A stretch of 64,000 nt of DNA, from the NCBI RefSeq assembly GCF_012272855.1, contig NZ_JAAXCQ010000004.1:1-64000 (forward strand), given 5' to 3'. Made by a program: the position numbers and the translations under genes. The notes beneath the pieces are model-generated. The model searched no databases and was not told the origin of the DNA. It worked only from the letters and a program-made list of their open reading frames with translations. Below, piece after piece: positions 1-64,000 of the stretch. The stretch is from Arenibacter sp. 6A1. Its GTDB lineage: Bacteria; Bacteroidota; Bacteroidia; Flavobacteriales; Flavobacteriaceae. Position 1 is the stretch's first letter. Each line of letters opens with the position of its first letter.

Positions 1-344
1 AGGTTTTTAATGTAACTATTGATTAATGTATCAATTGGGATTGTGGTAAATGAGGGGCTCTTAGTCATTTAATGTAACAATGGGGTTGGAGGAATTTGAA
101 AATTAGGAATTTTGAAAATTTGAAAATTGGGATGGATCTTAACCGAGGGGCTGATAGTCTTTTAATGAAACAATTGATTAAAGTCATTAGGATAGATTGA
201 GCTTTTTAAAATGTTGCTTTCCTTTTTTAAGGACGGTTCTTGATAGCCTAAACATTCCGCTTTCTGTTCTTTTTTGCATCGCCCAAAAAAGAACCCAAAA
301 ACGCTAGGCTGATTTTAATGTTCTAAAAATCTACGCACTTTCCA

Positions 345-472
345 CGCCGCACCGCCCAGGCCGCTTTCACTAAGGTGAAGATGGGCTGCCGGACGGCTTC
401 CTCCACCCGCTGTGAAAAGCACTTGATTTTTTACGAAAATTAAAATAGGCCGGGTTCTTTTGATTTTAACCA
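345..472. repeat. GC-rich dispersed repeat, copy 1
   Basis: About 128 bp, starting CGCCGCACCGCCCAGGCCGC and ending GATTTTAACCA. It is nearly identical to 2137-2264. The 3' third (AAATTAAAATAGGCCGG) occurs again near 16550-16592. It is much more GC-rich than its surroundings. Confidence 0.85.
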
Positions 473-841
473 TTCTGGATGTTAGCTACCTTTTAATGAA
501 AGTAGAAAACCTCTAAAACGACAAACGAATCTACCTTCTTCGAGTAAATCTTGATCTTTTGTTTGAGTTTTAAAATTTAACTGTGCGGATTCCCCCTTTA
601 ATACAATGAAAAAAGTAATAGCATGTTGAAGTGTTTGTAAGATGTGGAAATAGAATCATAGTAACAACTAGCAATACTACGTCACCTCGAGTGATTTTCT
701 GGAGTGCAACGAGGAAAATTGTATCGAGAGCCTTCTGGCTATATGTCTCTTAAGGTAACTAACGATAAAAGCATTTTCTAATCCGGTCTATTCTTAAAAG
801 GAGGGTTTCGGAAGTAAGGGGGATGTTGGAATTATTCTTTT

Positions 842-1044
842 AGGTTGTCGGTTCCTTGATAACTATAGAGCTTCAATTAACGCTTCTCTTAAAGATTATG
901 ATCCATAGGATTTTTATGATTTTGGAGGGATTGTTTAGCTATGTTATTTTTCTTAATTTAGGATCGGTAAAGTCTCTTTTTGTAACCAATTAATTCCCCC
1001 TTTCAAGGGGGAGTAAGGGGGATGTTGGAATTATTCAATTAGGT
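842..1044. repeat. 203-bp direct repeat, copy 1
   Basis: Nearly identical to 1688-1890 (offset 846 bp), with only isolated mismatches. It begins AGGTTGTCGGTTCCTTGATA and includes one C5/G5 hairpin unit. A diverged third copy starts at about 1041. The extent suggests a recent tandem-type duplication of repeat DNA. Confidence 0.85.
993..1027. repeat. C5/G5 hairpin repeat
   Basis: Unit ATTCCCCCTTTCAAGGGGGA followed by GTAAGGGGGATGTTGG. The C5/G5 arms form a short hairpin. Other copies are at 1639-1676, 1839-1873, 2363-2400 and 16727-16760, and a 5' part lies near 588-600. Confidence 0.8.
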
Positions 1045-1687
1045 TGTCGGTTCCTTGAAAATTATAGAATTTCAATTATCTCTTCTCTAAAGGATTATGA
1101 TTTACTAGGTTTTTATGGTCTGGTAGGGATTGGAGGTACATGGGGCTTTTATCTTTTTTAAGGACGGTTCTTCAAGCCTCAAACTTCACGTTTTCTTTTC
1201 ATTTTCTTTGCTCGTCCAAAGAAAACGAAACAAAAGAAAAGACGCCTTATTCGATACATTTTTTCGACACCGAGGTCGAAAAACCGGTTTCAAAACTCCG
1301 CGTCGCCTCGTTCCTCAGCTCCTGCTCTCGGAGCTTTTGAAACACTATGTTGCGAATCAGGTTAATTAGCTGCGCTTGCTTTGTTTTTAGAGCACTCATG
1401 ATATTAATTAAATCCGGAAAATTTGTCATAGCTCGTTTATTGGTAAGTGGCTTGTCATTAGGTGATGGTCATGGTTTACCGCTACCCCATTACTTTTTTA
1501 ATCATTTCCCAGAACACCTCTTTCAAGACGAAGGTAAATATCATCACTATAATTTTTAGGGACCACTGGTTACCGATTACTGGCTACTTCTTTTACTGCG
1601 CTGGCTTCAAAACTAGTCCCTAAAGTTATATCGTGCGGATTCCCCCTTTTGAAGGGGGAGTAAGGGGGATGTTGGAATTATACAATG

Positions 1688-1890
1688 AGGTTGTCGGTTC
1701 CTTGATAACTATAGAGCTTCAATTAACGCTTCTCTTAAAGATTATGATCCATAGGATTTTTATGATTTTGGAGGGATTCTTTAGCTATGTTATTTTTCTT
1801 AATTTAGGATCGGTAAAGTCTCTTTTTGTAACCAATTAATTCCCCCTTTCAAGGGGGAGTAAGGGGAATGTTGGAATTATTCAATTAGGT
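1688..1890. repeat. 203-bp direct repeat, copy 2
   Basis: Second copy of the element at 842-1044. It carries the same internal hairpin unit, here with AAGGGGAATG in place of AAGGGGGATG. Confidence 0.85.
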
Positions 1891-2136
1891 ATTTGTTTCC
1901 TTGGAAATTATAGAGCTTCAGTTATCTCTTTTCAAATGGATTGTTGACACATAGTTCTTTTTTTTCTTTTAAAGGACAGTTCTTGATAACATAAAGATTC
2001 CGCTTTCTGTTCATTTTTTCCATTGATGAAAAAACGAACTAGGGCCGATAAACGAAGGTACTGTGTACCTTTGTTTGGAGGAGCCAGGTGTAGCGATGGC
2101 CAGGTTGCTAATTAGCCACTTTATATGAATACAGAT

Positions 2137-2264
2137 CGCCGCACCGCCCAGGCCGCTTTCACTAAGGTGAAGATGGGCTGCCGGACGGCTTTCTCCACCC
2201 GCTGTGAAAAGCACTTGATTTTTAACGAAAATTAAAATAGGCCGGAATCTTATGATTTTAACCA
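2137..2264. repeat. GC-rich dispersed repeat, copy 2
   Basis: Second copy of the 345-472 element. The reverse strand of this copy reads as an open frame of about 80 codons, but the frame is a by-product of the repeat and does not look like a gene. Confidence 0.85.
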
Positions 2265-2494
2265 ATTGAGATGAAGTCTGCTAGGTATTGATGCTTAAAA
2301 CTTCTTTCGTCAGGAATAATGGTTTATTTAATAATTAATCTATCCTTAAATTTCAATCAGGTAATTCCCCCTTTTGAAGGGGGAGTAAGGGGGATGTAGG
2401 GATGATGCAACTAGCAATCTGTTTCATGAAATACTATAGAATTCCATATAACCTGAATCTTTAGTTTTTTCTGTTTACTGGTTACTTTTTTTTG

Positions 2495-2586
2495 GTCATT
2501 GCGAGGAGGAACGACGTGGCAATCTGCTTCTTGCGTGTTCCAATTCAACAGATTACCGCGCTACACTGGGTTTCGCTCGCAAAGAC
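2495..2586. repeat. GTCATTGCGAGG-type repeat
   Basis: Begins GTCATTGCGAGGAGGAACGA and continues with GTGGCAATCTG, then a partly complementary half (CAGATTACCGCGCTACAC, GCTCGCAAAGAC). Elements of this kind are dispersed in many bacterial genomes. This one can fold into a long imperfect hairpin. Confidence 0.6.
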
Positions 2587-2860
2587 CTTTCAATGATAGT
2601 CCTTGGCAACTAAGCGAGCTTATGGCATTGCTAAAAATTGATTGAAATAAGGGGGAATCGGATTTTTTCTTCAAATTGAAGTCGTTGCATTTCCATCTCG
2701 GCCCTCTCTTTTCTTTTCTCTTTTTTCTGTTATCCTATTTTAACTGCCAACTGTTAATTGAAAATGACTGCAGCTGAGGCCACCGCGCCGGCTGGCCCCT
2801 CTTTTTTCTCTTCTCTTATTTCTCTTTTCTTGTTTCCAATTGTTAATTATTCACTGAATT

Positions 2861-2953
2861 CCGCGTTAGCTATTGCAGCGGCATCCTTTTTTGGGCGGCA
2901 TCGACCGGCAAAAAAAGATACAGCGGAAAGAGCGACCCGATAGGGGAACGCCC
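2861..2953. repeat. GCGTTAG...GGGAACGCCC repeat, copy 1
   Basis: Unit CCGCGTTAGCTATTGCAGCG...TAGGGGAACGCCC. It is found in this orientation at 16904-16994 and 35364-35453, and in inverted, diverged form at 34926-35007 and 53468-53548. Shared anchors are GGGCGTTCCC and CTAACGCG at opposite ends and GGATGCCGC inside. Confidence 0.8.
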
Positions 2954-3015
2954 TCCTGACAAATATTCTTTTAAGGGATGTTCTTTTGAATAGGGTTCCT
3001 ACCAGCCACGGCTTT

Positions 3016-3423
3016 TTAACACGCTACCTCTAGCCAATAATTCTTGACCTTATTGATCATATTGACAAAGTCTGTGACCTCTAAGGGTTTTGCCAAGTAG
3101 CTATTGGCCCCTGGCACTTGGGACTGCTGTGATTGGTCTTTAGTATCCGTCAATACTATAATAGGGACCATTGTAGCGGCTTTCTCCTTAATTGACGCTA
3201 TTAAATCTACTTCGCCCAGCTGTATTAATTCTTCATTGATAAGGACCAAGTCCAGTGAATTGGAAAAAAGGGTTAGGCCCTGCTCCTTAAAAAATTCCAT
3301 GGCCTCCTTTCCGCTTTGTGCTAAATGTACATTACACGGAATGCCCTTGTGATTAAAGGCTTCTTTGATCAGAATAGCATCTAAAATACTGTTCTCTACA
3401 ACTAAAACATTTTTGTGGTTCAT
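3016..3423 (-). CDS. Degenerate response-regulator receiver (single domain)
   Basis: This 135-residue protein spans one CheY-like receiver domain and has no output domain. The start chosen is the ATG giving MNHKNVLVVENS, because the receiver beta-1 strand begins there; an upstream ATG would add 23 unrelated residues. The usual acidic pair after beta-1 (ED or DD) is E10-N11, and the phospho-acceptor position in LVLINEEL is Asn63 instead of Asp. The switch Thr (VLTDT) and Lys (YLAKPL) are kept. Normal phosphorelay is therefore unlikely, and it may work as a phosphorylation-independent binding module. It is divergent from the large kinase gene that follows. Confidence 0.75.
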   Translation of the reverse strand: MNHKNVLVVENSILDAILIKEAFNHKGIPCNVHLAQSGKEAMEFFKEQGLTLFSNSLDLVLINEELIQLGEVDLIASIKEKAATMVPIIVLTDTKDQSQQSQVPGANSYLAKPLEVTDFVNMINKVKNYWLEVAC

Positions 3424-3862
3424 TGGGGGAATATTTAATAATTGTTTACAACTGGACTTTGGCATGTATACTATGCTACTACCATTGGCCATCTAAGCAT
3501 TATTTAATAACGAATTAACAATTAGTTTAGGTAATTAACTAATTTAATCGATATAATGCAGTGGCTTTTAATGATCGTTCCTTATGCTATTTTCCTTAAA
3601 TTATTGACCTTAAGTCTTTTGTCTTTTTACCCATAGAAAACCTTCCAAATCCTTTTGTATATTTTGTGCCCTTGCCTTCCTAATGGCTCCTTTTCTCTCC
3701 AATTTCTTCTTTCCTAGCATCTTCTTGTAACAGCTTTTACAATTGGCCCCTTAAATCTGAAAAAAACAAAGATTACTATGATTTAACGGGCCTTAATCTT
3801 AACTTTATACTTTTAAACCAACCTACTGTTCGCTCTGCTACCCCAAAAAACCAAACTAATCA
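3424..3862. other. Divergent intergenic region before the large kinase
   Basis: About 440 bp between the divergent degenerate receiver and the PAS/GAF kinase. It should hold both promoters. I see no copy of the Crp/Fnr-type palindrome and no repeat unit. The sequence is AT-rich without a clear open frame. Confidence 0.5.
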
Positions 3863-6800
3863 ATGCATACCCCCCAGGCAAAAAACAACTCCACCTCCTC
3901 TATTGTAGATCTCCTTTCCCATCGGGCTTTTGAAGATGTACAACGCTTGGCATCCTTTATCTGCAATACCCCGCCGGACTTAATTACCGTGGTCGATATT
4001 CACCTGCAACAATTTAGCGCCCCCCAATGGACGCCCACCCCCCTTCACTCTTTAGAAAAATTACTATGCGCCCATCTCCTCGAAAATCCGGCCGCACCAC
4101 TGTTCATAGAAGACCTTAGCACGGACTATCGATATGCCTCCAAGACCACGGAGCCCCAACTATTAGACTATAAATTTTACACACTACTACCCTTGGAGAG
4201 TCCACAAAACCAATTATTAGGGGTATTGTGCATTCGCGATTACCATGCTAAAGTATTAGATGATAGTCAGCTAGCAGCGCTACACGCGCTTGCGAATCAG
4301 ACTACAAGGCATTTGCAGCTTGACAAAAAGGAGGAACAGCCATTGCGGTTGTTAGAGTCCATCGTAACCAATACCAAAGATGCCGTAATCATTACCGAAG
4401 CGTCTTCTTCAAAGGATACTGCCCCTTGCATCACCTACGTGAACAGGGCATTTACCGAACTGACCGGCTATACCGCCAAGGAGATTCTAGGCAAATCGCC
4501 TCACTTTTTATATGGCCCTAAAACAGCCTCTACAGCCTTAAAAAACCTAAGCAATGCCATACAGCAATGGGATGCCTATGAAACTACCCTCCTTAACTAT
4601 AAAAAAAACGGGGAAGAATTTTGGGGCAATATATCCTTGAGTCCGGTTGCCAATGAAAACGGCCGCTATACCCACTGGATTACCATCTTACGCGATATGA
4701 GTGACCAGAAAAATCTGGAATTCCAGAAAAAACTATTGGCCAGCATCAGCATGTTTTTTCAAAAAAAAGACTCCTTAAAGTATTGTTTGGAAGAGGTCCT
4801 AAAGCATTTGGTTGACATTACAAATTTTAACCTTGGTGAAATATGGCTGCCCAATTCGGCCAATTCCCAATTATCCATGGCGGCAAAATTTGCCGATAAG
4901 GAAGCCGGAGCTCGTTTTTATGAAAATAGCAGCAGTATCAATAGTTTTGAATATGGAATAGGACTGCCGGGAACGGTATGGAAAAATAGCGCCCTGGAGG
5001 TATGGGACAAAATAGATACCAAAGTGGCGTTTATAAGAAGAACGGCCGCTGAAAAATCGGGTATCGATACGGTCATGGGCCTTCCGTTGCTACAGAACAA
5101 CCAATGTATTGGGGTTTTGGTATTGGGATCGGTTAAGGTTGCCTACAACCAAAGGTTTTACGGGCAGCTTTTTAAAGCATTGGAATCCCATTTAGGGGCC
5201 GAAATACAGCGAAAACGACTGGAAATAGAACTTGACCAGATCTTTAATTTTGCCCCAGATATAATTGCCGTGGTGGGTGAGGACGGCTATTTTAAGAAAG
5301 TGAATCCGGCTGCGGTACGCCTGCTCGGGTATTCGGAAGTTGAGCTTCTTAACAGGCCTTTTTGGGAGTTTATACACCCCGACGATCATTCCCTTGCAAA
5401 GAGGCAAATGGAAAGCCTACAACAAGGACGACTGCTATCGAATTCAGAGAATCGATATATCACCAAAAATGGAAGCGTTAAATGGATTAGCTGGACAGCC
5501 ACCCAAGCGCCAGAAGAAGGCCTTTTTTATTGTATTGGCAAGGATGTGACCGAAAACAAGGAACTGCAACAACGCTTGGACAAAGCCAATACCTTGGCCG
5601 GAATAGGTAGTTGGGAATGGGACCTAGTACATCAAAAAATGTATTGGTCCAATATTACCAAGGAGATTTCTGAAGTAGGGATAGACTATCCCCCTTCTCC
5701 CGCTGCCAGCCTACTATTTTTAAAAAGCAATTCCGCTAAGCGACAGCTATTGTCATTAATTTGGAATGCCATTCACAGAAGAAAAGCCTTTGATGAGGAG
5801 ATCCTAATGCTCACGGCAAATGGCAAGGAGCAGTGGGTACGCCTGATGGGAAAAGCGGAATTTGAAGGAGAAAAGTGCATCAGAATCAGTGGTAGCATTC
5901 AGCATATTCACAAACTTAAAACTGCCTTAGTAGCCCTGAATACTGCCTTTAAAGAAAAGGATGAAATATTAAAGAGTATTGGGGATGCTTTTATTTCTGT
6001 AGATAGGCAATGGACCGTTACCTATTGGAACAAAAAAGCCGAAGAACTACTAGAAATGGATCGGAGCCAGACCATAGGCAAGGATTTATGGACCTTATAC
6101 CGAAACATTACCGAAGCCGAAATTTTCCCGAAATACCAACAAGCGATGGAAACAGGGCAATCGCTCAGCTTCCAGGAACATTTTCCCACCTTGGACAAAT
6201 GGTTCGATGTAAGTGTGTACCCCTCCGAACAAGGTTTATCTCTTTTTATAAAGGACGTTAGCCGTCGCAAGAAAATTGAAGCAGAATTAAGGCAGAGTAA
6301 GGAACGATTTGAAAAAGTTACCCAAGCCACCCAAGATGCCATCTGGGACTGGGATATTGTAAAGGACCGTACCTACCGTGGGTTTGGTTTTAAACGGCTC
6401 TTTGGTCACACCCCGCCAGCAAAGCAGGGAACCTTAGAATTTTGGAAGTCGATGGTACATCCCGAGGATGTAGCACGGGTAATGGCAGGGCTGTCCCGCT
6501 GTATAGAAGACCATAGCAAACAATATTGGCAGGCAGAATACCGCTTTCTAAAAGCCGACCAAAGTTATGCAGAGGTCCTAGACATGGGCATGATTATCCG
6601 TGATAAAAACGGTCAGCCCACCCGAGTGGTAGGTGCCATGGCCGACATTAGCTATCGTAAAACCTATGAAAAATCGCTTAAAAGCTTAAATGAAAGCTTG
6701 GAGAAACACGCCAAGGATCTAGAAGTGTCCAATGCCGAATTAGAGCAGTTTGCCTATATCGCTTCCCATGACCTACAGGAACCCCTGCGGATGGTGACCA

Positions 6801-7405
6801 GCTTTTTGTCGCAATTGGAAAAAAAATATAAGGATCAATTAGATGCCAAGGCCCATCAGTATATTTACTTTGCCGTAGACGGGGCCAAGCGCATGCGCCA
6901 AATTATTTTGGACCTGTTAGATTTTTCCAGGGTTGGCAGGCATGAGGATGAAAAGGAGGCTATTGACCTGAACGTGCTTATAGAAGATTTTAAGGTCTTA
7001 AGGCGAAAATTAATCGTAGAAAAATCGGCCCAAATCACCTATGACCCTTTGCCTATAGTGACAAATTTTAAGGCGCCCTTGATACAGGCATTTCATAATT
7101 TATTGGACAACGCCTTAAAATATACGGATGTGCAACAAGCGCCAAGGATTCATATTGGCGTGGAGGACCAGGATACGCATTGGCAATTTTCTGTTCAGGA
7201 CAATGGTATAGGTATAGAGGGTAAGTTTTTTGAGAAAATTTTTGTGATCTTTCAAAGACTACACCACGAAGAAGAATATTCTGGAACTGGGATGGGACTA
7301 GCGATCGTAAAGAAAATTGTAGAAAACCTTGGGGGAAAAATATGGTTGCATTCCGAAAGAGGAAAGGGGACTACTTTTTATTTTACCATAAAAAAGCACC
7401 AATAA
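3863..7405 (+). CDS. Multi-sensor PAS/GAF histidine kinase
   Basis: An 1180-residue sensor kinase with no evident membrane segment, so probably soluble. The order is an N-terminal GAF-like domain (about 20-150), PAS (about 165-285, NRAFTELTGYTAKEILGKSP), GAF (about 290-450), then four PAS/PAC units (about 455-570, 575-690, 700-805, 815-940), a coiled linker, HisKA with the phospho-acceptor His969 in ASHDLQEPLRM, and HATPase_c with the N box HNLLDNALKYT and G boxes DNGIGI and GTGMGLAIVKK. The H box and linker resemble phytochrome-type kinases, but I see no chromophore-binding Cys context. The receiver gene 57 bp downstream is the likely partner, as in Cph1/Rcp1 pairs. The signal is unknown. 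Confidence 0.9.
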   Translation: MHTPQAKNNSTSSIVDLLSHRAFEDVQRLASFICNTPPDLITVVDIHLQQFSAPQWTPTPLHSLEKLLCAHLLENPAAPLFIEDLSTDYRYASKTTEPQLLDYKFYTLLPLESPQNQLLGVLCIRDYHAKVLDDSQLAALHALANQTTRHLQLDKKEEQPLRLLESIVTNTKDAVIITEASSSKDTAPCITYVNRAFTELTGYTAKEILGKSPHFLYGPKTASTALKNLSNAIQQWDAYETTLLNYKKNGEEFWGNISLSPVANENGRYTHWITILRDMSDQKNLEFQKKLLASISMFFQKKDSLKYCLEEVLKHLVDITNFNLGEIWLPNSANSQLSMAAKFADKEAGARFYENSSSINSFEYGIGLPGTVWKNSALEVWDKIDTKVAFIRRTAAEKSGIDTVMGLPLLQNNQCIGVLVLGSVKVAYNQRFYGQLFKALESHLGAEIQRKRLEIELDQIFNFAPDIIAVVGEDGYFKKVNPAAVRLLGYSEVELLNRPFWEFIHPDDHSLAKRQMESLQQGRLLSNSENRYITKNGSVKWISWTATQAPEEGLFYCIGKDVTENKELQQRLDKANTLAGIGSWEWDLVHQKMYWSNITKEISEVGIDYPPSPAASLLFLKSNSAKRQLLSLIWNAIHRRKAFDEEILMLTANGKEQWVRLMGKAEFEGEKCIRISGSIQHIHKLKTALVALNTAFKEKDEILKSIGDAFISVDRQWTVTYWNKKAEELLEMDRSQTIGKDLWTLYRNITEAEIFPKYQQAMETGQSLSFQEHFPTLDKWFDVSVYPSEQGLSLFIKDVSRRKKIEAELRQSKERFEKVTQATQDAIWDWDIVKDRTYRGFGFKRLFGHTPPAKQGTLEFWKSMVHPEDVARVMAGLSRCIEDHSKQYWQAEYRFLKADQSYAEVLDMGMIIRDKNGQPTRVVGAMADISYRKTYEKSLKSLNESLEKHAKDLEVSNAELEQFAYIASHDLQEPLRMVTSFLSQLEKKYKDQLDAKAHQYIYFAVDGAKRMRQIILDLLDFSRVGRHEDEKEAIDLNVLIEDFKVLRRKLIVEKSAQITYDPLPIVTNFKAPLIQAFHNLLDNALKYTDVQQAPRIHIGVEDQDTHWQFSVQDNGIGIEGKFFEKIFVIFQRLHHEEEYSGTGMGLAIVKKIVENLGGKIWLHSERGKGTTFYFTIKKHQ

Positions 7406-7462
7406 TATAAGTTGGTATTAAAAAATAACTTAAATTAATTTCGAAAATCACCTCTTATATAC

Positions 7463-7876
7463 ATGATGAATAACGGACATATTTTACTGGTCGAAGACAA
7501 TGAAGGAGACATCCTATTGACGAAAGAAGCGTTGGAGGAGGTGAAACCAATTAAAAAATTAAGTGTTGTTAAAAATGGTTTGGAGGCCCTGGATTTCGTT
7601 TTTCAAAGGGGAAAATACCGCAGCACCCCCCTACCCGATCTGATTTTACTGGATATTAACCTGCCTATAAAAAATGGGTATGAGGTACTCCAGGCGATTA
7701 AATCGGATGAGAAAACAATGCATATCCCTGTTATTATTCTAACCACCTCCTCTTCCCAGAGCGATATTGATTTGTCTTACTACCATCAGGCCGACTGCTA
7801 TCTTACCAAACCGGTAGAAATGGAATCTTTCAGTGTTGTGGTGAATGCTATTGAGCTGTTTTTAGATCCGGTTTAG
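7463..7876 (+). CDS. Rcp1-like single-domain response regulator
   Basis: A 137-residue receiver without an output domain. It has the acidic residues E11-D12, the phospho-acceptor Asp64 in LILLDINLP, the Thr/Ser switch in VIILTTSSS and the conserved Lys in YLTKPVEM. The longer loop before Asp64 (FQRGKYRSTPLP) is typical of the phytochrome response regulator (Rcp1) family. It lies 57 bp downstream of the PAS/GAF kinase in the same direction, so the two probably form a pair. A start at the second Met is equally possible. Confidence 0.9.
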   Translation: MMNNGHILLVEDNEGDILLTKEALEEVKPIKKLSVVKNGLEALDFVFQRGKYRSTPLPDLILLDINLPIKNGYEVLQAIKSDEKTMHIPVIILTTSSSQSDIDLSYYHQADCYLTKPVEMESFSVVVNAIELFLDPV

Positions 7877-8738
7877 TTTTTTAATGTAACAATTAGTTAA
7901 TTAGTTAATTAGTTAATTAATTAATTAATGTAGCAATGGGTTAATGTAGCAATGAAATAATTTGAAAATTAGGGAATTTGAAAATTGATTATAGGAGAAA
8001 TGAACTTAGTGTTGCAAGAATCCGGTTCTCGATACTATTTTCCTTGCTATACTACGGAAAATCACTCGAACTGACGTAGTTTTTTCTTATGATGATGATA
8101 ATATACAACACGGCCTCACAACATCATAACTAACTGTATACAAGTTGTTTTTAGATTTGTTTTTCCACTCACTTCGACGGCATCCCTTCCAAAGTCGTCT
8201 CTCCTAGGAGTCCTTTTTCAGGACGACGAAGGAGTCCTTTTTCAGGACGACGAAGGAGTCTCATGATTATGGTTCTTTTGTTTTTTAAGGACGGTTTTCT
8301 TACTCTTGCCGGTACGAGCGTGACGCTCGCACTAGCGGTCAATTCCTTTTTTGGTTAATTAATGGTGGAATTCTCGGGATTGACCTAACCAACGGGTTCG
8401 ATCCTATTGCTAATTGAATTAGTCCCTTTTAAGACATAGAATGAGTCAGCGCTAATCAGGGACGTATGGCCTCATGACAAGAAAACTTCTCAATTTTTTA
8501 ATTGTTTATTGTAAATTGAAATGGCCCCTTCTCTCCAAATGCAAATCGTTGCATTTTTCGCTCGGTCCTCTCTTTTTTTCTTGTCTCTCTTTTCTTTTCT
8601 CCTATTTTAACTGTTTATTGTAAATTGAATTGGCTCCTCACTACAAATGCAAATCGTTGCATTTCCACCTCGGCCCTCTCTTGTCTCTCTTCTCTCTGCT
8701 CTTTTTTCCCAATTGATAATTGTCTACTGAAACCAGCA
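7877..8738. other. Gene-free repeat region
   Basis: About 860 bp of repeat DNA: TTAATTAG/TAACAATG-like units, then copy 1 of a roughly 500-bp dispersed block (7993-8513), then two AAATGCAA-N4-TTGCATTT hairpin units near 8536 and 8645. No gene is supported. Confidence 0.75.
7993..8513. repeat. About 500-bp dispersed repeat, copy 1
   Basis: Starts GGAGAAATGAACTTAGTGTT and runs through CCGGTTCTCGATACTATTTT, a GACGACGAAGGAGTC segment, a hairpin ACGAGCGTGACGCTCGC and GAATGAGTCAGCGCTAATCA. The second copy at 12209-12705 is nearly identical, except that this copy has an extra unit of GGAGTCCTTTTTCAGGACGA. Confidence 0.85.
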
Positions 8739-9743
8739 TTACATACTACTTTCATAGCCTAATTCGTTATCACTTTTAACTCCCAGTTCCCAACAATCAA
8801 TATTGTAAAAAGTAGTTTTGGCTATGTTTTCCAGGGCTTCGCTAGTAATAAAGGCCTGGTGTGGCGTCAGCAGCACATTGGGAAAAGAGAGTAGTTTTTT
8901 CAATTGCTCATCTTTAATGCCCCCCTTGGAATGATCTTTAAAGAACACTCCTTTTTCCTTTTCATAAACATCTGTTGCATAGCCGCCAATTTGTCCATTT
9001 TCCAAGGCATCGATCAGAGCTTTGGTATCTACTACTGCTCCCCTAGCCGTATTGATCAATACCACCTTTTTTTTCATCATCGCCAACAAGCGGGCGTTTA
9101 TTAAATAATGGGTTTCGTATACCAAGGGTACATGCAAGCTGATGATGTCCGATTGGGAGCAGAGTTCTTCCATGGACACATAATGTAAATCATATTGGTT
9201 TGCCAAATAGGGATTGTGGATAGGATCATGGGCCAGGATAGAGCACCCAAAACCATGCATAATTTTTGCCATTACCGCGCCTATATTTCCGGTACCTACA
9301 ATCCCCACCTTTTTCTGATGAAGGTTAAATCCCATCAGATTGTCCTGAAGGAAATTATACTGCTGTACCTGGGTATTGGCCAAGATTATTTTTCTATTGA
9401 GCGCCAAAAGCAGCCCTACCGCGTGTTCGGCAATGGCATGTGGGGCATAACCGGGGGCATTGGCAACCTTTAAGCCTAAGCGCTTGGCCGACTTTACATG
9501 AATATTGTTGTGCCCGGTAGACCTGGTAGCGATGTATTTCACCCCTAAATCCCTCAGCTTTTCCAATACCAATAAAGAAGCATCGTCCCCAGAAAAGATA
9601 GCGATAGCCTCATGGCCCACTGCTTTGATTGCGGTATTGCTATCTAAAGCTTCTTGGGTATAGGTGACGGTATGCCCTCCTTTATTTGCTTTTTCTAAAT
9701 AGGGCAATTCAAACTTCTTTGAGCTATAGACCAGTACTTTCAT
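8739..9743 (-). CDS. ldhA: D-lactate dehydrogenase (2-hydroxyacid dehydrogenase)
   Basis: This 334-residue NAD-dependent enzyme reduces pyruvate to D-lactate in the cytoplasm to regenerate NAD+ without respiration. The Rossmann motif is GIVGTGNIG (residues 147-155). The catalytic Arg234 lies in NTARGAVVD, the acid residue is in VYEKE near 261, and the catalytic His295 lies in LLTPHQAF. The substrate loop RSTGHNN near 74-80 is the form seen in fermentative LdhA. Its ATG overlaps the stop of the upstream lipoprotein gene by 4 bp, so the two are translationally coupled. Its position in the stress block next to USPs, and pta-ackA later in the window, fits a low-oxygen role. Confidence 0.92.
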   Translation of the reverse strand: MKVLVYSSKKFELPYLEKANKGGHTVTYTQEALDSNTAIKAVGHEAIAIFSGDDASLLVLEKLRDLGVKYIATRSTGHNNIHVKSAKRLGLKVANAPGYAPHAIAEHAVGLLLALNRKIILANTQVQQYNFLQDNLMGFNLHQKKVGIVGTGNIGAVMAKIMHGFGCSILAHDPIHNPYLANQYDLHYVSMEELCSQSDIISLHVPLVYETHYLINARLLAMMKKKVVLINTARGAVVDTKALIDALENGQIGGYATDVYEKEKGVFFKDHSKGGIKDEQLKKLLSFPNVLLTPHQAFITSEALENIAKTTFYNIDCWELGVKSDNELGYESSM

Positions 9744-10381
9744 TCCTTTTGTTTTTTTCTAAAAATTAAATCCTGTTCTTCCATGGTTTGCACCACCAGT
9801 TTGACGTAACTGTCTATTGTTTTTTTTAAATCTAAAGGCTCCGTAATTTCAATGACGCCCCGCCAAATCAATTCGCGTTCCTTATCTACACAAATACAGT
9901 AGAGGGAGGTTTCCGTATGGTATAGGGTAAGCTCCTCCCCCCTTTTGCCCTTATAAAAAATATCTTGGTGTTGCATATAGTCGTCTCGAAAGGTTCCATA
10001 AAAATCGTCCAATTCGGCCAGCTTCTCGCCAAACCGCTTCTTGTCTTCAGCACTGACGACCTTGGTAAATAAAATAGCATCAAAATCCTTGTCCAATAAC
10101 TGTTGTTCTACTTGGGAGAGCTCATCTTCATTTCGTTGGCCGGAGGTAAAATCTACATCGAACAAATCTATACTCCGCATGGCTTCAATATCCCTTTTGG
10201 TAAATTCGCGCTGCATCTTTGTTTCATAGGCTATCCTTGCTTCTTCATCGTTGGTCATTCCAACAATAAGCACCTTATAGGCGGTAAATATGACGTGATC
10301 GGGGTTTTTCCAATTACTCTCTAATTGAATATTGGCACAGCCCATAAGGGATAATAAGCATAGCAGCAATATCTTTCTCAT
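9740..10381 (-). CDS. Predicted lipoprotein of unknown function
   Basis: A 213-residue protein from the start MRKILLLCLLSLMGC, which is a textbook lipoprotein signal with lipobox LMGC. An upstream ATG at 10411 would add ten residues that come from the conserved leader element, so I reject it. The mature part is alpha/beta-like with VILIVGM-type strands and acidic helices, and I do not recognise a family. It overlaps ldhA by 4 bp (ATGA), which predicts co-translation. The roughly 90-bp leader element shared with four other genes lies immediately upstream (about 10382-10475). Confidence 0.7.
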   Translation of the reverse strand: MRKILLLCLLSLMGCANIQLESNWKNPDHVIFTAYKVLIVGMTNDEEARIAYETKMQREFTKRDIEAMRSIDLFDVDFTSGQRNEDELSQVEQQLLDKDFDAILFTKVVSAEDKKRFGEKLAELDDFYGTFRDDYMQHQDIFYKGKRGEELTLYHTETSLYCICVDKERELIWRGVIEITEPLDLKKTIDSYVKLVVQTMEEQDLIFRKKQKE

Positions 10382-10475
10382 AGGCAGATATTTATTGTTG
10401 TTAACGGTCATAGGTACTTCGCATATCCTCGTTCATATATGGCAGCAGTTTTCGGTCATGCTCTTTTCATGCGTT
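10382..10475 (-). promoter_or_regulatory. Conserved 90-bp leader element, copy B
   Basis: In gene orientation it has heptamers ATGACCG at 10459-10453 and 10411-10405 (48 bp apart), then TTAACAACAATAAATA and the start codon. As an upstream ORF it begins MTENCCHI and then stops. No Crp/Fnr-type palindrome is close, so the element probably lies in a longer transcript from 10966 or beyond. Confidence 0.65.
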
Positions 10476-10531
10476 CATTTTAGGCACAAGAGGTCAATGA
10501 AGATTACTATAGCATGCGTATAAAGGGGGAG

Positions 10532-10966
10532 TTAATTTAACAGCCGTTTTTGTTTTCCTTTTTTTAATATTTTGGAGACTAGTTTAAACAACCGTTCCTT
10601 CACGGGCCTGTACTGGCACATATACTCGTCTATGGCATGAATGAGTTCCCTATGGGTTTCTATATAGGCTTTTTCCATTTTAAACTGATCGACATCGTCT
10701 ACCATTATTTCTAACTGGTTTTCATGGGCCTGTACCCTTTTCATAAGCCCTACAATCTCCTTTTCTTTATGTAAAAGCGCCGTCACGATCTCTTTGCTTT
10801 CTGCAAAAACATCTTTCTCGGTAAGTTGTACAGTATAAGAGTTGACCAAATTGTTTAGAAACAACTGTTCGTCCCTGGCGAAATTCAATTCAGAAAACCA
10901 TAGCAAAGAGGCCTCGTGCATTTCTTCTGGACTTAACCATTCCAGATATGTATACTTTTTTTTCAT
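10532..10966 (-). CDS. Small coiled-coil stress-associated protein (family member 1)
   Basis: A 144-residue, highly charged, mostly helical protein without signal peptide or membrane segment. It looks like a divergent member of a local paralogous family (also 11171-11584, 42413-42799, 52869-53267): about 130-145 residues, N-terminal aromatic-rich helix, a middle part with ESKEIVTALLHKEKEIVGLM, and a C-terminal helix ending in basic residues. I do not recognise a named domain. It carries both a Crp/Fnr-type operator (11125-11136) and the 90-bp leader element before its ATG, so it is probably induced with the USPs. Confidence 0.65.
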   Translation of the reverse strand: MKKKYTYLEWLSPEEMHEASLLWFSELNFARDEQLFLNNLVNSYTVQLTEKDVFAESKEIVTALLHKEKEIVGLMKRVQAHENQLEIMVDDVDQFKMEKAYIETHRELIHAIDEYMCQYRPVKERLFKLVSKILKKGKQKRLLN

Positions 10967-11055
10967 CTGAATATTTTTATTGATTTTTACCGGTCATAGG
11001 TAATACGTATTTCTCCTTTAATATTTGGGACCCGTTTTAGGTTATGCTCATTTCA
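10967..11055 (-). promoter_or_regulatory. Conserved 90-bp leader element, copy C
   Basis: The proximal heptamer ATGACCG is at 10997-10991 and the distal, degenerate heptamer ATAACCT at 11045-11039, again 48 bp apart. It then continues TAAAAATCAATAA to the start codon. The operator at 11125-11136 would place the transcription start upstream of it, so the element is predicted to be part of the mRNA. Confidence 0.65.
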
Positions 11056-11124
11056 TGGTCCCTTAGGATATAAGTGTTACTTATTAATGCCATACAATTT
11101 AAGATAGCCCTAGGGGGAAAAAAA

Positions 11125-11136
11125 TGATATATATCA
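11125..11136 (-). promoter_or_regulatory. Crp/Fnr-type operator TGATATATATCA
   Basis: Exact match to TGAY-N4-RTCA, 158 bp before the ATG of the coiled-coil gene at 10966. The -7 box at the 23-nt spacing (11101-11094, TAAATTGT) is weak. Confidence 0.6.
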
Positions 11137-11170
11137 GGTATGGAATTATTTAGTACGGGGCAGCAGTTGC

Positions 11171-11584
11171 CTAGGGGTTTTTAAACACCTTTCCGGTATA
11201 GAGCAGCACCTCGTATTTTAAGAGTCGAAAGTCTTCTAAACACATGGTAATTTCGGCTTTTAAGCGATCGTGTTTTTGATAATACCGCAAGCCTATCTTA
11301 TCGCAGGAGGTTGATATGATATTGCCTATTTTATTTTCGTATCGCGAAATTCCGCTTCTAACCCTTGTTTTATAAGAACTTACCTTTTTTAATTGTTTTA
11401 GAAAGCCGTAAATTTTTTCGTAGTGTGTAGGTGTATTGCGCACAAATACGTTGGAATGCAGTAATCTGTCCAAAAAAACAACCTCTTCTTCCATAGCCTG
11501 AAGCTTGGATTTCCATTGTTGTAAATCCCAGTGCCAAGCCTCTAGTATTTCGTTGTAGTCGGAAGTAGTTGGACCGTTTTCCAT
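11171..11584 (-). CDS. Small coiled-coil stress-associated protein (family member 2)
   Basis: A 137-residue charged helical protein. The signature is W-x5-L-x-A-x-E-x3-FL-x2-LLHSNVF near residues 24-50 (QWKSKLQAMEEEVVFLDRLL). It matches LWKSLVGYMEKEAVFLGSLL in the 52869-53267 protein and QWKKELDHWEEELYSLEHRL in the 42413-42799 protein. No signal peptide or membrane segment is present. A near-consensus operator (11643-11654) with a correctly spaced -7 box precedes it. Function is unknown. The four operator-linked copies suggest a stress role. Confidence 0.65.
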   Translation of the reverse strand: MENGPTTSDYNEILEAWHWDLQQWKSKLQAMEEEVVFLDRLLHSNVFVRNTPTHYEKIYGFLKQLKKVSSYKTRVRSGISRYENKIGNIISTSCDKIGLRYYQKHDRLKAEITMCLEDFRLLKYEVLLYTGKVFKNP

Positions 11585-11642
11585 GACGAGCTGTGCTTAA
11601 GGTTATACCTATAAAATTAAGGCCTTGAATCATTATTTCCAA

Positions 11643-11654
11643 TGAAAAGAGTCA
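11643..11654 (-). promoter_or_regulatory. Near-match Crp/Fnr-type operator TGAAAAGAGTCA
   Basis: Deviates from TGAY-N4-RTCA only at position 4 (A for Y). The -7 box TAATTTTA lies at 11619-11612, after exactly 23 nt. It is 58 bp upstream of the ATG at 11584. Confidence 0.6.
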
Positions 11655-11887
11655 TAACTTTATCTTAAAATATTGATTTTCAACAACCTATTTTATTTAT
11701 AGTATCCGATTTGATTTATAAAAACACCTTTATATTTTGGTTTTGAAGCGGATATTAATGTAGCAATTGGTTAATGTAGCCATGTACCAATGGGGATTGT
11801 GGTAACTGAGGAGCTTATTGCCTTTTAATGTAACAATTAGGCTAGGGGAATTTGAAATTAAATCAATGTAACAATGAATCAATGTAA

Positions 11888-11925
11888 CAATGTAACAATG
11901 TAACAATGTAACAATTGGGATTGTG
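11888..11925. repeat. TGTAACAA short tandem repeat
   Basis: About four head-to-tail copies of the 9-nt unit AATGTAACA within a larger TAACAATG-rich tract (11750-12200). Related tracts lie at 1-200, 7890-7990 and 15880-16090. Confidence 0.7.
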
Positions 11926-12208
11926 GTAACTGAGGGGCTGATAGCCATTTAATGTAGCAATGTGAAAATGTACCAATTGATTAATGTAACAATTGAGATT
12001 GTGGTAACTGAGGGGCTGATAGCTTTTTAATGTAACAATTAGGTTGGGGAATTTGAAAATTAGGGAATTTGAAAATTGGATTGGATCTTAACTGTGTAGC
12101 TTAGGGTTCTTAATGTAGCAATTTGTTAATGTAACAATGTATTAATGGGGATTGAGGTAACTGAGAGGCCGATAACTGTTTAATGAAATAATTTGAAAAT
12201 TGGTTAAA

Positions 12209-12705
12209 GGAGAAATGAACTTAGTGTTGCAAGATTCCGGTTCTCGATACTATTTTCCTTGCTATGCTACGGAAAATCACTCGAACTGACGTAATATTTT
12301 CTTATGATGATTCTATTATACAATACGGCCTCACAACATCATAACTAACTGTATACAAGTTGTTTTACGATTTATTTTCTCCGCTCACTTCAGCGACATC
12401 CCTTCCAAAGTCGTCTCTCCGAGGGGTCCGCTTTCAGGACGACGAAGGAGTCTCATCAAGATGGTTCTTTCGTCTTTTTTAAGGACGATTTTCTTACTCT
12501 TGCCGGTACGAGCGTGACCCTCGCACTAGCGGTTAATTCCTTTTTTTGATTAATTAATGGTGGAATTATCGGAATTGACCTATCCAACGGATTCGGTCCT
12601 ATTGCTAATTGAATTAGTCCCTTTTAAGACATAGAATGAGTCAGCGCTAATCAGGGACGTATAGCCTCATGACAAGACAACTCCTCAATTTTTTAATTGA
12701 TAATT
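12209..12705. repeat. About 500-bp dispersed repeat, copy 2
   Basis: Second copy of 7993-8513, in the same orientation. It has one fewer GGAGTCCTTTTTCAGGACGA unit. Confidence 0.85.
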
Positions 12706-12721
12706 GTTAACTGCTTATTGT

Positions 12722-13010
12722 AAATTGAAATGGCTCCTCGTTATAAATGCAAATCGTTGCATTTCTATTTCGGCCCTCTCTTTTTTCTATTCTCTATTTT
12801 CTCTTTGATAATTACTAACTGCTTATTGTTCATTGAAATGGCCCCTCGCTGCAAATGCAAGTCGTTGCATTTCCATTTCGGCCCTCTTTTTTTTCTATTC
12901 TCTATTTTCTCATTGATAATTGTTTACTGCTTATTGTTCATTGAAATGGCCCCTCGCTGCAAATGCAAGTCGTTGCATTTTTCGCTCGGTCCTCTCTTTT
13001 TTCCATTTTT
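12722..13010. repeat. Tandem 108-bp repeat, three copies
   Basis: Three units starting at about 12722, 12830 and 12938. Each has GAAATGGC(T/C)CCTCG, then a hairpin AAATGCAA-N4-TTGCATTT and a pyrimidine-rich tail. The period is a multiple of three, so one frame stays open. The unit is also dispersed singly at about 8525, 8640, 16500, 27870, 31665, 31880, 32010 and 35255. Confidence 0.8.
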
Positions 13011-13040
13011 TATTGTTTATTCTTTTCAAAAAACTGCCTT

Positions 13041-13889
13041 TTAGCATTTTCCACAGAGCAGCTGTACTTCTTTTAGGATTTTTTTCTTCCTTGCAACGGA
13101 AACCCCAAGATGGTCTAACAGAAACTTATCCTCCATCAGTTGTCGGCATAGCACCAAATCGCGACTGAGCAAAAATTGCTTTTCCCTATTCGAGAGCAGG
13201 GTCGATACGGTGATGGGGTACAGTCCAAGACGGTCTATCCTATCTTTTAAACCATCGCCCTTGGGATAATCCCAACTCAATAAATAGAGTCCGACACATT
13301 TCCCGTAGCTGATAGCATCTTCCGTAAATCGGGTATTGGTCACCACCCAGCCCATTTTTAAAGGCTTATGGGATTCTTTTTTAGTTTTCCAATGTCCTTT
13401 GACATCTAGGAAGCGCGACTGGATATAAAGTGGAATCTTCACATTGCAATTCCGCCCTTCTTGTCCGTGAAACTTGCATTCGATTAGGTTGAGTTCCCCG
13501 TTTTTTTCGGCAAGCACATCTATTTCATGGGTTACACAAACCCCTTGCATGATAGACCCTATGGTCACCGTATAGCCCGAATATTTTAAGATATCGCCCA
13601 CGAATCGTTCGAAAGGAAAACCGGTAGGCCCCAATTCGTATATTGCTTTTTTTAGTTTATAACGGGAAGCGAAGACCGATTCTTTGCTCTTTAAAATGGC
13701 GAATGCCCTATTGTAAATTTCGGCCGTGGTAATGCCCTCGTACAACTCATCAAAAACGCGGTCTACTATCTGGTTGATCAAGGCTTCATCGGCACCACTG
13801 TTTTTTAAAGAATTATGTAAGTTCTCCAATGAAAAACTAGCTTTTTCCCCGGAAGCAGTAATCACTTTTATATTCGTTTCTTTCAGCAT
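13041..13889 (-). CDS. ATP-cone domain fused to Mrr-like restriction endonuclease
   Basis: A 282-residue protein. Residues about 5-90 form an ATP-cone (VITASGEKASFSLENL, then ITTAEIYNRAFAIL), the nucleotide-sensing module known from ribonucleotide reductase and NrdR. Residues about 95-200 have the PD-(D/E)xK layout of Mrr/type IV nucleases: FERFVGDILKYSGY, the acidic D in THEIDVLAE, and the E-x-K motif in LIECKFHG. The C-terminal 80 residues are helical and basic. The fusion suggests nucleotide-gated DNA cleavage, but no methylase is nearby. It is the downstream neighbour of degenerate coding DNA (13883-14414). Confidence 0.8.
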   Translation of the reverse strand: MLKETNIKVITASGEKASFSLENLHNSLKNSGADEALINQIVDRVFDELYEGITTAEIYNRAFAILKSKESVFASRYKLKKAIYELGPTGFPFERFVGDILKYSGYTVTIGSIMQGVCVTHEIDVLAEKNGELNLIECKFHGQEGRNCNVKIPLYIQSRFLDVKGHWKTKKESHKPLKMGWVVTNTRFTEDAISYGKCVGLYLLSWDYPKGDGLKDRIDRLGLYPITVSTLLSNREKQFLLSRDLVLCRQLMEDKFLLDHLGVSVARKKKILKEVQLLCGKC

Positions 13890-14005
13890 CTTTTTGAATT
13901 TATTTTTATATCCATTTCCTGGATTTTCAATAATTGAAGGGTTGCCGAAGCCAAGTGTACTTTACCCTTTATTTGGATGATGGCCCTTTCTATGGTCACG
14001 AACAA
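13883..14005 (-). pseudogene. Coding-like remnant upstream of the ATP-cone gene
   Basis: From a TTG at 14005-14003 the minus strand reads about 40 codons (LFVTIERAIIQIKGKVHLAS, then ATLQLLKIQEMDI) and ends by overlapping the ATG of the ATP-cone gene. The frame has protein-like composition, but an upstream stop and no ATG. It may be the tail of the broken gene at 14069-14414 or a tiny TTG-start gene. I do not recognise it. Confidence 0.3.
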
Positions 14006-14068
14006 TTGATCCTGGACTTTCAGCTGAGCTTATAATCGTTTATATACCCTAGGTTCAGAGAAATCCAA

Positions 14069-14414
14069 TTAGCTGTGAGTCGCACTGCAATAGTAGAATC
14101 TATCTAAGGTCGCCTTTTCGATATAGTAACTCATTACCATTTCTTCCTGTTTCAATTTTATGCCTTTCCTATAGTCGGCCAAAACTTTCTTAGGTCTTTC
14201 CATGCCAATTGTATTGGCCACGAGCAGGTCGGAGCCATAGGCAAAAAGAATATTGAGCTTGTCCCAGATAAAGGAAAATCCATTGAGTGATTTTTATAGC
14301 TCCCTTAAAAACAAAGGCATTTCTGATTTTCACGATGCGCCCCGAATCATTATCACAGCCGGCCCACACCCCCTTTTCCATAATAGTGGTGTACATAGTT
14401 AGGAGGTCCTGCAT
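14069..14414 (-). pseudogene. Frameshifted gene fragment, family unknown
   Basis: The minus strand first reads MQDLLTMYTTIMEKGVWAGC...FVFKGAIKIT. It then loses frame near 14290, and a second frame continues SLNGFSFIWDKLNILFAYGS...MERPKKVLADYRKG up to a TAA at 14069. Both halves have normal coding composition and join end to end, so one indel in a real gene is likely. The fragment begins 7 bp after the stop of the baeRF-like gene with no clear ribosome-binding site, which suggests a truncated N-terminus as well. I cannot assign a family. Confidence 0.45.
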
Positions 14415-14420
14415 GTACTA

Positions 14421-14825
14421 CTATTTTTTAAAAAAATCTTTTACCCATGCTTTTACTTGGTTTTCTGTCATACTATCTGCCTTGGCCACGGTTTTTATTT
14501 TTTTTCCCAGTGCCTTATGGTTTTCTAACACCTCCGCATTAAATTTTTCATTGGTATCTGCGGGTCCAAAAATAGCTACGGCATCGGCATCTTCTATGGC
14601 CTTGGCCAAGTTGCCGAAGTAGTTTTTTAATTGGTGTTTTTCGCGTTCCAGGTACTTACTGTCCTGCACCACATCTTGTGGCCCCCATCTGGTTTTGGAC
14701 CGTGATCCGCCCGAGGGGTGAAAGTCCTCTACCTCCGAGAACAGGGTAGTAAAGGTTTCCCCATCTTGGGAGAGGGTTACAATATGTGCTTTTTGTTTAT
14801 CGATCCAGACTCCTACATTTTTCAT
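14421..14825 (-). CDS. baeRF/eRF1 domain-2-like protein
   Basis: A 134-residue cytoplasmic protein beginning VGVWIDKQKAHIVTL and containing a DAVAIFGPADTNEKF strand-loop-helix. This is the pattern of the bacterial archaeo-eukaryotic release factor-like (baeRF) and host-attachment families, which share the eRF1 domain-2 fold. The GGQ loop of true release factors is not seen. These proteins may act at ribosomes or RNA, but the role here is unknown. It follows a USP gene by 103 bp, and that gap is filled by the 90-bp leader element. Co-transcription from the operator at 15833 is likely. Confidence 0.6.
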   Translation of the reverse strand: MKNVGVWIDKQKAHIVTLSQDGETFTTLFSEVEDFHPSGGSRSKTRWGPQDVVQDSKYLEREKHQLKNYFGNLAKAIEDADAVAIFGPADTNEKFNAEVLENHKALGKKIKTVAKADSMTENQVKAWVKDFFKK

Positions 14826-14920
14826 AAGTGTTTTATTTATTGTTTTTATTAATGGTCATATGTAATTCGCATATCTATATTCCTATTTGCGACTAGCTTT
14901 CGGTGCTGCTCATTTCATAC
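14826..14920 (-). promoter_or_regulatory. Conserved 90-bp leader element, copy A
   Basis: The proximal heptamer ATGACCA is at 14859-14853 and the distal degenerate heptamer AGCACCG at 14907-14901, 48 bp apart. An AAACAATAAATA tract leads to the start codon. It lies between the USP stop and the baeRF start, so it would be intercistronic in a USP-baeRF mRNA. Confidence 0.65.
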
Positions 14921-14928
14921 TTTATATA

Positions 14929-15780
14929 TTAAGATTTATCATTTAGGACCAGGACAGGGATTTGGGAGTCGTTTCCAATTTCCTTTACCAAGGGGTGGGA
15001 AAATAACATCCCAAAAAACCGGTGTCTTTTATTGATAAAGGCTATCATATCGGACCCCCTACTTTCAATAAAGGAATAAATCCCTTCTTTTACCTTGGTC
15101 CCTGTTAAAACGTGTTCACTGTATTCCGTACCCGCTAAGATTGCCTCCAACAACTCCTTATTATTTTCTTGCGCAAAGGTCAGATGCTCTTCTTCCTCTA
15201 TATGGAGCACCCGAATAGGGGTTTTATACATTTGCGCCAGTTCTAGTAGATGTACCATTTCGCGGCGTTTGTAAACAGTTTTATAATCTGTAGGAAATAC
15301 TATTTCTCTAGGGGGTCCAAATAAAAAGTCGTCTGGAACGGCCAAGACGGGGCATTCGGATATTTTCTCCATCACTTGGACGGTATTGGTCCCAAAAACA
15401 ACCGACCTAGAGGCTGTAGCCCCCTTGGTCCCCATGATCACTAATTCGATATCTTTCTTACCTATGACCTCCCTGATCGCTTCTATAAGGGAATTAAAGG
15501 TCGATATGGTATGAAATTGATGCTTTGGGTTTACGACATGTAGTCCCACTATAGTCAATAGTTTTTTTAAACCATCGGCAGATTTTTTCTTGGCGGCCTC
15601 ATAGGAGGGCTCCCCAGGTTCGGGCACCATCATCTTATTGTCCAAAGAAAAAACATCGGAATGGAAAGTGTTCAGAAAATAAAACTCACAATTTTTATTT
15701 TTATACAGATCCAAGGCATACCGAATGGCATTCAAGGCATTTTTAGAAAAATCTGTGGGTATTAAAATTCTCTTGTCCAT
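14929..15780 (-). CDS. Universal stress protein, two UspA domains (USP 1)
   Basis: A 283-residue tandem UspA protein. Domain 1 starts RILIPTDFSKNALNAI and has the ATP-binding signature G-2x-G-9x-G-T at residues 117-131 (MGTKGATASRSVVFGT), so it probably binds ATP. Domain 2 (about 150-283) has the IVFPTDYKTVY strand but lacks the glycine signature. Two-domain ATP-binding USPs control growth arrest in mycobacteria. An operator with an ideal -7 box is 52 bp upstream, and the baeRF-like gene follows. Confidence 0.9.
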   Translation of the reverse strand: MDKRILIPTDFSKNALNAIRYALDLYKNKNCEFYFLNTFHSDVFSLDNKMMVPEPGEPSYEAAKKKSADGLKKLLTIVGLHVVNPKHQFHTISTFNSLIEAIREVIGKKDIELVIMGTKGATASRSVVFGTNTVQVMEKISECPVLAVPDDFLFGPPREIVFPTDYKTVYKRREMVHLLELAQMYKTPIRVLHIEEEEHLTFAQENNKELLEAILAGTEYSEHVLTGTKVKEGIYSFIESRGSDMIAFINKRHRFFGMLFSHPLVKEIGNDSQIPVLVLNDKS

Positions 15781-15832
15781 GATTAGTTTTTTTTATAGAA
15801 CTAAAACTAACAACTATTGCAATAAAATACCA

Positions 15833-15844
15833 TGACAATTATCA
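15833..15844 (-). promoter_or_regulatory. Crp/Fnr-type operator TGACAATTATCA
   Basis: Exact consensus, 52 bp before the ATG of USP 1. The -7 box TAGTTTTA is at 15809-15802 after exactly 23 nt, which is class II geometry. Confidence 0.75.
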
Positions 15845-16144
15845 GTGCAGCAAGGTGGAAATTTGAAAATGGAATTAATGTAACAATTAGTCAATGTGAA
15901 AATGTAACAATTGGTTAATTGGGATTGAGGTAACTGAGAGGCTTATGGCCATTTAATGTAGAATTGAAATAATTTGAAATTAGGGAATTTGAAAATTAAA
16001 TCAATGTAACAATGAGGTAATGTAACAATGTACTAATTGGGATTGAGGTAACTGAGGAGCTGATGGTCTTTTAATGAGTCAATGTTGCCCTGTAACGATA
16101 AATTAAACCGCGTAGGGACGTCAAATTAAAAATGGATGGCACAA

Positions 16145-16275
16145 GCTCCGAAAGAGCGACATATTAATAGGGGTTCATTTCAGAACAATCCTAGCCCCAG
16201 CGGGGCGGAATATTAATAGAAAGCGTAACAATTACACATAATCTGCCCCCTATCGGGGCGATATATCATTAGCCT
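16145..16275. repeat. Cluster of three small hairpin repeats
   Basis: Units AGCTCCGAAAGAGCG, CCCCAGCGGGGCGG and CCCCCTATCGGGGCGA, each followed by (A/T)ATATTAATAG or ATATATCATTAG. Hairpin-plus-ATATTAAT units of this type are dispersed in Bacteroidota genomes. Confidence 0.6.
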
Positions 16276-16344
16276 GTCAACCTATTAATGGGATCGGGAT
16301 GAATAGGGGAATTATCGGAGTTGACCTTATCAACGGATTCGTTC

Positions 16345-16373
16345 GTAGAGACGCCCAATTTGGGCGTCTCTAC
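16345..16373. repeat. Perfect 29-nt palindrome
   Basis: GTAGAGACGCCCAA and its reverse complement TTGGGCGTCTCTAC around a single T. Palindromes of the GTAGAGACGC type are common as miniature repeats. No U-run follows, so I do not call a terminator. Confidence 0.75.
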
Positions 16374-16726
16374 CGTGGAAATCTGTCGGATCTTTTGGCA
16401 TTTCTCCCATCAATCCTGTCATAGGTTTTATTAATAATAATAATGACAAAATGTACATGATTTAGCCGTAGTACATATGCATCCAAGGCCAACGCGCCGG
16501 CTGGCTCCTCGCAGTAAATGCAAGTCGTTGCATTTTTCGTTCGGTCCTAAACGAAAATTAAAATAGGCCGGGGGCTTTTGATTTTAACCAATTGAGAGAA
16601 ATAGTATCTTTTATTGTAGCAAAAAGTCATACTGGCCGTTAGTCCCTCGGTTTAGATGGGGAGGTACTGATTACTCTTTTTAGCTGCGATGGCTTAAAAA
16701 CTAGTCCCTAAAGTTAAATCATATGG

Positions 16727-16760
16727 ATTCCCCCTTTAGAAGGGGGAGTAAGGGGGATGT
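16727..16760. repeat. C5/G5 hairpin repeat
   Basis: Same unit as 993-1027, here GATTCCCCCTTTAGAAGGGG followed by GAGTAAGGGGGATG. Confidence 0.75.
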
Positions 16761-16903
16761 GGGGATGATGTAACTAGCAATCAGTTTCATGAAATACTAT
16801 AGAATTCCATAAAACGAATCCGTAGTTCTTTTTTCTGTTTACTGATTACTCTCTTTTCTCTTCTCTCTTTTCTTTTCTCTAATTGTTTACTGTTAATTGA
16901 ATC

Positions 16904-16994
16904 CCGCGTTAGGGATTGCAGCGGCATCCTTTTTTGGGCGGCCGGGCCGGCAAAAAAAGATACAGCGGAAAGAGCGACCCGTAGGGGAACGCCC
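16904..16994. repeat. GCGTTAG...GGGAACGCCC repeat, copy 2
   Basis: Copy of 2861-2953. It ends 16 bp from the stop codon of USP 2, so it may form part of that gene's 3' untranslated region. Confidence 0.75.
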
Positions 16995-17010
16995 AAAACA
17001 AAAGGATCAT

Positions 17011-17850
17011 TTATTCGTGTAGGACCAGAAAGGGAATATGGGTATGGTAACTGATTTCTTTTACCGTTGGCCTAAAGAGGATTCGTTGTAAAAAATTAAG
17101 ATTTTTAGCCACCATAGCGATCATATTTATTCCATGGCTTTTTACATACTCCTGCAGGCTGGTTTCTATATTCTTTCCTTGAATTGCCTGAAAACTATGG
17201 GGTATTTCTTTTAAATAATCGTGTAAAATCTCCTTATTTTCATTCTGTTGATCGGACAGGGCTTCTTGCTTCCCAAAAACATAGACAATTCTGAGTGTGG
17301 CCTTATTCATATGAACCATTTTCGTTAAGGCATCTAGGACGTTTATACTGTAGTTGACACGGAAATCCGTAGCGAAGGCGATTTCTATGGGCTTTATATA
17401 GCGTGCATTCTTTGGCACTATCAACAAGGGGCATTTTACCTTTGTCATGACATCTCCGGTATTACTCCCCAGGGTGAACTTCCTTAAGCCGCTCCCGCCC
17501 TTGGTGCCCATAATGATTAGGTCTATTTTTTTGTCCACAATTTCCTTCCTAATAGATTCTACTAAAAAAGCATATACCACGTTGGTTACAAAACTGTGGT
17601 TAGCGTTGGGAGGGAGTCTCTTGATACGTTGTAGTACCAGCTGCATTTGCGACATACTTTCTTTGATAGCGATATCTTCCATGAGTCCGGCTGTCGTAAA
17701 TACCTCTTCATCATCTTCCATAATTTCCATGACAGAATCGATATGAAGGATATGAAATACACATTTGGTATTTTTAAACAATTCCATTCCATATTCCATG
17801 GCCTGCCATGCATTCTCAGAAAAATCTGTAGGTATCAATAGCTGTTTCAC
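17011..17850 (-). CDS. Universal stress protein, two UspA domains (USP 2)
   Basis: A 279-residue tandem UspA protein starting KQLLIPTDFSENAWQAM. The ATP signature is G115-x2-G118-x9-G128-S (MGTKGGSGLRKFTLGS) in domain 1. Domain 2 (about 150-279, IEIAFATDFRVNY) has no glycine signature. It shares the SENAW start pattern with USPs 3 and 4, so these are close paralogs. The operator at 18139-18150 has a good minus-strand -7 box at 18115-18108, which predicts a roughly 250-nt leader. The 3' end runs into a dispersed repeat. Confidence 0.9.
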   Translation of the reverse strand: MKQLLIPTDFSENAWQAMEYGMELFKNTKCVFHILHIDSVMEIMEDDEEVFTTAGLMEDIAIKESMSQMQLVLQRIKRLPPNANHSFVTNVVYAFLVESIRKEIVDKKIDLIIMGTKGGSGLRKFTLGSNTGDVMTKVKCPLLIVPKNARYIKPIEIAFATDFRVNYSINVLDALTKMVHMNKATLRIVYVFGKQEALSDQQNENKEILHDYLKEIPHSFQAIQGKNIETSLQEYVKSHGINMIAMVAKNLNFLQRILFRPTVKEISYHTHIPFLVLHE

Positions 17851-18138
17851 ATCAGTATATTTTACGGATTATTTGTTGTTTATAGTACGAGGAGTATGCT
17901 TCTGGAAACCGAGAAAATGCCAAATCCATTTTACTTTTCTATCCCCCTCCTTCTTATAAAACTACACTATCTTAGTAGGTGATAGGGCCAATTTACATGT
18001 ACGCCCCATCACTGTGTTTGGTTGTCTTTTTTTATAGGCTGTTTTACTCAATGCCACTGTATGACACCAAAAAGTAGGCAATGTTGTTCTTAAAAATTTT
18101 ATACCCATAAAGATACTCTAGATACTGACTCCCTTAAA
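17851..18138. other. Leader region of USP 2
   Basis: About 290 bp without an open frame. A minus-strand promoter box TATCTTTA at 18115-18108 is spaced 23 nt from the shared operator, so most of this stretch may be 5' untranslated RNA of USP 2. Confidence 0.45.
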
Positions 18139-18150
18139 TGATTGTGGTCA
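18139..18150. promoter_or_regulatory. Bidirectional Crp/Fnr-type operator TGATTGTGGTCA
   Basis: Exact consensus. On the plus strand the -7 box TAATTTTA is at 18174-18181, and on the minus strand TATCTTTA is at 18115-18108; both are 23 nt from the palindrome. The plus target is the 84-residue gene at 18204 (53 bp away). The minus target is USP 2. Confidence 0.75.
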
Positions 18151-18203
18151 TTTCAACTTTCTTTTTAAGGTGATAATTTTACCATATACCTAAAAAAAAC
18201 GAC

Positions 18204-18458
18204 ATGTGGGCTGTTGCCAAAATACAGCATCTTAAAACCGATGCGGATAGACTTAAGATTATCCGAAACCTCAATAGAATACTCGACATAAGAGTTGTTG
18301 ATGTTGATGTGTTGGGAGGGAAATTATTTTTCCGTTATAAGAACAGCTTTGCTTTTGAACAGGCCAAACTAGAACTATATAGAATAGGATATCCTATGGT
18401 TACTTACACACGTTCGGGGGAACCGAACGAATCTACAGACCAATCTTATTGGACCTAA
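18204..18458 (+). CDS. Small HMA-fold-like protein without CxxC
   Basis: An 84-residue cytoplasmic protein. The middle part (NRILDIRVVDVDVLGGKLFF, then FEQAKLELYRIGYP) follows the beta-alpha-beta-beta-alpha-beta rhythm of heavy-metal-associated (HMA) domains. The metal-binding CxxC is absent, so copper binding of the usual kind is not expected. It is the first plus-strand gene in this stress block. It sits 53 bp from an operator with a correctly spaced -7 box and shares that operator with the divergent USP 2. Confidence 0.55.
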   Translation: MWAVAKIQHLKTDADRLKIIRNLNRILDIRVVDVDVLGGKLFFRYKNSFAFEQAKLELYRIGYPMVTYTRSGEPNESTDQSYWT

Positions 18459-18528
18459 TAAAGTAGCGCCTTTACTTTGGTGCATTACCTTTTGTATCTT
18501 TTCAATGACCAGTTTGGCGCCTTGCCCT

Positions 18529-19380
18529 TTACCCCATCTTAGCGGTATCTCTCAGGACCAAAAAGGGCACTTTGGTATAGAGTCCGATGGCATCTACATT
18601 TTGTTTTACCAGCAATTTTTCTAAAAACGTATGCGACCGATTCATCATCACCAAAAGGTCTAACTGATACAGGTCTATATATTCTTGAACGGCATTGGGC
18701 ATGTTATGGCCTTCCATTTCTTTAAACTGTGGCTTTACTGCTGCCAAATCTGCTTGCAGATACTCTTTGTTTTTTTGTTGAACAGGGGTTAAGCTTTTAG
18801 CTTCCAAGACATGCATGACAATAAGGGTTGCTTTATGCATAAGGCTTAGGTCTATGATGAATTGTAATTCGTCTTTCTTGTAATGGGTTAAATAATCTGA
18901 GGGAAATAAGATAGAGCCGATTTTTTCAAAATCATAGTAAGCGGGCACCAACAATACCGGTATCTTGGCCTTGCGAATGACCTGTACACTATTGGTGCCT
19001 AGAAATATTTCTTTGACCCCCGAAGCACCTTGGGTCCCCATAACAATAAGGTCGACTCCTTCGCTCTGGCACAGCTCCATAATTTCATCGGTCAAGGTGT
19101 TAAAGGCCGAGACCGTTTTAAACCGATGATTGGGATTGGGGTGATGTCTTTTAATGTCCTTCAGGATTTTCTCCAATCTGGCCACGGAATCATCTACTCC
19201 CGAATCGGGGATAGCGGTAAAATCTGGCCCTCCTATGAGATAATCGATTCTATAAAAAGCAGGTGTATAAACATGTAAAATATACAAGGTGCACTTTTCA
19301 TTTTTAAAAAACTGCAAGGCATAGGAAATGGCATTCCATGCATTTTCTGAAAAGTCGGTGGGCAAGACTATTTTTTTCAT
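18529..19380 (-). CDS. Universal stress protein, two UspA domains (USP 3)
   Basis: A 283-residue tandem UspA protein (KKIVLPTDFSENAWNAI). The ATP signature is G115-x2-G118-x9-G128-T (MGTQGASGVKEIFLGT). Domain 2 begins near 152 (ILFPSDYLTHY) and lacks the glycine motif. The 90-bp leader element lies directly before the start, and its intact upstream ORF overlaps this ATG as ATGA. No operator of its own is visible in the 312 bp to the VOC gene, so it may be read from the USP 4 promoter through the VOC gene. Confidence 0.9.
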   Translation of the reverse strand: MKKIVLPTDFSENAWNAISYALQFFKNEKCTLYILHVYTPAFYRIDYLIGGPDFTAIPDSGVDDSVARLEKILKDIKRHHPNPNHRFKTVSAFNTLTDEIMELCQSEGVDLIVMGTQGASGVKEIFLGTNSVQVIRKAKIPVLLVPAYYDFEKIGSILFPSDYLTHYKKDELQFIIDLSLMHKATLIVMHVLEAKSLTPVQQKNKEYLQADLAAVKPQFKEMEGHNMPNAVQEYIDLYQLDLLVMMNRSHTFLEKLLVKQNVDAIGLYTKVPFLVLRDTAKMG

Positions 19381-19470
19381 AGGTAGCTATATTGTTTTTT
19401 AACGACCGTAAGTAATTCAAATAACTGAATTCGTATGTACGTCCAATTCTTGGTCATGTTATTTACAAGC
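19381..19470 (-). promoter_or_regulatory. Conserved 90-bp leader element, copy D (intact uORF)
   Basis: The distal heptamer ATGACCA is at 19457-19451 and the proximal diverged heptamer ACGGTCG at 19409-19403, 48 bp apart. Read from the distal ATG it encodes an uninterrupted 26-codon peptide (MTKNWTYIRIQLFELLTVVK, then KQYSYL) whose TGA overlaps the USP 3 ATG. Translational coupling is possible. Confidence 0.65.
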
Positions 19471-19692
19471 TACATCCCAATAAGAAGGTTGCTTCTCCCT
19501 GTATCAACCCTAAAGGTAAAGCCCTCCTAAGCTCAGGACTTCCAAATCACACAAAAACACCTTGGATAGATTGTAGCGCCTACGGCCCTACTCTACACAA
19601 AGTATAAAATCAAAATAATGGACCCGTACATGGTTCGTTTCCCGGAGCTATACAGTTTATTATAAATGATTATTGTTGTATTTCACCTACCG
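19471..19692. other. Intergenic region, nothing recognised
   Basis: Together with the leader element this makes a 312-bp gap between the VOC gene and USP 3. I see no operator, repeat or open frame in it. Confidence 0.4.
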
Positions 19693-20058
19693 CTACTTAT
19701 TCGAGTGCAGACCGATTTTATTCCCTTCTGTATCTATAAAATGAGTAAAAAATCCAAATTCCCCGATCGCTGTTTTAGGAAGGAGCAGCTTCCCTCCTGC
19801 TTCTTCGATACGTCCTGCTTCAATAGCCACATCTTCACAAGAAAAATAAATAAGGGTACCATTAGCGCTAGGTTTGTTTTCCTTTGATTGCACCAATGAG
19901 CCTGCTGAGCCTATTTTATTGGGTTCCCCGAACATATACATTTTACTATCGGGCATTTCAATAAATTGAAATTCTAAATCAAAAACCTTGGCATAAAAAT
20001 CCTTAGCTCTCTCTAGATCGATTGTGGCGATCTCAAACCATTGTACCGGGTTATTCAT
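19693..20058 (-). CDS. VOC-family (glyoxalase/bleomycin-resistance fold) protein
   Basis: A 121-residue vicinal-oxygen-chelate protein. I use the ATG giving MNNPVQWFEIATIDLERAKD, because the fold starts there; an upstream in-frame ATG adds 43 unlikely residues that cover the promoter. The pattern is one repeat pair: WFEIATIDLERAKDFYAKVF, TLIYFSCEDVAIEAGRIEEA and an FIDTEGNKIGLH end. Metal ligands are only partly visible (E at the C-terminal FIDTEGN region), and the substrate is unknown. The operator at 20188 with a TAATTTTA box gives a leader of about 95 nt. Confidence 0.8.
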   Translation of the reverse strand: MNNPVQWFEIATIDLERAKDFYAKVFDLEFQFIEMPDSKMYMFGEPNKIGSAGSLVQSKENKPSANGTLIYFSCEDVAIEAGRIEEAGGKLLLPKTAIGEFGFFTHFIDTEGNKIGLHSNK

Positions 20059-20187
20059 TTTTATATCATTTTTTAAGTTCACAATTGCTGTTAATAGGAT
20101 GCTACAATCCTTGTCTGGCATGCCTTCTTGATCGGAAAACCACCTAAAACTCGACTTAAAATTACTTTTTAAAAAAAGTGGAAACAA

Positions 20188-20199
20188 TGATTTTTATCA
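20188..20199 (-). promoter_or_regulatory. Crp/Fnr-type operator TGATTTTTATCA
   Basis: Exact consensus between USP 4 and the VOC gene. The -7 box TAATTTTA is at 20164-20157 after exactly 23 nt. It lies 129 bp before the VOC start. Confidence 0.75.
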
Positions 20200-20222
20200 G
20201 GCCAACAAGCTAGGGTAAGCCC

Positions 20223-21083
20223 TTAGCCATGAATTACTAATAGAGGTATGTTAGCGTAATAACTATTGTTTTCGGTCTTTGCTTTAAAGAATAGTTGTTG
20301 GAGAAAATTTACGTTTTTTCCGACTAACAAAATCATTTCTGCCCTTTGGGAATCGACAAAATCTTGAATGGCCGTGGTAATTTTTTTATGGGTGAAATCG
20401 TGAAAACTATGGGCCTCGGTAAAAGATTCTTCCAAATAATCGCGCAAATAGATTTTGTTGCTAGATTGGTATTCCGTAAAATTACCGTTGAGTTTAGACG
20501 CATTCATTATGCGCAGGGTAGATTGGCTAATGGTCAATATTTCGGCCATGGTCTTTAGGAACTCAAAGGAATAAAAGGTGGTAAAATCTGTTGGAAAAAC
20601 AATTTCCTGAGGGATCTTAAAAGTCACTTTTTCTGGAATTACCATGGTATTGCAGCGTACCTTGGTCAACACATCCCTGGTATTGCTTCCGATAATGGTC
20701 TCTGGGGATTGCTTTACATTAATCCCCTTAGCCCCCATGACAATAAGGTCTATTTTTAAATTGTCTATCCTGCCCCTTATCGCATCTACCAGGTTGCCAT
20801 GATCCTGAATGCTCCGGAAGTGGTGCTCTGTGTGTAATTGGTTCTGCCGTAATTGCTTTAACAATAGCCCCATTTTTACCGTGGAACAAGAAAAGTCCTT
20901 TAAAGCTACTCCTTGTCCTTGCCTATAAGTATCCAAAGAAAATTCTGCCGATAAAGGGGACTGCTCATCCTCTACATGCAATAAGAAAAAATTACAAGGC
21001 GTATGGGTATACAATACCACTATATACTGGATGGCATTCCAAGAATTTTCCGAAAAGTCTGTTGGTATTAATATGTTCTTCAT
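20223..21083 (-). CDS. Universal stress protein, two UspA domains (USP 4, altered ATP loop)
   Basis: A 286-residue tandem UspA protein from the start MKNILIPTDFSENSWNAI; the longer frame upstream runs through the promoter and operator and is rejected. The ATP loop reads MGAKGINVKQSPETIIGSNT, with eleven instead of nine residues between the second and third glycines, so ATP binding may be changed. Domain 2 starts at IVFPTDFTTFY. An ideal operator and an exact TACATTTG -7 box precede it. The VOC gene and USP 3 follow in the same direction. Confidence 0.9.
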   Translation of the reverse strand: MKNILIPTDFSENSWNAIQYIVVLYTHTPCNFFLLHVEDEQSPLSAEFSLDTYRQGQGVALKDFSCSTVKMGLLLKQLRQNQLHTEHHFRSIQDHGNLVDAIRGRIDNLKIDLIVMGAKGINVKQSPETIIGSNTRDVLTKVRCNTMVIPEKVTFKIPQEIVFPTDFTTFYSFEFLKTMAEILTISQSTLRIMNASKLNGNFTEYQSSNKIYLRDYLEESFTEAHSFHDFTHKKITTAIQDFVDSQRAEMILLVGKNVNFLQQLFFKAKTENNSYYANIPLLVIHG

Positions 21084-21411
21084 TAAAAACTGCTTCACGG
21101 TCAAATGTAGAACTATGGGTATTTCAAAAACATGATAAAAATCACTTTTCAAAAAAGTTTCTCTTCCCTTAGAAAAGACGAGCAGTAGAAAAATCTATTT
21201 ATAGGCCAATTCTGATATCTATATACTTAATTATAAATATTTTATCCGTGGAGAATTTATAAAAAATAAGCTACCCTTTTAGAGTACTCCGACAGCCATG
21301 GGTGTTAAATTTGTTATAAGCGGAAAAAAGACAGCTTTTCTTGTTTTCGGTCAAGGATCAATACCCTCATCTTAAGGCTTAGAAGAAGAGGGCATTGATA
21401 TAAGTAGCTCC
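21084..21411. other. Promoter region of USP 4 and 3' region of the Crp-type regulator
   Basis: About 330 bp that contain the USP 4 -7 box (21109-21102) and operator (21133-21144). The rest (21145-21411) is AT-rich with no open frame or repeat that I recognise. Confidence 0.5.
21133..21144 (-). promoter_or_regulatory. Crp/Fnr-type operator TGATAAAAATCA
   Basis: Exact consensus, 49 bp before the USP 4 ATG. The -7 box TACATTTG (a perfect TAnnTTTG) is at 21109-21102 after exactly 23 nt. It is the clearest example of the promoter class in this window. Confidence 0.8.
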
Positions 21412-22464
21412 TTAATTTACGTATTGAAGGGCTTTTAATTCTACAATTCTAATATTTCTACCTTCTATGGCAATCAACCCTTCTTTTTTAAATCCTGAAA
21501 GGGTTCTGATAAGGCTTTCGGTAGCAATCCCGGCTACACTGGCCAAATCTGTCCTAGAGATCTTTATGGGTTCTTCGGTATCCTTGCCTAATATTTCTGC
21601 AAACTGCAGCAGCGTCTGTGCCGTTTTTTTACGCACCGAACTATAGGCCATATGTAGTAACTGTCCCTTAATTTCCGTAAGGTTATCCGAAAACAACTCC
21701 ATCAATTCCATAGAAAGCGTATGGTTTTCTTCTAGAATGGATTTTAGGGTGTCCTTGGTGGTCCATGCCAACTGTACCGCTTCTATGACCGTGGCCGATT
21801 CTTGATAAGGAATATTGTCCAAAAATGAGGTAAACCCTAAAAAATCTTCCTTTTTATACAGAGAAGTGATCAATTCCTTCCCATCTTCATCCATTTTATG
21901 GCATTTCACAAGACCATTTAGAATCAAATAAATTCTATTGGAAGGTTCGCCCTCATTAAAAATCATTTCACCTTTCTTGTAGCTTGTCGTTTGCCCCTTT
22001 TCGCTAAAAAAAAGCTTTAATTGGGCAAGGTTGTTCAGCCTATCCCCGGTATGGGATGTTTCCGAGGCACCTTGGTTCCCCAATCTTGATAAAAGAATCG
22101 ATTTTGCCAAACGGCTCTCTACCGCACTGATAAGGTCTTCTTCCTCAAAAGGTTTTGTCAGATAGTCGTCGGCGCCCATATCCATTCCCTTTCTAATTTC
22201 CTTGTGTTCGGTTTTTGCCGATAAAAAAATAAAGGGAATATTTTTGGTGGCCTCCTTTTCCGAAATAGCTTGTAAAACACCGTATCCATTTACTTCGGGC
22301 ATCATAATATCGCATACAATAAGATCGGGCAGTAGTTCCATGGCAGTTTCTATACCTATTTTTCCATTGGAAGCCGTGGTTACCTCATATCCGGAGAGCT
22401 CTAATAGCTCGGCGGTATTTTCTCTTAAAGCGAGATCATCTTCTATTAAAAGTATTTTCTTCAT
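21412..22464 (-). CDS. Response regulator with Crp/Fnr output (receiver-cNMP_binding-HTH_Crp)
   Basis: A 350-residue fusion. Residues 1-120 are a complete receiver: D9-D10, phospho-acceptor Asp52 in IVCDIMMP, Ser82 and Lys104 in LTKPF. Residues about 145-265 are a Crp/Fnr sensor jelly roll (KKGEMIFNEGEPSNRIYLIL). Residues about 275-345 are the winged helix, with recognition helix GIATESLIRTLSGF. Its Glu and Arg align with E209 and R213 of FNR, which contact TGA half-sites, while the FNR Ser212 position is Ile. This fits the operator ATGAY-N4-RTCAK found across the window. No FNR cysteine cluster is visible. It overlaps the kinase gene upstream by 4 bp, so kinase and regulator are a cognate pair. 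Confidence 0.88.
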   Translation of the reverse strand: MKKILLIEDDLALRENTAELLELSGYEVTTASNGKIGIETAMELLPDLIVCDIMMPEVNGYGVLQAISEKEATKNIPFIFLSAKTEHKEIRKGMDMGADDYLTKPFEEEDLISAVESRLAKSILLSRLGNQGASETSHTGDRLNNLAQLKLFFSEKGQTTSYKKGEMIFNEGEPSNRIYLILNGLVKCHKMDEDGKELITSLYKKEDFLGFTSFLDNIPYQESATVIEAVQLAWTTKDTLKSILEENHTLSMELMELFSDNLTEIKGQLLHMAYSSVRKKTAQTLLQFAEILGKDTEEPIKISRTDLASVAGIATESLIRTLSGFKKEGLIAIEGRNIRIVELKALQYVN

Positions 22465-23984
22465 TTGCTAATTTTTTCTTCAACATTTACGGGGATACGA
22501 ACCGTAAAAGTAGATCCTTTATTTTCCTCACTAAAAAAATATAAAGAAGCCCCTAAATTCTCTAGATGCTGCTTTGCTATATTGAGTCCAATCCCAGTAC
22601 CTTGGTTGACCAAGGCATTTTCGGCCCTAAAATAACGATTAAAAATATATTTCTGCTCCTTGGCCGGAATCCCAATACCGGCATCGATGATCTGAAGCAC
22701 TATTCCCTCTTTTTCCTGGGTAACTTCCATGGTAATGATAGAATTTTCGGGGGAATATTTAATGGCGTTATGTACCAGATTGGACAATACCAATTCCAAG
22801 GTTTTCTCATCAAAATTAAGGATGATATTATCTATATTCTCCGGATATACTATTTTCTGCCCTGGTTTTAGCAGCATATTGGCATCGTAGACTACTTCAT
22901 TGACCAATTTGCTCAGGGGGAACATTTCTATTTTATAGTTTACTTTCCCGGATTCTAGGCGTTCTACCGACAAGAAATCACTAAGAATAGTATCTAACTG
23001 CCTTACCTTGTTTTTTATAGTATTTACGTGCTTATCTCGCTTCTGTTGCTGTTCGGTTTGGGTATATTTAGACAATAGGGTAACAGAGGTAAGAATACTG
23101 CTCAATGGTGTTTTAAACTCATGGGAAACCAAGGACAAGAACCTTGTTTTTAACTCATTGAGTTCCTTTTCCTTGGCCAAGGCAATGGTGAGCTGTTCTG
23201 TTCTCTTCTCTACTGTTTTTTCTAATCGTTCGGTATAATTTTTACTTTCGGTAACATCTAGAACCATGGCCACAAAAGCCTCCCTATCGCCCATATTGGA
23301 CAATTGTAAGTGTACCTCAACAGGGTACAAACTGCCATCTTTTCGCAGGTGGGAAGTCTCGAACTTAATTTTTAATTCTTCCCGTTTTAATAGGGGATTT
23401 AAAAGTTTTCCGAATTCTTCTTCATTGAGCTCTGGTTTTATATCTAAAGGCGTCAAGGCTTTAAATTCCTCCAAGGTGTAGCCCATGTTTTTCTGTGCCC
23501 CTTTGTTGACATTGATAAACTTATAGGATTCCACATCAAAAATATAGATCTCACTTAGGGAGTCTTCAAAGATTTTTGCCCAATGGCTTAATTCTGTCTC
23601 CTTTCGTTTTCGTTCCGTAATATCAATCACCAACGCCATCACATAGGTTTCCCCATAGATCTCAAAAGGATTTAGTCCAGCTTCTACCGGAAATTCCTCC
23701 CCGTTTTTACGGATCCCATACAGGTCGCGACCGTGCCCCATTTGCCTTTTGGCACTTTTATCCATAAAATGGTTAAAATGCCCCCCATGGGCGTGGCGAT
23801 ATTTCATGGGTATTAAAAGGTTCAAGGGTTGGCCAAGTAAACTATCCTTTTCATATCCAAACATCTCTTCGGCCGAAGAATTCGTGGCCACAATGACCTG
23901 AGATTGGTTGACCACAATGATACCCTCAGAAATCCCTTCGGAAAGTAAATTAAAAATATTACTGTTTTTTAGAAAACTTTTCAT
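22461..23984 (-). CDS. PAS-PAS histidine kinase (FixL-like layout)
   Basis: A 507-residue soluble kinase with two PAS/PAC units (about 10-125 and 135-250), a coiled coil (250-280), HisKA with His288 in SLVSHEFKTPLSSI, and HATPase_c with NLVHNAIKYS and GTGIGLNIAKQHLENLG. PAS 1 resembles the FixL sensor (LNLLIPMKYRHAHGGHF, then MGHGRDLYGIRKNGEEFPVE). From memory of FixL, its haem-ligand His aligns with Arg80 in SAKRQMG, so classical haem binding is doubtful. Its stop overlaps the start of the Crp-type regulator by 4 bp. An operator lies 23 bp before its ATG, suggesting autoregulation. Confidence 0.9.
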   Translation of the reverse strand: MKSFLKNSNIFNLLSEGISEGIIVVNQSQVIVATNSSAEEMFGYEKDSLLGQPLNLLIPMKYRHAHGGHFNHFMDKSAKRQMGHGRDLYGIRKNGEEFPVEAGLNPFEIYGETYVMALVIDITERKRKETELSHWAKIFEDSLSEIYIFDVESYKFINVNKGAQKNMGYTLEEFKALTPLDIKPELNEEEFGKLLNPLLKREELKIKFETSHLRKDGSLYPVEVHLQLSNMGDREAFVAMVLDVTESKNYTERLEKTVEKRTEQLTIALAKEKELNELKTRFLSLVSHEFKTPLSSILTSVTLLSKYTQTEQQQKRDKHVNTIKNKVRQLDTILSDFLSVERLESGKVNYKIEMFPLSKLVNEVVYDANMLLKPGQKIVYPENIDNIILNFDEKTLELVLSNLVHNAIKYSPENSIITMEVTQEKEGIVLQIIDAGIGIPAKEQKYIFNRYFRAENALVNQGTGIGLNIAKQHLENLGASLYFFSEENKGSTFTVRIPVNVEEKISK

Positions 23985-24423
23985 AATTCAAAGTTAATTT
24001 TTTTTACTGATTACAATCATGAATTACCCCATAGGAACGTCCTATTTTTATACAATATGGGCAGTTTTCTAATAAATCCGGCAAAAAAATAATCAATATA
24101 CAAAATTAGGCCTTCTTTATTTTATAAAACTACTATCATAGTATTTTTGTAAGAGGGTGATTGCTTTTTAAAACCCCATTTATATGCCTCAAACAATGAC
24201 TGTACATGCCAGTTTATGCATTTTAGGGCATTCTTATAGTGTTCATTACTAGATATATACAAAGAATCCACGGTACATTAGGCAGTAATACCGATCATTT
24301 AACTTTGAAAGAAAAAAAGAAATAAAAAAGGAAGAAAAATTAAATTTAATTGGAGGAAACAGCTTCATTTTTAGAAGTCCCATGTGTTGCTACCAAGGTG
24401 TTCCCTCCAAAAAAGATAAGGGT
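23985..24423. other. Divergent region between the kinase and deoD
   Basis: About 440 bp with an operator (24008-24019) near the kinase start and a plus-strand -7 box (24043-24050). No reliable open frame is seen. GGAGG at about 24351 precedes an in-frame ATG at 24382 that would add 14 residues to DeoD. The long leader could hide a small RNA. Confidence 0.45.
24008..24019. promoter_or_regulatory. Crp/Fnr-type operator TGATTACAATCA at the regulator operon
   Basis: Exact consensus. On the minus strand it sits only 23 bp before the kinase ATG, too close for activation but suitable for repression. On the plus strand a -7 box TATTTTTA is at 24043-24050 after exactly 23 nt, directing a transcript toward deoD. 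Confidence 0.65.
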
Positions 24424-25122
24424 ATGAGTATTCATATTGAAGCCAAAAAGGGAGACATTGCCTCGACAGTATTATTGCCCGGTGACCCTATGCGGGCAAA
24501 ATGGATTGCCGAGACATTTTTGGAAAATGTCTTTTGCTACAATGATGTCAGGGGAATGTTGGGATTTACCGGCAGTTTTAAAGGAAAGAAAATATCGGTA
24601 CAGGGCAGTGGCATGGGAATCCCATCGGCCTTAATTTACTGTCATGAACTCATAACGGACTATGATGTAAAACATCTTATCCGGGTAGGGTCTGCCGGGT
24701 CATATCAGGAAGATGTGCATATCAGGGATATCGTATTGGCCATGTCGGCCTCGTCTACTTCGGGCATCAACAATTCACGTTTTATCAATGCCGATTTTTC
24801 ACCGACAGCAGATTTTGGGTTGTTGCTGAAAGCGGCCAACTATGCCAACAAAAATAATATAAATGTAAAAGCGGGCAATGTCCTTACTTCTGACGAATTC
24901 TATGAAGACGACCCCGAATCCTATAAACTATGGGCCTCCTATGGTGTGCTTTGTGTAGAAATGGAGGCGGCCGGCCTCTATACCATAGCGGCAAAACACC
25001 GGGTTCAAGCGCTCGCTATATTAACCATCTCCGATTCTCTGGTCACTGGCCAACGAACGACGGCCGATGAACGGGAAAGCTCCTTTACAGAAATGATTCA
25101 AATGGCCTTGAATATTTCCTAA
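24424..25122 (+). CDS. deoD: Purine-nucleoside phosphorylase, DeoD type
   Basis: A 232-residue hexameric-type purine-nucleoside phosphorylase, which converts purine nucleosides and phosphate to base and ribose 1-phosphate in salvage. Family marks are the phosphate/nucleoside loop VLLPGDPMRAKWIAE near the start, SGMGIPSALIY, the IRVGSAGSY strand, VEMEAAGLY (ribose-binding Glu) and ILTISDSL with the catalytic Asp. I start at MSIHIEAKKG, matching the family N-terminus; the ATG 42 bp upstream would add CCYQGVPSKKDKG. It stands alone on the plus strand, perhaps with a long leader from the operator at 24008. Confidence 0.92.
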   Translation: MSIHIEAKKGDIASTVLLPGDPMRAKWIAETFLENVFCYNDVRGMLGFTGSFKGKKISVQGSGMGIPSALIYCHELITDYDVKHLIRVGSAGSYQEDVHIRDIVLAMSASSTSGINNSRFINADFSPTADFGLLLKAANYANKNNINVKAGNVLTSDEFYEDDPESYKLWASYGVLCVEMEAAGLYTIAAKHRVQALAILTISDSLVTGQRTTADERESSFTEMIQMALNIS

Positions 25123-25154
25123 ACCATAAAACATGATTATCCCTGCTACCGGTG

Positions 25155-25994
25155 CTAATAGATTAGAAAAGTCATCACGGGCACATCGGCCCTATTAGCT
25201 ATATCTTCCCCTATACTTCCTTTAAAAAAATGGGTCATCCCCCTGTGACCATGGGTGGTCAGCGCAATTAGATCGGCTTTAATTTTATGGCTATAGTGGT
25301 AAATACCCCTTTCTATACTAAAGGCACATTCATATACCACAGGCGGATTTTCTTTAAAATCGCCCTTATTCGCTTCCTGTAGAAATTCCGCTGTCAGCCG
25401 TTCCATTTCTTTGCTGCTTTTAAATTTTCCGTTGGGAAGATTCACATATAGCAGGTGTAGCTTGGCCCCCAAGCCTTGAAGCAAACTCACGGCCTTTCGG
25501 TAGGCCGGAATGCTTTCCATTTCAAAATCGGAGGCAAAGACCACTTTTTCCAGTTTAAAATCGGGCAAATGCTTTTTAATCACCAAAACAGGCACCTGGG
25601 AAGTACGTACTACCTTTTCGGTATTAGAGCCCACAAAAAGAGCGCTTAAGCCGCTGCTGCCATGAGACCCCATTACAATAAGGTCTATTTGCTGCTCTTG
25701 GGCCACTTGGTTTATTTCGCTAAATATCTTGTAATTTTGAATAATTTCGGTAAGCTTAATCCCCTTTAGATACTCCTTGTCCAAGAATTTTTTAAACCGC
25801 TGTTTTGCCAATTTCATATAGTAATTAGCTTCTGCTATTTCTTGTGCTTCCCCAATATTATAGACTACTGTAGTAATGCCCAGCATATGCAGCACAACGA
25901 TCTCTGCCGCATTTTGTTTGGCCATTGTACAGGCTACTTCCAAGGCGTATTCGGAATGTTCGGAAAAATCTACGGGTACCATTATTTTCTTCAT
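25155..25994 (-). CDS. Universal stress protein, two UspA domains (USP 5)
   Basis: A 279-residue tandem UspA protein, start MKKIMVPVDFSEHSEYAL. The ATP signature in domain 1 is G109-x2-G112-x9-G122-S (MGSHGSSGLSALFVGS). Unlike the other USPs here, domain 2 also keeps most of the loop (TTHGHRGMTHFFKGS), so it belongs to a different USP subgroup. The upstream operator at 26134 has a TATTTTTA box on this strand at exact spacing and is shared with the divergent DUF2267 gene. The leader is about 105 nt. Confidence 0.9.
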   Translation of the reverse strand: MKKIMVPVDFSEHSEYALEVACTMAKQNAAEIVVLHMLGITTVVYNIGEAQEIAEANYYMKLAKQRFKKFLDKEYLKGIKLTEIIQNYKIFSEINQVAQEQQIDLIVMGSHGSSGLSALFVGSNTEKVVRTSQVPVLVIKKHLPDFKLEKVVFASDFEMESIPAYRKAVSLLQGLGAKLHLLYVNLPNGKFKSSKEMERLTAEFLQEANKGDFKENPPVVYECAFSIERGIYHYSHKIKADLIALTTHGHRGMTHFFKGSIGEDIANRADVPVMTFLIY

Positions 25995-26133
25995 AACGTC
26001 AGTTTTTAGCTTTCTTTCCAAGAATCTAGTTGATAAGAGCCTTACATCCTTGTTATTCAGGGTGCATTTTCGGGGAAATTGAAAAATAAATGCTTCGTTC
26101 GTTAAAAATAGCAGGAAGAATTAACATTGAAAA

Positions 26134-26145
26134 TGACCAATATCA
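26134..26145. promoter_or_regulatory. Bidirectional Crp/Fnr-type operator TGACCAATATCA
   Basis: Exact consensus. The minus-strand -7 box TATTTTTA is at 26110-26103 (USP 5), and the plus-strand box CACCTTTA, weaker, is at 26169-26176 (DUF2267). Both are 23 nt from the palindrome. Confidence 0.75.
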
Positions 26146-26198
26146 TTTCATCCTTCCTCGAGTTTCTCCACCTTTAGTATTGAACAAAATTACATCTC

Positions 26199-26654
26199 AT
26201 GTCACTAAATTTCAATCAATATGCTGCGGAAGGAAATACGTTCCTAAAATCGTATGCCCAAGAAATGAATCTTGGCGAAGATCGTGACAAGGCGGGTAGA
26301 ATTTTGTCGTCTATCTTACATGCCTTAAGAGACATTATCCCTATGGAGGAGTCCCTGCAATTAATGGCGCAATTGCCCATGTTTTTAAAAGCCATTTACG
26401 CTAATGGATGGACGCATATACAAAATAAGAAACCTAAAATTAAACATATGGCCTCTTTTTTAGATTTGGTGAGGGCATATGACGGTCCATCTGCGGTAAA
26501 CGATTTTGAATTTAGCGATGAAGTGGCAGAAAAATATGTACGAAATACATTTCTATTCCTAAGGAAACACGTCTCCATAGGAGAATTGGAGGATATCCGT
26601 GATGGACTGCCCAAAGGGTTAAAAAATATGATTTTTTCCAATATTATTTACTGA
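26199..26654 (+). CDS. DUF2267 domain protein
   Basis: A 151-residue soluble protein. The signature is DRDKAGRILSSILHALRDII, then LMAQLPMFLKAIYANGW, then FLFLRKHVSIGELEDIRDGLP. This is the DUF2267 helical repeat, whose function is unknown but whose members often sit with USPs and other stress genes. It is divergent from USP 5 and shares its operator, 53 bp upstream. Confidence 0.85.
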   Translation: MSLNFNQYAAEGNTFLKSYAQEMNLGEDRDKAGRILSSILHALRDIIPMEESLQLMAQLPMFLKAIYANGWTHIQNKKPKIKHMASFLDLVRAYDGPSAVNDFEFSDEVAEKYVRNTFLFLRKHVSIGELEDIRDGLPKGLKNMIFSNIIY

Positions 26655-26716
26655 TCAGATGACAGCCTACCTACCTTCCTAAAACCAACCATAGACCATA
26701 CAACCAGACAAACGGC

Positions 26717-26791
26717 ATGAACGCTCTAGGCCTTGTTAAGACAAGACTTTCCCGCTTTACTGACGGCGTCTTGGCTATCGCTTCCCCATAA
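26717..26791 (+). pseudogene. Possible remnant of a TMEM175-like (DUF1211) channel gene
   Basis: A 24-codon frame containing VKTRLSRFTDGVLAIASP and then TAA. The R-x3-F-(S/T)-D-G-V-x-A-I pattern is the hallmark of the first helix of TMEM175/DUF1211 potassium channels. No channel sequence follows, so at most this is the decayed 5' end of such a gene. The match is short and could be chance. Confidence 0.35.
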
Positions 26792-26820
26792 TTTTAGTTT
26801 AACTTAAAAAATCGGATATT

Positions 26821-27453
26821 ATGAAACGTTTACACTTCTTTTTAGCAATGCTACTGACAGTGCCTTTCTTTATGTTGGGCCAGACGGTTACCGAAATAGA
26901 TGAGATTGCCCCGTTTAGCGAGGGTCTTTCGGCCGTAAGAAAAGGAAACCAATGGGGGTTTATTGACAAAAAAGGTGCCTTGGTCATTGATTTTAGAGAC
27001 GATTTACACTGGACAAAGGATGCCAAAGACGACAAATTAAATGTGCTCGGGGTACGATACCCCATGTTTAGGGACGGACGATGTATGATTAAAAAAATGG
27101 AAGATGGCATTCCCTTATTTGGATTTATCGATACCAAAGGAAATATAGTGGTAGCAGCGGAATATTTAAATATATATCCTTTCGAAAACGGCAAAACAAC
27201 CGGAGTGCTTTTTGACAAAACTTTAAAAGGAGAAAACGAGTTTAAGCTTAAAATTTATGAGTTTAAATTTCATGATGTTTTGTTAGATTCCTCTGGGGAA
27301 ATCTTGGAATTCTACTCCAAAAGAGACAACATACAAATGACCAAAAAAAGGTATAAAACACCCTTTATTGGCGCTAAAATCATCTCCAAAGACCTTATTG
27401 CAGTATGGGTAGAAAACAAGGGATGGGAGATAAGAAGATTTAAGGCAGAGTAG
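26821..27453 (+). CDS. Exported WG-repeat protein
   Basis: A 210-residue protein with an N-terminal signal peptide (MKRLHFFLAMLLTVPFFMLG, cleavage probably after GQ or nearby). At least two WG-type repeats are visible: GLSAVRKGNQWGFIDKKGAL and LFGFIDTKGNIVVAAEYLNI. WG repeats form beta-rich scaffolds that probably bind other molecules in the periplasm or at the surface. The function is unknown. It stands alone, and no operator lies upstream. Confidence 0.75.
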   Translation: MKRLHFFLAMLLTVPFFMLGQTVTEIDEIAPFSEGLSAVRKGNQWGFIDKKGALVIDFRDDLHWTKDAKDDKLNVLGVRYPMFRDGRCMIKKMEDGIPLFGFIDTKGNIVVAAEYLNIYPFENGKTTGVLFDKTLKGENEFKLKIYEFKFHDVLLDSSGEILEFYSKRDNIQMTKKRYKTPFIGAKIISKDLIAVWVENKGWEIRRFKAE

Positions 27454-28132
27454 GGAGAACTGGAAACGCTGCGCCTCCACAAGTATCACATAACCATCAT
27501 TTTACACTCCTTTCCGTGTGCAGTTTCTGGCTCAGGTCGTTGCATTTACTTCTCTGTCCTCTTTTTTCTAATTGTTAATTCGTTAAATCGGGAACTCGAT
27601 ATCTCGGTATTTTGGTAAATCGGTATTTCGTTAACTCCATAACTTAATAACACGATAACTTTTTACTGCTCACCGATTACTGGCCATTGGAAGGATTTGT
27701 TAATTTAAAAATAATGCCGCCAAGGCCTAAGCGCCACCTGGCTCCTCCAGGTAAATACAAGTCACTGCATTTACTTCTCTATCCTCTTTTATCTCTTCTC
27801 TTTTTTCCAATGATTATTGCTAATTGAAAATGACTACCGCCAAGGCCTACGCGCCACCTGGCCCCTTACTCCAAATGCAAATCCTTGCATTTTTCGCTCG
27901 GTCCTCTTTTTTCTAATTTTCAATTCGTTAAATTAGTAACTCGATATCTCAATATTAAAAAGATTACTCTATTTCACCGATTTATCCAACAAAGAAATTG
28001 GATACGAACTAGGTTTTAAGAAACTAGCCAATTTTAATGCATTTTTCAAGAACCATACACAAATTTCGCTTTCAAACTTTAAGAAAACCGAAATAAATCT
28101 GTAATTCAATCGAATTTAAAAACACTTTCAAA
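27454..28132. other. Gene-free repeat region left of the AT-rich operon
   Basis: About 680 bp of repeats: CGTTGCATTT-type units (27535, 27755, 27880) and the 183-bp direct repeat (27558-27740). The last 170 bp (27960-28132) are unique and AT-rich and should carry the pirin operon promoter. Confidence 0.7.
27558..27740. repeat. 183-bp direct repeat flanking the AT-rich operon, left copy
   Basis: Starts CCTCTTTTTTCTAATTG, contains AAATCGGTATTTCGTTAACT and CCGATTACTGGCCATTGG, and ends GCGCCACCTG. The right copy is 31694-31877 in the same orientation. Partial relatives are at about 31565-31645 and 35100-35250. Confidence 0.8.
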
Positions 28133-29017
28133 ATGTCAAACATAAAATTAATAGTAGAAGAAAGAGCCTCAAACATTGGAAACTTTTTAGTAGGTAGGTT
28201 GCTTCCATTTCGTCAAAAAAGAATGGTTGGTCCTTTTATTTTCATAGATCATATGGGACCTGTAACTATGAGTGAACGTGAAAATTTTGATGTGCTACCA
28301 CATCCTCATATCGGACTCTCTACCTTAACATTTTTATTTGAAGGTAGCATCATGCACCAAGATTCTATAGGTACAAAATTAGAAATTAAACCAGGTGCTG
28401 TTAATTGGATGACAGCAGGAAAAGGCGTGGTACATTCTGAAAGAACACCCGAATATTTACGAGAATCAAAAATAAAAATGCATGGTTTGCAAATTTGGGT
28501 AGCCTTACCAAAAGAAAAAGAGCTTATAGAACCTCAATTTTCTCATATTGAAAAAGAAGATATACCTACTTGGACTGAAGGTAATCTACAATATAAATTA
28601 ATAGCAGGTGATGCTTTGGGCAAAACATCGCCAGTACCTGTTTTTAGTAAATTGTTTATGATAGAAATAAAAAGTACAGCCAAACAAGAGGTAAATATTG
28701 GCGAACACCTTTATGGTGAAGCTGGTTTGTATATTCTTGATGGTTCTATAGAAAGTGAAGGCAATACTTTTGAAAATAAGCAATTATTAATTGCGAATGA
28801 TAGTACACTTTGTACTTTTACAATGAATAAAAATACGACCATTTATATTTTTGGAGGCGAGCCTTTTCCAGAAGAAAGATTCATTGATTGGAACTTTGTA
28901 TCCTCTAGTAAGGAACGCATAGAGGAAGCTAAACAAAAATGGAAAGCACAAGAGTTTCCAAAAATTGAAGGCGATTCTGATGAGTTTGTACCATATCCAA
29001 CTTTAAAGCGAAAATAA
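28133..29017 (+). CDS. Pirin-family protein 1
   Basis: A 294-residue bicupin. The pirin N-domain metal-site pattern is visible as MGPVTMSERENFDVLPHPHI, with the His pair of HPHIG, followed by LEIKPGAVNWMTAGKGVVHS (the second His and Glu context). Pirins are iron-binding, and some act as quercetinases or redox sensors; the role here is unknown. Codons are markedly AT-rich (TTA, AAA, AAT preferred) compared with flanking genes. It heads a five-gene set with a second pirin, GNAT, DoxX and YceI that looks acquired as a unit. Confidence 0.88.
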   Translation: MSNIKLIVEERASNIGNFLVGRLLPFRQKRMVGPFIFIDHMGPVTMSERENFDVLPHPHIGLSTLTFLFEGSIMHQDSIGTKLEIKPGAVNWMTAGKGVVHSERTPEYLRESKIKMHGLQIWVALPKEKELIEPQFSHIEKEDIPTWTEGNLQYKLIAGDALGKTSPVPVFSKLFMIEIKSTAKQEVNIGEHLYGEAGLYILDGSIESEGNTFENKQLLIANDSTLCTFTMNKNTTIYIFGGEPFPEERFIDWNFVSSSKERIEEAKQKWKAQEFPKIEGDSDEFVPYPTLKRK

Positions 29018-29189
29018 CAGCGTTTCACTTCGTTTATTCTTCAAAAAACCACCAATAAACCTCTTAAAACTAAAGGAAAATCGATATAATTTTCTAAATA
29101 TCGGATTTTTATAAGTTTAAACCTTTTTTTCATATTCCACAAACTTCTAATTCATTTCATCTTTGCATTGTAATTAAAAGGTAAAGAAA

Positions 29190-29353
29190 ATGAATCGTAA
29201 AAATTTTTAAAAAACGCATTAATAGGAGATGTCGCTGGAAGAGTTACACCCCAAATTTTAAAAGCATCAAATAGCGATTCTACAAAATCTACTTACGATA
29301 CATTAATGGAACAAGTAGGATTTAATCATTTGCCAAATAAAAACTTGAAAACC
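29190..29353 (+). pseudogene. Frameshifted leader of pirin 2
   Basis: ATG at 29190 gives MNRKNF and then TAA (29208-29210). A -1 shift at the run AAATTTT continues LKNALIGDVAGRVTPQILKA and runs in frame without a stop into the pirin domain at 29354. Pirins of this kind in Bacteroidota often carry an export-like N-terminus followed by a VGFNHLPN segment, which is present here (29315-29338). Either a T was lost from a six-T run, or the A-AAT-TTT slip site is used. Confidence 0.55.
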
Positions 29354-30067
29354 ATGAATACAGTAATTCACAAAGCAGAAACAAGAGGAAAAGCAAATCA
29401 CGGTTGGTTAAACTCTCACCACACCTTTAGTTTTGCAAACTATCACAACCCAGAAAGAATGAACTATGGAGTACTACGTGTCTTAAATGACGATACTGTG
29501 CAAGCAGAAATGGGGTTTGGAACACATCCGCATCAAAACATGGAAATAATATCCATTCCTTTGGAAGGTGATTTGGAACATAAAGACAGTATGGGGAATG
29601 TTGCCGTTATCAAAGAAGGTGATGTACAAGTCTTGAGTGCTGGAACTGGCGTTACACATTCAGAAAAAAATAAAAACAAAGACAAAGAAGTGAAATTTCT
29701 TCAAATTTGGGTGTTTCCTAAAAGTAAAAATACAGAGCCTAGATACGACCAAATATCTATCAAAGATATTGAAAAGCAAAACGAATTTTATCAAGTAGTT
29801 TCTCCAAACAAAGACGACCAAGGCGTTTGGTTAAATCAAGATGCTTGGTTTCATTTAGGAAATTTTACCAAAGGAAACTCCGACGAATATAAAATCAAAA
29901 AAGAAGGAAATGGTGTTTATGCTTTTATTCTTGATGGTGAAGTTGAAATTAATAATGAAAAACTATCTAAAAGAGATGGTATTGGTGTTTGGGATACCGA
30001 CAGCATTAACGTAAAAGCTTCAGAAGATGCGCGCGTACTTTTAATGGAAGTACCAATGGCATTGTAA
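29354..30067 (+). CDS. Pirin-family protein 2 (YhhW-like)
   Basis: A 237-residue bicupin from MNTVIHKAETRGKANHGWLN. The metal-binding His residues lie in GTHPHQNMEII and TGVTHSEKN, with Glu in between, as in YhhW-type quercetinases. The ancestral protein probably began at 29190 with an exported N-terminus (see the leader entry). If the frameshift is real, only this cytoplasmic form from the internal ATG would be made. Codon use is AT-rich like its neighbours. The GNAT gene follows after 34 bp. Confidence 0.85.
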   Translation: MNTVIHKAETRGKANHGWLNSHHTFSFANYHNPERMNYGVLRVLNDDTVQAEMGFGTHPHQNMEIISIPLEGDLEHKDSMGNVAVIKEGDVQVLSAGTGVTHSEKNKNKDKEVKFLQIWVFPKSKNTEPRYDQISIKDIEKQNEFYQVVSPNKDDQGVWLNQDAWFHLGNFTKGNSDEYKIKKEGNGVYAFILDGEVEINNEKLSKRDGIGVWDTDSINVKASEDARVLLMEVPMAL

Positions 30068-30101
30068 TAAATCATAATCTAACAAATTTAAATAGTCAAA
30101 A

Positions 30102-30383
30102 ATGGAAATCACATTAAAAGAAAGAGACAATAAAGGTTTTGCAATGGCGAGGGAAGACGACCAAAGAGCAGGTATGATGACTTATTCTATAGCAGCAGAA
30201 GATCATATTATAATTGATCATACCGAAGTTGATCCTAAATTTAAAGGCAAAAACATTGGAAAACAATTGTTGTATAGAATTGTAGGTATGGCTAGAGAAA
30301 AAAATATAAAAATTACGCCATTGTGTCCATTTGCCAATGCAATGTTTAAGAAATTAGAAGACATTCAAGACGTATTAAGATAA
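30102..30383 (+). CDS. Small GNAT-family N-acetyltransferase
   Basis: A 93-residue protein of the short YjdJ-like GNAT subfamily. The acetyl-CoA loop is KGKNIGKQLLYRIVGMAREK (pattern Q/R-x2-G-x-G/A in variant form). The C-terminal strand ITPLCPFANAMFKK is typical and includes the conserved C-P-F. The substrate is unknown. It lies inside the AT-rich pirin-DoxX-YceI operon, 14 bp before doxX. Confidence 0.8.
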   Translation: MEITLKERDNKGFAMAREDDQRAGMMTYSIAAEDHIIIDHTEVDPKFKGKNIGKQLLYRIVGMAREKNIKITPLCPFANAMFKKLEDIQDVLR

Positions 30384-30397
30384 TTATATCAATTTAA

Positions 30398-30829
30398 ATG
30401 AAAAGAATAACAAAAAACATTTTCAATTCTGGAGATTACCCTAATAATGTAAGCGCAGCACTTTTAGTATTACGAGTAGTTATCGGATTTTTTATGCTAA
30501 CTCATGGTTGGGGAAAAATGGAAAATTTATTTAGCGGAGAACCAATTCAGTTTCCAGACCCAATGGGCGTTGGTGCAACAGCTTCTTTAGCACTTGCGGT
30601 ATTTGCAGAGGTATTTTGTTCTATCTTAATTATTCTTGGCTTGGGTACTCGTTTTGCTGCCCTTCCTTTACTAATAACTATGCTTGTTGCAGGATTTATT
30701 GTACACGCAAATGATGGATTTGGCAAACAAGAATTTGCATTGCTTTATGGTGTGATCTACCTAACCATTGCTCTAATTGGAGCAGGCAAATACTCATTAG
30801 ATTACTTAATCTCAAATAAACAGAAATAA
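30398..30829 (+). CDS. DoxX-family membrane protein
   Basis: A 143-residue inner-membrane protein with four predicted helices (about 22-40, 65-85, 88-110, 115-135). The DoxX signature is LVLRVVIGFFMLTHGWGKME near the N-terminus and AVFAEVFCSILIILGLGTR in the middle. DoxX proteins are linked to redox and thiol stress, and the biochemical role is unsettled. It is a member of the AT-rich operon. Confidence 0.88.
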   Translation: MKRITKNIFNSGDYPNNVSAALLVLRVVIGFFMLTHGWGKMENLFSGEPIQFPDPMGVGATASLALAVFAEVFCSILIILGLGTRFAALPLLITMLVAGFIVHANDGFGKQEFALLYGVIYLTIALIGAGKYSLDYLISNKQK

Positions 30830-30855
30830 TTATAATACACTAAAAATTAATAGAA

Positions 30856-31377
30856 ATGGAAAACAACACAAATTGGTCAATAGACAACGCACATTCCGAA
30901 ATTTCTTTTAAAGTAAAGCATATGATGATTTCAACCGTAACAGGTTATTTTGAGGATTTTGAAGCTACTGCAAAAACAAATGGCGACAATTTCAACAATG
31001 CTGTAATTGATTTTAGTGCAAAAACAGCATCAATAAATACCAAAAATAAAGATAGAGACGCACATTTGAAATCAGATGATTTCTTCAATTCAGAAAAATT
31101 TCCTGAAATGAAATTTGTATCAAAATCATTTGATGGAGAACACTTAACTGGAGATTTAACAATTAGAGATGTAACCAAAGAAATAACTTTAAATGCTGAT
31201 TTTAATGGTGTAGCAGTGGACCCTTATGGGCAAACAAAAGCAGGTTTTGAAATTACAGGGCAACTTAATAGAAAAGACTTCAATTTAACTTGGAGTGCAG
31301 TTACAGAAGCGGGAAGCATTGTAGTTTCTGACAAAGTAAAATTAGTAATTGACGTACAATTTGCAAAACAAGCTTAA
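30856..31377 (+). CDS. YceI-family lipid-binding protein
   Basis: A 173-residue YceI domain over its full length: NWSIDNAHSEISFKVKHMMI at the start, then DDFFNSEKFPEMKF and DLTIRDVTKEITL. YceI proteins form a lipocalin-like barrel that binds polyisoprenoids or similar lipids. Here no signal peptide is present, so it is predicted to be cytoplasmic, as are many Bacteroidota members. It is the last gene of the AT-rich operon, and the right flanking repeat begins about 320 bp further on. Confidence 0.9.
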   Translation: MENNTNWSIDNAHSEISFKVKHMMISTVTGYFEDFEATAKTNGDNFNNAVIDFSAKTASINTKNKDRDAHLKSDDFFNSEKFPEMKFVSKSFDGEHLTGDLTIRDVTKEITLNADFNGVAVDPYGQTKAGFEITGQLNRKDFNLTWSAVTEAGSIVVSDKVKLVIDVQFAKQA

Positions 31378-32092
31378 AATATAATATGCCATTATTAGCA
31401 ACTTATTAACTATCTACTTTGCAGTAAATAAAAGATGCCCATGCTGGGCACACAAGGTTTAAAAGCAATAGCGGTTTGGGTTTTATCTCGAACCGTTTTT
31501 GTGTTTAATTAAGAATATTGCAATCTGAAAGTTAGTGCGAAAAAATCCGCTACTGCTCTTATACTAGACCGATAACTCCATAACCGATTACTGGCCATTG
31601 GAAAGAATTGTTAATTCAAAAATAACGCCGCCAAGGCCTACGCGCCACCTGCCCCCCTTACTCTATATGCAAATCGTTGCATTTTCAGTGCGGTCCTCTT
31701 TTTTCTAATTGTTAATTCGTTAAATCGGGAGCTAGAAATCTCGGTATTTTAGTAAATCGGTATTTCGTTAACTCCATAACTTGATAACACGATAACTTTT
31801 TACGGGTCACCGATTACTGGCCATTGAAAGGAATTGTTAATTCAAAAATAACGCCACCAAGGCCTACGCGCCACCTGCCTCCCTTACTCCAAATGCAAAT
31901 CGTTGCATTTTCAGTGCGGTCCTCTTTTTTCTCTTCTCTTTTATCTTTTTTCCTTTGATTATTGCTAATTGAAAATGACTGCAGCCAAGGCCACCGCGCC
32001 ACCTGCCCCCTTACTCCAAATACAAATCGTTGAATTTTCAGTGCGGTCCTCTTTTTTCTCTTCTCTTTTATCTTTTTTCTAATTATTTACTG
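31378..32092. other. Gene-free repeat region right of the AT-rich operon
   Basis: About 715 bp. AT-rich unique DNA to about 31560, then three CGTTGCATTT-type units and the right copy of the 183-bp repeat (31694-31877). A possible terminator hairpin (AACCGCTATTGC-type inverted bases near 31460-31495, GGTTTGGGTTTTATC...GAACC) is weak. Confidence 0.6.
31694..31877. repeat. 183-bp direct repeat flanking the AT-rich operon, right copy
   Basis: Same orientation as 27558-27740, with scattered mismatches (for example GGGAGCTAGAAATC for GGGAACTCGATATC). The two copies bracket about 4 kb with AT-rich codon use. Confidence 0.8.
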
Positions 32093-32503
32093 CTAATTGT
32101 TCATTTTTAACTGTCCTAAGCTCCCAATAACCTTTTGCAGTTTCTCCCCTACTTCTTGGGCTACTTTATTCAAACTGTCATTTTCTATTGCCATCATGGA
32201 TACAGCCGGATTTACAGCAGCGATCTCTATGCGGCCTTTTTCTTTTTCCTGTACGATCAGGTTACAAGGCAACATGGTACCTATCTTATCCTCGGCTTGT
32301 AGGGCCTGGTAGGCAAAGGGAGGGTTACAGGCGCCTAATATCATATAATTATGAAAGTCAACATCCAGTTTTTTCTTTAGCGTTTCCTTCATATCTATTT
32401 CGGTCAACACCCCAAAGCCTTCTTTTTGTAAAGCCTTTTTGGTGGTGGCGATAGCCTCTTCAAAGTTGGTATTCTTAAGTGTAGTATGATAATAATACTC
32501 CAT
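32093..32503 (-). CDS. DUF302 family protein
   Basis: A 136-residue protein made almost wholly of a DUF302 domain: NFEEAIATTKKALQKEGFGV, LTEIDMKETLKKKLDV, YMILGACNPPFAYQAL and MLPCNLIVQEKEKG, with the conserved C-N-P and PCN marks. The function is unknown; small DUF302 proteins are often near redox and stress genes. It follows the PfkB-type kinase gene by 81 bp on the same strand and has no operator of its own, so co-transcription from the operator at 33593 is likely. Confidence 0.88.
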   Translation of the reverse strand: MEYYYHTTLKNTNFEEAIATTKKALQKEGFGVLTEIDMKETLKKKLDVDFHNYMILGACNPPFAYQALQAEDKIGTMLPCNLIVQEKEKGRIEIAAVNPAVSMMAIENDSLNKVAQEVGEKLQKVIGSLGQLKMNN

Positions 32504-32584
32504 TGCTTTCTTTTTTTAGGTTTATTAAATTGGTTAAGAAAACGGTCAGTTTGGCAATACGAGCCACCACAAAACACCTCAACT

Positions 32585-33544
32585 TTAAAATCTTATTCTC
32601 GAAGATTTATCGGTATTTTTCTGAATCCATTGGTATAGGGGTTCTATATCATCCATTTTACAGAGCTGTGTTCCCGCACTCATGGTCGCTGCCGTACCAC
32701 AGGCGACACCAAATTGGGCCATTTCCATATGGCTACCGCCCATGGCCAACCGAAAAATCATGCCGGCAACCATGCTGTCCCCGGCCCCAATGGTACTTTG
32801 CTGATATACAATAGGAGCGGTAATATAGGCCACCTCATCTTTGGTAACCATCAGCGCACCTTGTGCCCCTAAAGAAACAACCAGTATCTCGCAGGGAGTA
32901 TGGTCCATAAACACTTTTGCCGAGGCCTCCAGATCCCTAAAAGACATGGTCTGTACCCCGCAAAGGGTGCTGAGTTCCCCTAAATTCGGTTTTAACATAT
33001 ATACCCCCGCCATGGCACCTTTAACCAATGCTTCGCCAGAAGTATCCAAGACATACTTAGCCCCTTTCTTTTGGGCAATTAGTCCAACTTTGGCGTAAAA
33101 ATCAATGGGCATACCTGGTGAAAGACTACCGCTGGCCACTAAAAAATCGCCTTCCTCCAATAACAACTCCAATTCCTGTAACACCTCCTGGCATTCCGCT
33201 TCAGACAGTTCGGGCCCTGGCATTCCAAAACGGTATTGATGGTTCTGAACGGTATCGGTAACGGCAAGGTTCTCTCTTGTCCACCCCTTTATAGGGATCA
33301 CCTTTTGGGAAATGTCCAGCTCTATTAAAATATCCTTGAGGTGATTGCCGGTCGCCCCTCCGGCCATATACATACATAAGGACGATCCTCCCAGCTCTTT
33401 CAGCACATGGGACACATTAATTCCACCTCCCCCAGCTTCAAACACCGGGCTAGTACAGCGCAATTTGCTGTTAGGTTTTAAACCAGCAACCGTAGTACTC
33501 TTATCGATCGCCGGATTTACGGTAAGAGTGATAATATTTTTCAT
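32585..33544 (-). CDS. 1-phosphofructokinase-family hexose kinase (PfkB type), paralog 1
   Basis: A 319-residue PfkB-family sugar kinase: NPAIDKSTTVAGLKPNSKLR at the N-terminus, the first glycine-rich motif EAGGGGINVSHVLKELGG, and the second PfkB signature with the catalytic Asp in STIGAGDSMVAGMIF. It probably phosphorylates fructose 6-phosphate or a related sugar phosphate as in E. coli PfkB. A paralog at 46626-47582 has the same length and motifs. The 33593 operator with a perfect TAAATTTG box lies 48 bp upstream. Mycobacterial DosR controls a homologous pfkB. Confidence 0.9.
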   Translation of the reverse strand: MKNIITLTVNPAIDKSTTVAGLKPNSKLRCTSPVFEAGGGGINVSHVLKELGGSSLCMYMAGGATGNHLKDILIELDISQKVIPIKGWTRENLAVTDTVQNHQYRFGMPGPELSEAECQEVLQELELLLEEGDFLVASGSLSPGMPIDFYAKVGLIAQKKGAKYVLDTSGEALVKGAMAGVYMLKPNLGELSTLCGVQTMSFRDLEASAKVFMDHTPCEILVVSLGAQGALMVTKDEVAYITAPIVYQQSTIGAGDSMVAGMIFRLAMGGSHMEMAQFGVACGTAATMSAGTQLCKMDDIEPLYQWIQKNTDKSSRIRF

Positions 33545-33592
33545 TTTAAATTCGTATTTCTCAAATTTAAACCTATCCGCTTAAGTTGCATA

Positions 33593-33604
33593 TGATTAAA
33601 GTCA
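33593..33604. promoter_or_regulatory. Crp/Fnr-type operator TGATTAAAGTCA
   Basis: Exact consensus. The minus-strand -7 box TAAATTTG (perfect) is at 33569-33562 after 23 nt, for pfkB paralog 1. The plus-strand box at 33628-33635 (TAATTTAA) is weak, so control of the protease gene is less certain. Confidence 0.78.
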
Positions 33605-33667
33605 TTGTACTAAGGGCGTATCTTCTATAATTTAACTTTTGATTATAAGCTATTTGACAAAATATCA

Positions 33668-33799
33668 TTGGCAAAAATCAAGCGACGTTTTAAAAGGTAC
33701 CCTAGTATTTTAGCCTCCCTTACCATATTGGTTGGGGCGCTATTTTCCTGTGATGCCATGGAAACCGTTTGTAAAACCGGCATAATCAACATACTATGA
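33668..33799 (+). CDS. Candidate 43-residue lipoprotein overlapping the S2P gene
   Basis: From TTG at 33668 the frame reads a basic head (KIKRRFKRYP), a hydrophobic stretch (ILASLTILVGALFSC) with a lipobox-like LFSC, and then DAMETVCKTGIINIL. Its TGA overlaps the ATG of the protease gene. The layout of a type II signal peptide with translational coupling is striking for so short a frame. There is no ATG and no clear ribosome-binding site, so it may be chance. Confidence 0.35.
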   Translation: MAKIKRRFKRYPSILASLTILVGALFSCDAMETVCKTGIINIL

Positions 33800-34881
33800 A
33801 AGGCACTTTAAAATTGGGTAGGATGGCAGGCATAAAAATTGAGGTACACTGGACCTTTAGTTTATTGTTGCTCTGGGTCGTTTTTCTCGATGCCCAAAGA
33901 GGCGGAAACCTGTTCACTGCTTTATTCAATATAGGTTTTGTGCTGGTACTTTTTTTCTGTGTGGTACTCCACGAATTGGGCCATGCCCTAACTGCCAGAA
34001 AATTTCAGATAAAGACCCATCAAATTACCCTTTTACCCATAGGAGGTGTCGCCTCTCTCGAAAAAATGCCCGAAAAACCGGGTCAGGAATTGTTGGTAGC
34101 CCTGGCCGGACCGGCAGTTAATGTGGTCATAGCCCTGTTGTTGATCTTGTTGTTTCCCATCACAAAATATTTAACCATGGATCAGGCCGGAATAGAACTC
34201 CTATTAAAAACACCCAATTTTCAAGGGTTTATTTTCTACCTGTTTTTGGCCAATGCCATGTTGGTAGTCTTTAACCTCATCCCGGCCTTCCCTATGGATG
34301 GCGGTAGGGTGCTTAGGGCCCTATTAGCTTATAAAATGGGGCGGGTAAAAGCTACCGCCATAGCCAGCAGTTTGGGGCAATTACTGGCAGTTTTCTTTTT
34401 TATGCTAGGGTTGCTCATCAATCCCTTTTTAATATTGATTGCCTTTTTTATTTTTATCAGCGCCTATGGGGAGAACAAAATGGTGAAACAAACATCGCTC
34501 CTTCAGGGGCATACTATAAAAGAGGCCATGCTGACCAAAATAACCCTTCTACACCCCGACAACACCTTACAGGAAGTCATCGATGTTGTCTTGGCCGGAA
34601 CCGAAAAGGATTTTGTCGTCATGGCCCATGAGCAAATCGTTGGCGTCGTATATCACAAAGACATTATTAAACATGCCCACACCCCCTCTATAAAGGTCAA
34701 AGAAATTATGCAGGCTTCCTTTAAGACCCTTGAAGCCTCCACAGATTTGGTACAGGTTATGGAGATGATCGCTAGCGAGAAAAGGAACTTTTTTCCGGTC
34801 ACCGATAAGAATAAATTCAGCGGTGCTATCGACCTTACCAATATCAGCGAATTTATATTGCTACGGACCCATGGTTCCTAA
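33796..34881 (+). CDS. Site-2 protease family metalloprotease with CBS domains (Rip3-like)
   Basis: A 361-residue integral membrane M50 protease. The zinc motif is H59-E60-x2-H63 in VVLHELGHAL, and the second ligand is in NLIPAFPMDGGRVLRAL. There are about six hydrophobic segments up to residue 225. Residues about 240-361 are a CBS pair (MLTKITLLHPDNTLQEVIDV and VKEIMQASFKTLEASTDLVQ), which usually senses adenosine nucleotides. This M50-CBS layout is that of mycobacterial Rip3 (Rv2625c), a DosR-regulon member. It is divergent from pfkB paralog 1 across an operator. Confidence 0.9.
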   Translation: MKGTLKLGRMAGIKIEVHWTFSLLLLWVVFLDAQRGGNLFTALFNIGFVLVLFFCVVLHELGHALTARKFQIKTHQITLLPIGGVASLEKMPEKPGQELLVALAGPAVNVVIALLLILLFPITKYLTMDQAGIELLLKTPNFQGFIFYLFLANAMLVVFNLIPAFPMDGGRVLRALLAYKMGRVKATAIASSLGQLLAVFFFMLGLLINPFLILIAFFIFISAYGENKMVKQTSLLQGHTIKEAMLTKITLLHPDNTLQEVIDVVLAGTEKDFVVMAHEQIVGVVYHKDIIKHAHTPSIKVKEIMQASFKTLEASTDLVQVMEMIASEKRNFFPVTDKNKFSGAIDLTNISEFILLRTHGS

Positions 34882-34925
34882 AGCTGGGCCCTTTATGTTT
34901 TAGGTGCCCATTTGCTTTTTAATTT

Positions 34926-35007
34926 GGGCGTTCCCTCCTTCGTCGGGCGGGCTCTTGGCTATATCCCTTGCTCCGCTGCGGGGATGCCGCCGCGGTCCCT
35001 AACGCGG
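34926..35007. repeat. GGGCGTTCCC...CTAACGCG repeat, inverted form 1
   Basis: Related to the reverse complement of 2861-2953 and nearly identical to 53468-53548. Its interior (CTCCGCTGCGGGGATGCCGC) folds into a strong hairpin. It lies 45 bp after the stop of the S2P gene and could act in 3'-end formation. Confidence 0.75.
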
Positions 35008-35363
35008 GGTTCATGATTTAATGAAGCCATGGGGAAATGGAACAATTGCTTAATTTGAAGATTTGATAAGACGGAATTTTCCACTTTATACGCTGTTTGA
35101 GATAACTCGTTCATTCGGAAATTCGATAAATCGGTAGCTCGGGAATGCAGTGTTACGTTAACAAGATAACTCGGCAACTGGTTACCGATTTCTGGCCATT
35201 GGAAAGAAATGTTAATTGAAAATGACTGTAACCAACGCCAACGCGCCAGCTGGCTCCTCGAGGTAAATGCAAGTCGTTGCATTCGCAGTGCGATTCTCTT
35301 TACTCTCTTCTCTTGTTTCTGTTTTCTTGGTTCTCTTTTCTTTGTTTATTGCTTATTGAAAAA

Positions 35364-35453
35364 GCGTTAGCTATTGCAGCGGCATCCTTTTTTGGGCGGC
35401 CCTGCCGGCTAAAAAAGATATAGCGGAAAGAGCGACCCGTTAGGGGAACGCCC
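35364..35453. repeat. GCGTTAG...GGGAACGCCC repeat, copy 3
   Basis: Third copy of the 2861-2953 unit, ending GGGGAACGCCC, about 140 bp before the upp start. Confidence 0.75.
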
Positions 35454-35593
35454 AAAACAAAAACAGTAAAATTGATGATGGAATTGGGAGTCTATCAGGT
35501 TTTATGGCACCCTGGTTTTTTATAATATAAAAGGAGGTTAAACAATTTTTGGCCCTTTTAAAAAATTGTATTTTAGCCAAAATTCATTTTCTT

Positions 35594-36247
35594 ATGACTG
35601 TCCATTATTTTGGCGAGGGAAACTCCCTTCTTAATCAATTCGTAGCCGAACTCAGAGATGTAAACATCCAAAAAGACTCTATGCGGTTTAGGCGTAATAT
35701 TGAGCGTATTGGTGAAATTCTAAGCTATGAGTTAAGTAAGGAACTTCGTTATAGCAAGAAAACGGTGCAGACTCCCCTAGGGACCAAGGAAATGTCCTTG
35801 CCTACGGACGATTTGGTGCTTTGTTCTATACTGCGAGCCGGACTTCCCCTGCACCAAGGGCTTCTTAATTATTTTGACGGGGCCGAAAATGGCTTTATTT
35901 CTGCCTATAGACATCACGAAGGCGATGAAGATGATTTTGAAGTCATTGTCAAGTATTTCGCTACGCCATCTCTAGAAAATAAAACCCTGATCTTGGCCGA
36001 TCCTATGGTGGCCACTGGTAGGTCTTTGGAAAATGTCCTAAAGGGTCTTGAAGCATACGGAAGACCGAAACAAATCCATATTCTTGCCATAATTGGCTCG
36101 GAACAAGGTATCGAACACATCAAAAAAGTCTTCCCAAAGGACACCCATTTATGGATTGCCGCCATCGATGAAAAATTGACCAACAGGGGTTATATTGACC
36201 CAGGCCTTGGCGATGCAGGTGATTTGGCCTACGGGATAAAACTGTAA
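35594..36247 (+). CDS. upp: Uracil phosphoribosyltransferase
   Basis: A 217-residue cytoplasmic enzyme converting uracil and PRPP to UMP. The PRPP loop is LADPMVATGRSLENVL. The uracil-binding C-terminal region is GYIDPGLGDAGDLAYG, which is diagnostic of Upp. The N-terminal part (GEGNSLLNQFVAELRDVNIQ) fits Bacteroidota forms. I start at the ATG 35594 (MTVHYF); the longer frame begins at TTG and is not needed. It is convergent with the P-type ATPase gene, 25 bp away, and has no operator. Confidence 0.92.
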   Translation: MTVHYFGEGNSLLNQFVAELRDVNIQKDSMRFRRNIERIGEILSYELSKELRYSKKTVQTPLGTKEMSLPTDDLVLCSILRAGLPLHQGLLNYFDGAENGFISAYRHHEGDEDDFEVIVKYFATPSLENKTLILADPMVATGRSLENVLKGLEAYGRPKQIHILAIIGSEQGIEHIKKVFPKDTHLWIAAIDEKLTNRGYIDPGLGDAGDLAYGIKL

Positions 36248-36272
36248 AAAACGATTCGTATAACAATGGCCC

Positions 36273-38783
36273 TTAGGAGACAGCTGCTGTTGTTATACGC
36301 GTCCTCCATTTTACTAATTCATACCAAATGGTGGTCATAAAACCAACCATACTGCTACAGACAAATTGAAAAGTAGTCAAGGTTTCAAATTTAAAGAACT
36401 GGGTAAAAGGCTTTACAAAGAGCAATAGCCCCGTAATAAGGATGGTTATTCCGATCATAATAGGCAGCAGCTTATTTTTATTTTTCAAGGAATCCCAAAT
36501 AGAAAAATAAAAGGAACGGTTCACCAGGGTTAGGAATATATTGGCCGTAATTAATACCACAAATACCATGGTACGGGTACTCTCTTCGCTATATTGGTAC
36601 TTTATGGCAAGTTGATAGACCCACAAAGCACCAAGCGCTATTACAAGCCCCTGAACAATACTCGTTATCAACTCTTTCCATTTAAAGAAAGTGGTGGTAA
36701 ATAACCTAGGTTTTTGAACCATGGTATTTTTTTCCATGGGTTCGTTTTCATAAATAATAGAACAGGTAGGCCCCATGATCAGCTCTAAAAGGATGACATG
36801 TGCAGGGGTAAAAATATTGGGATAGGTCCACCCCAGTGCCAAGGGCACGAACACCACCAGAATAATGGGGATATGAATAGAAATAACGTATTGTATGGCT
36901 TTTTTTAGGTTGGTATATATTTTTCTTCCCATGGCAATGGCATCGATCATTTTCGCCAAATCGTCATTCACCAAAATCAAGGATGCAGCCTCTTTGGCTA
37001 TTTCCGTTCCTTTTTTGCCCATCGCAATGCCAATATGAGATGCCTTGAGTGCCGGAGCATCGTTTACGCCATCCCCTATCATGGCCACCACGCCATTTTT
37101 GGCCTTTAAGGCATTTATGATGCGTAGTTTAGCTTCGGGAAACATTCTGGTAAACACCTGTATTCCTGTAACTTTCTCCTGTAATTCGGCATCGTTGAGC
37201 TGCATGAGCTGGTCTCCTGTCATACTTTTTTCGTACCCTCTAAACCCCACTTGTTTAGCGATGGCTGTGGTGGTTACCGCATTATCCCCGGTCACTATTT
37301 TTACCACAATTCCGGCCTTATGGAAATCTTCCAATACCGATGGGATGTTTTTTTTGGGCGGATCGTAAAAGGCGACGAGCCCTATAAAATGAAATGAAAA
37401 GTCTTGTTGGTTTTTGGGATAATGATGCTCTTTACACTGCGCCTCCCCCACCCCCAATATCCGATACCCATCTTGGCCCAATTGCCGAATTGTTTCTATA
37501 ATCTGTTGTTGCTGTTCTTTTGTTAGCTGGGAAATCTCTAAAAAAGCCTCGGGAGCCCCTTTTGCGGCAATGATGCGATTGCCGACAGCATTTTCAAAGA
37601 TATGGGTCATCATCGGCGGCTTACCCCCTAAAGGGTATTCGTGAACCATTTTATAATGTACGCGTTCGTCTACCGGTATCCGCTGCGAATAGCAGTTGTG
37701 AAGCGCCTTTTCCATAGGGTCAAAGGGTATGGGTTCACTGGCCCACATAGCCGTCGCTATCAAGTGTTCGGCGGCAGCATCCAACGGCCCCTCCAAGCTC
37801 CGCACCTTTTGAGTGGACATATCATAAGTTCTGGCCAAATCCATTTTGTTTTCTGTAATGGTCCCCGTTTTATCGGTACAGATAATGGTAGCACTCCCCA
37901 AGGTTTCAACGGTTTTCATCTGCTTTACTACGATCCCCATTTTCATTAATCGCCAAGCTCCTAAAGCCATAAAAGTGGTAAAGGCAACGGGAATTTCTTC
38001 TGGTAAAATACTCATTGCCAAGGTCAGTGCCTTTAATAAACTGTCCAATAGGTTTTGGGAATAAAAAAAATTAAGTCCCCACACAATTAGAAAAACTACC
38101 GTTCCCGCCCCCGCCATCTTTGTTACAAAATTTTGAATCTGTAATTCCAAGGGTGTTTTTTCTTCTTGTATGTCTTGTAAGCCTTGGCCTATGGCAGCCC
38201 ATCGGGTATTGTTTCCTATGGCGGTTACCCTGGCAATGGCCAAACCGCTGGCTACCGTGGTACCACAATACACTATATTGTCTTCCTTATCGGCATCCTT
38301 GTATACCGAAAGAGATTCCCCCGTAAGGGTAGCTTCGTTCACCGAAAAATCATTGGAATGTAGAATGCGCCCATCGGCAGTGATAATACTGCCTTCCGCT
38401 ACCATAAGACAATCGTCGATAACCAATTCCTCGCTCCTTATCTCAATGACCTTCCCATTTCGGATGACTTTGCAATGAGGCTGGGTATACTGTTTTAACT
38501 TCTCCAAAGCATTGCGGCTTCTGGTATCTTGGTACAAAGAGATAGATGCAACCAATACAATGGCCATGGCAAGAAAGATAGCATCACCGAGGTTGCCACT
38601 GATAAAATAAATAAAGGAGGCCACCAACAATAATATGACCATGGGCTCTTTGGCCAAACTTTTTAGGATACTTAAAAATCGATTCTCCCTCTTGTAATCT
38701 AATCGGTTTTGGCCATGAGTAGCCCTAGAAAGGCGTACCTCGTCATCGGTAAGTCCGTTAATTTCAAAATTGTCTATAGACAT
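36273..38783 (-). CDS. P2-type cation-transporting ATPase (CtpF/Ca2+ type)
   Basis: An 836-residue P-type ATPase: actuator TGES (154-157), M4 PEEIP (261-265), phosphorylated Asp304 in CTDKTGTITENK, and hinge MIGDGVNDAPALK. Hydrophobic segments lie near 45-80, 225-275 and six in the C-terminal part. The subgroup is the Ca2+/Na+-like bacterial P2 ATPases, with PEEIP in place of the PEGLP of SERCA; the ion is unknown. An operator shared with hsp20 gives this strand a perfect TATTTTTG -7 box. Mycobacterial DosR controls a similar pump, ctpF. Confidence 0.9.
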   Translation of the reverse strand: MSIDNFEINGLTDDEVRLSRATHGQNRLDYKRENRFLSILKSLAKEPMVILLLVASFIYFISGNLGDAIFLAMAIVLVASISLYQDTRSRNALEKLKQYTQPHCKVIRNGKVIEIRSEELVIDDCLMVAEGSIITADGRILHSNDFSVNEATLTGESLSVYKDADKEDNIVYCGTTVASGLAIARVTAIGNNTRWAAIGQGLQDIQEEKTPLELQIQNFVTKMAGAGTVVFLIVWGLNFFYSQNLLDSLLKALTLAMSILPEEIPVAFTTFMALGAWRLMKMGIVVKQMKTVETLGSATIICTDKTGTITENKMDLARTYDMSTQKVRSLEGPLDAAAEHLIATAMWASEPIPFDPMEKALHNCYSQRIPVDERVHYKMVHEYPLGGKPPMMTHIFENAVGNRIIAAKGAPEAFLEISQLTKEQQQQIIETIRQLGQDGYRILGVGEAQCKEHHYPKNQQDFSFHFIGLVAFYDPPKKNIPSVLEDFHKAGIVVKIVTGDNAVTTTAIAKQVGFRGYEKSMTGDQLMQLNDAELQEKVTGIQVFTRMFPEAKLRIINALKAKNGVVAMIGDGVNDAPALKASHIGIAMGKKGTEIAKEAASLILVNDDLAKMIDAIAMGRKIYTNLKKAIQYVISIHIPIILVVFVPLALGWTYPNIFTPAHVILLELIMGPTCSIIYENEPMEKNTMVQKPRLFTTTFFKWKELITSIVQGLVIALGALWVYQLAIKYQYSEESTRTMVFVVLITANIFLTLVNRSFYFSIWDSLKNKNKLLPIMIGITILITGLLLFVKPFTQFFKFETLTTFQFVCSSMVGFMTTIWYELVKWRTRITTAAVS

Positions 38784-38902
38784 ACGACCGCTATAAAGTT
38801 TGTAGCAGCAAATACAGGCCCTCTTTAAGTTTATAAAATGAAACTAATGGCCGCTACCGCTGAAGATAACTCAAAAATAACGGTAAAAACACCCCTATCA
38901 AC

Positions 38903-38914
38903 TGACCCACATCA
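38903..38914. promoter_or_regulatory. Bidirectional Crp/Fnr-type operator TGACCCACATCA
   Basis: Exact consensus between the ATPase and hsp20 genes. The -7 boxes are TATTTTTG at 38879-38872 (minus) and TAATTTTC at 38938-38945 (plus), both exactly 23 nt away. The arrangement predicts joint activation of pump and chaperone. Confidence 0.8.
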
Positions 38915-38985
38915 TATTATAACTCCCTAGTTGTTTGTAATTTTCAATTCCTAAATGAAAAGTTGTTTAACCTAAATAGTATATT

Positions 38986-39420
38986 ATGTCACTCATAAAG
39001 TTCAACAGAAGACCATGGGCCAATCTTTTGCCCCAGGAGTTTTTTAATACAAATGAGTTCTTTGCCGACAGAAGGTGGTGGAATATCATGGAGGAACCGG
39101 CCATGAACATTAAAGAACTAAAGGATGGTTTTGAAATAGAGCTGGCGGCACCGGGCTATTCCAAAAAGGATTTTGAAATTGAGATAGACAACGGTTGTCT
39201 CAATATCTCGGCTCAAAATTCGAGTTCCAAGGAGCGGGAAGAGGACAATTACAGTCGAAGGGAATTTAGCTATACCTCCTTTAAAAAATCGCTTCAATTA
39301 CCCGAGAATGTCCTTGATGAAGAAATTAAAGCTACTTATAAGGACGGAATTCTTACATGTATTCTCTCTAAAAAAGAAGGAAATAAAAGCAATAAACCTA
39401 AAAAAATAGAAATTTCATAG
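38986..39420 (+). CDS. Hsp20/alpha-crystallin small heat-shock protein
   Basis: A 144-residue small chaperone. The alpha-crystallin domain spans about 38-135, from PAMNIKELKDGFEIELAAPG to the G-x-L motif in YKDGILTCILSKKE. The C-terminal basic tail (NKSNKPKKIEIS) contains an I-E-I variant of the oligomer IxI motif. It binds unfolding proteins without ATP. An operator 71 bp upstream with a TAATTTTC box links it to the regulon, as hspX is linked to DosR in mycobacteria. Confidence 0.93.
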   Translation: MSLIKFNRRPWANLLPQEFFNTNEFFADRRWWNIMEEPAMNIKELKDGFEIELAAPGYSKKDFEIEIDNGCLNISAQNSSSKEREEDNYSRREFSYTSFKKSLQLPENVLDEEIKATYKDGILTCILSKKEGNKSNKPKKIEIS

Positions 39421-39512
39421 TATTTCCAAACTTTGAATACGGCCCTTACGGTATTCCCGTTTCTGAAATGGAAACAAAAGTACTATAAGGGTTTTATTTT
39501 TTTAACAAGGGA

Positions 39513-41147
39513 TCAATAATACAGACGCCATTGATCAATTTCGATTTGATGTTTAAAGTTCGCTATCTGATCACACAGCAAATCGGAAACCGTATCTTTT
39601 TTTCGAACTAATAACACCGTATTTTTCGCTTGCAGCAATAGCTGTAATCTTCGCAGTTCTTTCTCATGGGAAATATCCAATAAATTTTCCCGATACAAGG
39701 TATCCTCCTCAAATTGTATATCCCTCCTTACCCTCGTAGTATTGCCCTTGACAGTGATGATATCTTGGTTTAGGTAAAAGGATGCCGAGGGTATAAAAAC
39801 GTCAAAGGCTATGAGGTGCCCAATAGAATCGCCCTTTTTTTCCTTGGCCAAGGCTACTATATTCTTGATTGTATTAATAGTATTCGGATTTTTTGACCCA
39901 AATAACGGATAACTTAGGATAAGACCAATGGTAAAAAGCAGGCTAAAGGCCATCAACTTATAATGTCTTTGCAAGCGCGTATTATAATAGAGTATCCCAA
40001 GCCCCAAGATTAAAAACACTGCCAGCATAAGGGAGTACCTAACATCTATATGAATTTCCATTATAAAATTCCCCAAGATCAAAAAGAGCGACAACACCAC
40101 TATTAGCAGCCCGAAAAACAGGCTGTAATTCTTAATTTTATCGAAGGGGATTAAAAAGAAAAGGTATCCCGACAGTATGGCCATAAACGAAAACAGCGGT
40201 AATATATAAAGTACTAGCTTCGATGAAAAGGCCGAAAATAGTATAAACAAGCTTCCAATGGTCCAAAGCAACACTAATGGAAGGGTTTTATTCTTTAAAT
40301 ATTTTTTATACGCCCGGGCAGTACAAACAACCATAATGGGCAACCATGGAAACCCCACCAATGGCGCCAAGATCAGGTAATACCAAAAAGGCTTGTTTCT
40401 ATGAAATTTCTCGGCAGATAAGGACCGTGCTATGATTTGGTCATTGATCAAATAGTCTAAAAAATGAGGGGTATTGGTCATAACTGCAAGGAACCAAGAA
40501 CTAGACAGCAACAAGCACAAAACAAATCCGAGATAATGATGAATCGTTAAAGAAATAGTCTCCTTGTATAGCACTTTCCACACCACCAGGAATATTGCCA
40601 CCGGTAGCACTGCCACGGGTCCCTTTGTTAAAAAGGCCAGTGCCAATACTATAAAAAACCCATATAAATAGCGGGGAGCTCGGTTTCTTTTATAACACAA
40701 TATCCAATAAACACTCCATATAACAAAGGTTGCCATATAAGCATCTGTTGTCAATACCCTAGCGGCAATCAGCACTATGGGAAAAGAAAAATATATGATG
40801 GCAGCAGCGAGGGCTACCTTGAGATCATTAAATAAAAGTTTTGAAATTTTGAAGACCAATAACAGCTGAAACACCAAGGCCACACTCAGAAAAAATCGGG
40901 CTCCATATTCGTTGATCCCAAAAATCTGATACCCCATTACCGTAATATAATAGGTGATGGGTGGTTTATGGTAGTGTTTTATCCCTAAAAGTGTAGGATG
41001 CAGGTACTCATGGTTCAATACCATTTCACGGCTAATTTCCGCATATCTGGCCTCGCTACTTTCTGTAAGCCCCCAAGATCCAAGACCTATATTTATTAGT
41101 AAAAAAAGAGGAATAAGGGACCAATAGAAAATTTTATGAATGTTCAT
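39513..41147 (-). CDS. GT39/ArnT-like membrane glycosyltransferase
   Basis: A 544-residue membrane protein with about 11-12 hydrophobic segments. The first periplasmic loop has the acidic catalytic pattern TESSEARYAEISREM and then KHYHKPPITYYITVMG, as in ArnT/PMT-type enzymes that use polyprenyl-phosphate sugars. A soluble C-terminal part of about 90 residues follows the last helix. It probably adds a sugar to lipid A or another envelope component, and the acceptor is unknown. No operator is upstream. Confidence 0.85.
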   Translation of the reverse strand: MNIHKIFYWSLIPLFLLINIGLGSWGLTESSEARYAEISREMVLNHEYLHPTLLGIKHYHKPPITYYITVMGYQIFGINEYGARFFLSVALVFQLLLVFKISKLLFNDLKVALAAAIIYFSFPIVLIAARVLTTDAYMATFVIWSVYWILCYKRNRAPRYLYGFFIVLALAFLTKGPVAVLPVAIFLVVWKVLYKETISLTIHHYLGFVLCLLLSSSWFLAVMTNTPHFLDYLINDQIIARSLSAEKFHRNKPFWYYLILAPLVGFPWLPIMVVCTARAYKKYLKNKTLPLVLLWTIGSLFILFSAFSSKLVLYILPLFSFMAILSGYLFFLIPFDKIKNYSLFFGLLIVVLSLFLILGNFIMEIHIDVRYSLMLAVFLILGLGILYYNTRLQRHYKLMAFSLLFTIGLILSYPLFGSKNPNTINTIKNIVALAKEKKGDSIGHLIAFDVFIPSASFYLNQDIITVKGNTTRVRRDIQFEEDTLYRENLLDISHEKELRRLQLLLQAKNTVLLVRKKDTVSDLLCDQIANFKHQIEIDQWRLYY

Positions 41148-41376
41148 TCCTAAAAAAATAAGGTTCTTGAACAGGCTTACTACCTGATTTGCAGCTTCTT
41201 AAATTTAAAAAAACTATTTCTAGGAGTACTCCTTAGGGGAAGGAAACCGTTGTTTTAATATATCCAAACGGCCAATAACACTTTTACCCTTAGTAGCTAA
41301 GGGGAATTTAGGGATGACCGTAAAACACCTTTTCCTTAAAAAAGATGTACCACAAGGCTAGCCTAGCCAAATGGTA
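41148..41376. other. Intergenic region upstream of the GT39 gene
   Basis: About 230 bp, AT-rich, with no repeat or palindrome of the operator class. It should hold the GT39 promoter and the 3' end of the YtxH gene. Confidence 0.4.
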
Positions 41377-41706
41377 TTATTTTTGGAACTGGGCATTTTT
41401 CTTTCTAAGCTCTTCTAGTTTACGTTCCAAAGTGGCTATCATATCGTCTGCCTTATAGCTCATATTGGACATACTTTCTTCTAGTTTTTGTTCAAAGGCT
41501 ACTTTCTTTTCATGAGCAGATTTTGTCAACTCATCCTTGGCGTGATGGATACGTTCTTGGATATCGTGTGTAGCACTGGAAACCTTTCTTTTTATTTTTC
41601 CTCTTGTTTCCAACCCTTTATCCGGGGCGTATAAAATGCCTATTCCAGCTCCAATGGCAGCTCCTGTCAATAAAGCCAATAAAATATTACCGCTATCGTT
41701 TTGCAT
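41377..41706 (-). CDS. YtxH-domain protein
   Basis: A 109-residue protein. A hydrophobic glycine-rich N-terminus (NILLALLTGAAIGAGIGILY) continues into APDKGLETRGKIKRKV, the YtxH signature, followed by a long charged helix. YtxH proteins are general-stress proteins in firmicutes and probably membrane-associated. The operator at 41782 has a perfect TAGTTTTG box on this strand at exact spacing. Confidence 0.88.
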   Translation of the reverse strand: MQNDSGNILLALLTGAAIGAGIGILYAPDKGLETRGKIKRKVSSATHDIQERIHHAKDELTKSAHEKKVAFEQKLEESMSNMSYKADDMIATLERKLEELRKKNAQFQK

Positions 41707-41781
41707 GATTGTTTGATTTTAAAATGGAGATATTACTTTCTCTGTTATCACAAAACTACATGCGAAAAGAACAACTTGGAA

Positions 41782-41793
41782 TGATTTTTATCA
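41782..41793 (-). promoter_or_regulatory. Crp/Fnr-type operator TGATTTTTATCA
   Basis: Exact consensus. The -7 box TAGTTTTG (perfect) is at 41758-41751 after exactly 23 nt, driving the YtxH gene 75 bp away. On the plus side no box is found at the matching place, so control of the gene at 41900 is uncertain. Confidence 0.8.
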
Positions 41794-41899
41794 GGTACTA
41801 TAAGGAATGTAAATCCTCAAAATCATTCAAAAAATCGAACTTTTTTCTTATCTTAACAATGAAATACTGCCCCAATTGGTTTTTTATACCACAAAAATT

Positions 41900-42403
41900 A
41901 TGAAACCAAGCATCAAAAAAAGGAAAAAAAAACACTTTCTAATAAAAGCGTTTCACCATTTATGGCAAATAGAACAAGCTATTATGATCATAAGTGAAAA
42001 TAGCGCTATGGACTCAAAGCTGTCTGTTCTGGGGAAATTGGACACCGAGGCCTTTAGTGATGAAACTACGCTTTTAAATGAAAAAAAATCCTTGGAGACC
42101 CATTGGAAAAAAACCTTAAGAACCACGAAGCATTTCGGTTTTTTCTACAATCCAGAAATAGGAACCATCTATATAGCCGGACCATTGGCTCCTATTTTTT
42201 TACACGAGGTAGATGGCAAAAAACTAGGCGCCATGTCCAGTGGTCCCTACGGTATTTTACGTGGCCTTGACTTTAAGGAAGAGGAAGCCCTAAAACTCCT
42301 GAGAACCTTGCACAAAGGAGGCTACTTAATAGTAGTGAGGGCCTTTGATGAAGAATTGAAATATATAGAAAACTCCCTACAGGACCTTGATAAATCGGCC
42401 TAA
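41900..42403 (+). CDS. YflT/DUF1269-like stress protein
   Basis: A 167-residue protein from MKPSIKKRKKKHFLIKAFHH. The C-terminal half (GPLAPIFLHEVDGKKLGAMS, then EEEALKLLRTLHKGGYLIVV) has the central glycine segment and the EEA-x-KYY-like helix plus GG-x-L-x-VV strand of general-stress YflT/GS17M-type proteins. The usual glycine-zipper helix is much reduced. I judge the family link as moderate. It is divergent from YtxH and convergent with a coiled-coil gene 9 bp away. Confidence 0.6.
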   Translation: MKPSIKKRKKKHFLIKAFHHLWQIEQAIMIISENSAMDSKLSVLGKLDTEAFSDETTLLNEKKSLETHWKKTLRTTKHFGFFYNPEIGTIYIAGPLAPIFLHEVDGKKLGAMSSGPYGILRGLDFKEEEALKLLRTLHKGGYLIVVRAFDEELKYIENSLQDLDKSA

Positions 42404-42412
42404 TTCCCCACC

Positions 42413-42799
42413 TTACATATGCTTGCTCAAAAAGTAGAAAAAATCCTTTTTGAGTTTCATGTATTCTGGTATTTTTAAAGCGATAACACTCTTTATTTGG
42501 AGGTGACTTTGGTACAGATGCATCTGGATTGGCTTATCGTCTATAACCTGTTCTTCGCTAACATTAGCTTTGTGTTTTCCTATATCTTGCCGTAGGCCGT
42601 TTAAATTTTCCTTTTGTAAAATAAACTCCCCTTGATAATGCTCTAATTGGGCCAATAAATTTTGATTTTTCCAGCGTTTTCTCAATTCTTCCAAACGGTG
42701 CTCTAAAGAATATAGCTCTTCTTCCCAATGGTCTAATTCCTTTTTCCATTGTAGGTATTCTAAATGCAATACTGCCCCAGTAATTTCCTCACTATCCAT
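42413..42799 (-). CDS. Small coiled-coil stress-associated protein (family member 3)
   Basis: A 128-residue helical protein. The family signature is QWKKELDHWEEELYSLEHRL at about residues 17-36, followed by a second heptad-rich helix (LAQLEHYQGEFILQKENLNG) and a C-terminal helix with KKDFFYFLSKHM. No membrane or signal sequence is seen. The operator at 42874 has a perfect TAGTTTTG -7 box at exact spacing. Function is unknown; see 10532, 11171 and 52869 for paralogs. Confidence 0.68.
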   Translation of the reverse strand: MDSEEITGAVLHLEYLQWKKELDHWEEELYSLEHRLEELRKRWKNQNLLAQLEHYQGEFILQKENLNGLRQDIGKHKANVSEEQVIDDKPIQMHLYQSHLQIKSVIALKIPEYMKLKKDFFYFLSKHM

Positions 42800-42873
42800 A
42801 TTTCCTTAAATATACCCGCTGTTATTAACTCAAAATTTATCTCAAAACTATTCGTTTTAATTTTTATATGATA

Positions 42874-42885
42874 TGATTAAAGTCA
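42874..42885 (-). promoter_or_regulatory. Crp/Fnr-type operator TGATTAAAGTCA
   Basis: Exact consensus, the same 12-mer as at 33593. The -7 box TAGTTTTG is at 42850-42843 after exactly 23 nt. It is 74 bp before the coiled-coil gene. Confidence 0.8.
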
Positions 42886-43005
42886 TTTCATAATCTCTAG
42901 CAGTATCCTACTAAAAAATTTCTGTACGTTGTTTCACAGGTAATAAGCATAGCTGAATGGGTGTTTGGGACCCGTTTTCGGCAAGGCCGATTTACTTTTA
43001 AAACA

Positions 43006-44199
43006 CTACACCAACTGGCCTAGTAATTCATGGGCCTGCTTCGCTATTTCCAATTCCTCATCGGTCGGGACCACCAAAATTTTCACCTTCGCTGCAGGGG
43101 TGTTTATTTCCCTTATACTTGCTTTTTTAGCGGTATTTCTGGCGGCATCTAAATGAAGTCCCATATAATCCATATCACGACATACCATGGCCCTAAGGGT
43201 AGCGGAATTTTCTCCTATTCCGGCCGTAAAAACCAGGGCATCCAATCCGTTCATAGCAGCCGTATAGGCCCCTATATATTTTTTTATGCGATATGCATTC
43301 ATTTCCAGGGCCAGGATACAGGCCTTATTTCCTTTTTCGGCTTCAGCTTCTATCTCCCTTAAATCGGAATATCCAGTGAGCCCGTACATACCGCTTTTTT
43401 TGACCAAAAGAGCGTTTACTTCTTCTAGGCTGTAGCCCAATGTATTGACCAAATGAAAAATTATGGTCTGATCGATGTCCCCACACCTGGTCCCCATAAT
43501 AAGTCCGTTCGAAGGGGTAAATCCCAAACTGTGATCTATGCTTTTTCCCTCGGATACCGCAGTCATACTACAGCCATTGCCTAAATGCACCGTTATAAGC
43601 TTGGCTTTTTTGTTTTCCAAATACTCGGAGGCCACTTCTGAAACATATTTATGGCTGGTTCCGTGAAAACCATACACTTGTATTCCGTGCTCGGTATAGA
43701 ATTCATTGGGAATGGCGTATTTTTTTGCCTTGACCGGAATGGTCTGGTGAAAGGCGGTGTCAAAAACTGCGACCTGTTTGGCAGCAGTAAATATAGTTTC
43801 TGCCAGGATAATGCCTTCCAAATTGTGCGGATTGTGCAATGGTGCCAAGGAGCAGAGTTGTTTGATCTTATCTTTAACCGCTTTATCTATGAGGGTCGTT
43901 TCAGAGAAAGAATTTCCGCCGTGAACCACCCTATGCCCAACAATAGCGATTTCATCGCTATTTTTTATCACGCCTTTATCTTTGTCCAATAACAGATCCG
44001 CTATTTTTAGCAAACCTAATTTATGATCGGGAATTTCCTGCTTTTCTTTAATTTCTACGGCATCGGATTTATAACTTGTGATCCCATTTTTTTTGCCTAT
44101 CGCATCGATCATTCCCTTACAAAGAACTTTTTTTGCCGGCATTTGGATCAGTTGATATTTAATGGACGAACTACCAGAATTGAGGATTAATATTTTCAT
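43006..44199 (-). CDS. ackA: Acetate kinase
   Basis: A 397-residue enzyme of usual length that makes ATP and acetate from acetyl phosphate. Signatures are LILNSGSSSIKYQLI at the N-terminus, GHRVVHGGNSF, VFDTAFHQTIP (the catalytic Asp in FDTAFH), VHLGNGCSMTAV, MGTRCGDIDQ and TAGIGENSATLR. It lies 50 bp downstream of pta on the same strand. Together they form the acetate branch of mixed-acid fermentation and yield one ATP without respiration. The operator at 46602 upstream of pta links both to the stress regulon. Confidence 0.97.
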   Translation of the reverse strand: MKILILNSGSSSIKYQLIQMPAKKVLCKGMIDAIGKKNGITSYKSDAVEIKEKQEIPDHKLGLLKIADLLLDKDKGVIKNSDEIAIVGHRVVHGGNSFSETTLIDKAVKDKIKQLCSLAPLHNPHNLEGIILAETIFTAAKQVAVFDTAFHQTIPVKAKKYAIPNEFYTEHGIQVYGFHGTSHKYVSEVASEYLENKKAKLITVHLGNGCSMTAVSEGKSIDHSLGFTPSNGLIMGTRCGDIDQTIIFHLVNTLGYSLEEVNALLVKKSGMYGLTGYSDLREIEAEAEKGNKACILALEMNAYRIKKYIGAYTAAMNGLDALVFTAGIGENSATLRAMVCRDMDYMGLHLDAARNTAKKASIREINTPAAKVKILVVPTDEELEIAKQAHELLGQLV

Positions 44200-44249
44200 G
44201 CTTATTTTTTAATGTAAAGAGCCTATCTACAGCCTCTTAATTATTTTTT

Positions 44250-46343
44250 TTAAATGCCCTGTGCTTGGATGGCTGTTATAATGACCGTATTGATCACATC
44301 GTTTACGGTACAGCCTCGGCTTAAGTCGTTGACCGGTTTATTGAGACCTTGTAACATAGGCCCAATAGCCATGGCTCCTGTCTCTCGTTGTACGGCCTTA
44401 TAGGTATTGTTGCCGGTGTTCAAGTCGGGAAAAATAAATACACTGGCTTTTCCCGCCACTTCGGAATTCGGCATTTTACTCTGGCCTATTTTTTCGTCTA
44501 CCGCCGCATCGTATTGAATAGGACCTTCTACTTTTAAATCGGGGCGTAGTTTTTTCACGATTTCCGTTGCCGTACGTACTTTATCGACATCTGCCCCTTG
44601 TCCAGAGGCCCCGGAAGAATACGATAGCATGGCTATTCTGGGTTCTATCCCAAAAGCGAGACTGCTCTCCGCCGAAGAAATGGCAATTTCCGCCAATTGT
44701 TCGGCGGTCGGATTTGGGTTAATGGCACAGTCGCCAAAAATGGTGACACGGTCGTCTAAACACATAAAAAATATAGAGGATACTACCGATACCCCTGGTT
44801 TGGTTTTTACAAACTGTAAGGCTGGTCTGATGGTGTGCTGGGTGGTATTTACTGCCCCAGAGACCATCCCGTCCGCGTGTCCCTTATAAACCATCATGGT
44901 CCCGAAATAAGAAACGTCCTCCATTAAATCGCGGGCCATGGCCAAGTTGACATTTTTATGTTTCCGCAAGCTGTACAACGTCTGCACATAGTCCTCAAAA
45001 TCAGGCGACTTTTTAGGGTCTATGATCGTTATGCCCGACAGATCCAAGGAAAATTCCAATCGAGATAAGGATTCCTCTATTTGTTTTTTATCTCCTAACA
45101 AGCTTAACCTTACCGCATTGGATTCTACCAACTTATAGGCGGCCTTTAAAATTCGATCGTCCGATCCTTCGGGGAGCACAATGTGTTTTTTGTTGGCCTG
45201 TGCCCTTCTCAAAAGGTTGTACTGAAACATTCTTGGGGTAATACCGTTCGCCTGGAAAGTAACGAGCCGCTCTGCCAATACCTCTACCGGCACATATTTT
45301 TCAAAGTCATGGATAGAGGCCGTAATCTTATGGGTATTTTCTGCATAGATCATCGGCTTTATATTGCCTATGCTATTGGTGACCGCAAAAGTCCCTCCCG
45401 GAACCGAAATAACAGGAACTACCTCAGACAGGCCTTCTATCAATTTTATAATGGGCTCCTCGGGCATTAAGCCACCAGTGAGGACAATCCCGGAAATGTT
45501 GGGGTAATTGGCAGATATGTTTGCCTGTAAGGCTCCTAATATTATATCGGCCCTATCTCCCGGTGTTATCACCAAGCTATTTTCTTTTAGGTGAATAATA
45601 TAATTTCGCAATTGCATGGCTCCTACACTAAAAGCACCCGCCTGGTTATTGACAAAAGATTTTCCAAACAAAACCTTCCCATTTAATTCCCTGACAATTT
45701 CCTTGATAGAAGGATTTGCCAAAGCAGGATTCATAGGAATAGCATTGATCAATACCTGGTTAGGTAAATGTCCCTGTAGCTCTCGGATAACCCATGAAAG
45801 GTTTTCTGGTTGCACCTTATTGGCAATAACCGATAGTACCTCAACGCCTTTTTCCTTAAAAGAATCATAGGCCATATGCATGGTACCCACAAAATCATCC
45901 ATGGTCTTCCCTACCCCACTACTGATAATAATGGCCGGAACACCCAAATTCTTGGCAATAAGCACATTGATATCCCATTCTATAATAGATCCTTCCCCAG
46001 AAAAACTGGTTCCCTCTACCAACACAAAATCATAGCGGTCTTCTACCGCTTTGTATTTTGCTATGATGGTACTTATAATTTCCTCATCCCTATTTTTGTT
46101 TTTCATAGCGATGATCTCGGATCTGGTATAGGCGTAGGCTTCTTTAAACTTCAAATCCAGATCAAAATGATGTAGCATGGTATTGATATGGTTGTCCATA
46201 CCACCTGGACTGAAATCGTCTATAATGGGCCTAAAATAACCAACCTTTGCTGTCTTGCCTAGCAACATATGCATAAGGCCCAATGAAACAATAGATTTAC
46301 CCGTATTAGGTCCGGTTGTGGCAATATAAATCGCTTTACTCAT
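44250..46343 (-). CDS. pta: Phosphate acetyltransferase
   Basis: A 697-residue long-form Pta that converts acetyl-CoA and phosphate to acetyl phosphate. The N-terminal P-loop-like region IATTGPNTGKSIVSLGLMHM belongs to the DRTGG/AAA-type regulatory half. The catalytic PTA_PTB half spans about 375-695 (HIVLPEGSDDRILKAA, YGTMMVYKGHADGMVSGA, VEGPIQYDAAVD, NSEVAGKASVFIFPDLNTGN). It heads the pta-ackA pair. The operator at 46602 with a TACCTTCG box predicts a leader of about 220 nt. Confidence 0.97.
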   Translation of the reverse strand: MSKAIYIATTGPNTGKSIVSLGLMHMLLGKTAKVGYFRPIIDDFSPGGMDNHINTMLHHFDLDLKFKEAYAYTRSEIIAMKNKNRDEEIISTIIAKYKAVEDRYDFVLVEGTSFSGEGSIIEWDINVLIAKNLGVPAIIISSGVGKTMDDFVGTMHMAYDSFKEKGVEVLSVIANKVQPENLSWVIRELQGHLPNQVLINAIPMNPALANPSIKEIVRELNGKVLFGKSFVNNQAGAFSVGAMQLRNYIIHLKENSLVITPGDRADIILGALQANISANYPNISGIVLTGGLMPEEPIIKLIEGLSEVVPVISVPGGTFAVTNSIGNIKPMIYAENTHKITASIHDFEKYVPVEVLAERLVTFQANGITPRMFQYNLLRRAQANKKHIVLPEGSDDRILKAAYKLVESNAVRLSLLGDKKQIEESLSRLEFSLDLSGITIIDPKKSPDFEDYVQTLYSLRKHKNVNLAMARDLMEDVSYFGTMMVYKGHADGMVSGAVNTTQHTIRPALQFVKTKPGVSVVSSIFFMCLDDRVTIFGDCAINPNPTAEQLAEIAISSAESSLAFGIEPRIAMLSYSSGASGQGADVDKVRTATEIVKKLRPDLKVEGPIQYDAAVDEKIGQSKMPNSEVAGKASVFIFPDLNTGNNTYKAVQRETGAMAIGPMLQGLNKPVNDLSRGCTVNDVINTVIITAIQAQGI

Positions 46344-46601
46344 AAATTTTTAATTCGTTTAATAGCAGAATTCCAAAAATCAAAAGTGCCTGGCAAAAAA
46401 TTTCACTAAGGGTGGTCGCGGCAATATATTTTTACCACAGTAGGAGTACCCCCAAATAGATTTGTATAAACAGTTATAATTCCCCCGATTGGCTACCTTT
46501 TAAAAACAACATCGATTCCTTTTTTATCCTTGCTGTTTTTTAATCCACTATTATGTTTTTAATAATGCTGCGAAGGTAGAGGGGGCATAGAGGGTATAAA
46601 A

Positions 46602-46613
46602 TGACAAAAGTCA
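46602..46613 (-). promoter_or_regulatory. Crp/Fnr-type operator TGACAAAAGTCA
   Basis: Exact consensus, 13 bp beyond the stop of pfkB paralog 2 and 258 bp before the pta ATG. The -7 box TACCTTCG is at 46578-46571 after exactly 23 nt. The intervening 46344-46570 would be leader RNA. Confidence 0.65.
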
Positions 46614-46625
46614 GGTTTGACTTTT

Positions 46626-47582
46626 TTAGAAGTTTTTATTCGTTTCTTTTTCTCGGAGCTGTATCCACTCATAAATACCTTCAACATCTTCTTTTTTACA
46701 CAGTTTTGTCCCCGGCCGCATGGTGGTGGCTGTTCCACAGGCCACGCCATATTGCGCCATTTCCAAAGGGGTAGCCCCCTGAAGTGAACTACATACCATC
46801 CCGGCAACCATACTATCCCCGGCCCCAATAATACTTTGCTGGGAAACCACTACCCCCGGAATGTACGCTGTGTTTTGGGCACTCACCAAAAGGGCTCCTT
46901 TGGCCCCCAGGGAAACCACCATAAACTCACAGGAATGTCGGTTTATAAAGTTCTTGGCCAAAGGTTCAAGTTCAGAATAGGAAATATAAGATACCCCGCA
47001 GAGCTCACTGAGTTCGGCCAGATTGGGTTTCAACAGGTATATTCTCCCTTTAATGGCTTCCAACAAGGCCTTTCCTTTGGTATCTAGGACCAGTTTAGCT
47101 CCTTTTGCTTCGGCAATATTGGCTAGTTGTAGATAAAAATCGTCGGGAATCCCTGTGGTTAATTTTCCACTAGCTACTAAGTAATCGCCCGGGTTTAAAA
47201 TACCCTCCACCGCTGTTAAACACGCCTTCCATTCGGCTTCCTTCACAAAAGGTCCGGGCATACTAAATCTGTAGTCCAATTGGGTCACGGTATCTTTTAC
47301 GGCAAAATTTTCACGGGTATGACTTGCAATGTGTACCGTTTTTATTGGAATGCCAGCGCTACCCAATAAGTTTGCTAAATGGGCCCCTGTTCTGCCGCCT
47401 TCTAAAAATAAGGCCACCGAACTACCCCCTAAATTGTGAATGGCCCTGGATACATTAATTCCACCTCCTCCTGCATGATAAAAAGCTTGTGTGGCTGCTA
47501 AGTTCGTATCGGGTCTTAGACCGACAACAGTAGTGTTTTTATCTACCAAAGGGTTTACCGTCAGTGTTATTATTTTTTGCAT
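46626..47582 (-). CDS. 1-phosphofructokinase-family hexose kinase (PfkB type), paralog 2
   Basis: A 318-residue PfkB-family kinase. I start at MQKIITLTVNPLVDKNTTVV, because it aligns with paralog 1; a frame 90 bp longer covers the intergenic region. Motifs are YHAGGGGINVSRAIHNLGGS and IIGAGDSMVAGMVC with the catalytic Asp. Sequence similarity to 32585-33544 runs over the full length, so these are recent paralogs. It is in line with the phosphoribosyltransferase and hydrolase genes upstream and pta-ackA downstream. Confidence 0.9.
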   Translation of the reverse strand: MQKIITLTVNPLVDKNTTVVGLRPDTNLAATQAFYHAGGGGINVSRAIHNLGGSSVALFLEGGRTGAHLANLLGSAGIPIKTVHIASHTRENFAVKDTVTQLDYRFSMPGPFVKEAEWKACLTAVEGILNPGDYLVASGKLTTGIPDDFYLQLANIAEAKGAKLVLDTKGKALLEAIKGRIYLLKPNLAELSELCGVSYISYSELEPLAKNFINRHSCEFMVVSLGAKGALLVSAQNTAYIPGVVVSQQSIIGAGDSMVAGMVCSSLQGATPLEMAQYGVACGTATTMRPGTKLCKKEDVEGIYEWIQLREKETNKNF

Positions 47583-47697
47583 CTCTTTGGTACCATCAAA
47601 AACCATATTGGATTTGTTTTTAAATCGGATAAGGTTCCTCTTAAAATAATTAGCTGCTTCTATTAATACCAATTATGTCCCAATTAAAACAAGGAGC

Positions 47698-48318
47698 CTA
47701 ATTGCTTTCTTCTAAAATACGGATGGCCTCGGCATCGCTTAGCTGATGGAAATTTTCATAAAACTGCCCCACAGCCTTAAAGATGACCGGTGTTTCCAAG
47801 CAAATCACTTCCTCCAATTCTGGCAGCCCTTTTAATTTTCGAATTGCCGAGGAAGGTGCAACGGGAATGGCTACTATAATCTTTTTTGGCTTTTGATGAC
47901 TTACCAAGGCTACGGTAACCAACATGGTATTTCCTGTAGCAATACCGTCATCTACGATCACCACCGTTTTACCTGCCAATGATTGTGGCCTTATATTTTT
48001 ATAATATTGAAGATATCGCGCCTTCATTTTTTGCCGTAATCGGGCCGTTTCCTCTTTTATGTATTCTTCGGATACTCCTCCAACATCGCCAAGAACACTA
48101 TAATCCATGCTCACGGCTCCTATGGCATATTCCCTATTGCTAGGATGTCCTATTTTCTTGGAGAAGACAATGTTCAGTGGGGCGTCCAAGGATTTTGCGA
48201 TAATGGCCCCCAGAGGAAGTCCGCCTCTAGGCACTGCCAAAACCAAGACATCTTCATTTTTCAGCGGTAGTAGTTTTTCTGCCAACTGAATTCCTGCATC
48301 TATTCTGTCCTTAAACAT
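47698..48318 (-). CDS. Phosphoribosyltransferase-domain protein
   Basis: A 206-residue type I phosphoribosyltransferase fold with the PRPP loop in VVIVDDGIATGNTMLVT and a flexible-loop region AIGAVSMDYS. The nucleobase hood is atypical, so the substrate is unknown. It follows the alpha/beta hydrolase gene by 12 bp. In Mycobacterium the DosR-controlled Rv0571c is a single protein joining this type of PRT to this type of hydrolase, so the pair here looks like the unfused version. Expression is probably from the operator at 49023. Confidence 0.88.
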   Translation of the reverse strand: MFKDRIDAGIQLAEKLLPLKNEDVLVLAVPRGGLPLGAIIAKSLDAPLNIVFSKKIGHPSNREYAIGAVSMDYSVLGDVGGVSEEYIKEETARLRQKMKARYLQYYKNIRPQSLAGKTVVIVDDGIATGNTMLVTVALVSHQKPKKIIVAIPVAPSSAIRKLKGLPELEEVICLETPVIFKAVGQFYENFHQLSDAEAIRILEESN

Positions 48319-48330
48319 AAGGTCTATTTT

Positions 48331-48969
48331 TTAGGTGAGATACTCTTTAAACCAAGCCGTTGAAAGGGTTGCTACTTCTTCTAATTTTCCTGGCTCCTCG
48401 AAAAGATGGGAGGCTTCGGGAACTATTACCAATTGATGATCTCCTCTTAGTTCCGAGAATGCCTGTTGATTAAGGGTTATGACCTCACGGTCCCAGCCCC
48501 CTACAATAAAAAGCGTAGGTGACTCTACGCGCGATAATACTGCCATGGCCAAATCTGGCCGCCCGCCCCTGGATACCACCGCTTGGATGTCGCTCCCTAA
48601 AAAAGCACTGGCCCTTAATGCCGATGCTGCACCAGTACTCGCACCAAAATACCCCATTGCCATGGTTTTGGTATGCTCTTGGTTTTTAACCCAATGCGTA
48701 GCCGCTATCAATCTTTTGGCCAATAAATTTATATTGAACCTATTTTCATAGACCAGATCCTCTTCTGCCGTAAGCAGGTCCAGTAAAAGTGTGGCCAAGC
48801 CGTGGTCCTGTAAAACCTTCGCAACATAATTGTTGCGCGGACTTAGCCTACTACTACCACTGCCATGAGAAAATATAACGATACCAACGGCCCCCTCCGG
48901 AATCGTTAAATTCCCAAGTAGACTAAGGTCTTGCATTTTAATGGATATGGCGGCTTGGGAACTAGGCAT
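48331..48969 (-). CDS. Alpha/beta hydrolase, dienelactone-hydrolase type
   Basis: A 212-residue cytoplasmic hydrolase. The oxyanion region is VIFSHGSGSSRLS, the nucleophile elbow GYFGASTGAA (G-x-S-x-G with Ser as nucleophile), the acid is probably Asp in GGWDREVI, and the catalytic His is in EASHLFEEP. The substrate is unknown. It is the first gene of a minus-strand cluster hydrolase-PRT-pfkB and sits 53 bp from the operator at 49023. Confidence 0.9.
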   Translation of the reverse strand: MPSSQAAISIKMQDLSLLGNLTIPEGAVGIVIFSHGSGSSRLSPRNNYVAKVLQDHGLATLLLDLLTAEEDLVYENRFNINLLAKRLIAATHWVKNQEHTKTMAMGYFGASTGAASALRASAFLGSDIQAVVSRGGRPDLAMAVLSRVESPTLFIVGGWDREVITLNQQAFSELRGDHQLVIVPEASHLFEEPGKLEEVATLSTAWFKEYLT

Positions 48970-49022
48970 ACTAGTATTTTTTATTCGCCCATAAAGTAAT
49001 CCAGAACCTAGTACTTATACTA

Positions 49023-49034
49023 TGATTTTCATCA
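49023..49034. promoter_or_regulatory. Crp/Fnr-type operator TGATTTTCATCA
   Basis: Exact consensus, 53 bp before the hydrolase ATG. The -7 box is poor (TACTTTAT at 48998-48991, spacing 24). On the plus side no box fits for the exporter operon. Confidence 0.65.
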
Positions 49035-49135
49035 TAACGGCCATCTTTTTTTAACAATCGGCCCTAAGGATGACTTATCTCATGTTTCTGAGCTACTTTT
49101 TCTCTTTATTTTTACCTATTGCCAAACTATTGATT

Positions 49136-50218
49136 ATGAGCCGTCTATTCAGTGTTCTTTTAATTTTCAACTTGCTATCATGTGGCGACCAACAAGAGCG
49201 GATTCACCCCACAAAGGGGATGCTTACGGAATCCGTTTACGCCTCGGTCACCATACAACCCGACAGCCTATACCAAGCCTATGCTTCTGTGGTGGGAATT
49301 GTAGAGCGCAACCTGGTTGAAGAGGGCCATAAGGTAGCAAAAGGCGACCCTATTCTTCAAATAACCAATTCGGCCCTGCTTTTAAGTACTGAAAATGCAC
49401 GGCTGGCACTTGAATTAAGTAGGGAGAATTATAAAGGCCCTTCCCCTATTTTAAAAGACCTGGAGGAAGAGATGGCGGCGGCGGCATCGACCTTAAAAAA
49501 TGACTCCATCAACTATGAGCGACAAAAAAAACTCTGGAATCAAAGAATAGGATCTAAAATAGAATTCGATAGCAGAAAACTTGCCTATGAACTGTCACAA
49601 AACAAATTAAACCTATTAAAAAGCAATTATGGTCGTACCAAAAAAGAATTGGAAAACAAGGTTTTACAAGCTAACAACACCTATAAAAGTGCCCAAATAA
49701 GCTCCCAGGATTTTACAATAAGAAGCAAAATAAATGGCAAGATCTACGCATTATACAAAAATCAGGGCGAGATTGTAAATACGATGGAGCCCTTGGCGGC
49801 CATAGGCAGTGATTCTGTTTTTATCATAGATATGCTGGTAGACGAGGTCGATATCGTAAAACTGGCATTGGGACAAAAAGCATTTATAAGCTTGGATGCC
49901 TATGCAAACCAAGTTTTTACCGCAAAAGTCAGCAAAATATACCCTAGAAAAGACGAAAGGTCGCAAACCTTTAAGGTCGAAGCCATTTTTAACCAGATGC
50001 CCAACATTCTATACCCTGGTTTGGCCGGGGAAGGGAATATCATTATTGCCCAAAAAGATAACGCTCTTACCATCCCCAAAGAATACCTGTTGCCGGGAAA
50101 CAAGGTGCAAACCGATGATGGCATTCTAGACGTGGCGGTAGGACTTCAAAACTTGGAAAGGGTCGAAATTTTAAAGGGCATAAACGAACATACTAGCCTG
50201 ATAAAACCAAAGGAATGA
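49136..50218 (+). CDS. HlyD/MacA-like periplasmic adaptor lipoprotein
   Basis: A 360-residue adaptor. I start at MSRLFSVLLIFNLLSCGDQQ, a lipoprotein signal with lipobox LLSC; the upstream ATG at 49070 would precede a second hydrophobic stretch and is less likely. The order is a biotinyl-lipoyl half (VGIVERNLVEEGHKVAKGDP), a long coiled-coil hairpin (about 95-190), the second lipoyl half (KINGKIYALYKNQGEIVNTM) and beta-barrel parts. It links an inner-membrane ABC pump to an outer-membrane channel. Its stop overlaps the permease start by 4 bp. Confidence 0.88.
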   Translation: MSRLFSVLLIFNLLSCGDQQERIHPTKGMLTESVYASVTIQPDSLYQAYASVVGIVERNLVEEGHKVAKGDPILQITNSALLLSTENARLALELSRENYKGPSPILKDLEEEMAAAASTLKNDSINYERQKKLWNQRIGSKIEFDSRKLAYELSQNKLNLLKSNYGRTKKELENKVLQANNTYKSAQISSQDFTIRSKINGKIYALYKNQGEIVNTMEPLAAIGSDSVFIIDMLVDEVDIVKLALGQKAFISLDAYANQVFTAKVSKIYPRKDERSQTFKVEAIFNQMPNILYPGLAGEGNIIIAQKDNALTIPKEYLLPGNKVQTDDGILDVAVGLQNLERVEILKGINEHTSLIKPKE

Positions 50219-51477
50219 TTAACTGGAAGGTCATATTAAATATAGCTAAGACCCATCTTATCACCAAGATGAAATCTACCGTAACCGCAGCCTTGGGGGT
50301 CACTTTTGGTATAGGGGCCTATATTACCTTGGTGAGTTTTATGACCGGACTGAACCAGATGCTCGACAGTTTGATCCTTAACCAGACCCCCCATATACAT
50401 ATGTACAATGAAATAGCGCCCTCTAAACAGCAGCCAGTATCGTTGTACGCAGAATACAGGAATGCCGTTCATATGGTTCACCACATAAAACCTAAAAAAA
50501 GTCAAAAGAAAATTCATAATGCCCTGCCCATTTTAAATTATTTAAAGGCCGATAAAAATGTAAAAGGCGCTACTCCCCAACTCCGGGAACAGCTATTTTA
50601 TCTTTCTGGTTCTATAGAATTGGGAGGGAATTTGGTGGGGGTAGATATCATGGAAGAGGTACGCCTCTCCAATTTTAGGGACTATATTGTCGATGGAAGC
50701 CCCGAGGCCCTAAAAAACAACGAGAATGGCATTTTGTTAGGTGCAGGCCTGGCAAAAAAAATGTCCCTGACTACCGGAGATAGGGTACAGATCAGCACCA
50801 TAAGAGGCGATGTCTTTCCCTTAAAAATAGTGGGGATTTATCAAAGCGGTATTGCCGATATAGACAATATTCAAAGCTATGCCAATCTGTCTACCGTGCA
50901 GCGCATTACCGGGGAAGCCGAAAATTATATTACCGATATAAACATTAAACTCCATCATATAGAAATGGCTCCTGAAATAGCCCATAGGTTGGAAAAACAA
51001 TTTCAAATACAAGCGGTAGATATCAATGAGGCCAATGCACAGTTCGAGACCGGATCCAATATCAGGAACCTTATCACCTATGCTGTATCCATTACCCTGT
51101 TAATAGTAGCTGGTTTTGGAATCTACAATATTCTGAACATGCTTATCTATGAAAAAATGAAGGATATTGCCATCTTAAAAGCCACCGGCTTTTCCGGACT
51201 GGATGTACAGCTCATTTTTATGAGTCAGGCCATGATCATAGGTGTCCTCGGCGGTGGTTTGGGGCTCTTACTCGGGTTTATCCTTTCGCGCCTTATCGAT
51301 ACGGTTCCTTTTAAGACCGAGGCCTTGCCTACCATTACTACCTATCCCATAAATTACAATCCATGGTATTACCTTATCGGAATAGCCTTTGCCCTGATCG
51401 CTACCTTTATCGCGGGCTATCTGCCCTCAGCCAAAGCAAAACGAATAGACCCAGTACGTATTATCCGAGGAACCTAA
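50215..51477 (+). CDS. MacB/LolC-type ABC transporter permease
   Basis: A 420-residue inner-membrane protein with the MacB_PCD/FtsX layout: one N-terminal helix (about 22-45), a large periplasmic domain (about 50-285), and three C-terminal helices (about 285-310, 338-362, 385-410). The stalk motif EKMKDIAILKATGFSGLDVQ is typical. Together with the adaptor and the ATPase it forms a tripartite exporter of MacAB type; the substrate is unknown. It overlaps the adaptor by 4 bp, and the ATPase starts 9 bp after it. Confidence 0.9.
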   Translation: MINWKVILNIAKTHLITKMKSTVTAALGVTFGIGAYITLVSFMTGLNQMLDSLILNQTPHIHMYNEIAPSKQQPVSLYAEYRNAVHMVHHIKPKKSQKKIHNALPILNYLKADKNVKGATPQLREQLFYLSGSIELGGNLVGVDIMEEVRLSNFRDYIVDGSPEALKNNENGILLGAGLAKKMSLTTGDRVQISTIRGDVFPLKIVGIYQSGIADIDNIQSYANLSTVQRITGEAENYITDINIKLHHIEMAPEIAHRLEKQFQIQAVDINEANAQFETGSNIRNLITYAVSITLLIVAGFGIYNILNMLIYEKMKDIAILKATGFSGLDVQLIFMSQAMIIGVLGGGLGLLLGFILSRLIDTVPFKTEALPTITTYPINYNPWYYLIGIAFALIATFIAGYLPSAKAKRIDPVRIIRGT

Positions 51478-51486
51478 AACCAACCT

Positions 51487-52173
51487 ATGAGCCTAGTCTT
51501 AGCCACAAAAAACATTGACAAATATTTTAAAAAACCGGTGCTTTTCCATGTACTTAAGGATATTTCCTTTCAAATAAAGAAGGGAGAATTTGCCTCCATT
51601 ATGGGGAAATCGGGTTCGGGAAAATCGACCTTGCTATACATTCTGTCTACCATGGATACCGATTATACGGGTGAACTGTTCCTTAACAATGAGCTGGTTA
51701 CCGGAAAACGAGCGAGCGCACTATCCAGAATTCGGAATAAAAACATAGGTTTTGTCTTTCAGTTTCACTATCTATTATCCGAATTTAGTGTATTGGAAAA
51801 TGTAATGTTGCCTGCAAAAAAATTAGCGGAGAAATCCACCGCCGAAATAGAACACGATGCCATGGAAAAACTAAAAATGCTCCATATAGGGCATTTGGCC
51901 AAACAAAGGGCATCTAGGATATCGGGAGGAGAAAAACAACGGGTAGCCATCGCTAGGGCACTGATTAACAACCCCTCTATTCTAATGGGCGATGAGCCTA
52001 CTGGGAATTTGGACAGCTATAACTCCGAAAATGTATTCCAGATTTTTAAGCAATTAAAGGAAAAACAAGGACTGTCTTTATTAGTCGTTACCCACGACTT
52101 GGATTTTGCCAAACGAACCGATAGGATCATAGAAATGGAAGACGGCCAAATAATCCCCTCAACGAACGGTTAG
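51487..52173 (+). CDS. ABC transporter ATP-binding protein (MacB/LolD type)
   Basis: A 228-residue ATPase: Walker A IMGKSGSGKSTLLYILSTMD, Q-loop FVFQFHYLLSEFSVLENVML, signature RISGGEKQRVAIARAL, Walker B ILMGDEPTGNLDS and H-loop VVTHDLDFA. The FHYLL Q-loop is the LolD/MacB subfamily mark. It energises the preceding permease. Confidence 0.95.
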   Translation: MSLVLATKNIDKYFKKPVLFHVLKDISFQIKKGEFASIMGKSGSGKSTLLYILSTMDTDYTGELFLNNELVTGKRASALSRIRNKNIGFVFQFHYLLSEFSVLENVMLPAKKLAEKSTAEIEHDAMEKLKMLHIGHLAKQRASRISGGEKQRVAIARALINNPSILMGDEPTGNLDSYNSENVFQIFKQLKEKQGLSLLVVTHDLDFAKRTDRIIEMEDGQIIPSTNG

Positions 52174-52205
52174 ACGAAACTTCAAAAACAATCTTCCCTG
52201 ACACC

Positions 52206-52628
52206 TTATGCCGTGCTAAAGATTTCATTATTATTTTTAAAACTTTTAAACTCTACCATATACCCATTGGGATCCTGGATAAAAAAAGAAAGGTGCTCGC
52301 CTACCTTATCTTCCAAAAATGTAACTTCGGTAGTAATATCCAAGTCCAATGGCGATAATCGGGCATATAATTTACACCATAAATCCGTATCGACTATGAT
52401 GCCAAAATGAAAGGAAGGCAGTATTTCGGTCCCCAAGCGATAACTTTTATATTCGAAATTAAAATCGCCGGCCTTGGTAAATGTTATTTGATTTTGGTAC
52501 AGATCAATATCTATCCATTGATCCGTACTCCTTCCCAAAGAAGCTCCTAAAATTTCCAAATAAAATTTTTTAGTCTTCTGTAAATCCTTACTAGGAAGAG
52601 AAAGATGGAAAGGAAAATTTTTCATCAT
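52206..52628 (-). CDS. VOC-family protein
   Basis: A 140-residue glyoxalase/dioxygenase-fold protein. I start at MMKNFPFHLSLPSKDLQKTK, since the fold begins there, and the extra 31 residues of the longer frame look non-coding. Metal-ligand candidates are the His of FHLSLP, the His of SFHFGIIV and the Glu of GYMVEFKSF, which matches a ring-cleavage-like VOC pattern. The substrate is unknown. It is convergent with the ABC exporter operon. Confidence 0.82.
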   Translation of the reverse strand: MMKNFPFHLSLPSKDLQKTKKFYLEILGASLGRSTDQWIDIDLYQNQITFTKAGDFNFEYKSYRLGTEILPSFHFGIIVDTDLWCKLYARLSPLDLDITTEVTFLEDKVGEHLSFFIQDPNGYMVEFKSFKNNNEIFSTA

Positions 52629-52868
52629 TGACGCTATAAAAAAGTTCAAAGTATCTAAAACAAACCCAAAAACAGGTGTAGGCAACAACCAAACCCTTTC
52701 AATATACGAGCCGCCGATCACAGGCTATAAGCATTCTAAAATAATGGCCAAGGCTAGCTCTAATTTAAAGAATCATTACTTAAAAAGGACAAACCCCCTT
52801 TTAAATCCTTAGAGAATACGTTCTGGTTTTTTATGAGATGTATTATTTTTTTTGAGTCCTTAGGAGTA
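52629..52868. other. Intergenic region, nothing recognised
   Basis: About 240 bp between the VOC gene start and the coiled-coil gene end. It should hold the VOC promoter. No operator or repeat is seen. Confidence 0.4.
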
Positions 52869-53267
52869 TTACAATATATTTCCAACATACTGAAACACAC
52901 TTACTTTATAGTCATTAAAGGCGATAAACAACTGCTCGAATCGCTGTTTAAAGGTAGTGTGATTTTCCATATAAAAGGTATCACAGTAAATATCCTCGCA
53001 TTCTAAAATCCCCCTTAATTCGTCTTCATATTCCAACACCTCATTTTTTAGAAGATGTATTTCTTTCGTCTTGGTTTCCAAGGCGGTCTTGTAATTTTTG
53101 AACCGTTGGTCATGATCGGTCATGACATCCTGGTATATTCCCGTATTCAATAAGCTACCTAGGAAAACGGCTTCTTTTTCCATATACCCTACCAATGATT
53201 TCCACAGCATCGTATCACTATGAAAGTCTTTGAGGATTTCTTCCGATGTATTTCCCTGGTGTAACAT
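52869..53267 (-). CDS. Small coiled-coil stress-associated protein (family member 4)
   Basis: A 132-residue helical protein from MLHQGNTSEEILKDFHSDTM. The family signature is LWKSLVGYMEKEAVFLGSLL, then a heptad-rich helix (KTALETKTKEIHLLKNEVLE) and a C-terminal helix (FEQLFIAFNDYKVSVFQYVG) that matches LEDFRLLKYEVLLYTGKVF in member 2. The longer frame starts at TTG and adds two residues. The operator at 53322 with a TAAATTTC box at exact spacing is 54 bp upstream. Function is unknown. Confidence 0.68.
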   Translation of the reverse strand: MLHQGNTSEEILKDFHSDTMLWKSLVGYMEKEAVFLGSLLNTGIYQDVMTDHDQRFKNYKTALETKTKEIHLLKNEVLEYEDELRGILECEDIYCDTFYMENHTTFKQRFEQLFIAFNDYKVSVFQYVGNIL

Positions 53268-53321
53268 TCTCAATGATTTAAAATATTTATGAAATTTAAA
53301 TTATCCACCACATTTAATTCA

Positions 53322-53333
53322 TGATCGTTATCA
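53322..53333 (-). promoter_or_regulatory. Crp/Fnr-type operator TGATCGTTATCA
   Basis: Exact consensus. The -7 box TAAATTTC is at 53298-53291 after exactly 23 nt. It is 54 bp before the coiled-coil gene (member 4). Confidence 0.78.
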
Positions 53334-53467
53334 GTTCTCTCCCAATTAACCGGATTTGAACCTTCATAAATATACCAAATCCATTGATAATCTTTATAAG
53401 GCACCCTCTTTTATTTTTGTAATCGCCGCTTTTATGACAAACAGCACAGCTCATTTATTCATTATTT

Positions 53468-53548
53468 GGGCGTTCCCTCCTGCGTCGGGCGGGCACTTGG
53501 CTATATCCCTTGCTCCGCTGCGGGGATGCCGCCGCGGTCCCTAACGCG
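53468..53548. repeat. GGGCGTTCCC...CTAACGCG repeat, inverted form 2
   Basis: Nearly identical to 34926-35007, with CTCCGCTGCGGGGATGCCGC inside. The two are 18.5 kb apart. Confidence 0.8.
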
Positions 53549-53793
53549 TATTAATCTAAAAATGTAGCCATTATTTATTATAACAGTATTAAAACAAGTC
53601 GGTCATCGGGAGTTTTATTGCTTTGGTTTTATCTATATTGCTAAATTCACTATTCGGTTTGTGCATACTTTTAACCACTAGGTCCTGAGAAACAAAAAAA
53701 GAGAAATTTAAATCTACTGCTATCGGAAAGTCCATTTTACATCAGAAAAAGTTTCCATAATAGAACAATTTCAAAATTCATTTCTCTACCTGC

Positions 53794-54639
53794 CTAAAGT
53801 CCAGAAACGTTATAGCTCAAGAGGGGCACAGGGGTATTTCTTTCCATTTTTTTCACCAGATCGGATTGAAAGTACGTTTGAAAAAATCCACTGTCCTTTC
53901 TTTCTAACATTGCCAATAACCCCGCATCCGCATCAATCAGATACCGTATCAAGGCCTCCAATATATTTTCTGAATATAATAAATGAAACTCCAATTTAGA
54001 ATAGACTACTTTCTGTTGTAGGATTTCTTTAAACCAATCCATTTGGTCCTGACCATTCTTTTCTTTCTGGGAAGTAATATGAACAACATTTAGCTGGGCG
54101 TCGAATAAACCAGCAATTTGGACAAATTTTCGAATCGCATAAATATCGGCCTCTTCAAAATCCGTCGCATACACCATGGTTTTCAGGCTTTCTAAGGTAC
54201 TATTCTCTGGCACGGCCAAGACCGGACAAGGAGTTTTTTTTATAAGGCCTTCCGCAGTGGTACCGAATAACATTTCCTTTAATATCCGTTCCCCTTTGGT
54301 TCCCACTACTATCAAATCGGCCCCAAGTTCAACTGCCTTTTCCCGAATCCCGTCTACTACAGAACTTTCTTCATGTACTTCCCATTGTAATTGTTCCCTA
54401 TTTGTTTCACTCTTCATCTGTGCCAAACAAAAGTCCATTAATTTATTTTTATGTTCCGTATACAAGCGTTGTTCTTTTTTGATATAGGAAATAGATACCG
54501 TACTGGCCAAGGATAATGGCATATCAAAAACATGTAACATGACCATTTGGGCATTGCTTTTTTTTGCCAATGCTTCGGCAAAGTGCAGGGCAGTAACTGA
54601 ATTTTGGGAATAATCCGTAGCGTACAATATGGTTTTCAT
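53794..54639 (-). CDS. Universal stress protein, two UspA domains (USP 6)
   Basis: A 281-residue tandem UspA protein (KTILYATDYSQNSVTAL). The ATP signature is G113-x2-G116-x9-G126-T (VGTKGERILKEMLFGT) in domain 1. Domain 2 (about 150-281, TMVYATDFEEADIYAIRKFV) lacks it. It differs from USPs 1-4 in starting ATDYSQNS. It has both an upstream operator (54801) and the 90-bp leader element with an intact upstream ORF directly before the start. Confidence 0.9.
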   Translation of the reverse strand: MKTILYATDYSQNSVTALHFAEALAKKSNAQMVMLHVFDMPLSLASTVSISYIKKEQRLYTEHKNKLMDFCLAQMKSETNREQLQWEVHEESSVVDGIREKAVELGADLIVVGTKGERILKEMLFGTTAEGLIKKTPCPVLAVPENSTLESLKTMVYATDFEEADIYAIRKFVQIAGLFDAQLNVVHITSQKEKNGQDQMDWFKEILQQKVVYSKLEFHLLYSENILEALIRYLIDADAGLLAMLERKDSGFFQTYFQSDLVKKMERNTPVPLLSYNVSGL

Positions 54640-54731
54640 ATGCGGATATTTATTGTTTTTTAGCGGTCATCTGTAATTCATATAGTTGAATTTGTCTTTG
54701 CAACCAGGTTTCGGTCATGTTAATACTTATG
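54640..54731 (-). promoter_or_regulatory. Conserved 90-bp leader element, copy E (intact uORF)
   Basis: Heptamers ATGACCG at 54718-54712 and 54670-54664, exactly 48 bp apart. From the distal ATG it encodes MTETWLQRQIQLYELQMTAK and then KQ, and stops at TAA 12-15 bp before the USP 6 ATG. The predicted transcription start from the 54801 operator is upstream, so the element would be in the mRNA leader. Confidence 0.68.
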
Positions 54732-54800
54732 TTTCTAGCCTTTTTCATTGGCGATGGCCAACACCTTTATGAAACTACCCATTAGAGCCAAGACATAAAA

Positions 54801-54812
54801 TGATATTCATCA
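54801..54812 (-). promoter_or_regulatory. Crp/Fnr-type operator TGATATTCATCA
   Basis: Exact consensus, 161 bp before the USP 6 ATG. The -7 box is weaker (TAGTTTCA at 54777-54770, spacing 23). The distance matches that of the other leader-bearing gene at 10966 (158 bp). Confidence 0.7.
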
Positions 54813-54836
54813 GTAGCTTAAAATTTGCCCCCTATA

Positions 54837-54848
54837 TGATTTGTGTCA
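54837..54848 (+). promoter_or_regulatory. Crp/Fnr-type operator TGATTTGTGTCA
   Basis: Exact consensus, 36 bp (start to start) from the previous operator. The plus-strand -7 box TAGATTTA is at 54872-54879 after exactly 23 nt, 160 bp before the gene at 55009. The two operators serve the divergent units separately. Confidence 0.75.
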
Positions 54849-55008
54849 TTCTTTTTCGGATAGGAAAGTCATAGATTTACTTTAATACGCTAAAACAGAT
54901 TAAAAAACATTCACCCAAACACACTGAAGACCATAAGATTACAGGACACCTCTTTATAAACAACCCAATAAACCGATCGGATATTAGCATTCTAAATCAT
55001 TCACTATC

Positions 55009-55218
55009 ATGGACAAATTACAACGGATACTTACGGAAATCACCCAGTTGACCAATACCATAAAGGCAGATCACCCTCAGCTATATAAATTCTTGGACGA
55101 AGACCCTGTCACCATTCCGACGAAGGACCATCCAGATATTACTTTAAAGGTTATGAAAGATTATTTAGACAGTCTAAAACAAATACTAAAACACAGTTTG
55201 GATTCCACTAAAAAATAG
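55009..55218 (+). CDS. Small conserved-looking helical protein
   Basis: A 69-residue protein (start MDKLQRILTEITQLTNTIKA) with the central segment FLDEDPVTIPTKDHPDITLK and a C-terminal helix. Short proteins with this FLDEDPVTIP-like centre are familiar from flavobacterial stress gene neighbourhoods, but I know no function. It heads a four-gene unit (spacing 11, 37 and 9 bp) whose promoter has an operator at 54837. Confidence 0.65.
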   Translation: MDKLQRILTEITQLTNTIKADHPQLYKFLDEDPVTIPTKDHPDITLKVMKDYLDSLKQILKHSLDSTKK

Positions 55219-55229
55219 CCCAAAAGTTT

Positions 55230-55751
55230 ATGAAAGCATTTAATAAAATATGGCCGGTGCTCTTTTCTTTGCTACTCCTTTTCCTTATTTTTTTAATGTG
55301 GTACCATAACACATACGCAATGAGCGAGGCCAGTGAATTTGATAAAAACTCCATTTCCTTAGACTCCAAACTCTTGATTGCCACACAAGGAAGCAAATTT
55401 AAAAATCGGCTTACCCAAGAAGTGGTGGCCTATTACAAAATGAAGGAAGTATATATAAAGGTCATCGATATATCTTCCTTAGAACGTATAAATCCTATCA
55501 ATTACGATGCTATACTATTGGTCCATACCTGGGCGTACTGGAAGCCTCCTACAAATGTTAAATTATATATAGAAAGACACCGGGAACACCTAGATAGAAT
55601 GGTGATTTTAACCACCTCTGGCAATGGAACCTCCAAAATGAAAGGGGTCGATGCCTTTACCGGAGAATCTAGAATAGAAGACATTCCCCACTATGTAAGT
55701 ACTATTACCAAAAAACTAGACTCCTTACTTGGCGGGAATTTTGTAAATTAA
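55230..55751 (+). CDS. Membrane-anchored flavodoxin-like-fold protein
   Basis: A 173-residue protein with one N-terminal helix (residues about 8-27, LFSLLLLFLIFLMWYH). A soluble alpha/beta domain follows, with strands KLLIATQGSKFKNRL, YIKVIDISSL, YDAILLVHTWAYW and RMVILTTSGNGTSK. The first and last loops lie where flavodoxins bind FMN, but the TQGSKFKNRL loop is not a clear FMN motif. The function is unknown. It is the second gene of the 55009-57615 unit. Confidence 0.6.
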   Translation: MKAFNKIWPVLFSLLLLFLIFLMWYHNTYAMSEASEFDKNSISLDSKLLIATQGSKFKNRLTQEVVAYYKMKEVYIKVIDISSLERINPINYDAILLVHTWAYWKPPTNVKLYIERHREHLDRMVILTTSGNGTSKMKGVDAFTGESRIEDIPHYVSTITKKLDSLLGGNFVN

Positions 55752-55788
55752 GGGGACTCGTATAAATCAGTGACTCTTTGTAACGCCT

Positions 55789-56391
55789 ATGTTTAATTTT
55801 AAAAAATATAATATTGCCGATTGGTTTTCTTTTTACCGTATTCTGGCCGTGCCATTACTTTTAAGTCTCATTGCCTTTAAACAACGAGAGTTATTTTCTT
55901 GGTTTTTGCTTATTAGTTATAGCACCGATGCCATTGATGGTTACTTGGCCAGAAAATTTAAAATATCTAGTGCAAGAGGTTCTCAATTAGACTCTATGGG
56001 GGACCAAATTACTCTAGCGGTTGGACTCATAGGCCTTTTGGTTTTTGAATTTCCATTTATAAAAGAAAACTACCTACTTATACTTATAGCCTTTGTTCCT
56101 TACCTTATACAAATGGCTATTGCATTTAAAAAATATGGAAAGGCTACTGCTTTTCACACCTATTTGGCCAAATTATCGGCAGTAGCCCAAGGGGTTTTTA
56201 TCTTGTGGCTCTTGTTTTTTGGTCCCCTTTATTGGTTGTTTTACCTAATGATCGTATTGGGGGTTTTAGAAACCATTGAAGAAATAACCCTTATTTATAT
56301 GTACAAAAACTGGGTAAAAGACGTCAAAGGTATCTTTTGGGCCATAAAGGACAAAAGAAGGTTTAACAATACGAACGCTATTAAACCATAA
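55789..56391 (+). CDS. CDP-alcohol phosphatidyltransferase family protein
   Basis: A 200-residue integral membrane enzyme. The complete family motif D-x2-D-G-x2-A-R-x8-G-x3-D-x3-D is present from TDAIDGYLAR to GSQLDSMGDQ. About five to six hydrophobic helices are visible. It probably makes a phospholipid from a CDP-activated lipid (PgsA-like), and the acceptor alcohol is unknown. It lies in the 55009-57615 unit, 9 bp before the phosphoesterase. Confidence 0.88.
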   Translation: MFNFKKYNIADWFSFYRILAVPLLLSLIAFKQRELFSWFLLISYSTDAIDGYLARKFKISSARGSQLDSMGDQITLAVGLIGLLVFEFPFIKENYLLILIAFVPYLIQMAIAFKKYGKATAFHTYLAKLSAVAQGVFILWLLFFGPLYWLFYLMIVLGVLETIEEITLIYMYKNWVKDVKGIFWAIKDKRRFNNTNAIKP

Positions 56392-56400
56392 TACTGCCTT

Positions 56401-57615
56401 ATGCGTTCGTATTCCCTATTTGCCATTTTTCTTTTGTGTTTGGTGTTGCTACTGGTCGATTCCCTGGCATTTTATTGGCTTCAGGCTATCTCCCAGCCGA
56501 TTTCCTCTACCAGCTTTAAAACTTTTATTTATAGCAGCTTTTGGTTTTTCACCCTTGGCCTGGTCACCGCCATACTGGTGTTAAAAATACGGATAGACAG
56601 CATTGCCCCGCAGCGCAAGCAACTATTAATTTCTTCCCTTTACGGATTGACGGTATCGTCCTTTATCCCTAAACTGATTTTTGTAATCGTTATTTCGGTA
56701 CTTTACTTTACCAATTATATGTTCTCCGAAACAGACTCGCTTATTATCATTCCACTTATAGGTGTTTTTTCGGGCTTTTTACCGTTTTTCGTCATTCTAT
56801 ATGCCGTTTTTAAAGCAGTGTACCGCTTTAAAGTCCACCGTATTACGATAAAAAGCGAAAAACTCCCCAAAAGTTTTGTAGGCTTGCAGATCGTTCAAAT
56901 ATCAGACCTGCATTTGGGTAGTTTTAATTATAGATACCATATTTTAAAAAGGGCCATTGCCACCATCAACCATTTAAACCCCGATATTATTTTTTTTACG
57001 GGTGACTTGGTCAATAACTATTCATGGGAGTTACGGGGGTGGGACCAAGTCTTAAAAAAACTATCGGCCAAAATTGGAAAATACGCTGTGTTGGGTAACC
57101 ACGACTATGGCGATTACAGTACATGGGAGTCTAAAACCGCTAAAAAGGAAAATTTTGAGGCTATTAAAAATTTCTTTACTACCATAGATTTCCATTTACT
57201 GCTCAATCAAGCAGTCCTTATCGATAAAAACGGAGAACAGATAGCCGTTATCGGTGTGGAAAATTGGGGCAATCCACCCTTTAAACAATACGGAGACCTT
57301 GAAAAATCTCTAAAGAACGTGCAAGAGGTTCCTTTTAAGATATTACTATCCCACGATCCCTCTCATTGGACGGAAGAGGTGGTGAAAGCTACGGATATTG
57401 CCCTTACCCTATCTGGCCACACCCATGGTATGCAAGCCGGAATACGGCTAAAAAACAAAAAATGGAGCCCTATTAAATATAAATATGAACACTGGGCCGG
57501 TTTGTATAGGCAAAACCATCAATACCTGCATGTAAATAGAGGGTTAGGATGGTTGGGGTTTCCTGGTAGGCTGGGAATGCGCCCGGAAATTACGTTGATT
57601 GAACTCGAAAAATAA
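56401..57615 (+). CDS. Membrane-anchored metallophosphoesterase (YkuE type)
   Basis: A 404-residue protein with four N-terminal hydrophobic segments (about 5-25, 38-60, 75-100, 110-140) and a calcineurin-like domain from about 155. Metal motifs are QISDLHLGSF, FTGDLVNN, VLGNHDYGDY and SGHTHGMQAG. The family includes UDP-diacylglucosamine-type and phospholipid phosphoesterases. Its pairing with a CDP-alcohol phosphotransferase suggests lipid remodelling. It is the last gene of the unit and convergent with mlaD. Confidence 0.88.
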   Translation: MRSYSLFAIFLLCLVLLLVDSLAFYWLQAISQPISSTSFKTFIYSSFWFFTLGLVTAILVLKIRIDSIAPQRKQLLISSLYGLTVSSFIPKLIFVIVISVLYFTNYMFSETDSLIIIPLIGVFSGFLPFFVILYAVFKAVYRFKVHRITIKSEKLPKSFVGLQIVQISDLHLGSFNYRYHILKRAIATINHLNPDIIFFTGDLVNNYSWELRGWDQVLKKLSAKIGKYAVLGNHDYGDYSTWESKTAKKENFEAIKNFFTTIDFHLLLNQAVLIDKNGEQIAVIGVENWGNPPFKQYGDLEKSLKNVQEVPFKILLSHDPSHWTEEVVKATDIALTLSGHTHGMQAGIRLKNKKWSPIKYKYEHWAGLYRQNHQYLHVNRGLGWLGFPGRLGMRPEITLIELEK

Positions 57616-57669
57616 GCCCTGAAATTATACCTGGGGTGAATACAGGCAATCATTCTTTATTTAAAAATA

Positions 57670-58665
57670 CTATTGCCCTTCCTGCGCTTGTTCCGCTTCT
57701 TTTTTTTGCTTTCTTGCTAATTTCCTAAAATACCTACGGGTAAGGAAACTGTGTTTTAGAGCTTCCATATTTTCATTAAAACGCCGGCTGCCCTCATCGA
57801 CATTCTTCATGGTGTTTTCTAGATGATGTACCAAAGTGGTATCCTGGGACAAATAATGAATGGCCCCTCTCCCCTCTTTTACATCACTTATAACCACATT
57901 CAGCTCCTTCAGCATTTCTTCTACTTCTGCACCCGAGGTTTCCAAATGATCTATAATACTACGTATTTTTTGGGCCGATAGGGTATCGCTTAAGAAAAGT
58001 CCAGCGGTACTTTCTTCAAAATTCATACTCCCTATGATATTGTTTAAGCCTGCAATAGCAGTAATTGCCGTATTGCTGCTATGTTTAAGATTGGTAATGG
58101 TTTGCTGAAGATCCTTGGCCATAAGGGTATCGTTCAGAAGTCTCCCCAAGGTGCCATTTCCCTTTACCATGGACTCTGACACCTTTAATAAATTGGAGGT
58201 GAGCATGGCGGCATTTTCTGTGGTGACATTTAAGGTACGGAGCATATCTTGGGTAGCTATTCTACTATAAGACCTAAGTTCATCATTTGGCGCTATTAAA
58301 GGAGCAGTGCCTTCTCCAGGGATGATATTGACTATCATACTCCCTACAAAACCATCAGATCCTATCGTTACCACGGCATCTTTCCTGATATATTGAAGCA
58401 TTTTTTCATCAATGACCATACGAATCCTGATACTGGTATCATTTTCCATTTCAATGCTCTTTACAGTACCTACATTGATTCCGGAAAAACGAACGTTGTT
58501 CCCTAATTGAAGTCCGTTTACATTATTTACGACCGTATTGATGGCGAATGTTTTATTAAAAAGACTCTGATTATTCCCTATTAAGTAAGCGGCCACTACT
58601 ATTAAAATAGTTCCTATGATCACAAAAACCCCTAGTTTTAATTTTTCAGATGCTGTCTTTCCCAT
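57670..58665 (-). CDS. mlaD: MlaD-like MCE-domain protein
   Basis: A 331-residue protein with one N-terminal membrane helix (about 10-28) and an MCE domain (about 36-115, VNNVNGLQLGNNVRFSGINV, then IRMVIDEKMLQYIRKDAVVT). A long helical C-terminal part follows, ending in charged residues. It is the periplasmic lipid-binding part of an Mla-type transporter between inner and outer membrane. It starts 6 bp after the ATPase gene. The gene symbol follows family usage; Bacteroidota Mla substrates are not settled. Confidence 0.88.
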   Translation of the reverse strand: MGKTASEKLKLGVFVIIGTILIVVAAYLIGNNQSLFNKTFAINTVVNNVNGLQLGNNVRFSGINVGTVKSIEMENDTSIRIRMVIDEKMLQYIRKDAVVTIGSDGFVGSMIVNIIPGEGTAPLIAPNDELRSYSRIATQDMLRTLNVTTENAAMLTSNLLKVSESMVKGNGTLGRLLNDTLMAKDLQQTITNLKHSSNTAITAIAGLNNIIGSMNFEESTAGLFLSDTLSAQKIRSIIDHLETSGAEVEEMLKELNVVISDVKEGRGAIHYLSQDTTLVHHLENTMKNVDEGSRRFNENMEALKHSFLTRRYFRKLARKQKKEAEQAQEGQ

Positions 58666-58671
58666 GACTGT

Positions 58672-59451
58672 TTATTTAAAAAAGGCTTTCACCTTTGGGT
58701 CGTTTATCTGTATTAACTCATCAAATGTTCCTTCTATATAATTTACTCCGTCAATTAACAATATCATACGATCTGCAATCACCCGGGCACAATCCACATC
58801 GTGGGTAATAATTAAGGAGGAGGTCTCGTATTTCTTTTGAATCCGCAACATCAATTCTATAATTTCTTTAGAGGTAATAGGGTCTAACCCACTAGTAGGC
58901 TCATCGTATAATATTATTTTAGGTTGTATGATCAGGGTTCTTGCCAAGGCCACCCTTCGTTTCATCCCGCCCGATAATTCTTCGGGCATAATATCGACCG
59001 TATGGGCCAAACCAACGTTTTCCAAGGCTTCCATTACCAAGGAATTGGTATCTAGGTTATTCCCCATTTTTTTTTGATGCCGTCGTAGGGGGAATTCTAA
59101 ATTTTCGCGAACGGTCATTGAATCGTACAGGGCACTCCCCTGAAAAAGAAACCCTATTTCGGCCCGTAATTCATCAAGCACCTTTCGGTTCAGTTTGGCC
59201 ACTTCCTTCCCCATTACCATGATACTGCCACTATCGGCTTGCATAAGGCCTACCAAACACTTGATCATTACAGATTTCCCGGAGCCGGACTTGCCCATAA
59301 TGACCAGGTTTTCTCCTTTGTAGAGTTTCATATTAAATCCGTTCAGGACATGATTATCTCCAAAACTTTTTCGTAAATCCTGTATCGCAATGACGGCCTC
59401 GGGCATCGCCGTGGATTGGTGTACGGAGGTTATGTTTTGCGTAGCTTTCAT
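58672..59451 (-). CDS. mlaF: MlaF-like ABC ATPase
   Basis: A 259-residue ATPase: Walker A VIMGKSGSGKSVMIKCLVGL, Q-loop FLFQGSALYDSMTVRENLEF, signature ELSGGMKRRVALARTL, Walker B ILYDEPTSGLDP and H-loop IITHDVDCA. The SALYDSMTV segment is typical of MlaF. It overlaps mlaE by 4 bp (ATGA), so the proteins are made together. Confidence 0.93.
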   Translation of the reverse strand: MKATQNITSVHQSTAMPEAVIAIQDLRKSFGDNHVLNGFNMKLYKGENLVIMGKSGSGKSVMIKCLVGLMQADSGSIMVMGKEVAKLNRKVLDELRAEIGFLFQGSALYDSMTVRENLEFPLRRHQKKMGNNLDTNSLVMEALENVGLAHTVDIMPEELSGGMKRRVALARTLIIQPKIILYDEPTSGLDPITSKEIIELMLRIQKKYETSSLIITHDVDCARVIADRMILLIDGVNYIEGTFDELIQINDPKVKAFFK

Positions 59452-60230
59452 AGGTCATAAAAAATATCGGAAATAAAAACGGCAATAAAATCCAGTATAA
59501 AAATGAACATAGAAGCCATAACAACGGCTGTATTGGCCGCTACCCCTACGCCTACCGTACCTTTCTTACAATTATACCCTTTAAAACAACCGACCAGACC
59601 AATAGCCATTCCAAAGAAAAATGACTTAATTATTGCGGGAACAAGATCGCCAAAACTCAAGGCATCGAATACTTGGTTAAAATAGAGTTGAAAAGAAACG
59701 TTCCCTTTAAAATTTTCGACCAAAAAAGAACCGTACAAAGCCAGTACATCGCCAAAAATGGTCAAAATCGGAATCATCATGGTCGTAGCGATGATTCTGG
59801 TAACCACCAGATATTTAAAAGGATTGGTACCAGAGACTTCCATGGCATCAATTTGTTCGGTAACGCGCATAGAGCCCAATTCTGCTCCCATTCCAGAGGC
59901 AATACGCCCGGCACAAATCAACGCAACGATAACGGGACCTATTTCTCTTATTATAGATATCCCCACCATATTGGGCATCCAAGACACTGCTCCAAATTCT
60001 TCCAGAGTGGGCCTGGTCTGTAAGGTTAAAACTAAACCTATAATAAAGCCTGTAATCCCTACCAATGGCAGGGAACGGTTTCCGACGTTATAACACTGGT
60101 GCAAAAGCTCCGAAAATTCGAATGGGGGCTTTACGGCTTCTCTTAAAAAGCGGCCAAAGAAAAAGGACAACTCCCCTATTTGTTCAAAGAATTGCCGTAT
60201 CCCTACCACTATGTGAGACCCCATAACCAT
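59448..60230 (-). CDS. mlaE: MlaE-like permease
   Basis: A 260-residue inner-membrane MlaE-family permease with five to six hydrophobic segments. Family marks are GNRSLPLVGITGFIIGLVLT, IIREIGPVIVALICAGRIAS and MGAELGSMRVTEQIDAMEVS. It is the first gene of an mlaEFD operon. An operator with a perfect TATATTTG box is 62 bp upstream, so lipid transport to the outer membrane may be part of the same stress response. Confidence 0.93.
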   Translation of the reverse strand: MVMGSHIVVGIRQFFEQIGELSFFFGRFLREAVKPPFEFSELLHQCYNVGNRSLPLVGITGFIIGLVLTLQTRPTLEEFGAVSWMPNMVGISIIREIGPVIVALICAGRIASGMGAELGSMRVTEQIDAMEVSGTNPFKYLVVTRIIATTMMIPILTIFGDVLALYGSFLVENFKGNVSFQLYFNQVFDALSFGDLVPAIIKSFFFGMAIGLVGCFKGYNCKKGTVGVGVAANTAVVMASMFIFILDFIAVFISDIFYDL

Positions 60231-60292
60231 ACACCATCTGCCGTATTAGAGTTATTACACTCAAATATAACCTAGTCAGGTAGAGATACATA

Positions 60293-60304
60293 TGACCTAC
60301 ATCA
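60293..60304 (-). promoter_or_regulatory. Crp/Fnr-type operator TGACCTACATCA
   Basis: Exact consensus. The -7 box TATATTTG (perfect) is at 60269-60262 after exactly 23 nt, 62 bp before mlaE. Confidence 0.8.
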
Positions 60305-60391
60305 TACCGTATCATGGTGTTTTTCGTTAAATAGAAAGATGAAAACAGCTACTGAACATCAAAAAAAACAAACCCATAGGCATAGCGTTTC

Positions 60392-62713
60392 CTAAAATGG
60401 ATATCCGATAGCAAAATTTAAGATGGGTTCTTTAATCCCTATTTCCCATCGCTCTTTCTTGGGCAAATACGGTTTGTTTAAAGGAGCGGCCAAATCTAAT
60501 CGAATGACAAAACTCTGAATATCTACCCGCAATCCGGCCCCTAGCCCAACCCCTAGCTCGTTTATAAAATCGGAAGTAAACTTTCCTCCCGGCAAAGATT
60601 CATTTTCTTTGATCAACCAAACATTACCAGCATCGGCAAACAAGGCTCCTTTAAAAAACGAATAAATGGGAAAGCGGTATTCGATATTGGCCTCTAGCCT
60701 AATATCCCCGGCCTGATCGAAGTAATTGGTTTGGTTATCGGTGCTAGGCAGGTAGCTCCCCGGCCCCAAAGACCGTATTCTAAAGGCACGGACACTATAA
60801 GGGCCTCCGGAATAATATTGTTTTGAAAAAGGGAGGGCCGTAGAATTTCCGTAAGGCAGCCCTATACCGCCAAAAACCCTAGAGACTAAAGTTTGGGAAT
60901 TTCCCAACTTCCAGTAATGTCTAAAATCTACATCAACCTTGGCATATTGGGCGTATTCCAATCCTAAAAAGGTGTTTTTTCCAGTGTCGCTTTTTTTCTT
61001 GCTGAGCAAACTCAAGGTATTTCCGGCGATATCAAGATTAAAATTGAAGAAAACAGGGTGTTTCCGCTTTTGACTAAGGAGCTCATTATACGTAAAAGAA
61101 TAGCTGAGACCAGCGATAAATTGTTGCCTGAAGCTACTTTTCAAATACGGATTTTCATTTAAAATAGCATCAAATTCCGCGCTGCTTTTAGAAAGCTTTA
61201 CATAATTGAAACCCAATGGCACCAGTTCGTGAAAAACATATTTATTGGCATTATATAAATATCCAAAAGAGGTATTATAGGAGTGTACATTATATAATTG
61301 GCTCCGTTTAAAAAATTCGGCCCCCACCTCTATTTTTGTCTTGGGCACGCCGTATTTAAAACGTCCTTCCGTTCTTATTGGCGCTAACAAACGCGGAAAG
61401 ACGATACTGCTTTTTAAACCAATTTTTGTACTGCTTAGCCCCGCATTTGCCTTGCCGCCTACCTGGGTTTCGTATCCTCCATCGGCACTTAGATTTAAGG
61501 TTTCCCCACCCTGAAATAAATTTCTATTGCTATAGGTGACCGCTAGTGAAGGACCGGCAAAATTATTGGATTTTGAAACTGCTTGTAATTCTGTACGAAT
61601 AGACCTTTTGTTCAAAGGCGATAGATATATCCGGGCATCCAAGGCCCCAATACTGTCCGCGCTAATAAGACTATCGGCAACCAGCTCATTATATCTGATA
61701 TTCACAAACTTATAAGTCCCAATAGAAGAAAGTCGATTGCTGCTCAGTTTAGATGCAATTGGAGTATAGCGCGCTCCCTTTTCTAATAAAATATAGGGCG
61801 ACAACCGTTTTGGTTTAAAAAACAAGGGTTGCTGAAGAAAATCGATACCATTTAATCGCACGGAATCCAAGGCTTGCCCCTTTTCATCAATCCCGTAATT
61901 GGGGTATACGGTAATGTCCTCTATAACATAGGGGATCTGGGATTTTTGGGGTACCTCTTTCTTTAGTCTTAAGAAAAGATCGAAACGCCTATCCTTGTAA
62001 CGATTGGTGTCTGCTTCAAAAATTAAAAAATCGCCATTAAAATTATAATACCCCTGAGATTTTAAATCGGTATCTATACGTTCGCGTTCCTGTTTAAAAG
62101 AAGCCAAATCATATCGATTTCCTTTTTTAAGGACACTGGCACCTAAACTCTTTTGGATGGCCTTATAAATAGGTAGGGAATCCGTATCTAATTGATAGGT
62201 TTCCATGGTATAGGGTTGACTCACCGCTACCTGATATACTATGGAGGCGCTGTTTTTATTACTGATTTCCTTTGAAGAAATATCATTGTAAAAAAAACCG
62301 CGATTTTCCAACCTATTTTGAATCAGCGCTTTGGTCTTTTCAACATTAACATCTGATACATACACGGGCTTTTCCCCTATTTTTTTATTTAGGAACTTAT
62401 TGATAAAACCCGGTTTTTCTTGTTGTGCTTTAAAATGGGCATAAAGCCCTGCATAGATTCCCAAAATTTTGGAATTGGGCACAGGACGCAATAGGGCATC
62501 CAATTCGCCAGCCACCACTTTTAGATCTTTTACGGGCGCTTCCGAAGTCAATTCCAATGTCCCGCCTGCATATAATTGTGCTCCTTCCGGAATGTACTTT
62601 TTTACACTGCAAGAATGCAGTACAAGCCCTAAAAAGAGTATGCCTACCCCAATTATTTTATTCCTTTTGTCCACCTTTTTCTTGCTTTTGTGCTTCTTTT
62701 TTGCTTTCATCAT
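60392..62713 (-). CDS. tamL: TamL: lipoprotein form of TamA/Omp85 family
   Basis: A 773-residue outer-membrane protein of the BamA/TamA family. A very basic head (KAKKKHKSKKKVDKRNK) precedes a hydrophobic stretch and the lipobox LHSC, marking the lipidated TamL form found in Bacteroidota. POTRA-like segments are in about 40-380 and the barrel in about 400-773, ending in a membrane-barrel-like LNFAIGYPF. The insertion loop GGPYSVRAFRIRSLGPGSY is the Omp85 RGF-type motif (VRAFR here). The start overlaps the end of the TamB frame by about 56 bp; a GTG at residue 14 would cut this to 17 bp. Confidence 0.9.
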   Translation of the reverse strand: MMKAKKKHKSKKKVDKRNKIIGVGILFLGLVLHSCSVKKYIPEGAQLYAGGTLELTSEAPVKDLKVVAGELDALLRPVPNSKILGIYAGLYAHFKAQQEKPGFINKFLNKKIGEKPVYVSDVNVEKTKALIQNRLENRGFFYNDISSKEISNKNSASIVYQVAVSQPYTMETYQLDTDSLPIYKAIQKSLGASVLKKGNRYDLASFKQERERIDTDLKSQGYYNFNGDFLIFEADTNRYKDRRFDLFLRLKKEVPQKSQIPYVIEDITVYPNYGIDEKGQALDSVRLNGIDFLQQPLFFKPKRLSPYILLEKGARYTPIASKLSSNRLSSIGTYKFVNIRYNELVADSLISADSIGALDARIYLSPLNKRSIRTELQAVSKSNNFAGPSLAVTYSNRNLFQGGETLNLSADGGYETQVGGKANAGLSSTKIGLKSSIVFPRLLAPIRTEGRFKYGVPKTKIEVGAEFFKRSQLYNVHSYNTSFGYLYNANKYVFHELVPLGFNYVKLSKSSAEFDAILNENPYLKSSFRQQFIAGLSYSFTYNELLSQKRKHPVFFNFNLDIAGNTLSLLSKKKSDTGKNTFLGLEYAQYAKVDVDFRHYWKLGNSQTLVSRVFGGIGLPYGNSTALPFSKQYYSGGPYSVRAFRIRSLGPGSYLPSTDNQTNYFDQAGDIRLEANIEYRFPIYSFFKGALFADAGNVWLIKENESLPGGKFTSDFINELGVGLGAGLRVDIQSFVIRLDLAAPLNKPYLPKKERWEIGIKEPILNFAIGYPF

Positions 62714-64000
62714 CTTTCAGTTGCCCTACCCAAAGCTCCTTGAACTTATTAAACTCCCTATTAAAAATAAGCGCTACTCCGGTAACGATCAGCTGTCCGT
62801 CGATGACACTTTCGAATTCGTTCTTACGAAACCCTTTTATTCTAAAACGTCCGTTCTCTGTCAACAAGTACTCCAAATTTACATTTCCAATGACGGGGGT
62901 ACCTTCACCAGAAACCTGACTACTCCCTTCCAAATCTACTTCACTGCCGACCTGAACTATTAATCTATTATTAAATAAACGTTTACTGGCACTTATATCC
63001 AACTGCGTTCTATCTTGGGGAGCATCTCCTTGATAATCGGTAAAACTGTCCAATCCAAAATCGAGATCCACTCCGGTTTTCCCTATTAATTTTTCTGAAA
63101 AATTGTTCAGTTGGCCAGACAGCACTTTGTTTACATTATCGCGGGCTATAGATGCTGCCCCTCCCGAGCTCCCATCACTTGTAGCCCCTGGAAAGAACCT
63201 ATTGAGCACCAATAGGGAAAACACCTGTTTGTTAAGTTCTTCCTCTTGTTTGTTCAGCTGTTGTACTTGCCCGTAAACCGCTCCTCCGAATGCCCCTTGT
63301 TCTGCTTCTGGAATATCTAAATTAAAAGATAATTCCGGTAACAATAGGGAGCCGTCGACATTTAAATAAACCAAAAAAGGTACTTTTTGCTTGTATTTAC
63401 TACTTTCAGCGGCATTTTGGGTCGATATTTTTGTGGCCATCAAGGGGGCGGCCGAGGTCTCAACCTTATAAATGGCCTTAATATCCAAGGTCGCATCCAA
63501 AGGATCCCCGTTCCAAATAATACTGCTTCCCGGTGATATTTCGAACCTTCTTTTTACCAAATTGTAAAGACTGGCTTCATAATGCCCTTTTTTAACTTCA
63601 TACCTCCCCGAAAGGGTTGTTCTTCCACTAGGTTCTACCCCTACTATAAAATCGCCTTTCCCAGAAATCTGAAAATTGTCGCCGCTGCGTTCATCGATGA
63701 CTATGGTAAAAGTAGCATTGTTTTCTACGGACAACTGAGTATCTATGGAATATCCGGTGAGTATGGCAGAAGAAGCCCCATCGTCTTTATTCCTGGTTAA
63801 AATATCATTAGGGTTTTCTTTATTTACAAAAATGACCACCCCTTCGCGCTCGGTGATATCTAACTGGGACTCTGGAACTACAAAAGTAAAATCGGATCCC
63901 TCGTTAACCCTAAGGGTACCGGTTATTTTTGGCGTTTTCAAATTTCCCGAAAGGGTCATATCCGCATCCATTTTCACTTTCCCGTAATACTGTTCGTTAT
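62658..64000 (-). CDS. tamB: TamB (translocation and assembly module), C-terminal part, truncated by the window edge
   Basis: At least 440 residues of the C-terminal region of a TamB/DUF490 protein. The frame stays open to the window end, so the ATG at 63977 is probably internal. The features are DUF490 beta-strand repeats (LKTPKITGTLRVNEGSDFTF, LSGRYEVKKGHYEASLYNLV) and the conserved C-terminal segment near SKRLFNNRLIVQVGSEVDLE and NLEYLLTENGRFRIKGFR. TamB spans the periplasm and works with TamA or TamL to move lipids or proteins to the outer membrane. It overlaps tamL, and both form one operon. Confidence 0.88.
   Translation of the reverse strand, partial: NEQYYGKVKMDADMTLSGNLKTPKITGTLRVNEGSDFTFVVPESQLDITEREGVVIFVNKENPNDILTRNKDDGASSAILTGYSIDTQLSVENNATFTIVIDERSGDNFQISGKGDFIVGVEPSGRTTLSGRYEVKKGHYEASLYNLVKRRFEISPGSSIIWNGDPLDATLDIKAIYKVETSAAPLMATKISTQNAAESSKYKQKVPFLVYLNVDGSLLLPELSFNLDIPEAEQGAFGGAVYGQVQQLNKQEEELNKQVFSLLVLNRFFPGATSDGSSGGAASIARDNVNKVLSGQLNNFSEKLIGKTGVDLDFGLDSFTDYQGDAPQDRTQLDISASKRLFNNRLIVQVGSEVDLEGSSQVSGEGTPVIGNVNLEYLLTENGRFRIKGFRKNEFESVIDGQLIVTGVALIFNREFNKFKELWVGQLKDDESKKEAQKQEKGGQKE

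Follow-up and report, generated by a model that had tools for sequence, protein, structure and literature searches.

Introduction

The FixL-FixJ-FixK cascade of rhizobia runs from a heme-PAS kinase through a receiver to a transcriptional step to FixK. The DosR/DevR system uses a LuxR-type response regulator, GAF-heme sensors and a different operator, the DosR box, with the core GGGACTNNAGTCCC; on the mycobacterial side, Rv1997 is presumably CtpF and Rv0571c is taken here to have a fused architecture. The rhizobial cascade is summarized in the available parts of two sources (PMC9104464, PMC11841059). In Burkholderia cenocepacia, the available descriptions of the lxa locus place six USPs, a heat shock protein and a phosphofructokinase in one chromosomal block that is induced at low oxygen, with FixK/Anr-type control proposed (PMC6127331, PMC9104464), and its authors had compared the locus with the DosR regulon (PMC6127331).

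Bacteroidota is a phylum common where oxygen varies. A literature search whose scope lay mostly outside subscription journals found no description of a low-oxygen regulator of this kind for the phylum, in agreement with a first-pass annotation of the DNA studied here, which was aware of none. We analyzed the first 64,000 nt of a contig of Arenibacter sp. 6A1 (GCF_012272855.1, NZ_JAAXCQ010000004.1, positions 1-64,000, forward strand), referred to as the window, and computed its genes, an operator with its spacing and conservation, the link of that operator to the regulators, and the FixL likeness of a PAS domain. Judged from sequence, the block would be a low-oxygen survival regulon run by a FixL-type kinase and a receiver-Crp/Fnr fusion through class II activation, a reading to which we give a probability of about three in four.

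Results

Gene content and operator sites of the block

The gene families that the first-pass annotation had listed for 8739..60304 lie where it had placed them by Pfam analysis (Table 1), including a receiver-Crp/Fnr regulator next to a PAS kinase. All six USPs of the window are on the minus strand; Usp domains are not peculiar to it, with 30 matches across the whole genome. The Usp domain of USP4 begins at residue 24, and its annotated start codon is probably internal. The genes for PfkB2, the PRT and the DLH-type hydrolase (46626..48969, minus strand) likely form one operon.

The operator TGAYNNNNRTCA matches 18 times in the window compared with 2.5 expected from shuffles (sd 1.6), a count reached in none of 100 shuffles, so the shared operator implied in the first-pass annotation is real. 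All 18 sites fall outside ORFs of at least 80 aa in a mechanical gene call, and 17 are placed within 11125-60304. For 14 of these 17, one direction or both show a -7 box (at least 5/6 positions) at precisely the class II spacing. The box reaches only 4/6 at operators 11125, 49023 and 54801, which makes the promoters assigned to the ldhA group, the DLH gene and USP6 weaker, and likewise the M50-CBS direction of 33593. The shared operator supports the prediction that this is one co-regulated block. The small ORF at 18204-18458 resembles, as judged by eye only, a 78-aa ORF behind an operator of C2, a further copy of the system that this genome carries.

Table 1. Features of the window
Feature	Position	Strand	Basis or remark
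Separate kinase with GAF domains, neighbouring	3863-7405		Pfam
2-hydroxyacid dehydrogenase ldhA (D-lactate type)	8739..9743	-	Pfam; D-lactate-type NCBIfam models match below cut-off
Operator of ldhA group	11125..11136	-	Upstream of 10532-10966, 9740-10411 and ldhA; operon inferred; -7 box 4/6
USP1	14929..15780	-	Pfam
Operator of USP1	15833..15844	-	
USP2	17011..17850	-	Pfam
Two-way operator, USP2 side and small ORF	18139..18150	.	
Small ORF behind operator 18139	18204..18458	+	84 aa
USP3	18529..19380	-	Pfam
Glyoxalase-fold gene	19693-20187		
Operator of glyoxalase-fold gene	20188..20199	-	
USP4	20223..21152	-	Pfam
Operator of USP4	21133..21144	-	-7 box 6/6
Receiver-Crp/Fnr response regulator	21412..22464	-	Pfam: receiver, cNMP_binding, HTH_Crp_2
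PAS sensor histidine kinase	22461..23984	-	Pfam
Operator beside kinase gene	24008..24019	.	Geometry directed away from kinase
USP5	25155..26021	-	Pfam
Operator of USP5	26134..26145	-	
PfkB kinase 1	32585..33544	-	1-PFK subfamily
Operator of PfkB1 and M50-CBS direction	33593..33604	.	-7 box 6/6 (PfkB1), weaker 4/6 (M50-CBS)
M50 protease with CBS domain	33796..34881	+	Pfam
UPRTase-like protein	35549-36247		
P2-type cation ATPase	36273..38783	-	
Two-way operator of P2-ATPase and Hsp20	38903..38914	.	
Hsp20/alpha-crystallin	38986..39420	+	Pfam
Operator of YtxH-like gene 41377-41706	41782..41793	-	
Operator of 42413-42799	42874..42885	-	
pta-ackA	43006..46343	-	Pfam; ackA 43006-44199, pta 44250-46343
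Operator upstream of pta	46602..46613	-	-7 box 5/6
PfkB kinase 2	46626-47672	-	Pfam
PRT	47698-48318	-	Pfam; adjoins DLH-type hydrolase
DLH-type hydrolase	48331-48969	-	Pfam
Operator upstream of DLH gene	49023..49034	-	-7 box 4/6
Operator of 52869-53273	53322..53333	-	
USP6	53794..54639	-	Pfam
Two operators between USP6 and 55230	54801..54848	.	54801 weak; 54837 5/6
MlaE, ABC ATPase, MlaD lipid transporter	57670..60230	-	Pfam
Operator of MlaE operon	60293..60304	-	-7 box 6/6

Conservation of the operator, its spacing and its neighbourhoods

Relatives were sampled at one genome per genus of the family, giving 148 other genomes. Of the 65 other genomes that carry a full-length orthologous regulator, 35 supplied one neighbourhood each, 1.35 Mb in all, with 4 of the 35 ending early at contig ends. 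The operator occurs 354 times around these regulators, whereas two control patterns gave 45 and 66 matches. When 351 sites were read in both directions, the Bacteroidota -7 box (at least 5/6 of TAnnTTTG) was seen 262 times to start at a distance of exactly 29.5 bases from the centre of the operator, while the median at other offsets of the same sites is 8 per offset; three control patterns (43, 65 and 70 sites) gave at most 5 such cases. This fixed distance is the position of a class II activator. The control patterns understate the operator background, since the operator pattern is commoner than the controls at 66 unrelated loci of mixed bacteria as well (104 compared with 34 and 39 in 1.1 Mb), there without a spacing peak.

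Counts of full-geometry sites per genome follow the regulators present. The median is 28 in the 36 genomes that have both the fusion and an FNR-like paralogue, 16 in the 29 that have the fusion alone, 11 in the 55 that have the FNR-like protein alone and 1.5 in the 28 that have neither; the reversed-pattern background has a mean of 1.1-1.3. Related genomes thus retain operator and regulators together, the co-occurrence for which the first-pass annotation had proposed a search. Two genomes with neither regulator, G048 and G147, carry 31 and 18 sites and are incomplete (82 and 73 percent). Genome G138 has 11 sites, but also 7 control sites.

The conserved core of the block is the kinase, the regulator and the USPs, the kinase being found in 35/35 neighbourhoods and USPs in 34/35. 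The DosR-like extras (PRT, DLH, pta, ackA, PfkB, M50-CBS, P2-ATPase and Hsp20) lie near the regulator in 2-11 of the 35 genera and retain the operator only in part. Within these operator-rich neighbourhoods, a site lies at most 350 bases upstream of 10/11 Hsp20 and 6/6 MlaE operon orthologues. For M50-CBS, 7 of 16 genomes have one at 57-63 bases upstream of the orthologue, and DLH orthologues have one in 5 of 13, the PRT adjoining DLH at 13/13 orthologous loci. Directly upstream of neighbourhood orthologues, it was found for ldhA in 0/10, ackA in 0/2, PRT in 0/2 and UPRT in 2/6. The same promoter precedes a ccoN-type cbb3 oxidase, hemN and cytochrome c elsewhere in the Arenibacter genome (genes named by eye), and neighbourhood clusters behind it include cbb3 oxidase (10 loci), hemN (7) and cytochrome c (8), one representative each named by Pfam. 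This points to low oxygen, which is the likely member of the hypoxia, NO or energy loss that the first-pass annotation had offered.

The receiver-Crp/Fnr fusion

The regulator joins a receiver to a Crp/Fnr-type effector fold and HTH. Full-length orthologues are present in at least 65 of the 148 other family genomes (at most 14 first-look candidates scored per genome), and matches in at least 59 of 392 phylum genomes, own genome counted (5 candidates scored per genome); with candidates limited in this way, both counts may be low. A contig scan for relatives gave 80 listed loci, of which the first 14 are full-length and the rest are receiver motifs; a kinase was found at 13 of the 14, with none at L057. 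Recognition-helix residues Glu316 and Arg320 are invariant in both regulator alignments. Conserved Fe-S cluster cysteines were not found in the fusion, the sole invariant Cys of both alignments being Cys51, in the receiver. The arginine of the cAMP phosphate site is also lacking, as PRTSSAT of Mycobacterium CRP aligns with PYQESAT; we take the arginine in PRTSSAT to be that site in cAMP-responsive CRP. A structure model of the full regulator (pTM 0.40) leaves the domain arrangement too uncertain to be relied on, and its 50 listed fold matches only repeat the Crp assignment. Positive autoregulation of the kinase-regulator pair was suggested by an operator near the kinase at 27/35 loci, and was rejected because, of 37 loci looked at, 28 have an operator there and 25 of these 28 have a geometry directed away from the kinase.

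The kinase and its PAS domains

The kinase comprises PAS1 (residues about 12-130), a second PAS, HisKA and HATPase (Pfam). For PAS1, the best 13 of 20 matches to PDB sequences are FixL or DosP/EcDos heme domains, and by fold the best 25 come from FixL, DosP/EcDos or another heme PAS. His66, the predicted heme ligand, is kept in 36/37 kinases and in 14/14 of a wider set, where it is one of six invariant PAS1 positions; Arg86, at the position of the FixL distal arginine, is kept in 30/37 and is variable in the wider set. By sequence and fold, PAS1 appears to be a FixL/DosP-like heme PAS with a histidine ligand, heme binding being predicted. Two other PAS domains behave differently from PAS1: the second PAS has 3 PDB matches, none of them FixL, and for a PAS of the neighbouring kinase the 60 listed of 161 matches have histidine kinase PAS and LOV chains at the top. 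The kinase of C2 is without the histidine. The neighbouring GAF-domain kinase is linked to the regulator in 0/35 relatives. A LOV photoreceptor in this kinase was considered, as its PAS matches LOV domains, and rejected, as the NCRFLQ motif is missing.

Discussion

In the mechanism that we infer, heme and oxygen binding would allow the FixL-type PAS of the kinase to sense oxygen loss, and phosphotransfer to the receiver of the fusion would follow. The phosphorylated fusion would then bind a pair of FNR/FixK-type half-sites, TGAY-N4-RTCA, whose centre lies near -41, and act as a class II activator of transcription. Its targets would include USPs, Hsp20, PfkB kinases, pta-ackA and transporters, together with cbb3 oxidase, hemN and cytochrome c at other loci of the genome, with low oxygen as the presumed physiological condition. 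Since the box also serves a four-cysteine FNR-like paralogue, two oxygen inputs probably meet in the regulon.

The ligand of a PAS domain is difficult to predict from sequence, so the kinase might sense redox state, NO or another cofactor and the regulon might be a general energy-stress set, which the incomplete conservation of Arg86 would permit and the functions of USPs and PfkB would suit. We consider this unlikely, given that no solved relatives are closer than FixL and DosP in sequence or in fold, that the ligand histidine is among the invariant PAS1 positions, and that the promoter is common to cbb3 and hemN. The box could also be chiefly that of the FNR-like protein, leaving the fusion as a minor or differently targeted paralogue in an island. 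FNR-like orthologues occur in 91 of the 148 other genomes, the operator is upstream of the FNR-like gene at 28 of 30 loci read, and a USP follows that gene in the Arenibacter genome. Seventeen genomes have at least 15 sites each although a profile search in which all first-look candidates were scored turned up no full-length fusion in any of them. Site composition does not differ, with a TGAT..ATCA share of 55/121 compared with 27/60 (Fisher p = 1.0; the second group being sites listed for 4 genomes). Own-genome sites had suggested a preference of the fusion for TGAT..ATCA and of the FNR-like protein for TGAC..GTCA, an idea that was rejected on these counts. This arrangement is nevertheless quite improbable: the 29 fusion genomes without an FNR-like match at E<=1e-40 keep their median of 16 sites compared with 1.5 for neither, and operators are dense around the fusion gene and also at ten loci of a more distant paralogue (85 in 182 kb). 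Of the first-pass view, the fusion, its PAS kinase and the shared operator are supported, but the fusion is not the only candidate regulator; because the FNR-like paralogue uses the same box, single promoters cannot be assigned to one or the other.

Exchange with, or common descent from, the mycobacterial DosR module would make the block a homologous regulon. The gene table in the available part of PMC5309233 shares USPs, PfkB, Hsp20, an M50 protease and a phosphoribosyltransferase with the block, and by Pfam a P-type ATPase too. The DosR box, however, is absent (7 near matches at up to 3 mismatches compared with 15.8 expected), the NarL/LuxR-type output is absent, and the kinase has PAS domains only in place of a GAF-heme sensor. 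USP5 matches 3loq (5e-16), presumably an archaeal chain, far better than 3cis and 2jax (3e-5 to 4e-5), which we take to be Mycobacterium USP Rv2623/TB31.7. As the extras are also patchy among relatives, this origin is very doubtful. The DosR likeness first proposed is one of gene families and not of system, and the available account of lxa (PMC6127331), with its own six USPs, heat shock protein and phosphofructokinase, weakens the argument that so specific a match could not be a generic set.

With the FixL-type kinase and the fusion, the USP/Hsp20/PfkB module that recurs in low-oxygen responses gains a further type of regulator, and the possible gating of a Crp/Fnr fold by a receiver gains a compact model; the defined operator and fixed promoter spacing make a regulon of many members readable from sequence. 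The chances slightly favour a broader proposal, a widespread Bacteroidota oxygen switch in which a heme-PAS kinase directly phosphorylates a Crp/Fnr protein and phosphate replaces cAMP or the Fe-S cluster as the trigger. FixL-FixJ-FixK would here be collapsed into two genes, and in some genera a LOV motif in the kinase may join light to oxygen.

Comparison with known systems

The likeness to FixL-FixJ-FixK extends to the predicted heme-PAS kinase, the receiver, the Crp/Fnr output, a TTGAT-N4-ATCAA-type box and a cbb3 oxidase target, with the FixK/FNR-type box core found at the class II position. The LuxR-type output of FixJ is absent; receiver and Crp output are one protein by Pfam, without a transcriptional step to FixK, and USPs dominate the targets. 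The lxa locus is likewise one block with six USPs, a heat shock protein and a phosphofructokinase, low-oxygen induction being predicted here, but it belongs to another phylum, has other partner genes, and its available descriptions mention no receiver-Crp fusion (PMC6127331, PMC9104464). As far as the source text goes, the OsdR regulon of Streptomyces coelicolor resembles the block in that USP genes surround a dormancy-linked two-component system, and differs in its DevR-like regulator and G+C-rich box (PMC5069765). NmpRSTU of Myxococcus xanthus shares a heme-sensor kinase, a USP, a P-type ATPase, cbb3 oxidase and hemN, whereas the parts of its description available give it a globin-type sensor, a multi-step relay and an NtrC-like regulator (PMC11841059). 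FNR/Anr regulons share the box core, given as TTGATCTCGATCAA in the available part of PMC9104464, and have cbb3 and USP targets, but their Fe-S sensing lies inside the Crp/Fnr protein itself, where the Arenibacter regulator has a receiver instead.

Operator density and promoter geometry

The gene families named in the first-pass annotation were all confirmed in the window by Pfam, and the operator-defined gene block that it claimed is real. The box TGAT-N4-ATCA first emerged as a candidate when intergenic DNA was screened for palindromic words; written as TGAYNNNNRTCA, the operator has 18 matches in the window against 2.5 in shuffles (shuffle maximum 6). Across the whole genome (4.67 Mb, 99.9 percent complete), of which the window represents 64 kb of contig C46, the same pattern gives 238 matches versus 203 for the reversed control, so the operator pattern alone is weak genome-wide, though dense in the window. 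Neighbourhoods of up to 20 kb on each side of 35 orthologous regulators, chosen mainly by similarity from 65 other genomes with a full-length regulator, hold 354 operators, whereas two control patterns occur there 45 and 66 times. The pattern also exceeds its controls in 66 unrelated loci (104 versus 34 and 39 in 1.1 Mb), an excess that marks the control patterns as imperfect.

The operator lies 50-75 bases before the start codon in 241 of 398 operator-gene pairs drawn from the 35 neighbourhoods, the window and the region on contig C2 that carries a second copy of the regulator. The Bacteroidota -7 box has the consensus TAnnTTTG. At 351 sites, this motif was counted 262 times with its start exactly 29.5 bases from the centre of the operator, a spacing that played no part in site selection. 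With three control patterns no offset rose above 5, and the 66 unrelated loci gave no spacing peak. At a spacing of 29.5 bases the operator sits at about -41, which is where class II Crp/Fnr activators bind. In a second Flavobacteriaceae clade, sampled at ten loci, the same offset predominates (61). At ten loci with more distant regulators (L052-L061, 38-43 percent identity) the prominent offsets are 51.5 (11) and 29.5 (9), and these peaks, 22 bases apart, would be compatible with sites of class I and class II.

Combining the operator, N23 and TANNTTT into a full-geometry pattern yields 31 sites in the genome versus 1 for the control, with 15 in the window, 1 in the rest of C46, 5 on C2, 4 on C23, 2 each on C11 and C6, and 1 each on C1 and C56. 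Universal stress protein (USP) domains have 30 matches across the whole genome, with groups outside the window on C2, C11 and C23. The intergenic DNA of the window also carries repeats built around AAATGCAARTCGTTGCATTT. Some of these stand in tandem at a spacing of 108 bases, and the repeats are possibly a mobile palindromic element.

Features of the window and related loci
Location	Strand	Feature	Remark
2860-2941, 35359-35441		Flavo-1 RNAs	Rfam RF01705
3863-7405		large PAS/GAF kinase	adjoins the island
8496-8682, 12684-13021, 16519, 27876, 31668, 31894		AAATGCAARTCGTTGCATTT repeats	intergenic
13041-13889		protein with weak ATP-cone and Mrr matches	present in 18/35 neighbourhoods
21412-22464	-	receiver-Crp regulator	
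22461-23984	-	sensor kinase, PAS1 and second PAS	gene overlaps regulator gene
G000:C2:15000-31000 (same genome; L039, L040)		second receiver-Crp copy	beside USPs; five TGAT..ATCA promoters
L129:2361-2768 (another locus)		representative of 18 similar genes (about 136 aa)	cluster behind kinase-adjacent operator; no Pfam family above cut-off

The sensor kinase

The best PDB sequence matches of the kinase PAS1 domain are FixL (5e-15) and DosP (4e-13), and the 25 best fold matches of its AlphaFold model (pLDDT 82) are FixL, DosP/EcDos and one other heme PAS. His66, which lines up with the heme ligand of FixL, is present in 36 of 37 kinases, and Arg86, at the place of the distal arginine of FixL, in 30 of 37. 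Six positions are invariant across a set of 14 kinases, with identity to the window's kinase down to 21 percent, and His66 is among them. The kinase of the C2 copy has a PAS domain without the heme-ligand histidine, a Cys occupying that place in the alignment.

Orthologous kinases of three genera (G111, G125 and G038; loci L178-L181 and L206-L207) carry an extra LOV-type motif, NCRFLQ, and this motif suggests that light and oxygen inputs may be combined in these FixL-like proteins. One PAS domain of the large PAS/GAF kinase matches LOV domains, and a LOV reading of this protein was ruled out by the missing LOV cysteine motif.

The receiver-Crp fusion and its FNR-like paralogue

The regulator was correctly described in the first-pass annotation as a receiver-Crp/Fnr fusion, with Pfam matches to a receiver as well as to the sensor fold and helix-turn-helix of Crp-type proteins. 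None of the 60 PDB matches listed out of 177 covers both halves. Alignments of the fusion lack both the FNR-type cysteines and the cAMP-site arginine. Its nearest named relatives among the matches listed include Aquimarina and Salinimicrobium, both Flavobacteriaceae. The family sample has 148 other genomes, 65 of which encode a full-length relative; in the phylum sample, own genome included, matches at E<=1e-60 come from 59 of 392 genomes, representing 39 of 179 genera.

A separate FNR-like protein is encoded on C23, with a USP behind its gene. In the 30 loci read out of 92 its four cysteines never vary, and 28 of these 30 have the operator upstream of the gene. Genomes with both regulators have a median of 28 full-geometry sites; the median is 16 where the fusion occurs alone, 11 where the FNR-like protein does and 1.5 where neither is present, so that operators follow both proteins. 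A profile search in which all candidates were scored found a full-length fusion in none of the 17 fusion-less genomes with at least 15 sites, and 15 of these 17 have a strong stand-alone Crp-type match (E below 1e-42). The fusion and the FNR-like protein seem to read the same box.

Targets of the operator

The kinase is found in 35/35 neighbourhoods and USPs in 34/35; USPs make up 87 of the 206 genes behind full promoters. Clusters for a ccoN-FixO fusion, cytochrome c and hemN, each named from a single representative, also recur there, at 10, 8 and 7 loci respectively. For neighbourhood orthologues of the window's genes, raw counts from these operator-rich regions place an operator within 350 bases upstream of Hsp20 in 10/11, MlaE in 6/6, the P2-ATPase in 4/6, M50-CBS in 3/6, PfkB1 in 2/3, pta in 1/2, and the dienelactone-type hydrolase (DLH) in 1/2, but of UPRT in 2/6, PfkB2 in 1/3, ldhA in 0/10, ackA in 0/2 and the phosphoribosyltransferase (PRT) in 0/2. 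Some of these genes would be later members of operons. When the 65 genomes are taken whole, 16 encode M50-CBS, 7 of them with an operator 57-63 bases before the gene; DLH is present in 13 of 65, always adjoining PRT, and 5 of these have an operator no more than 260 bases away.

In 25 of 28 loci the promoter near the kinase faces away from the kinase gene, and the operator may therefore repress the kinase-regulator pair or simply adjoin it.

Comparison with known systems

In the literature searched, no description was found of a Bacteroidota USP regulon governed by a receiver-Crp protein. A study of Flavobacterium psychrophilum (PMC9723704) reports that cbb3 oxidase and heme synthesis enzymes increase under oxygen limitation, in line with our model; the text examined contains neither the word FNR nor the word Crp.

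The DosR-like label of the first-pass annotation holds for gene content, which resembles the DosR list (PMC5309233), but not for the output domain, the sensor or the box, all of which differ. The label is better replaced by that of a FixL-type kinase with a receiver-Crp activator and a probable low-oxygen USP regulon shared with the FNR-like paralogue; we infer that this regulon is induced at low oxygen. The content of the window's block is also similar to that of the lxa locus, itself compared with the DosR regulon in a later paper (PMC6127331), and resembles the OsdR (PMC5069765) and NmpR (PMC11841059) regulons. In wiring, the nearest likeness is to FixL-FixJ-FixK, with the receiver here sitting on a FixK-type output.
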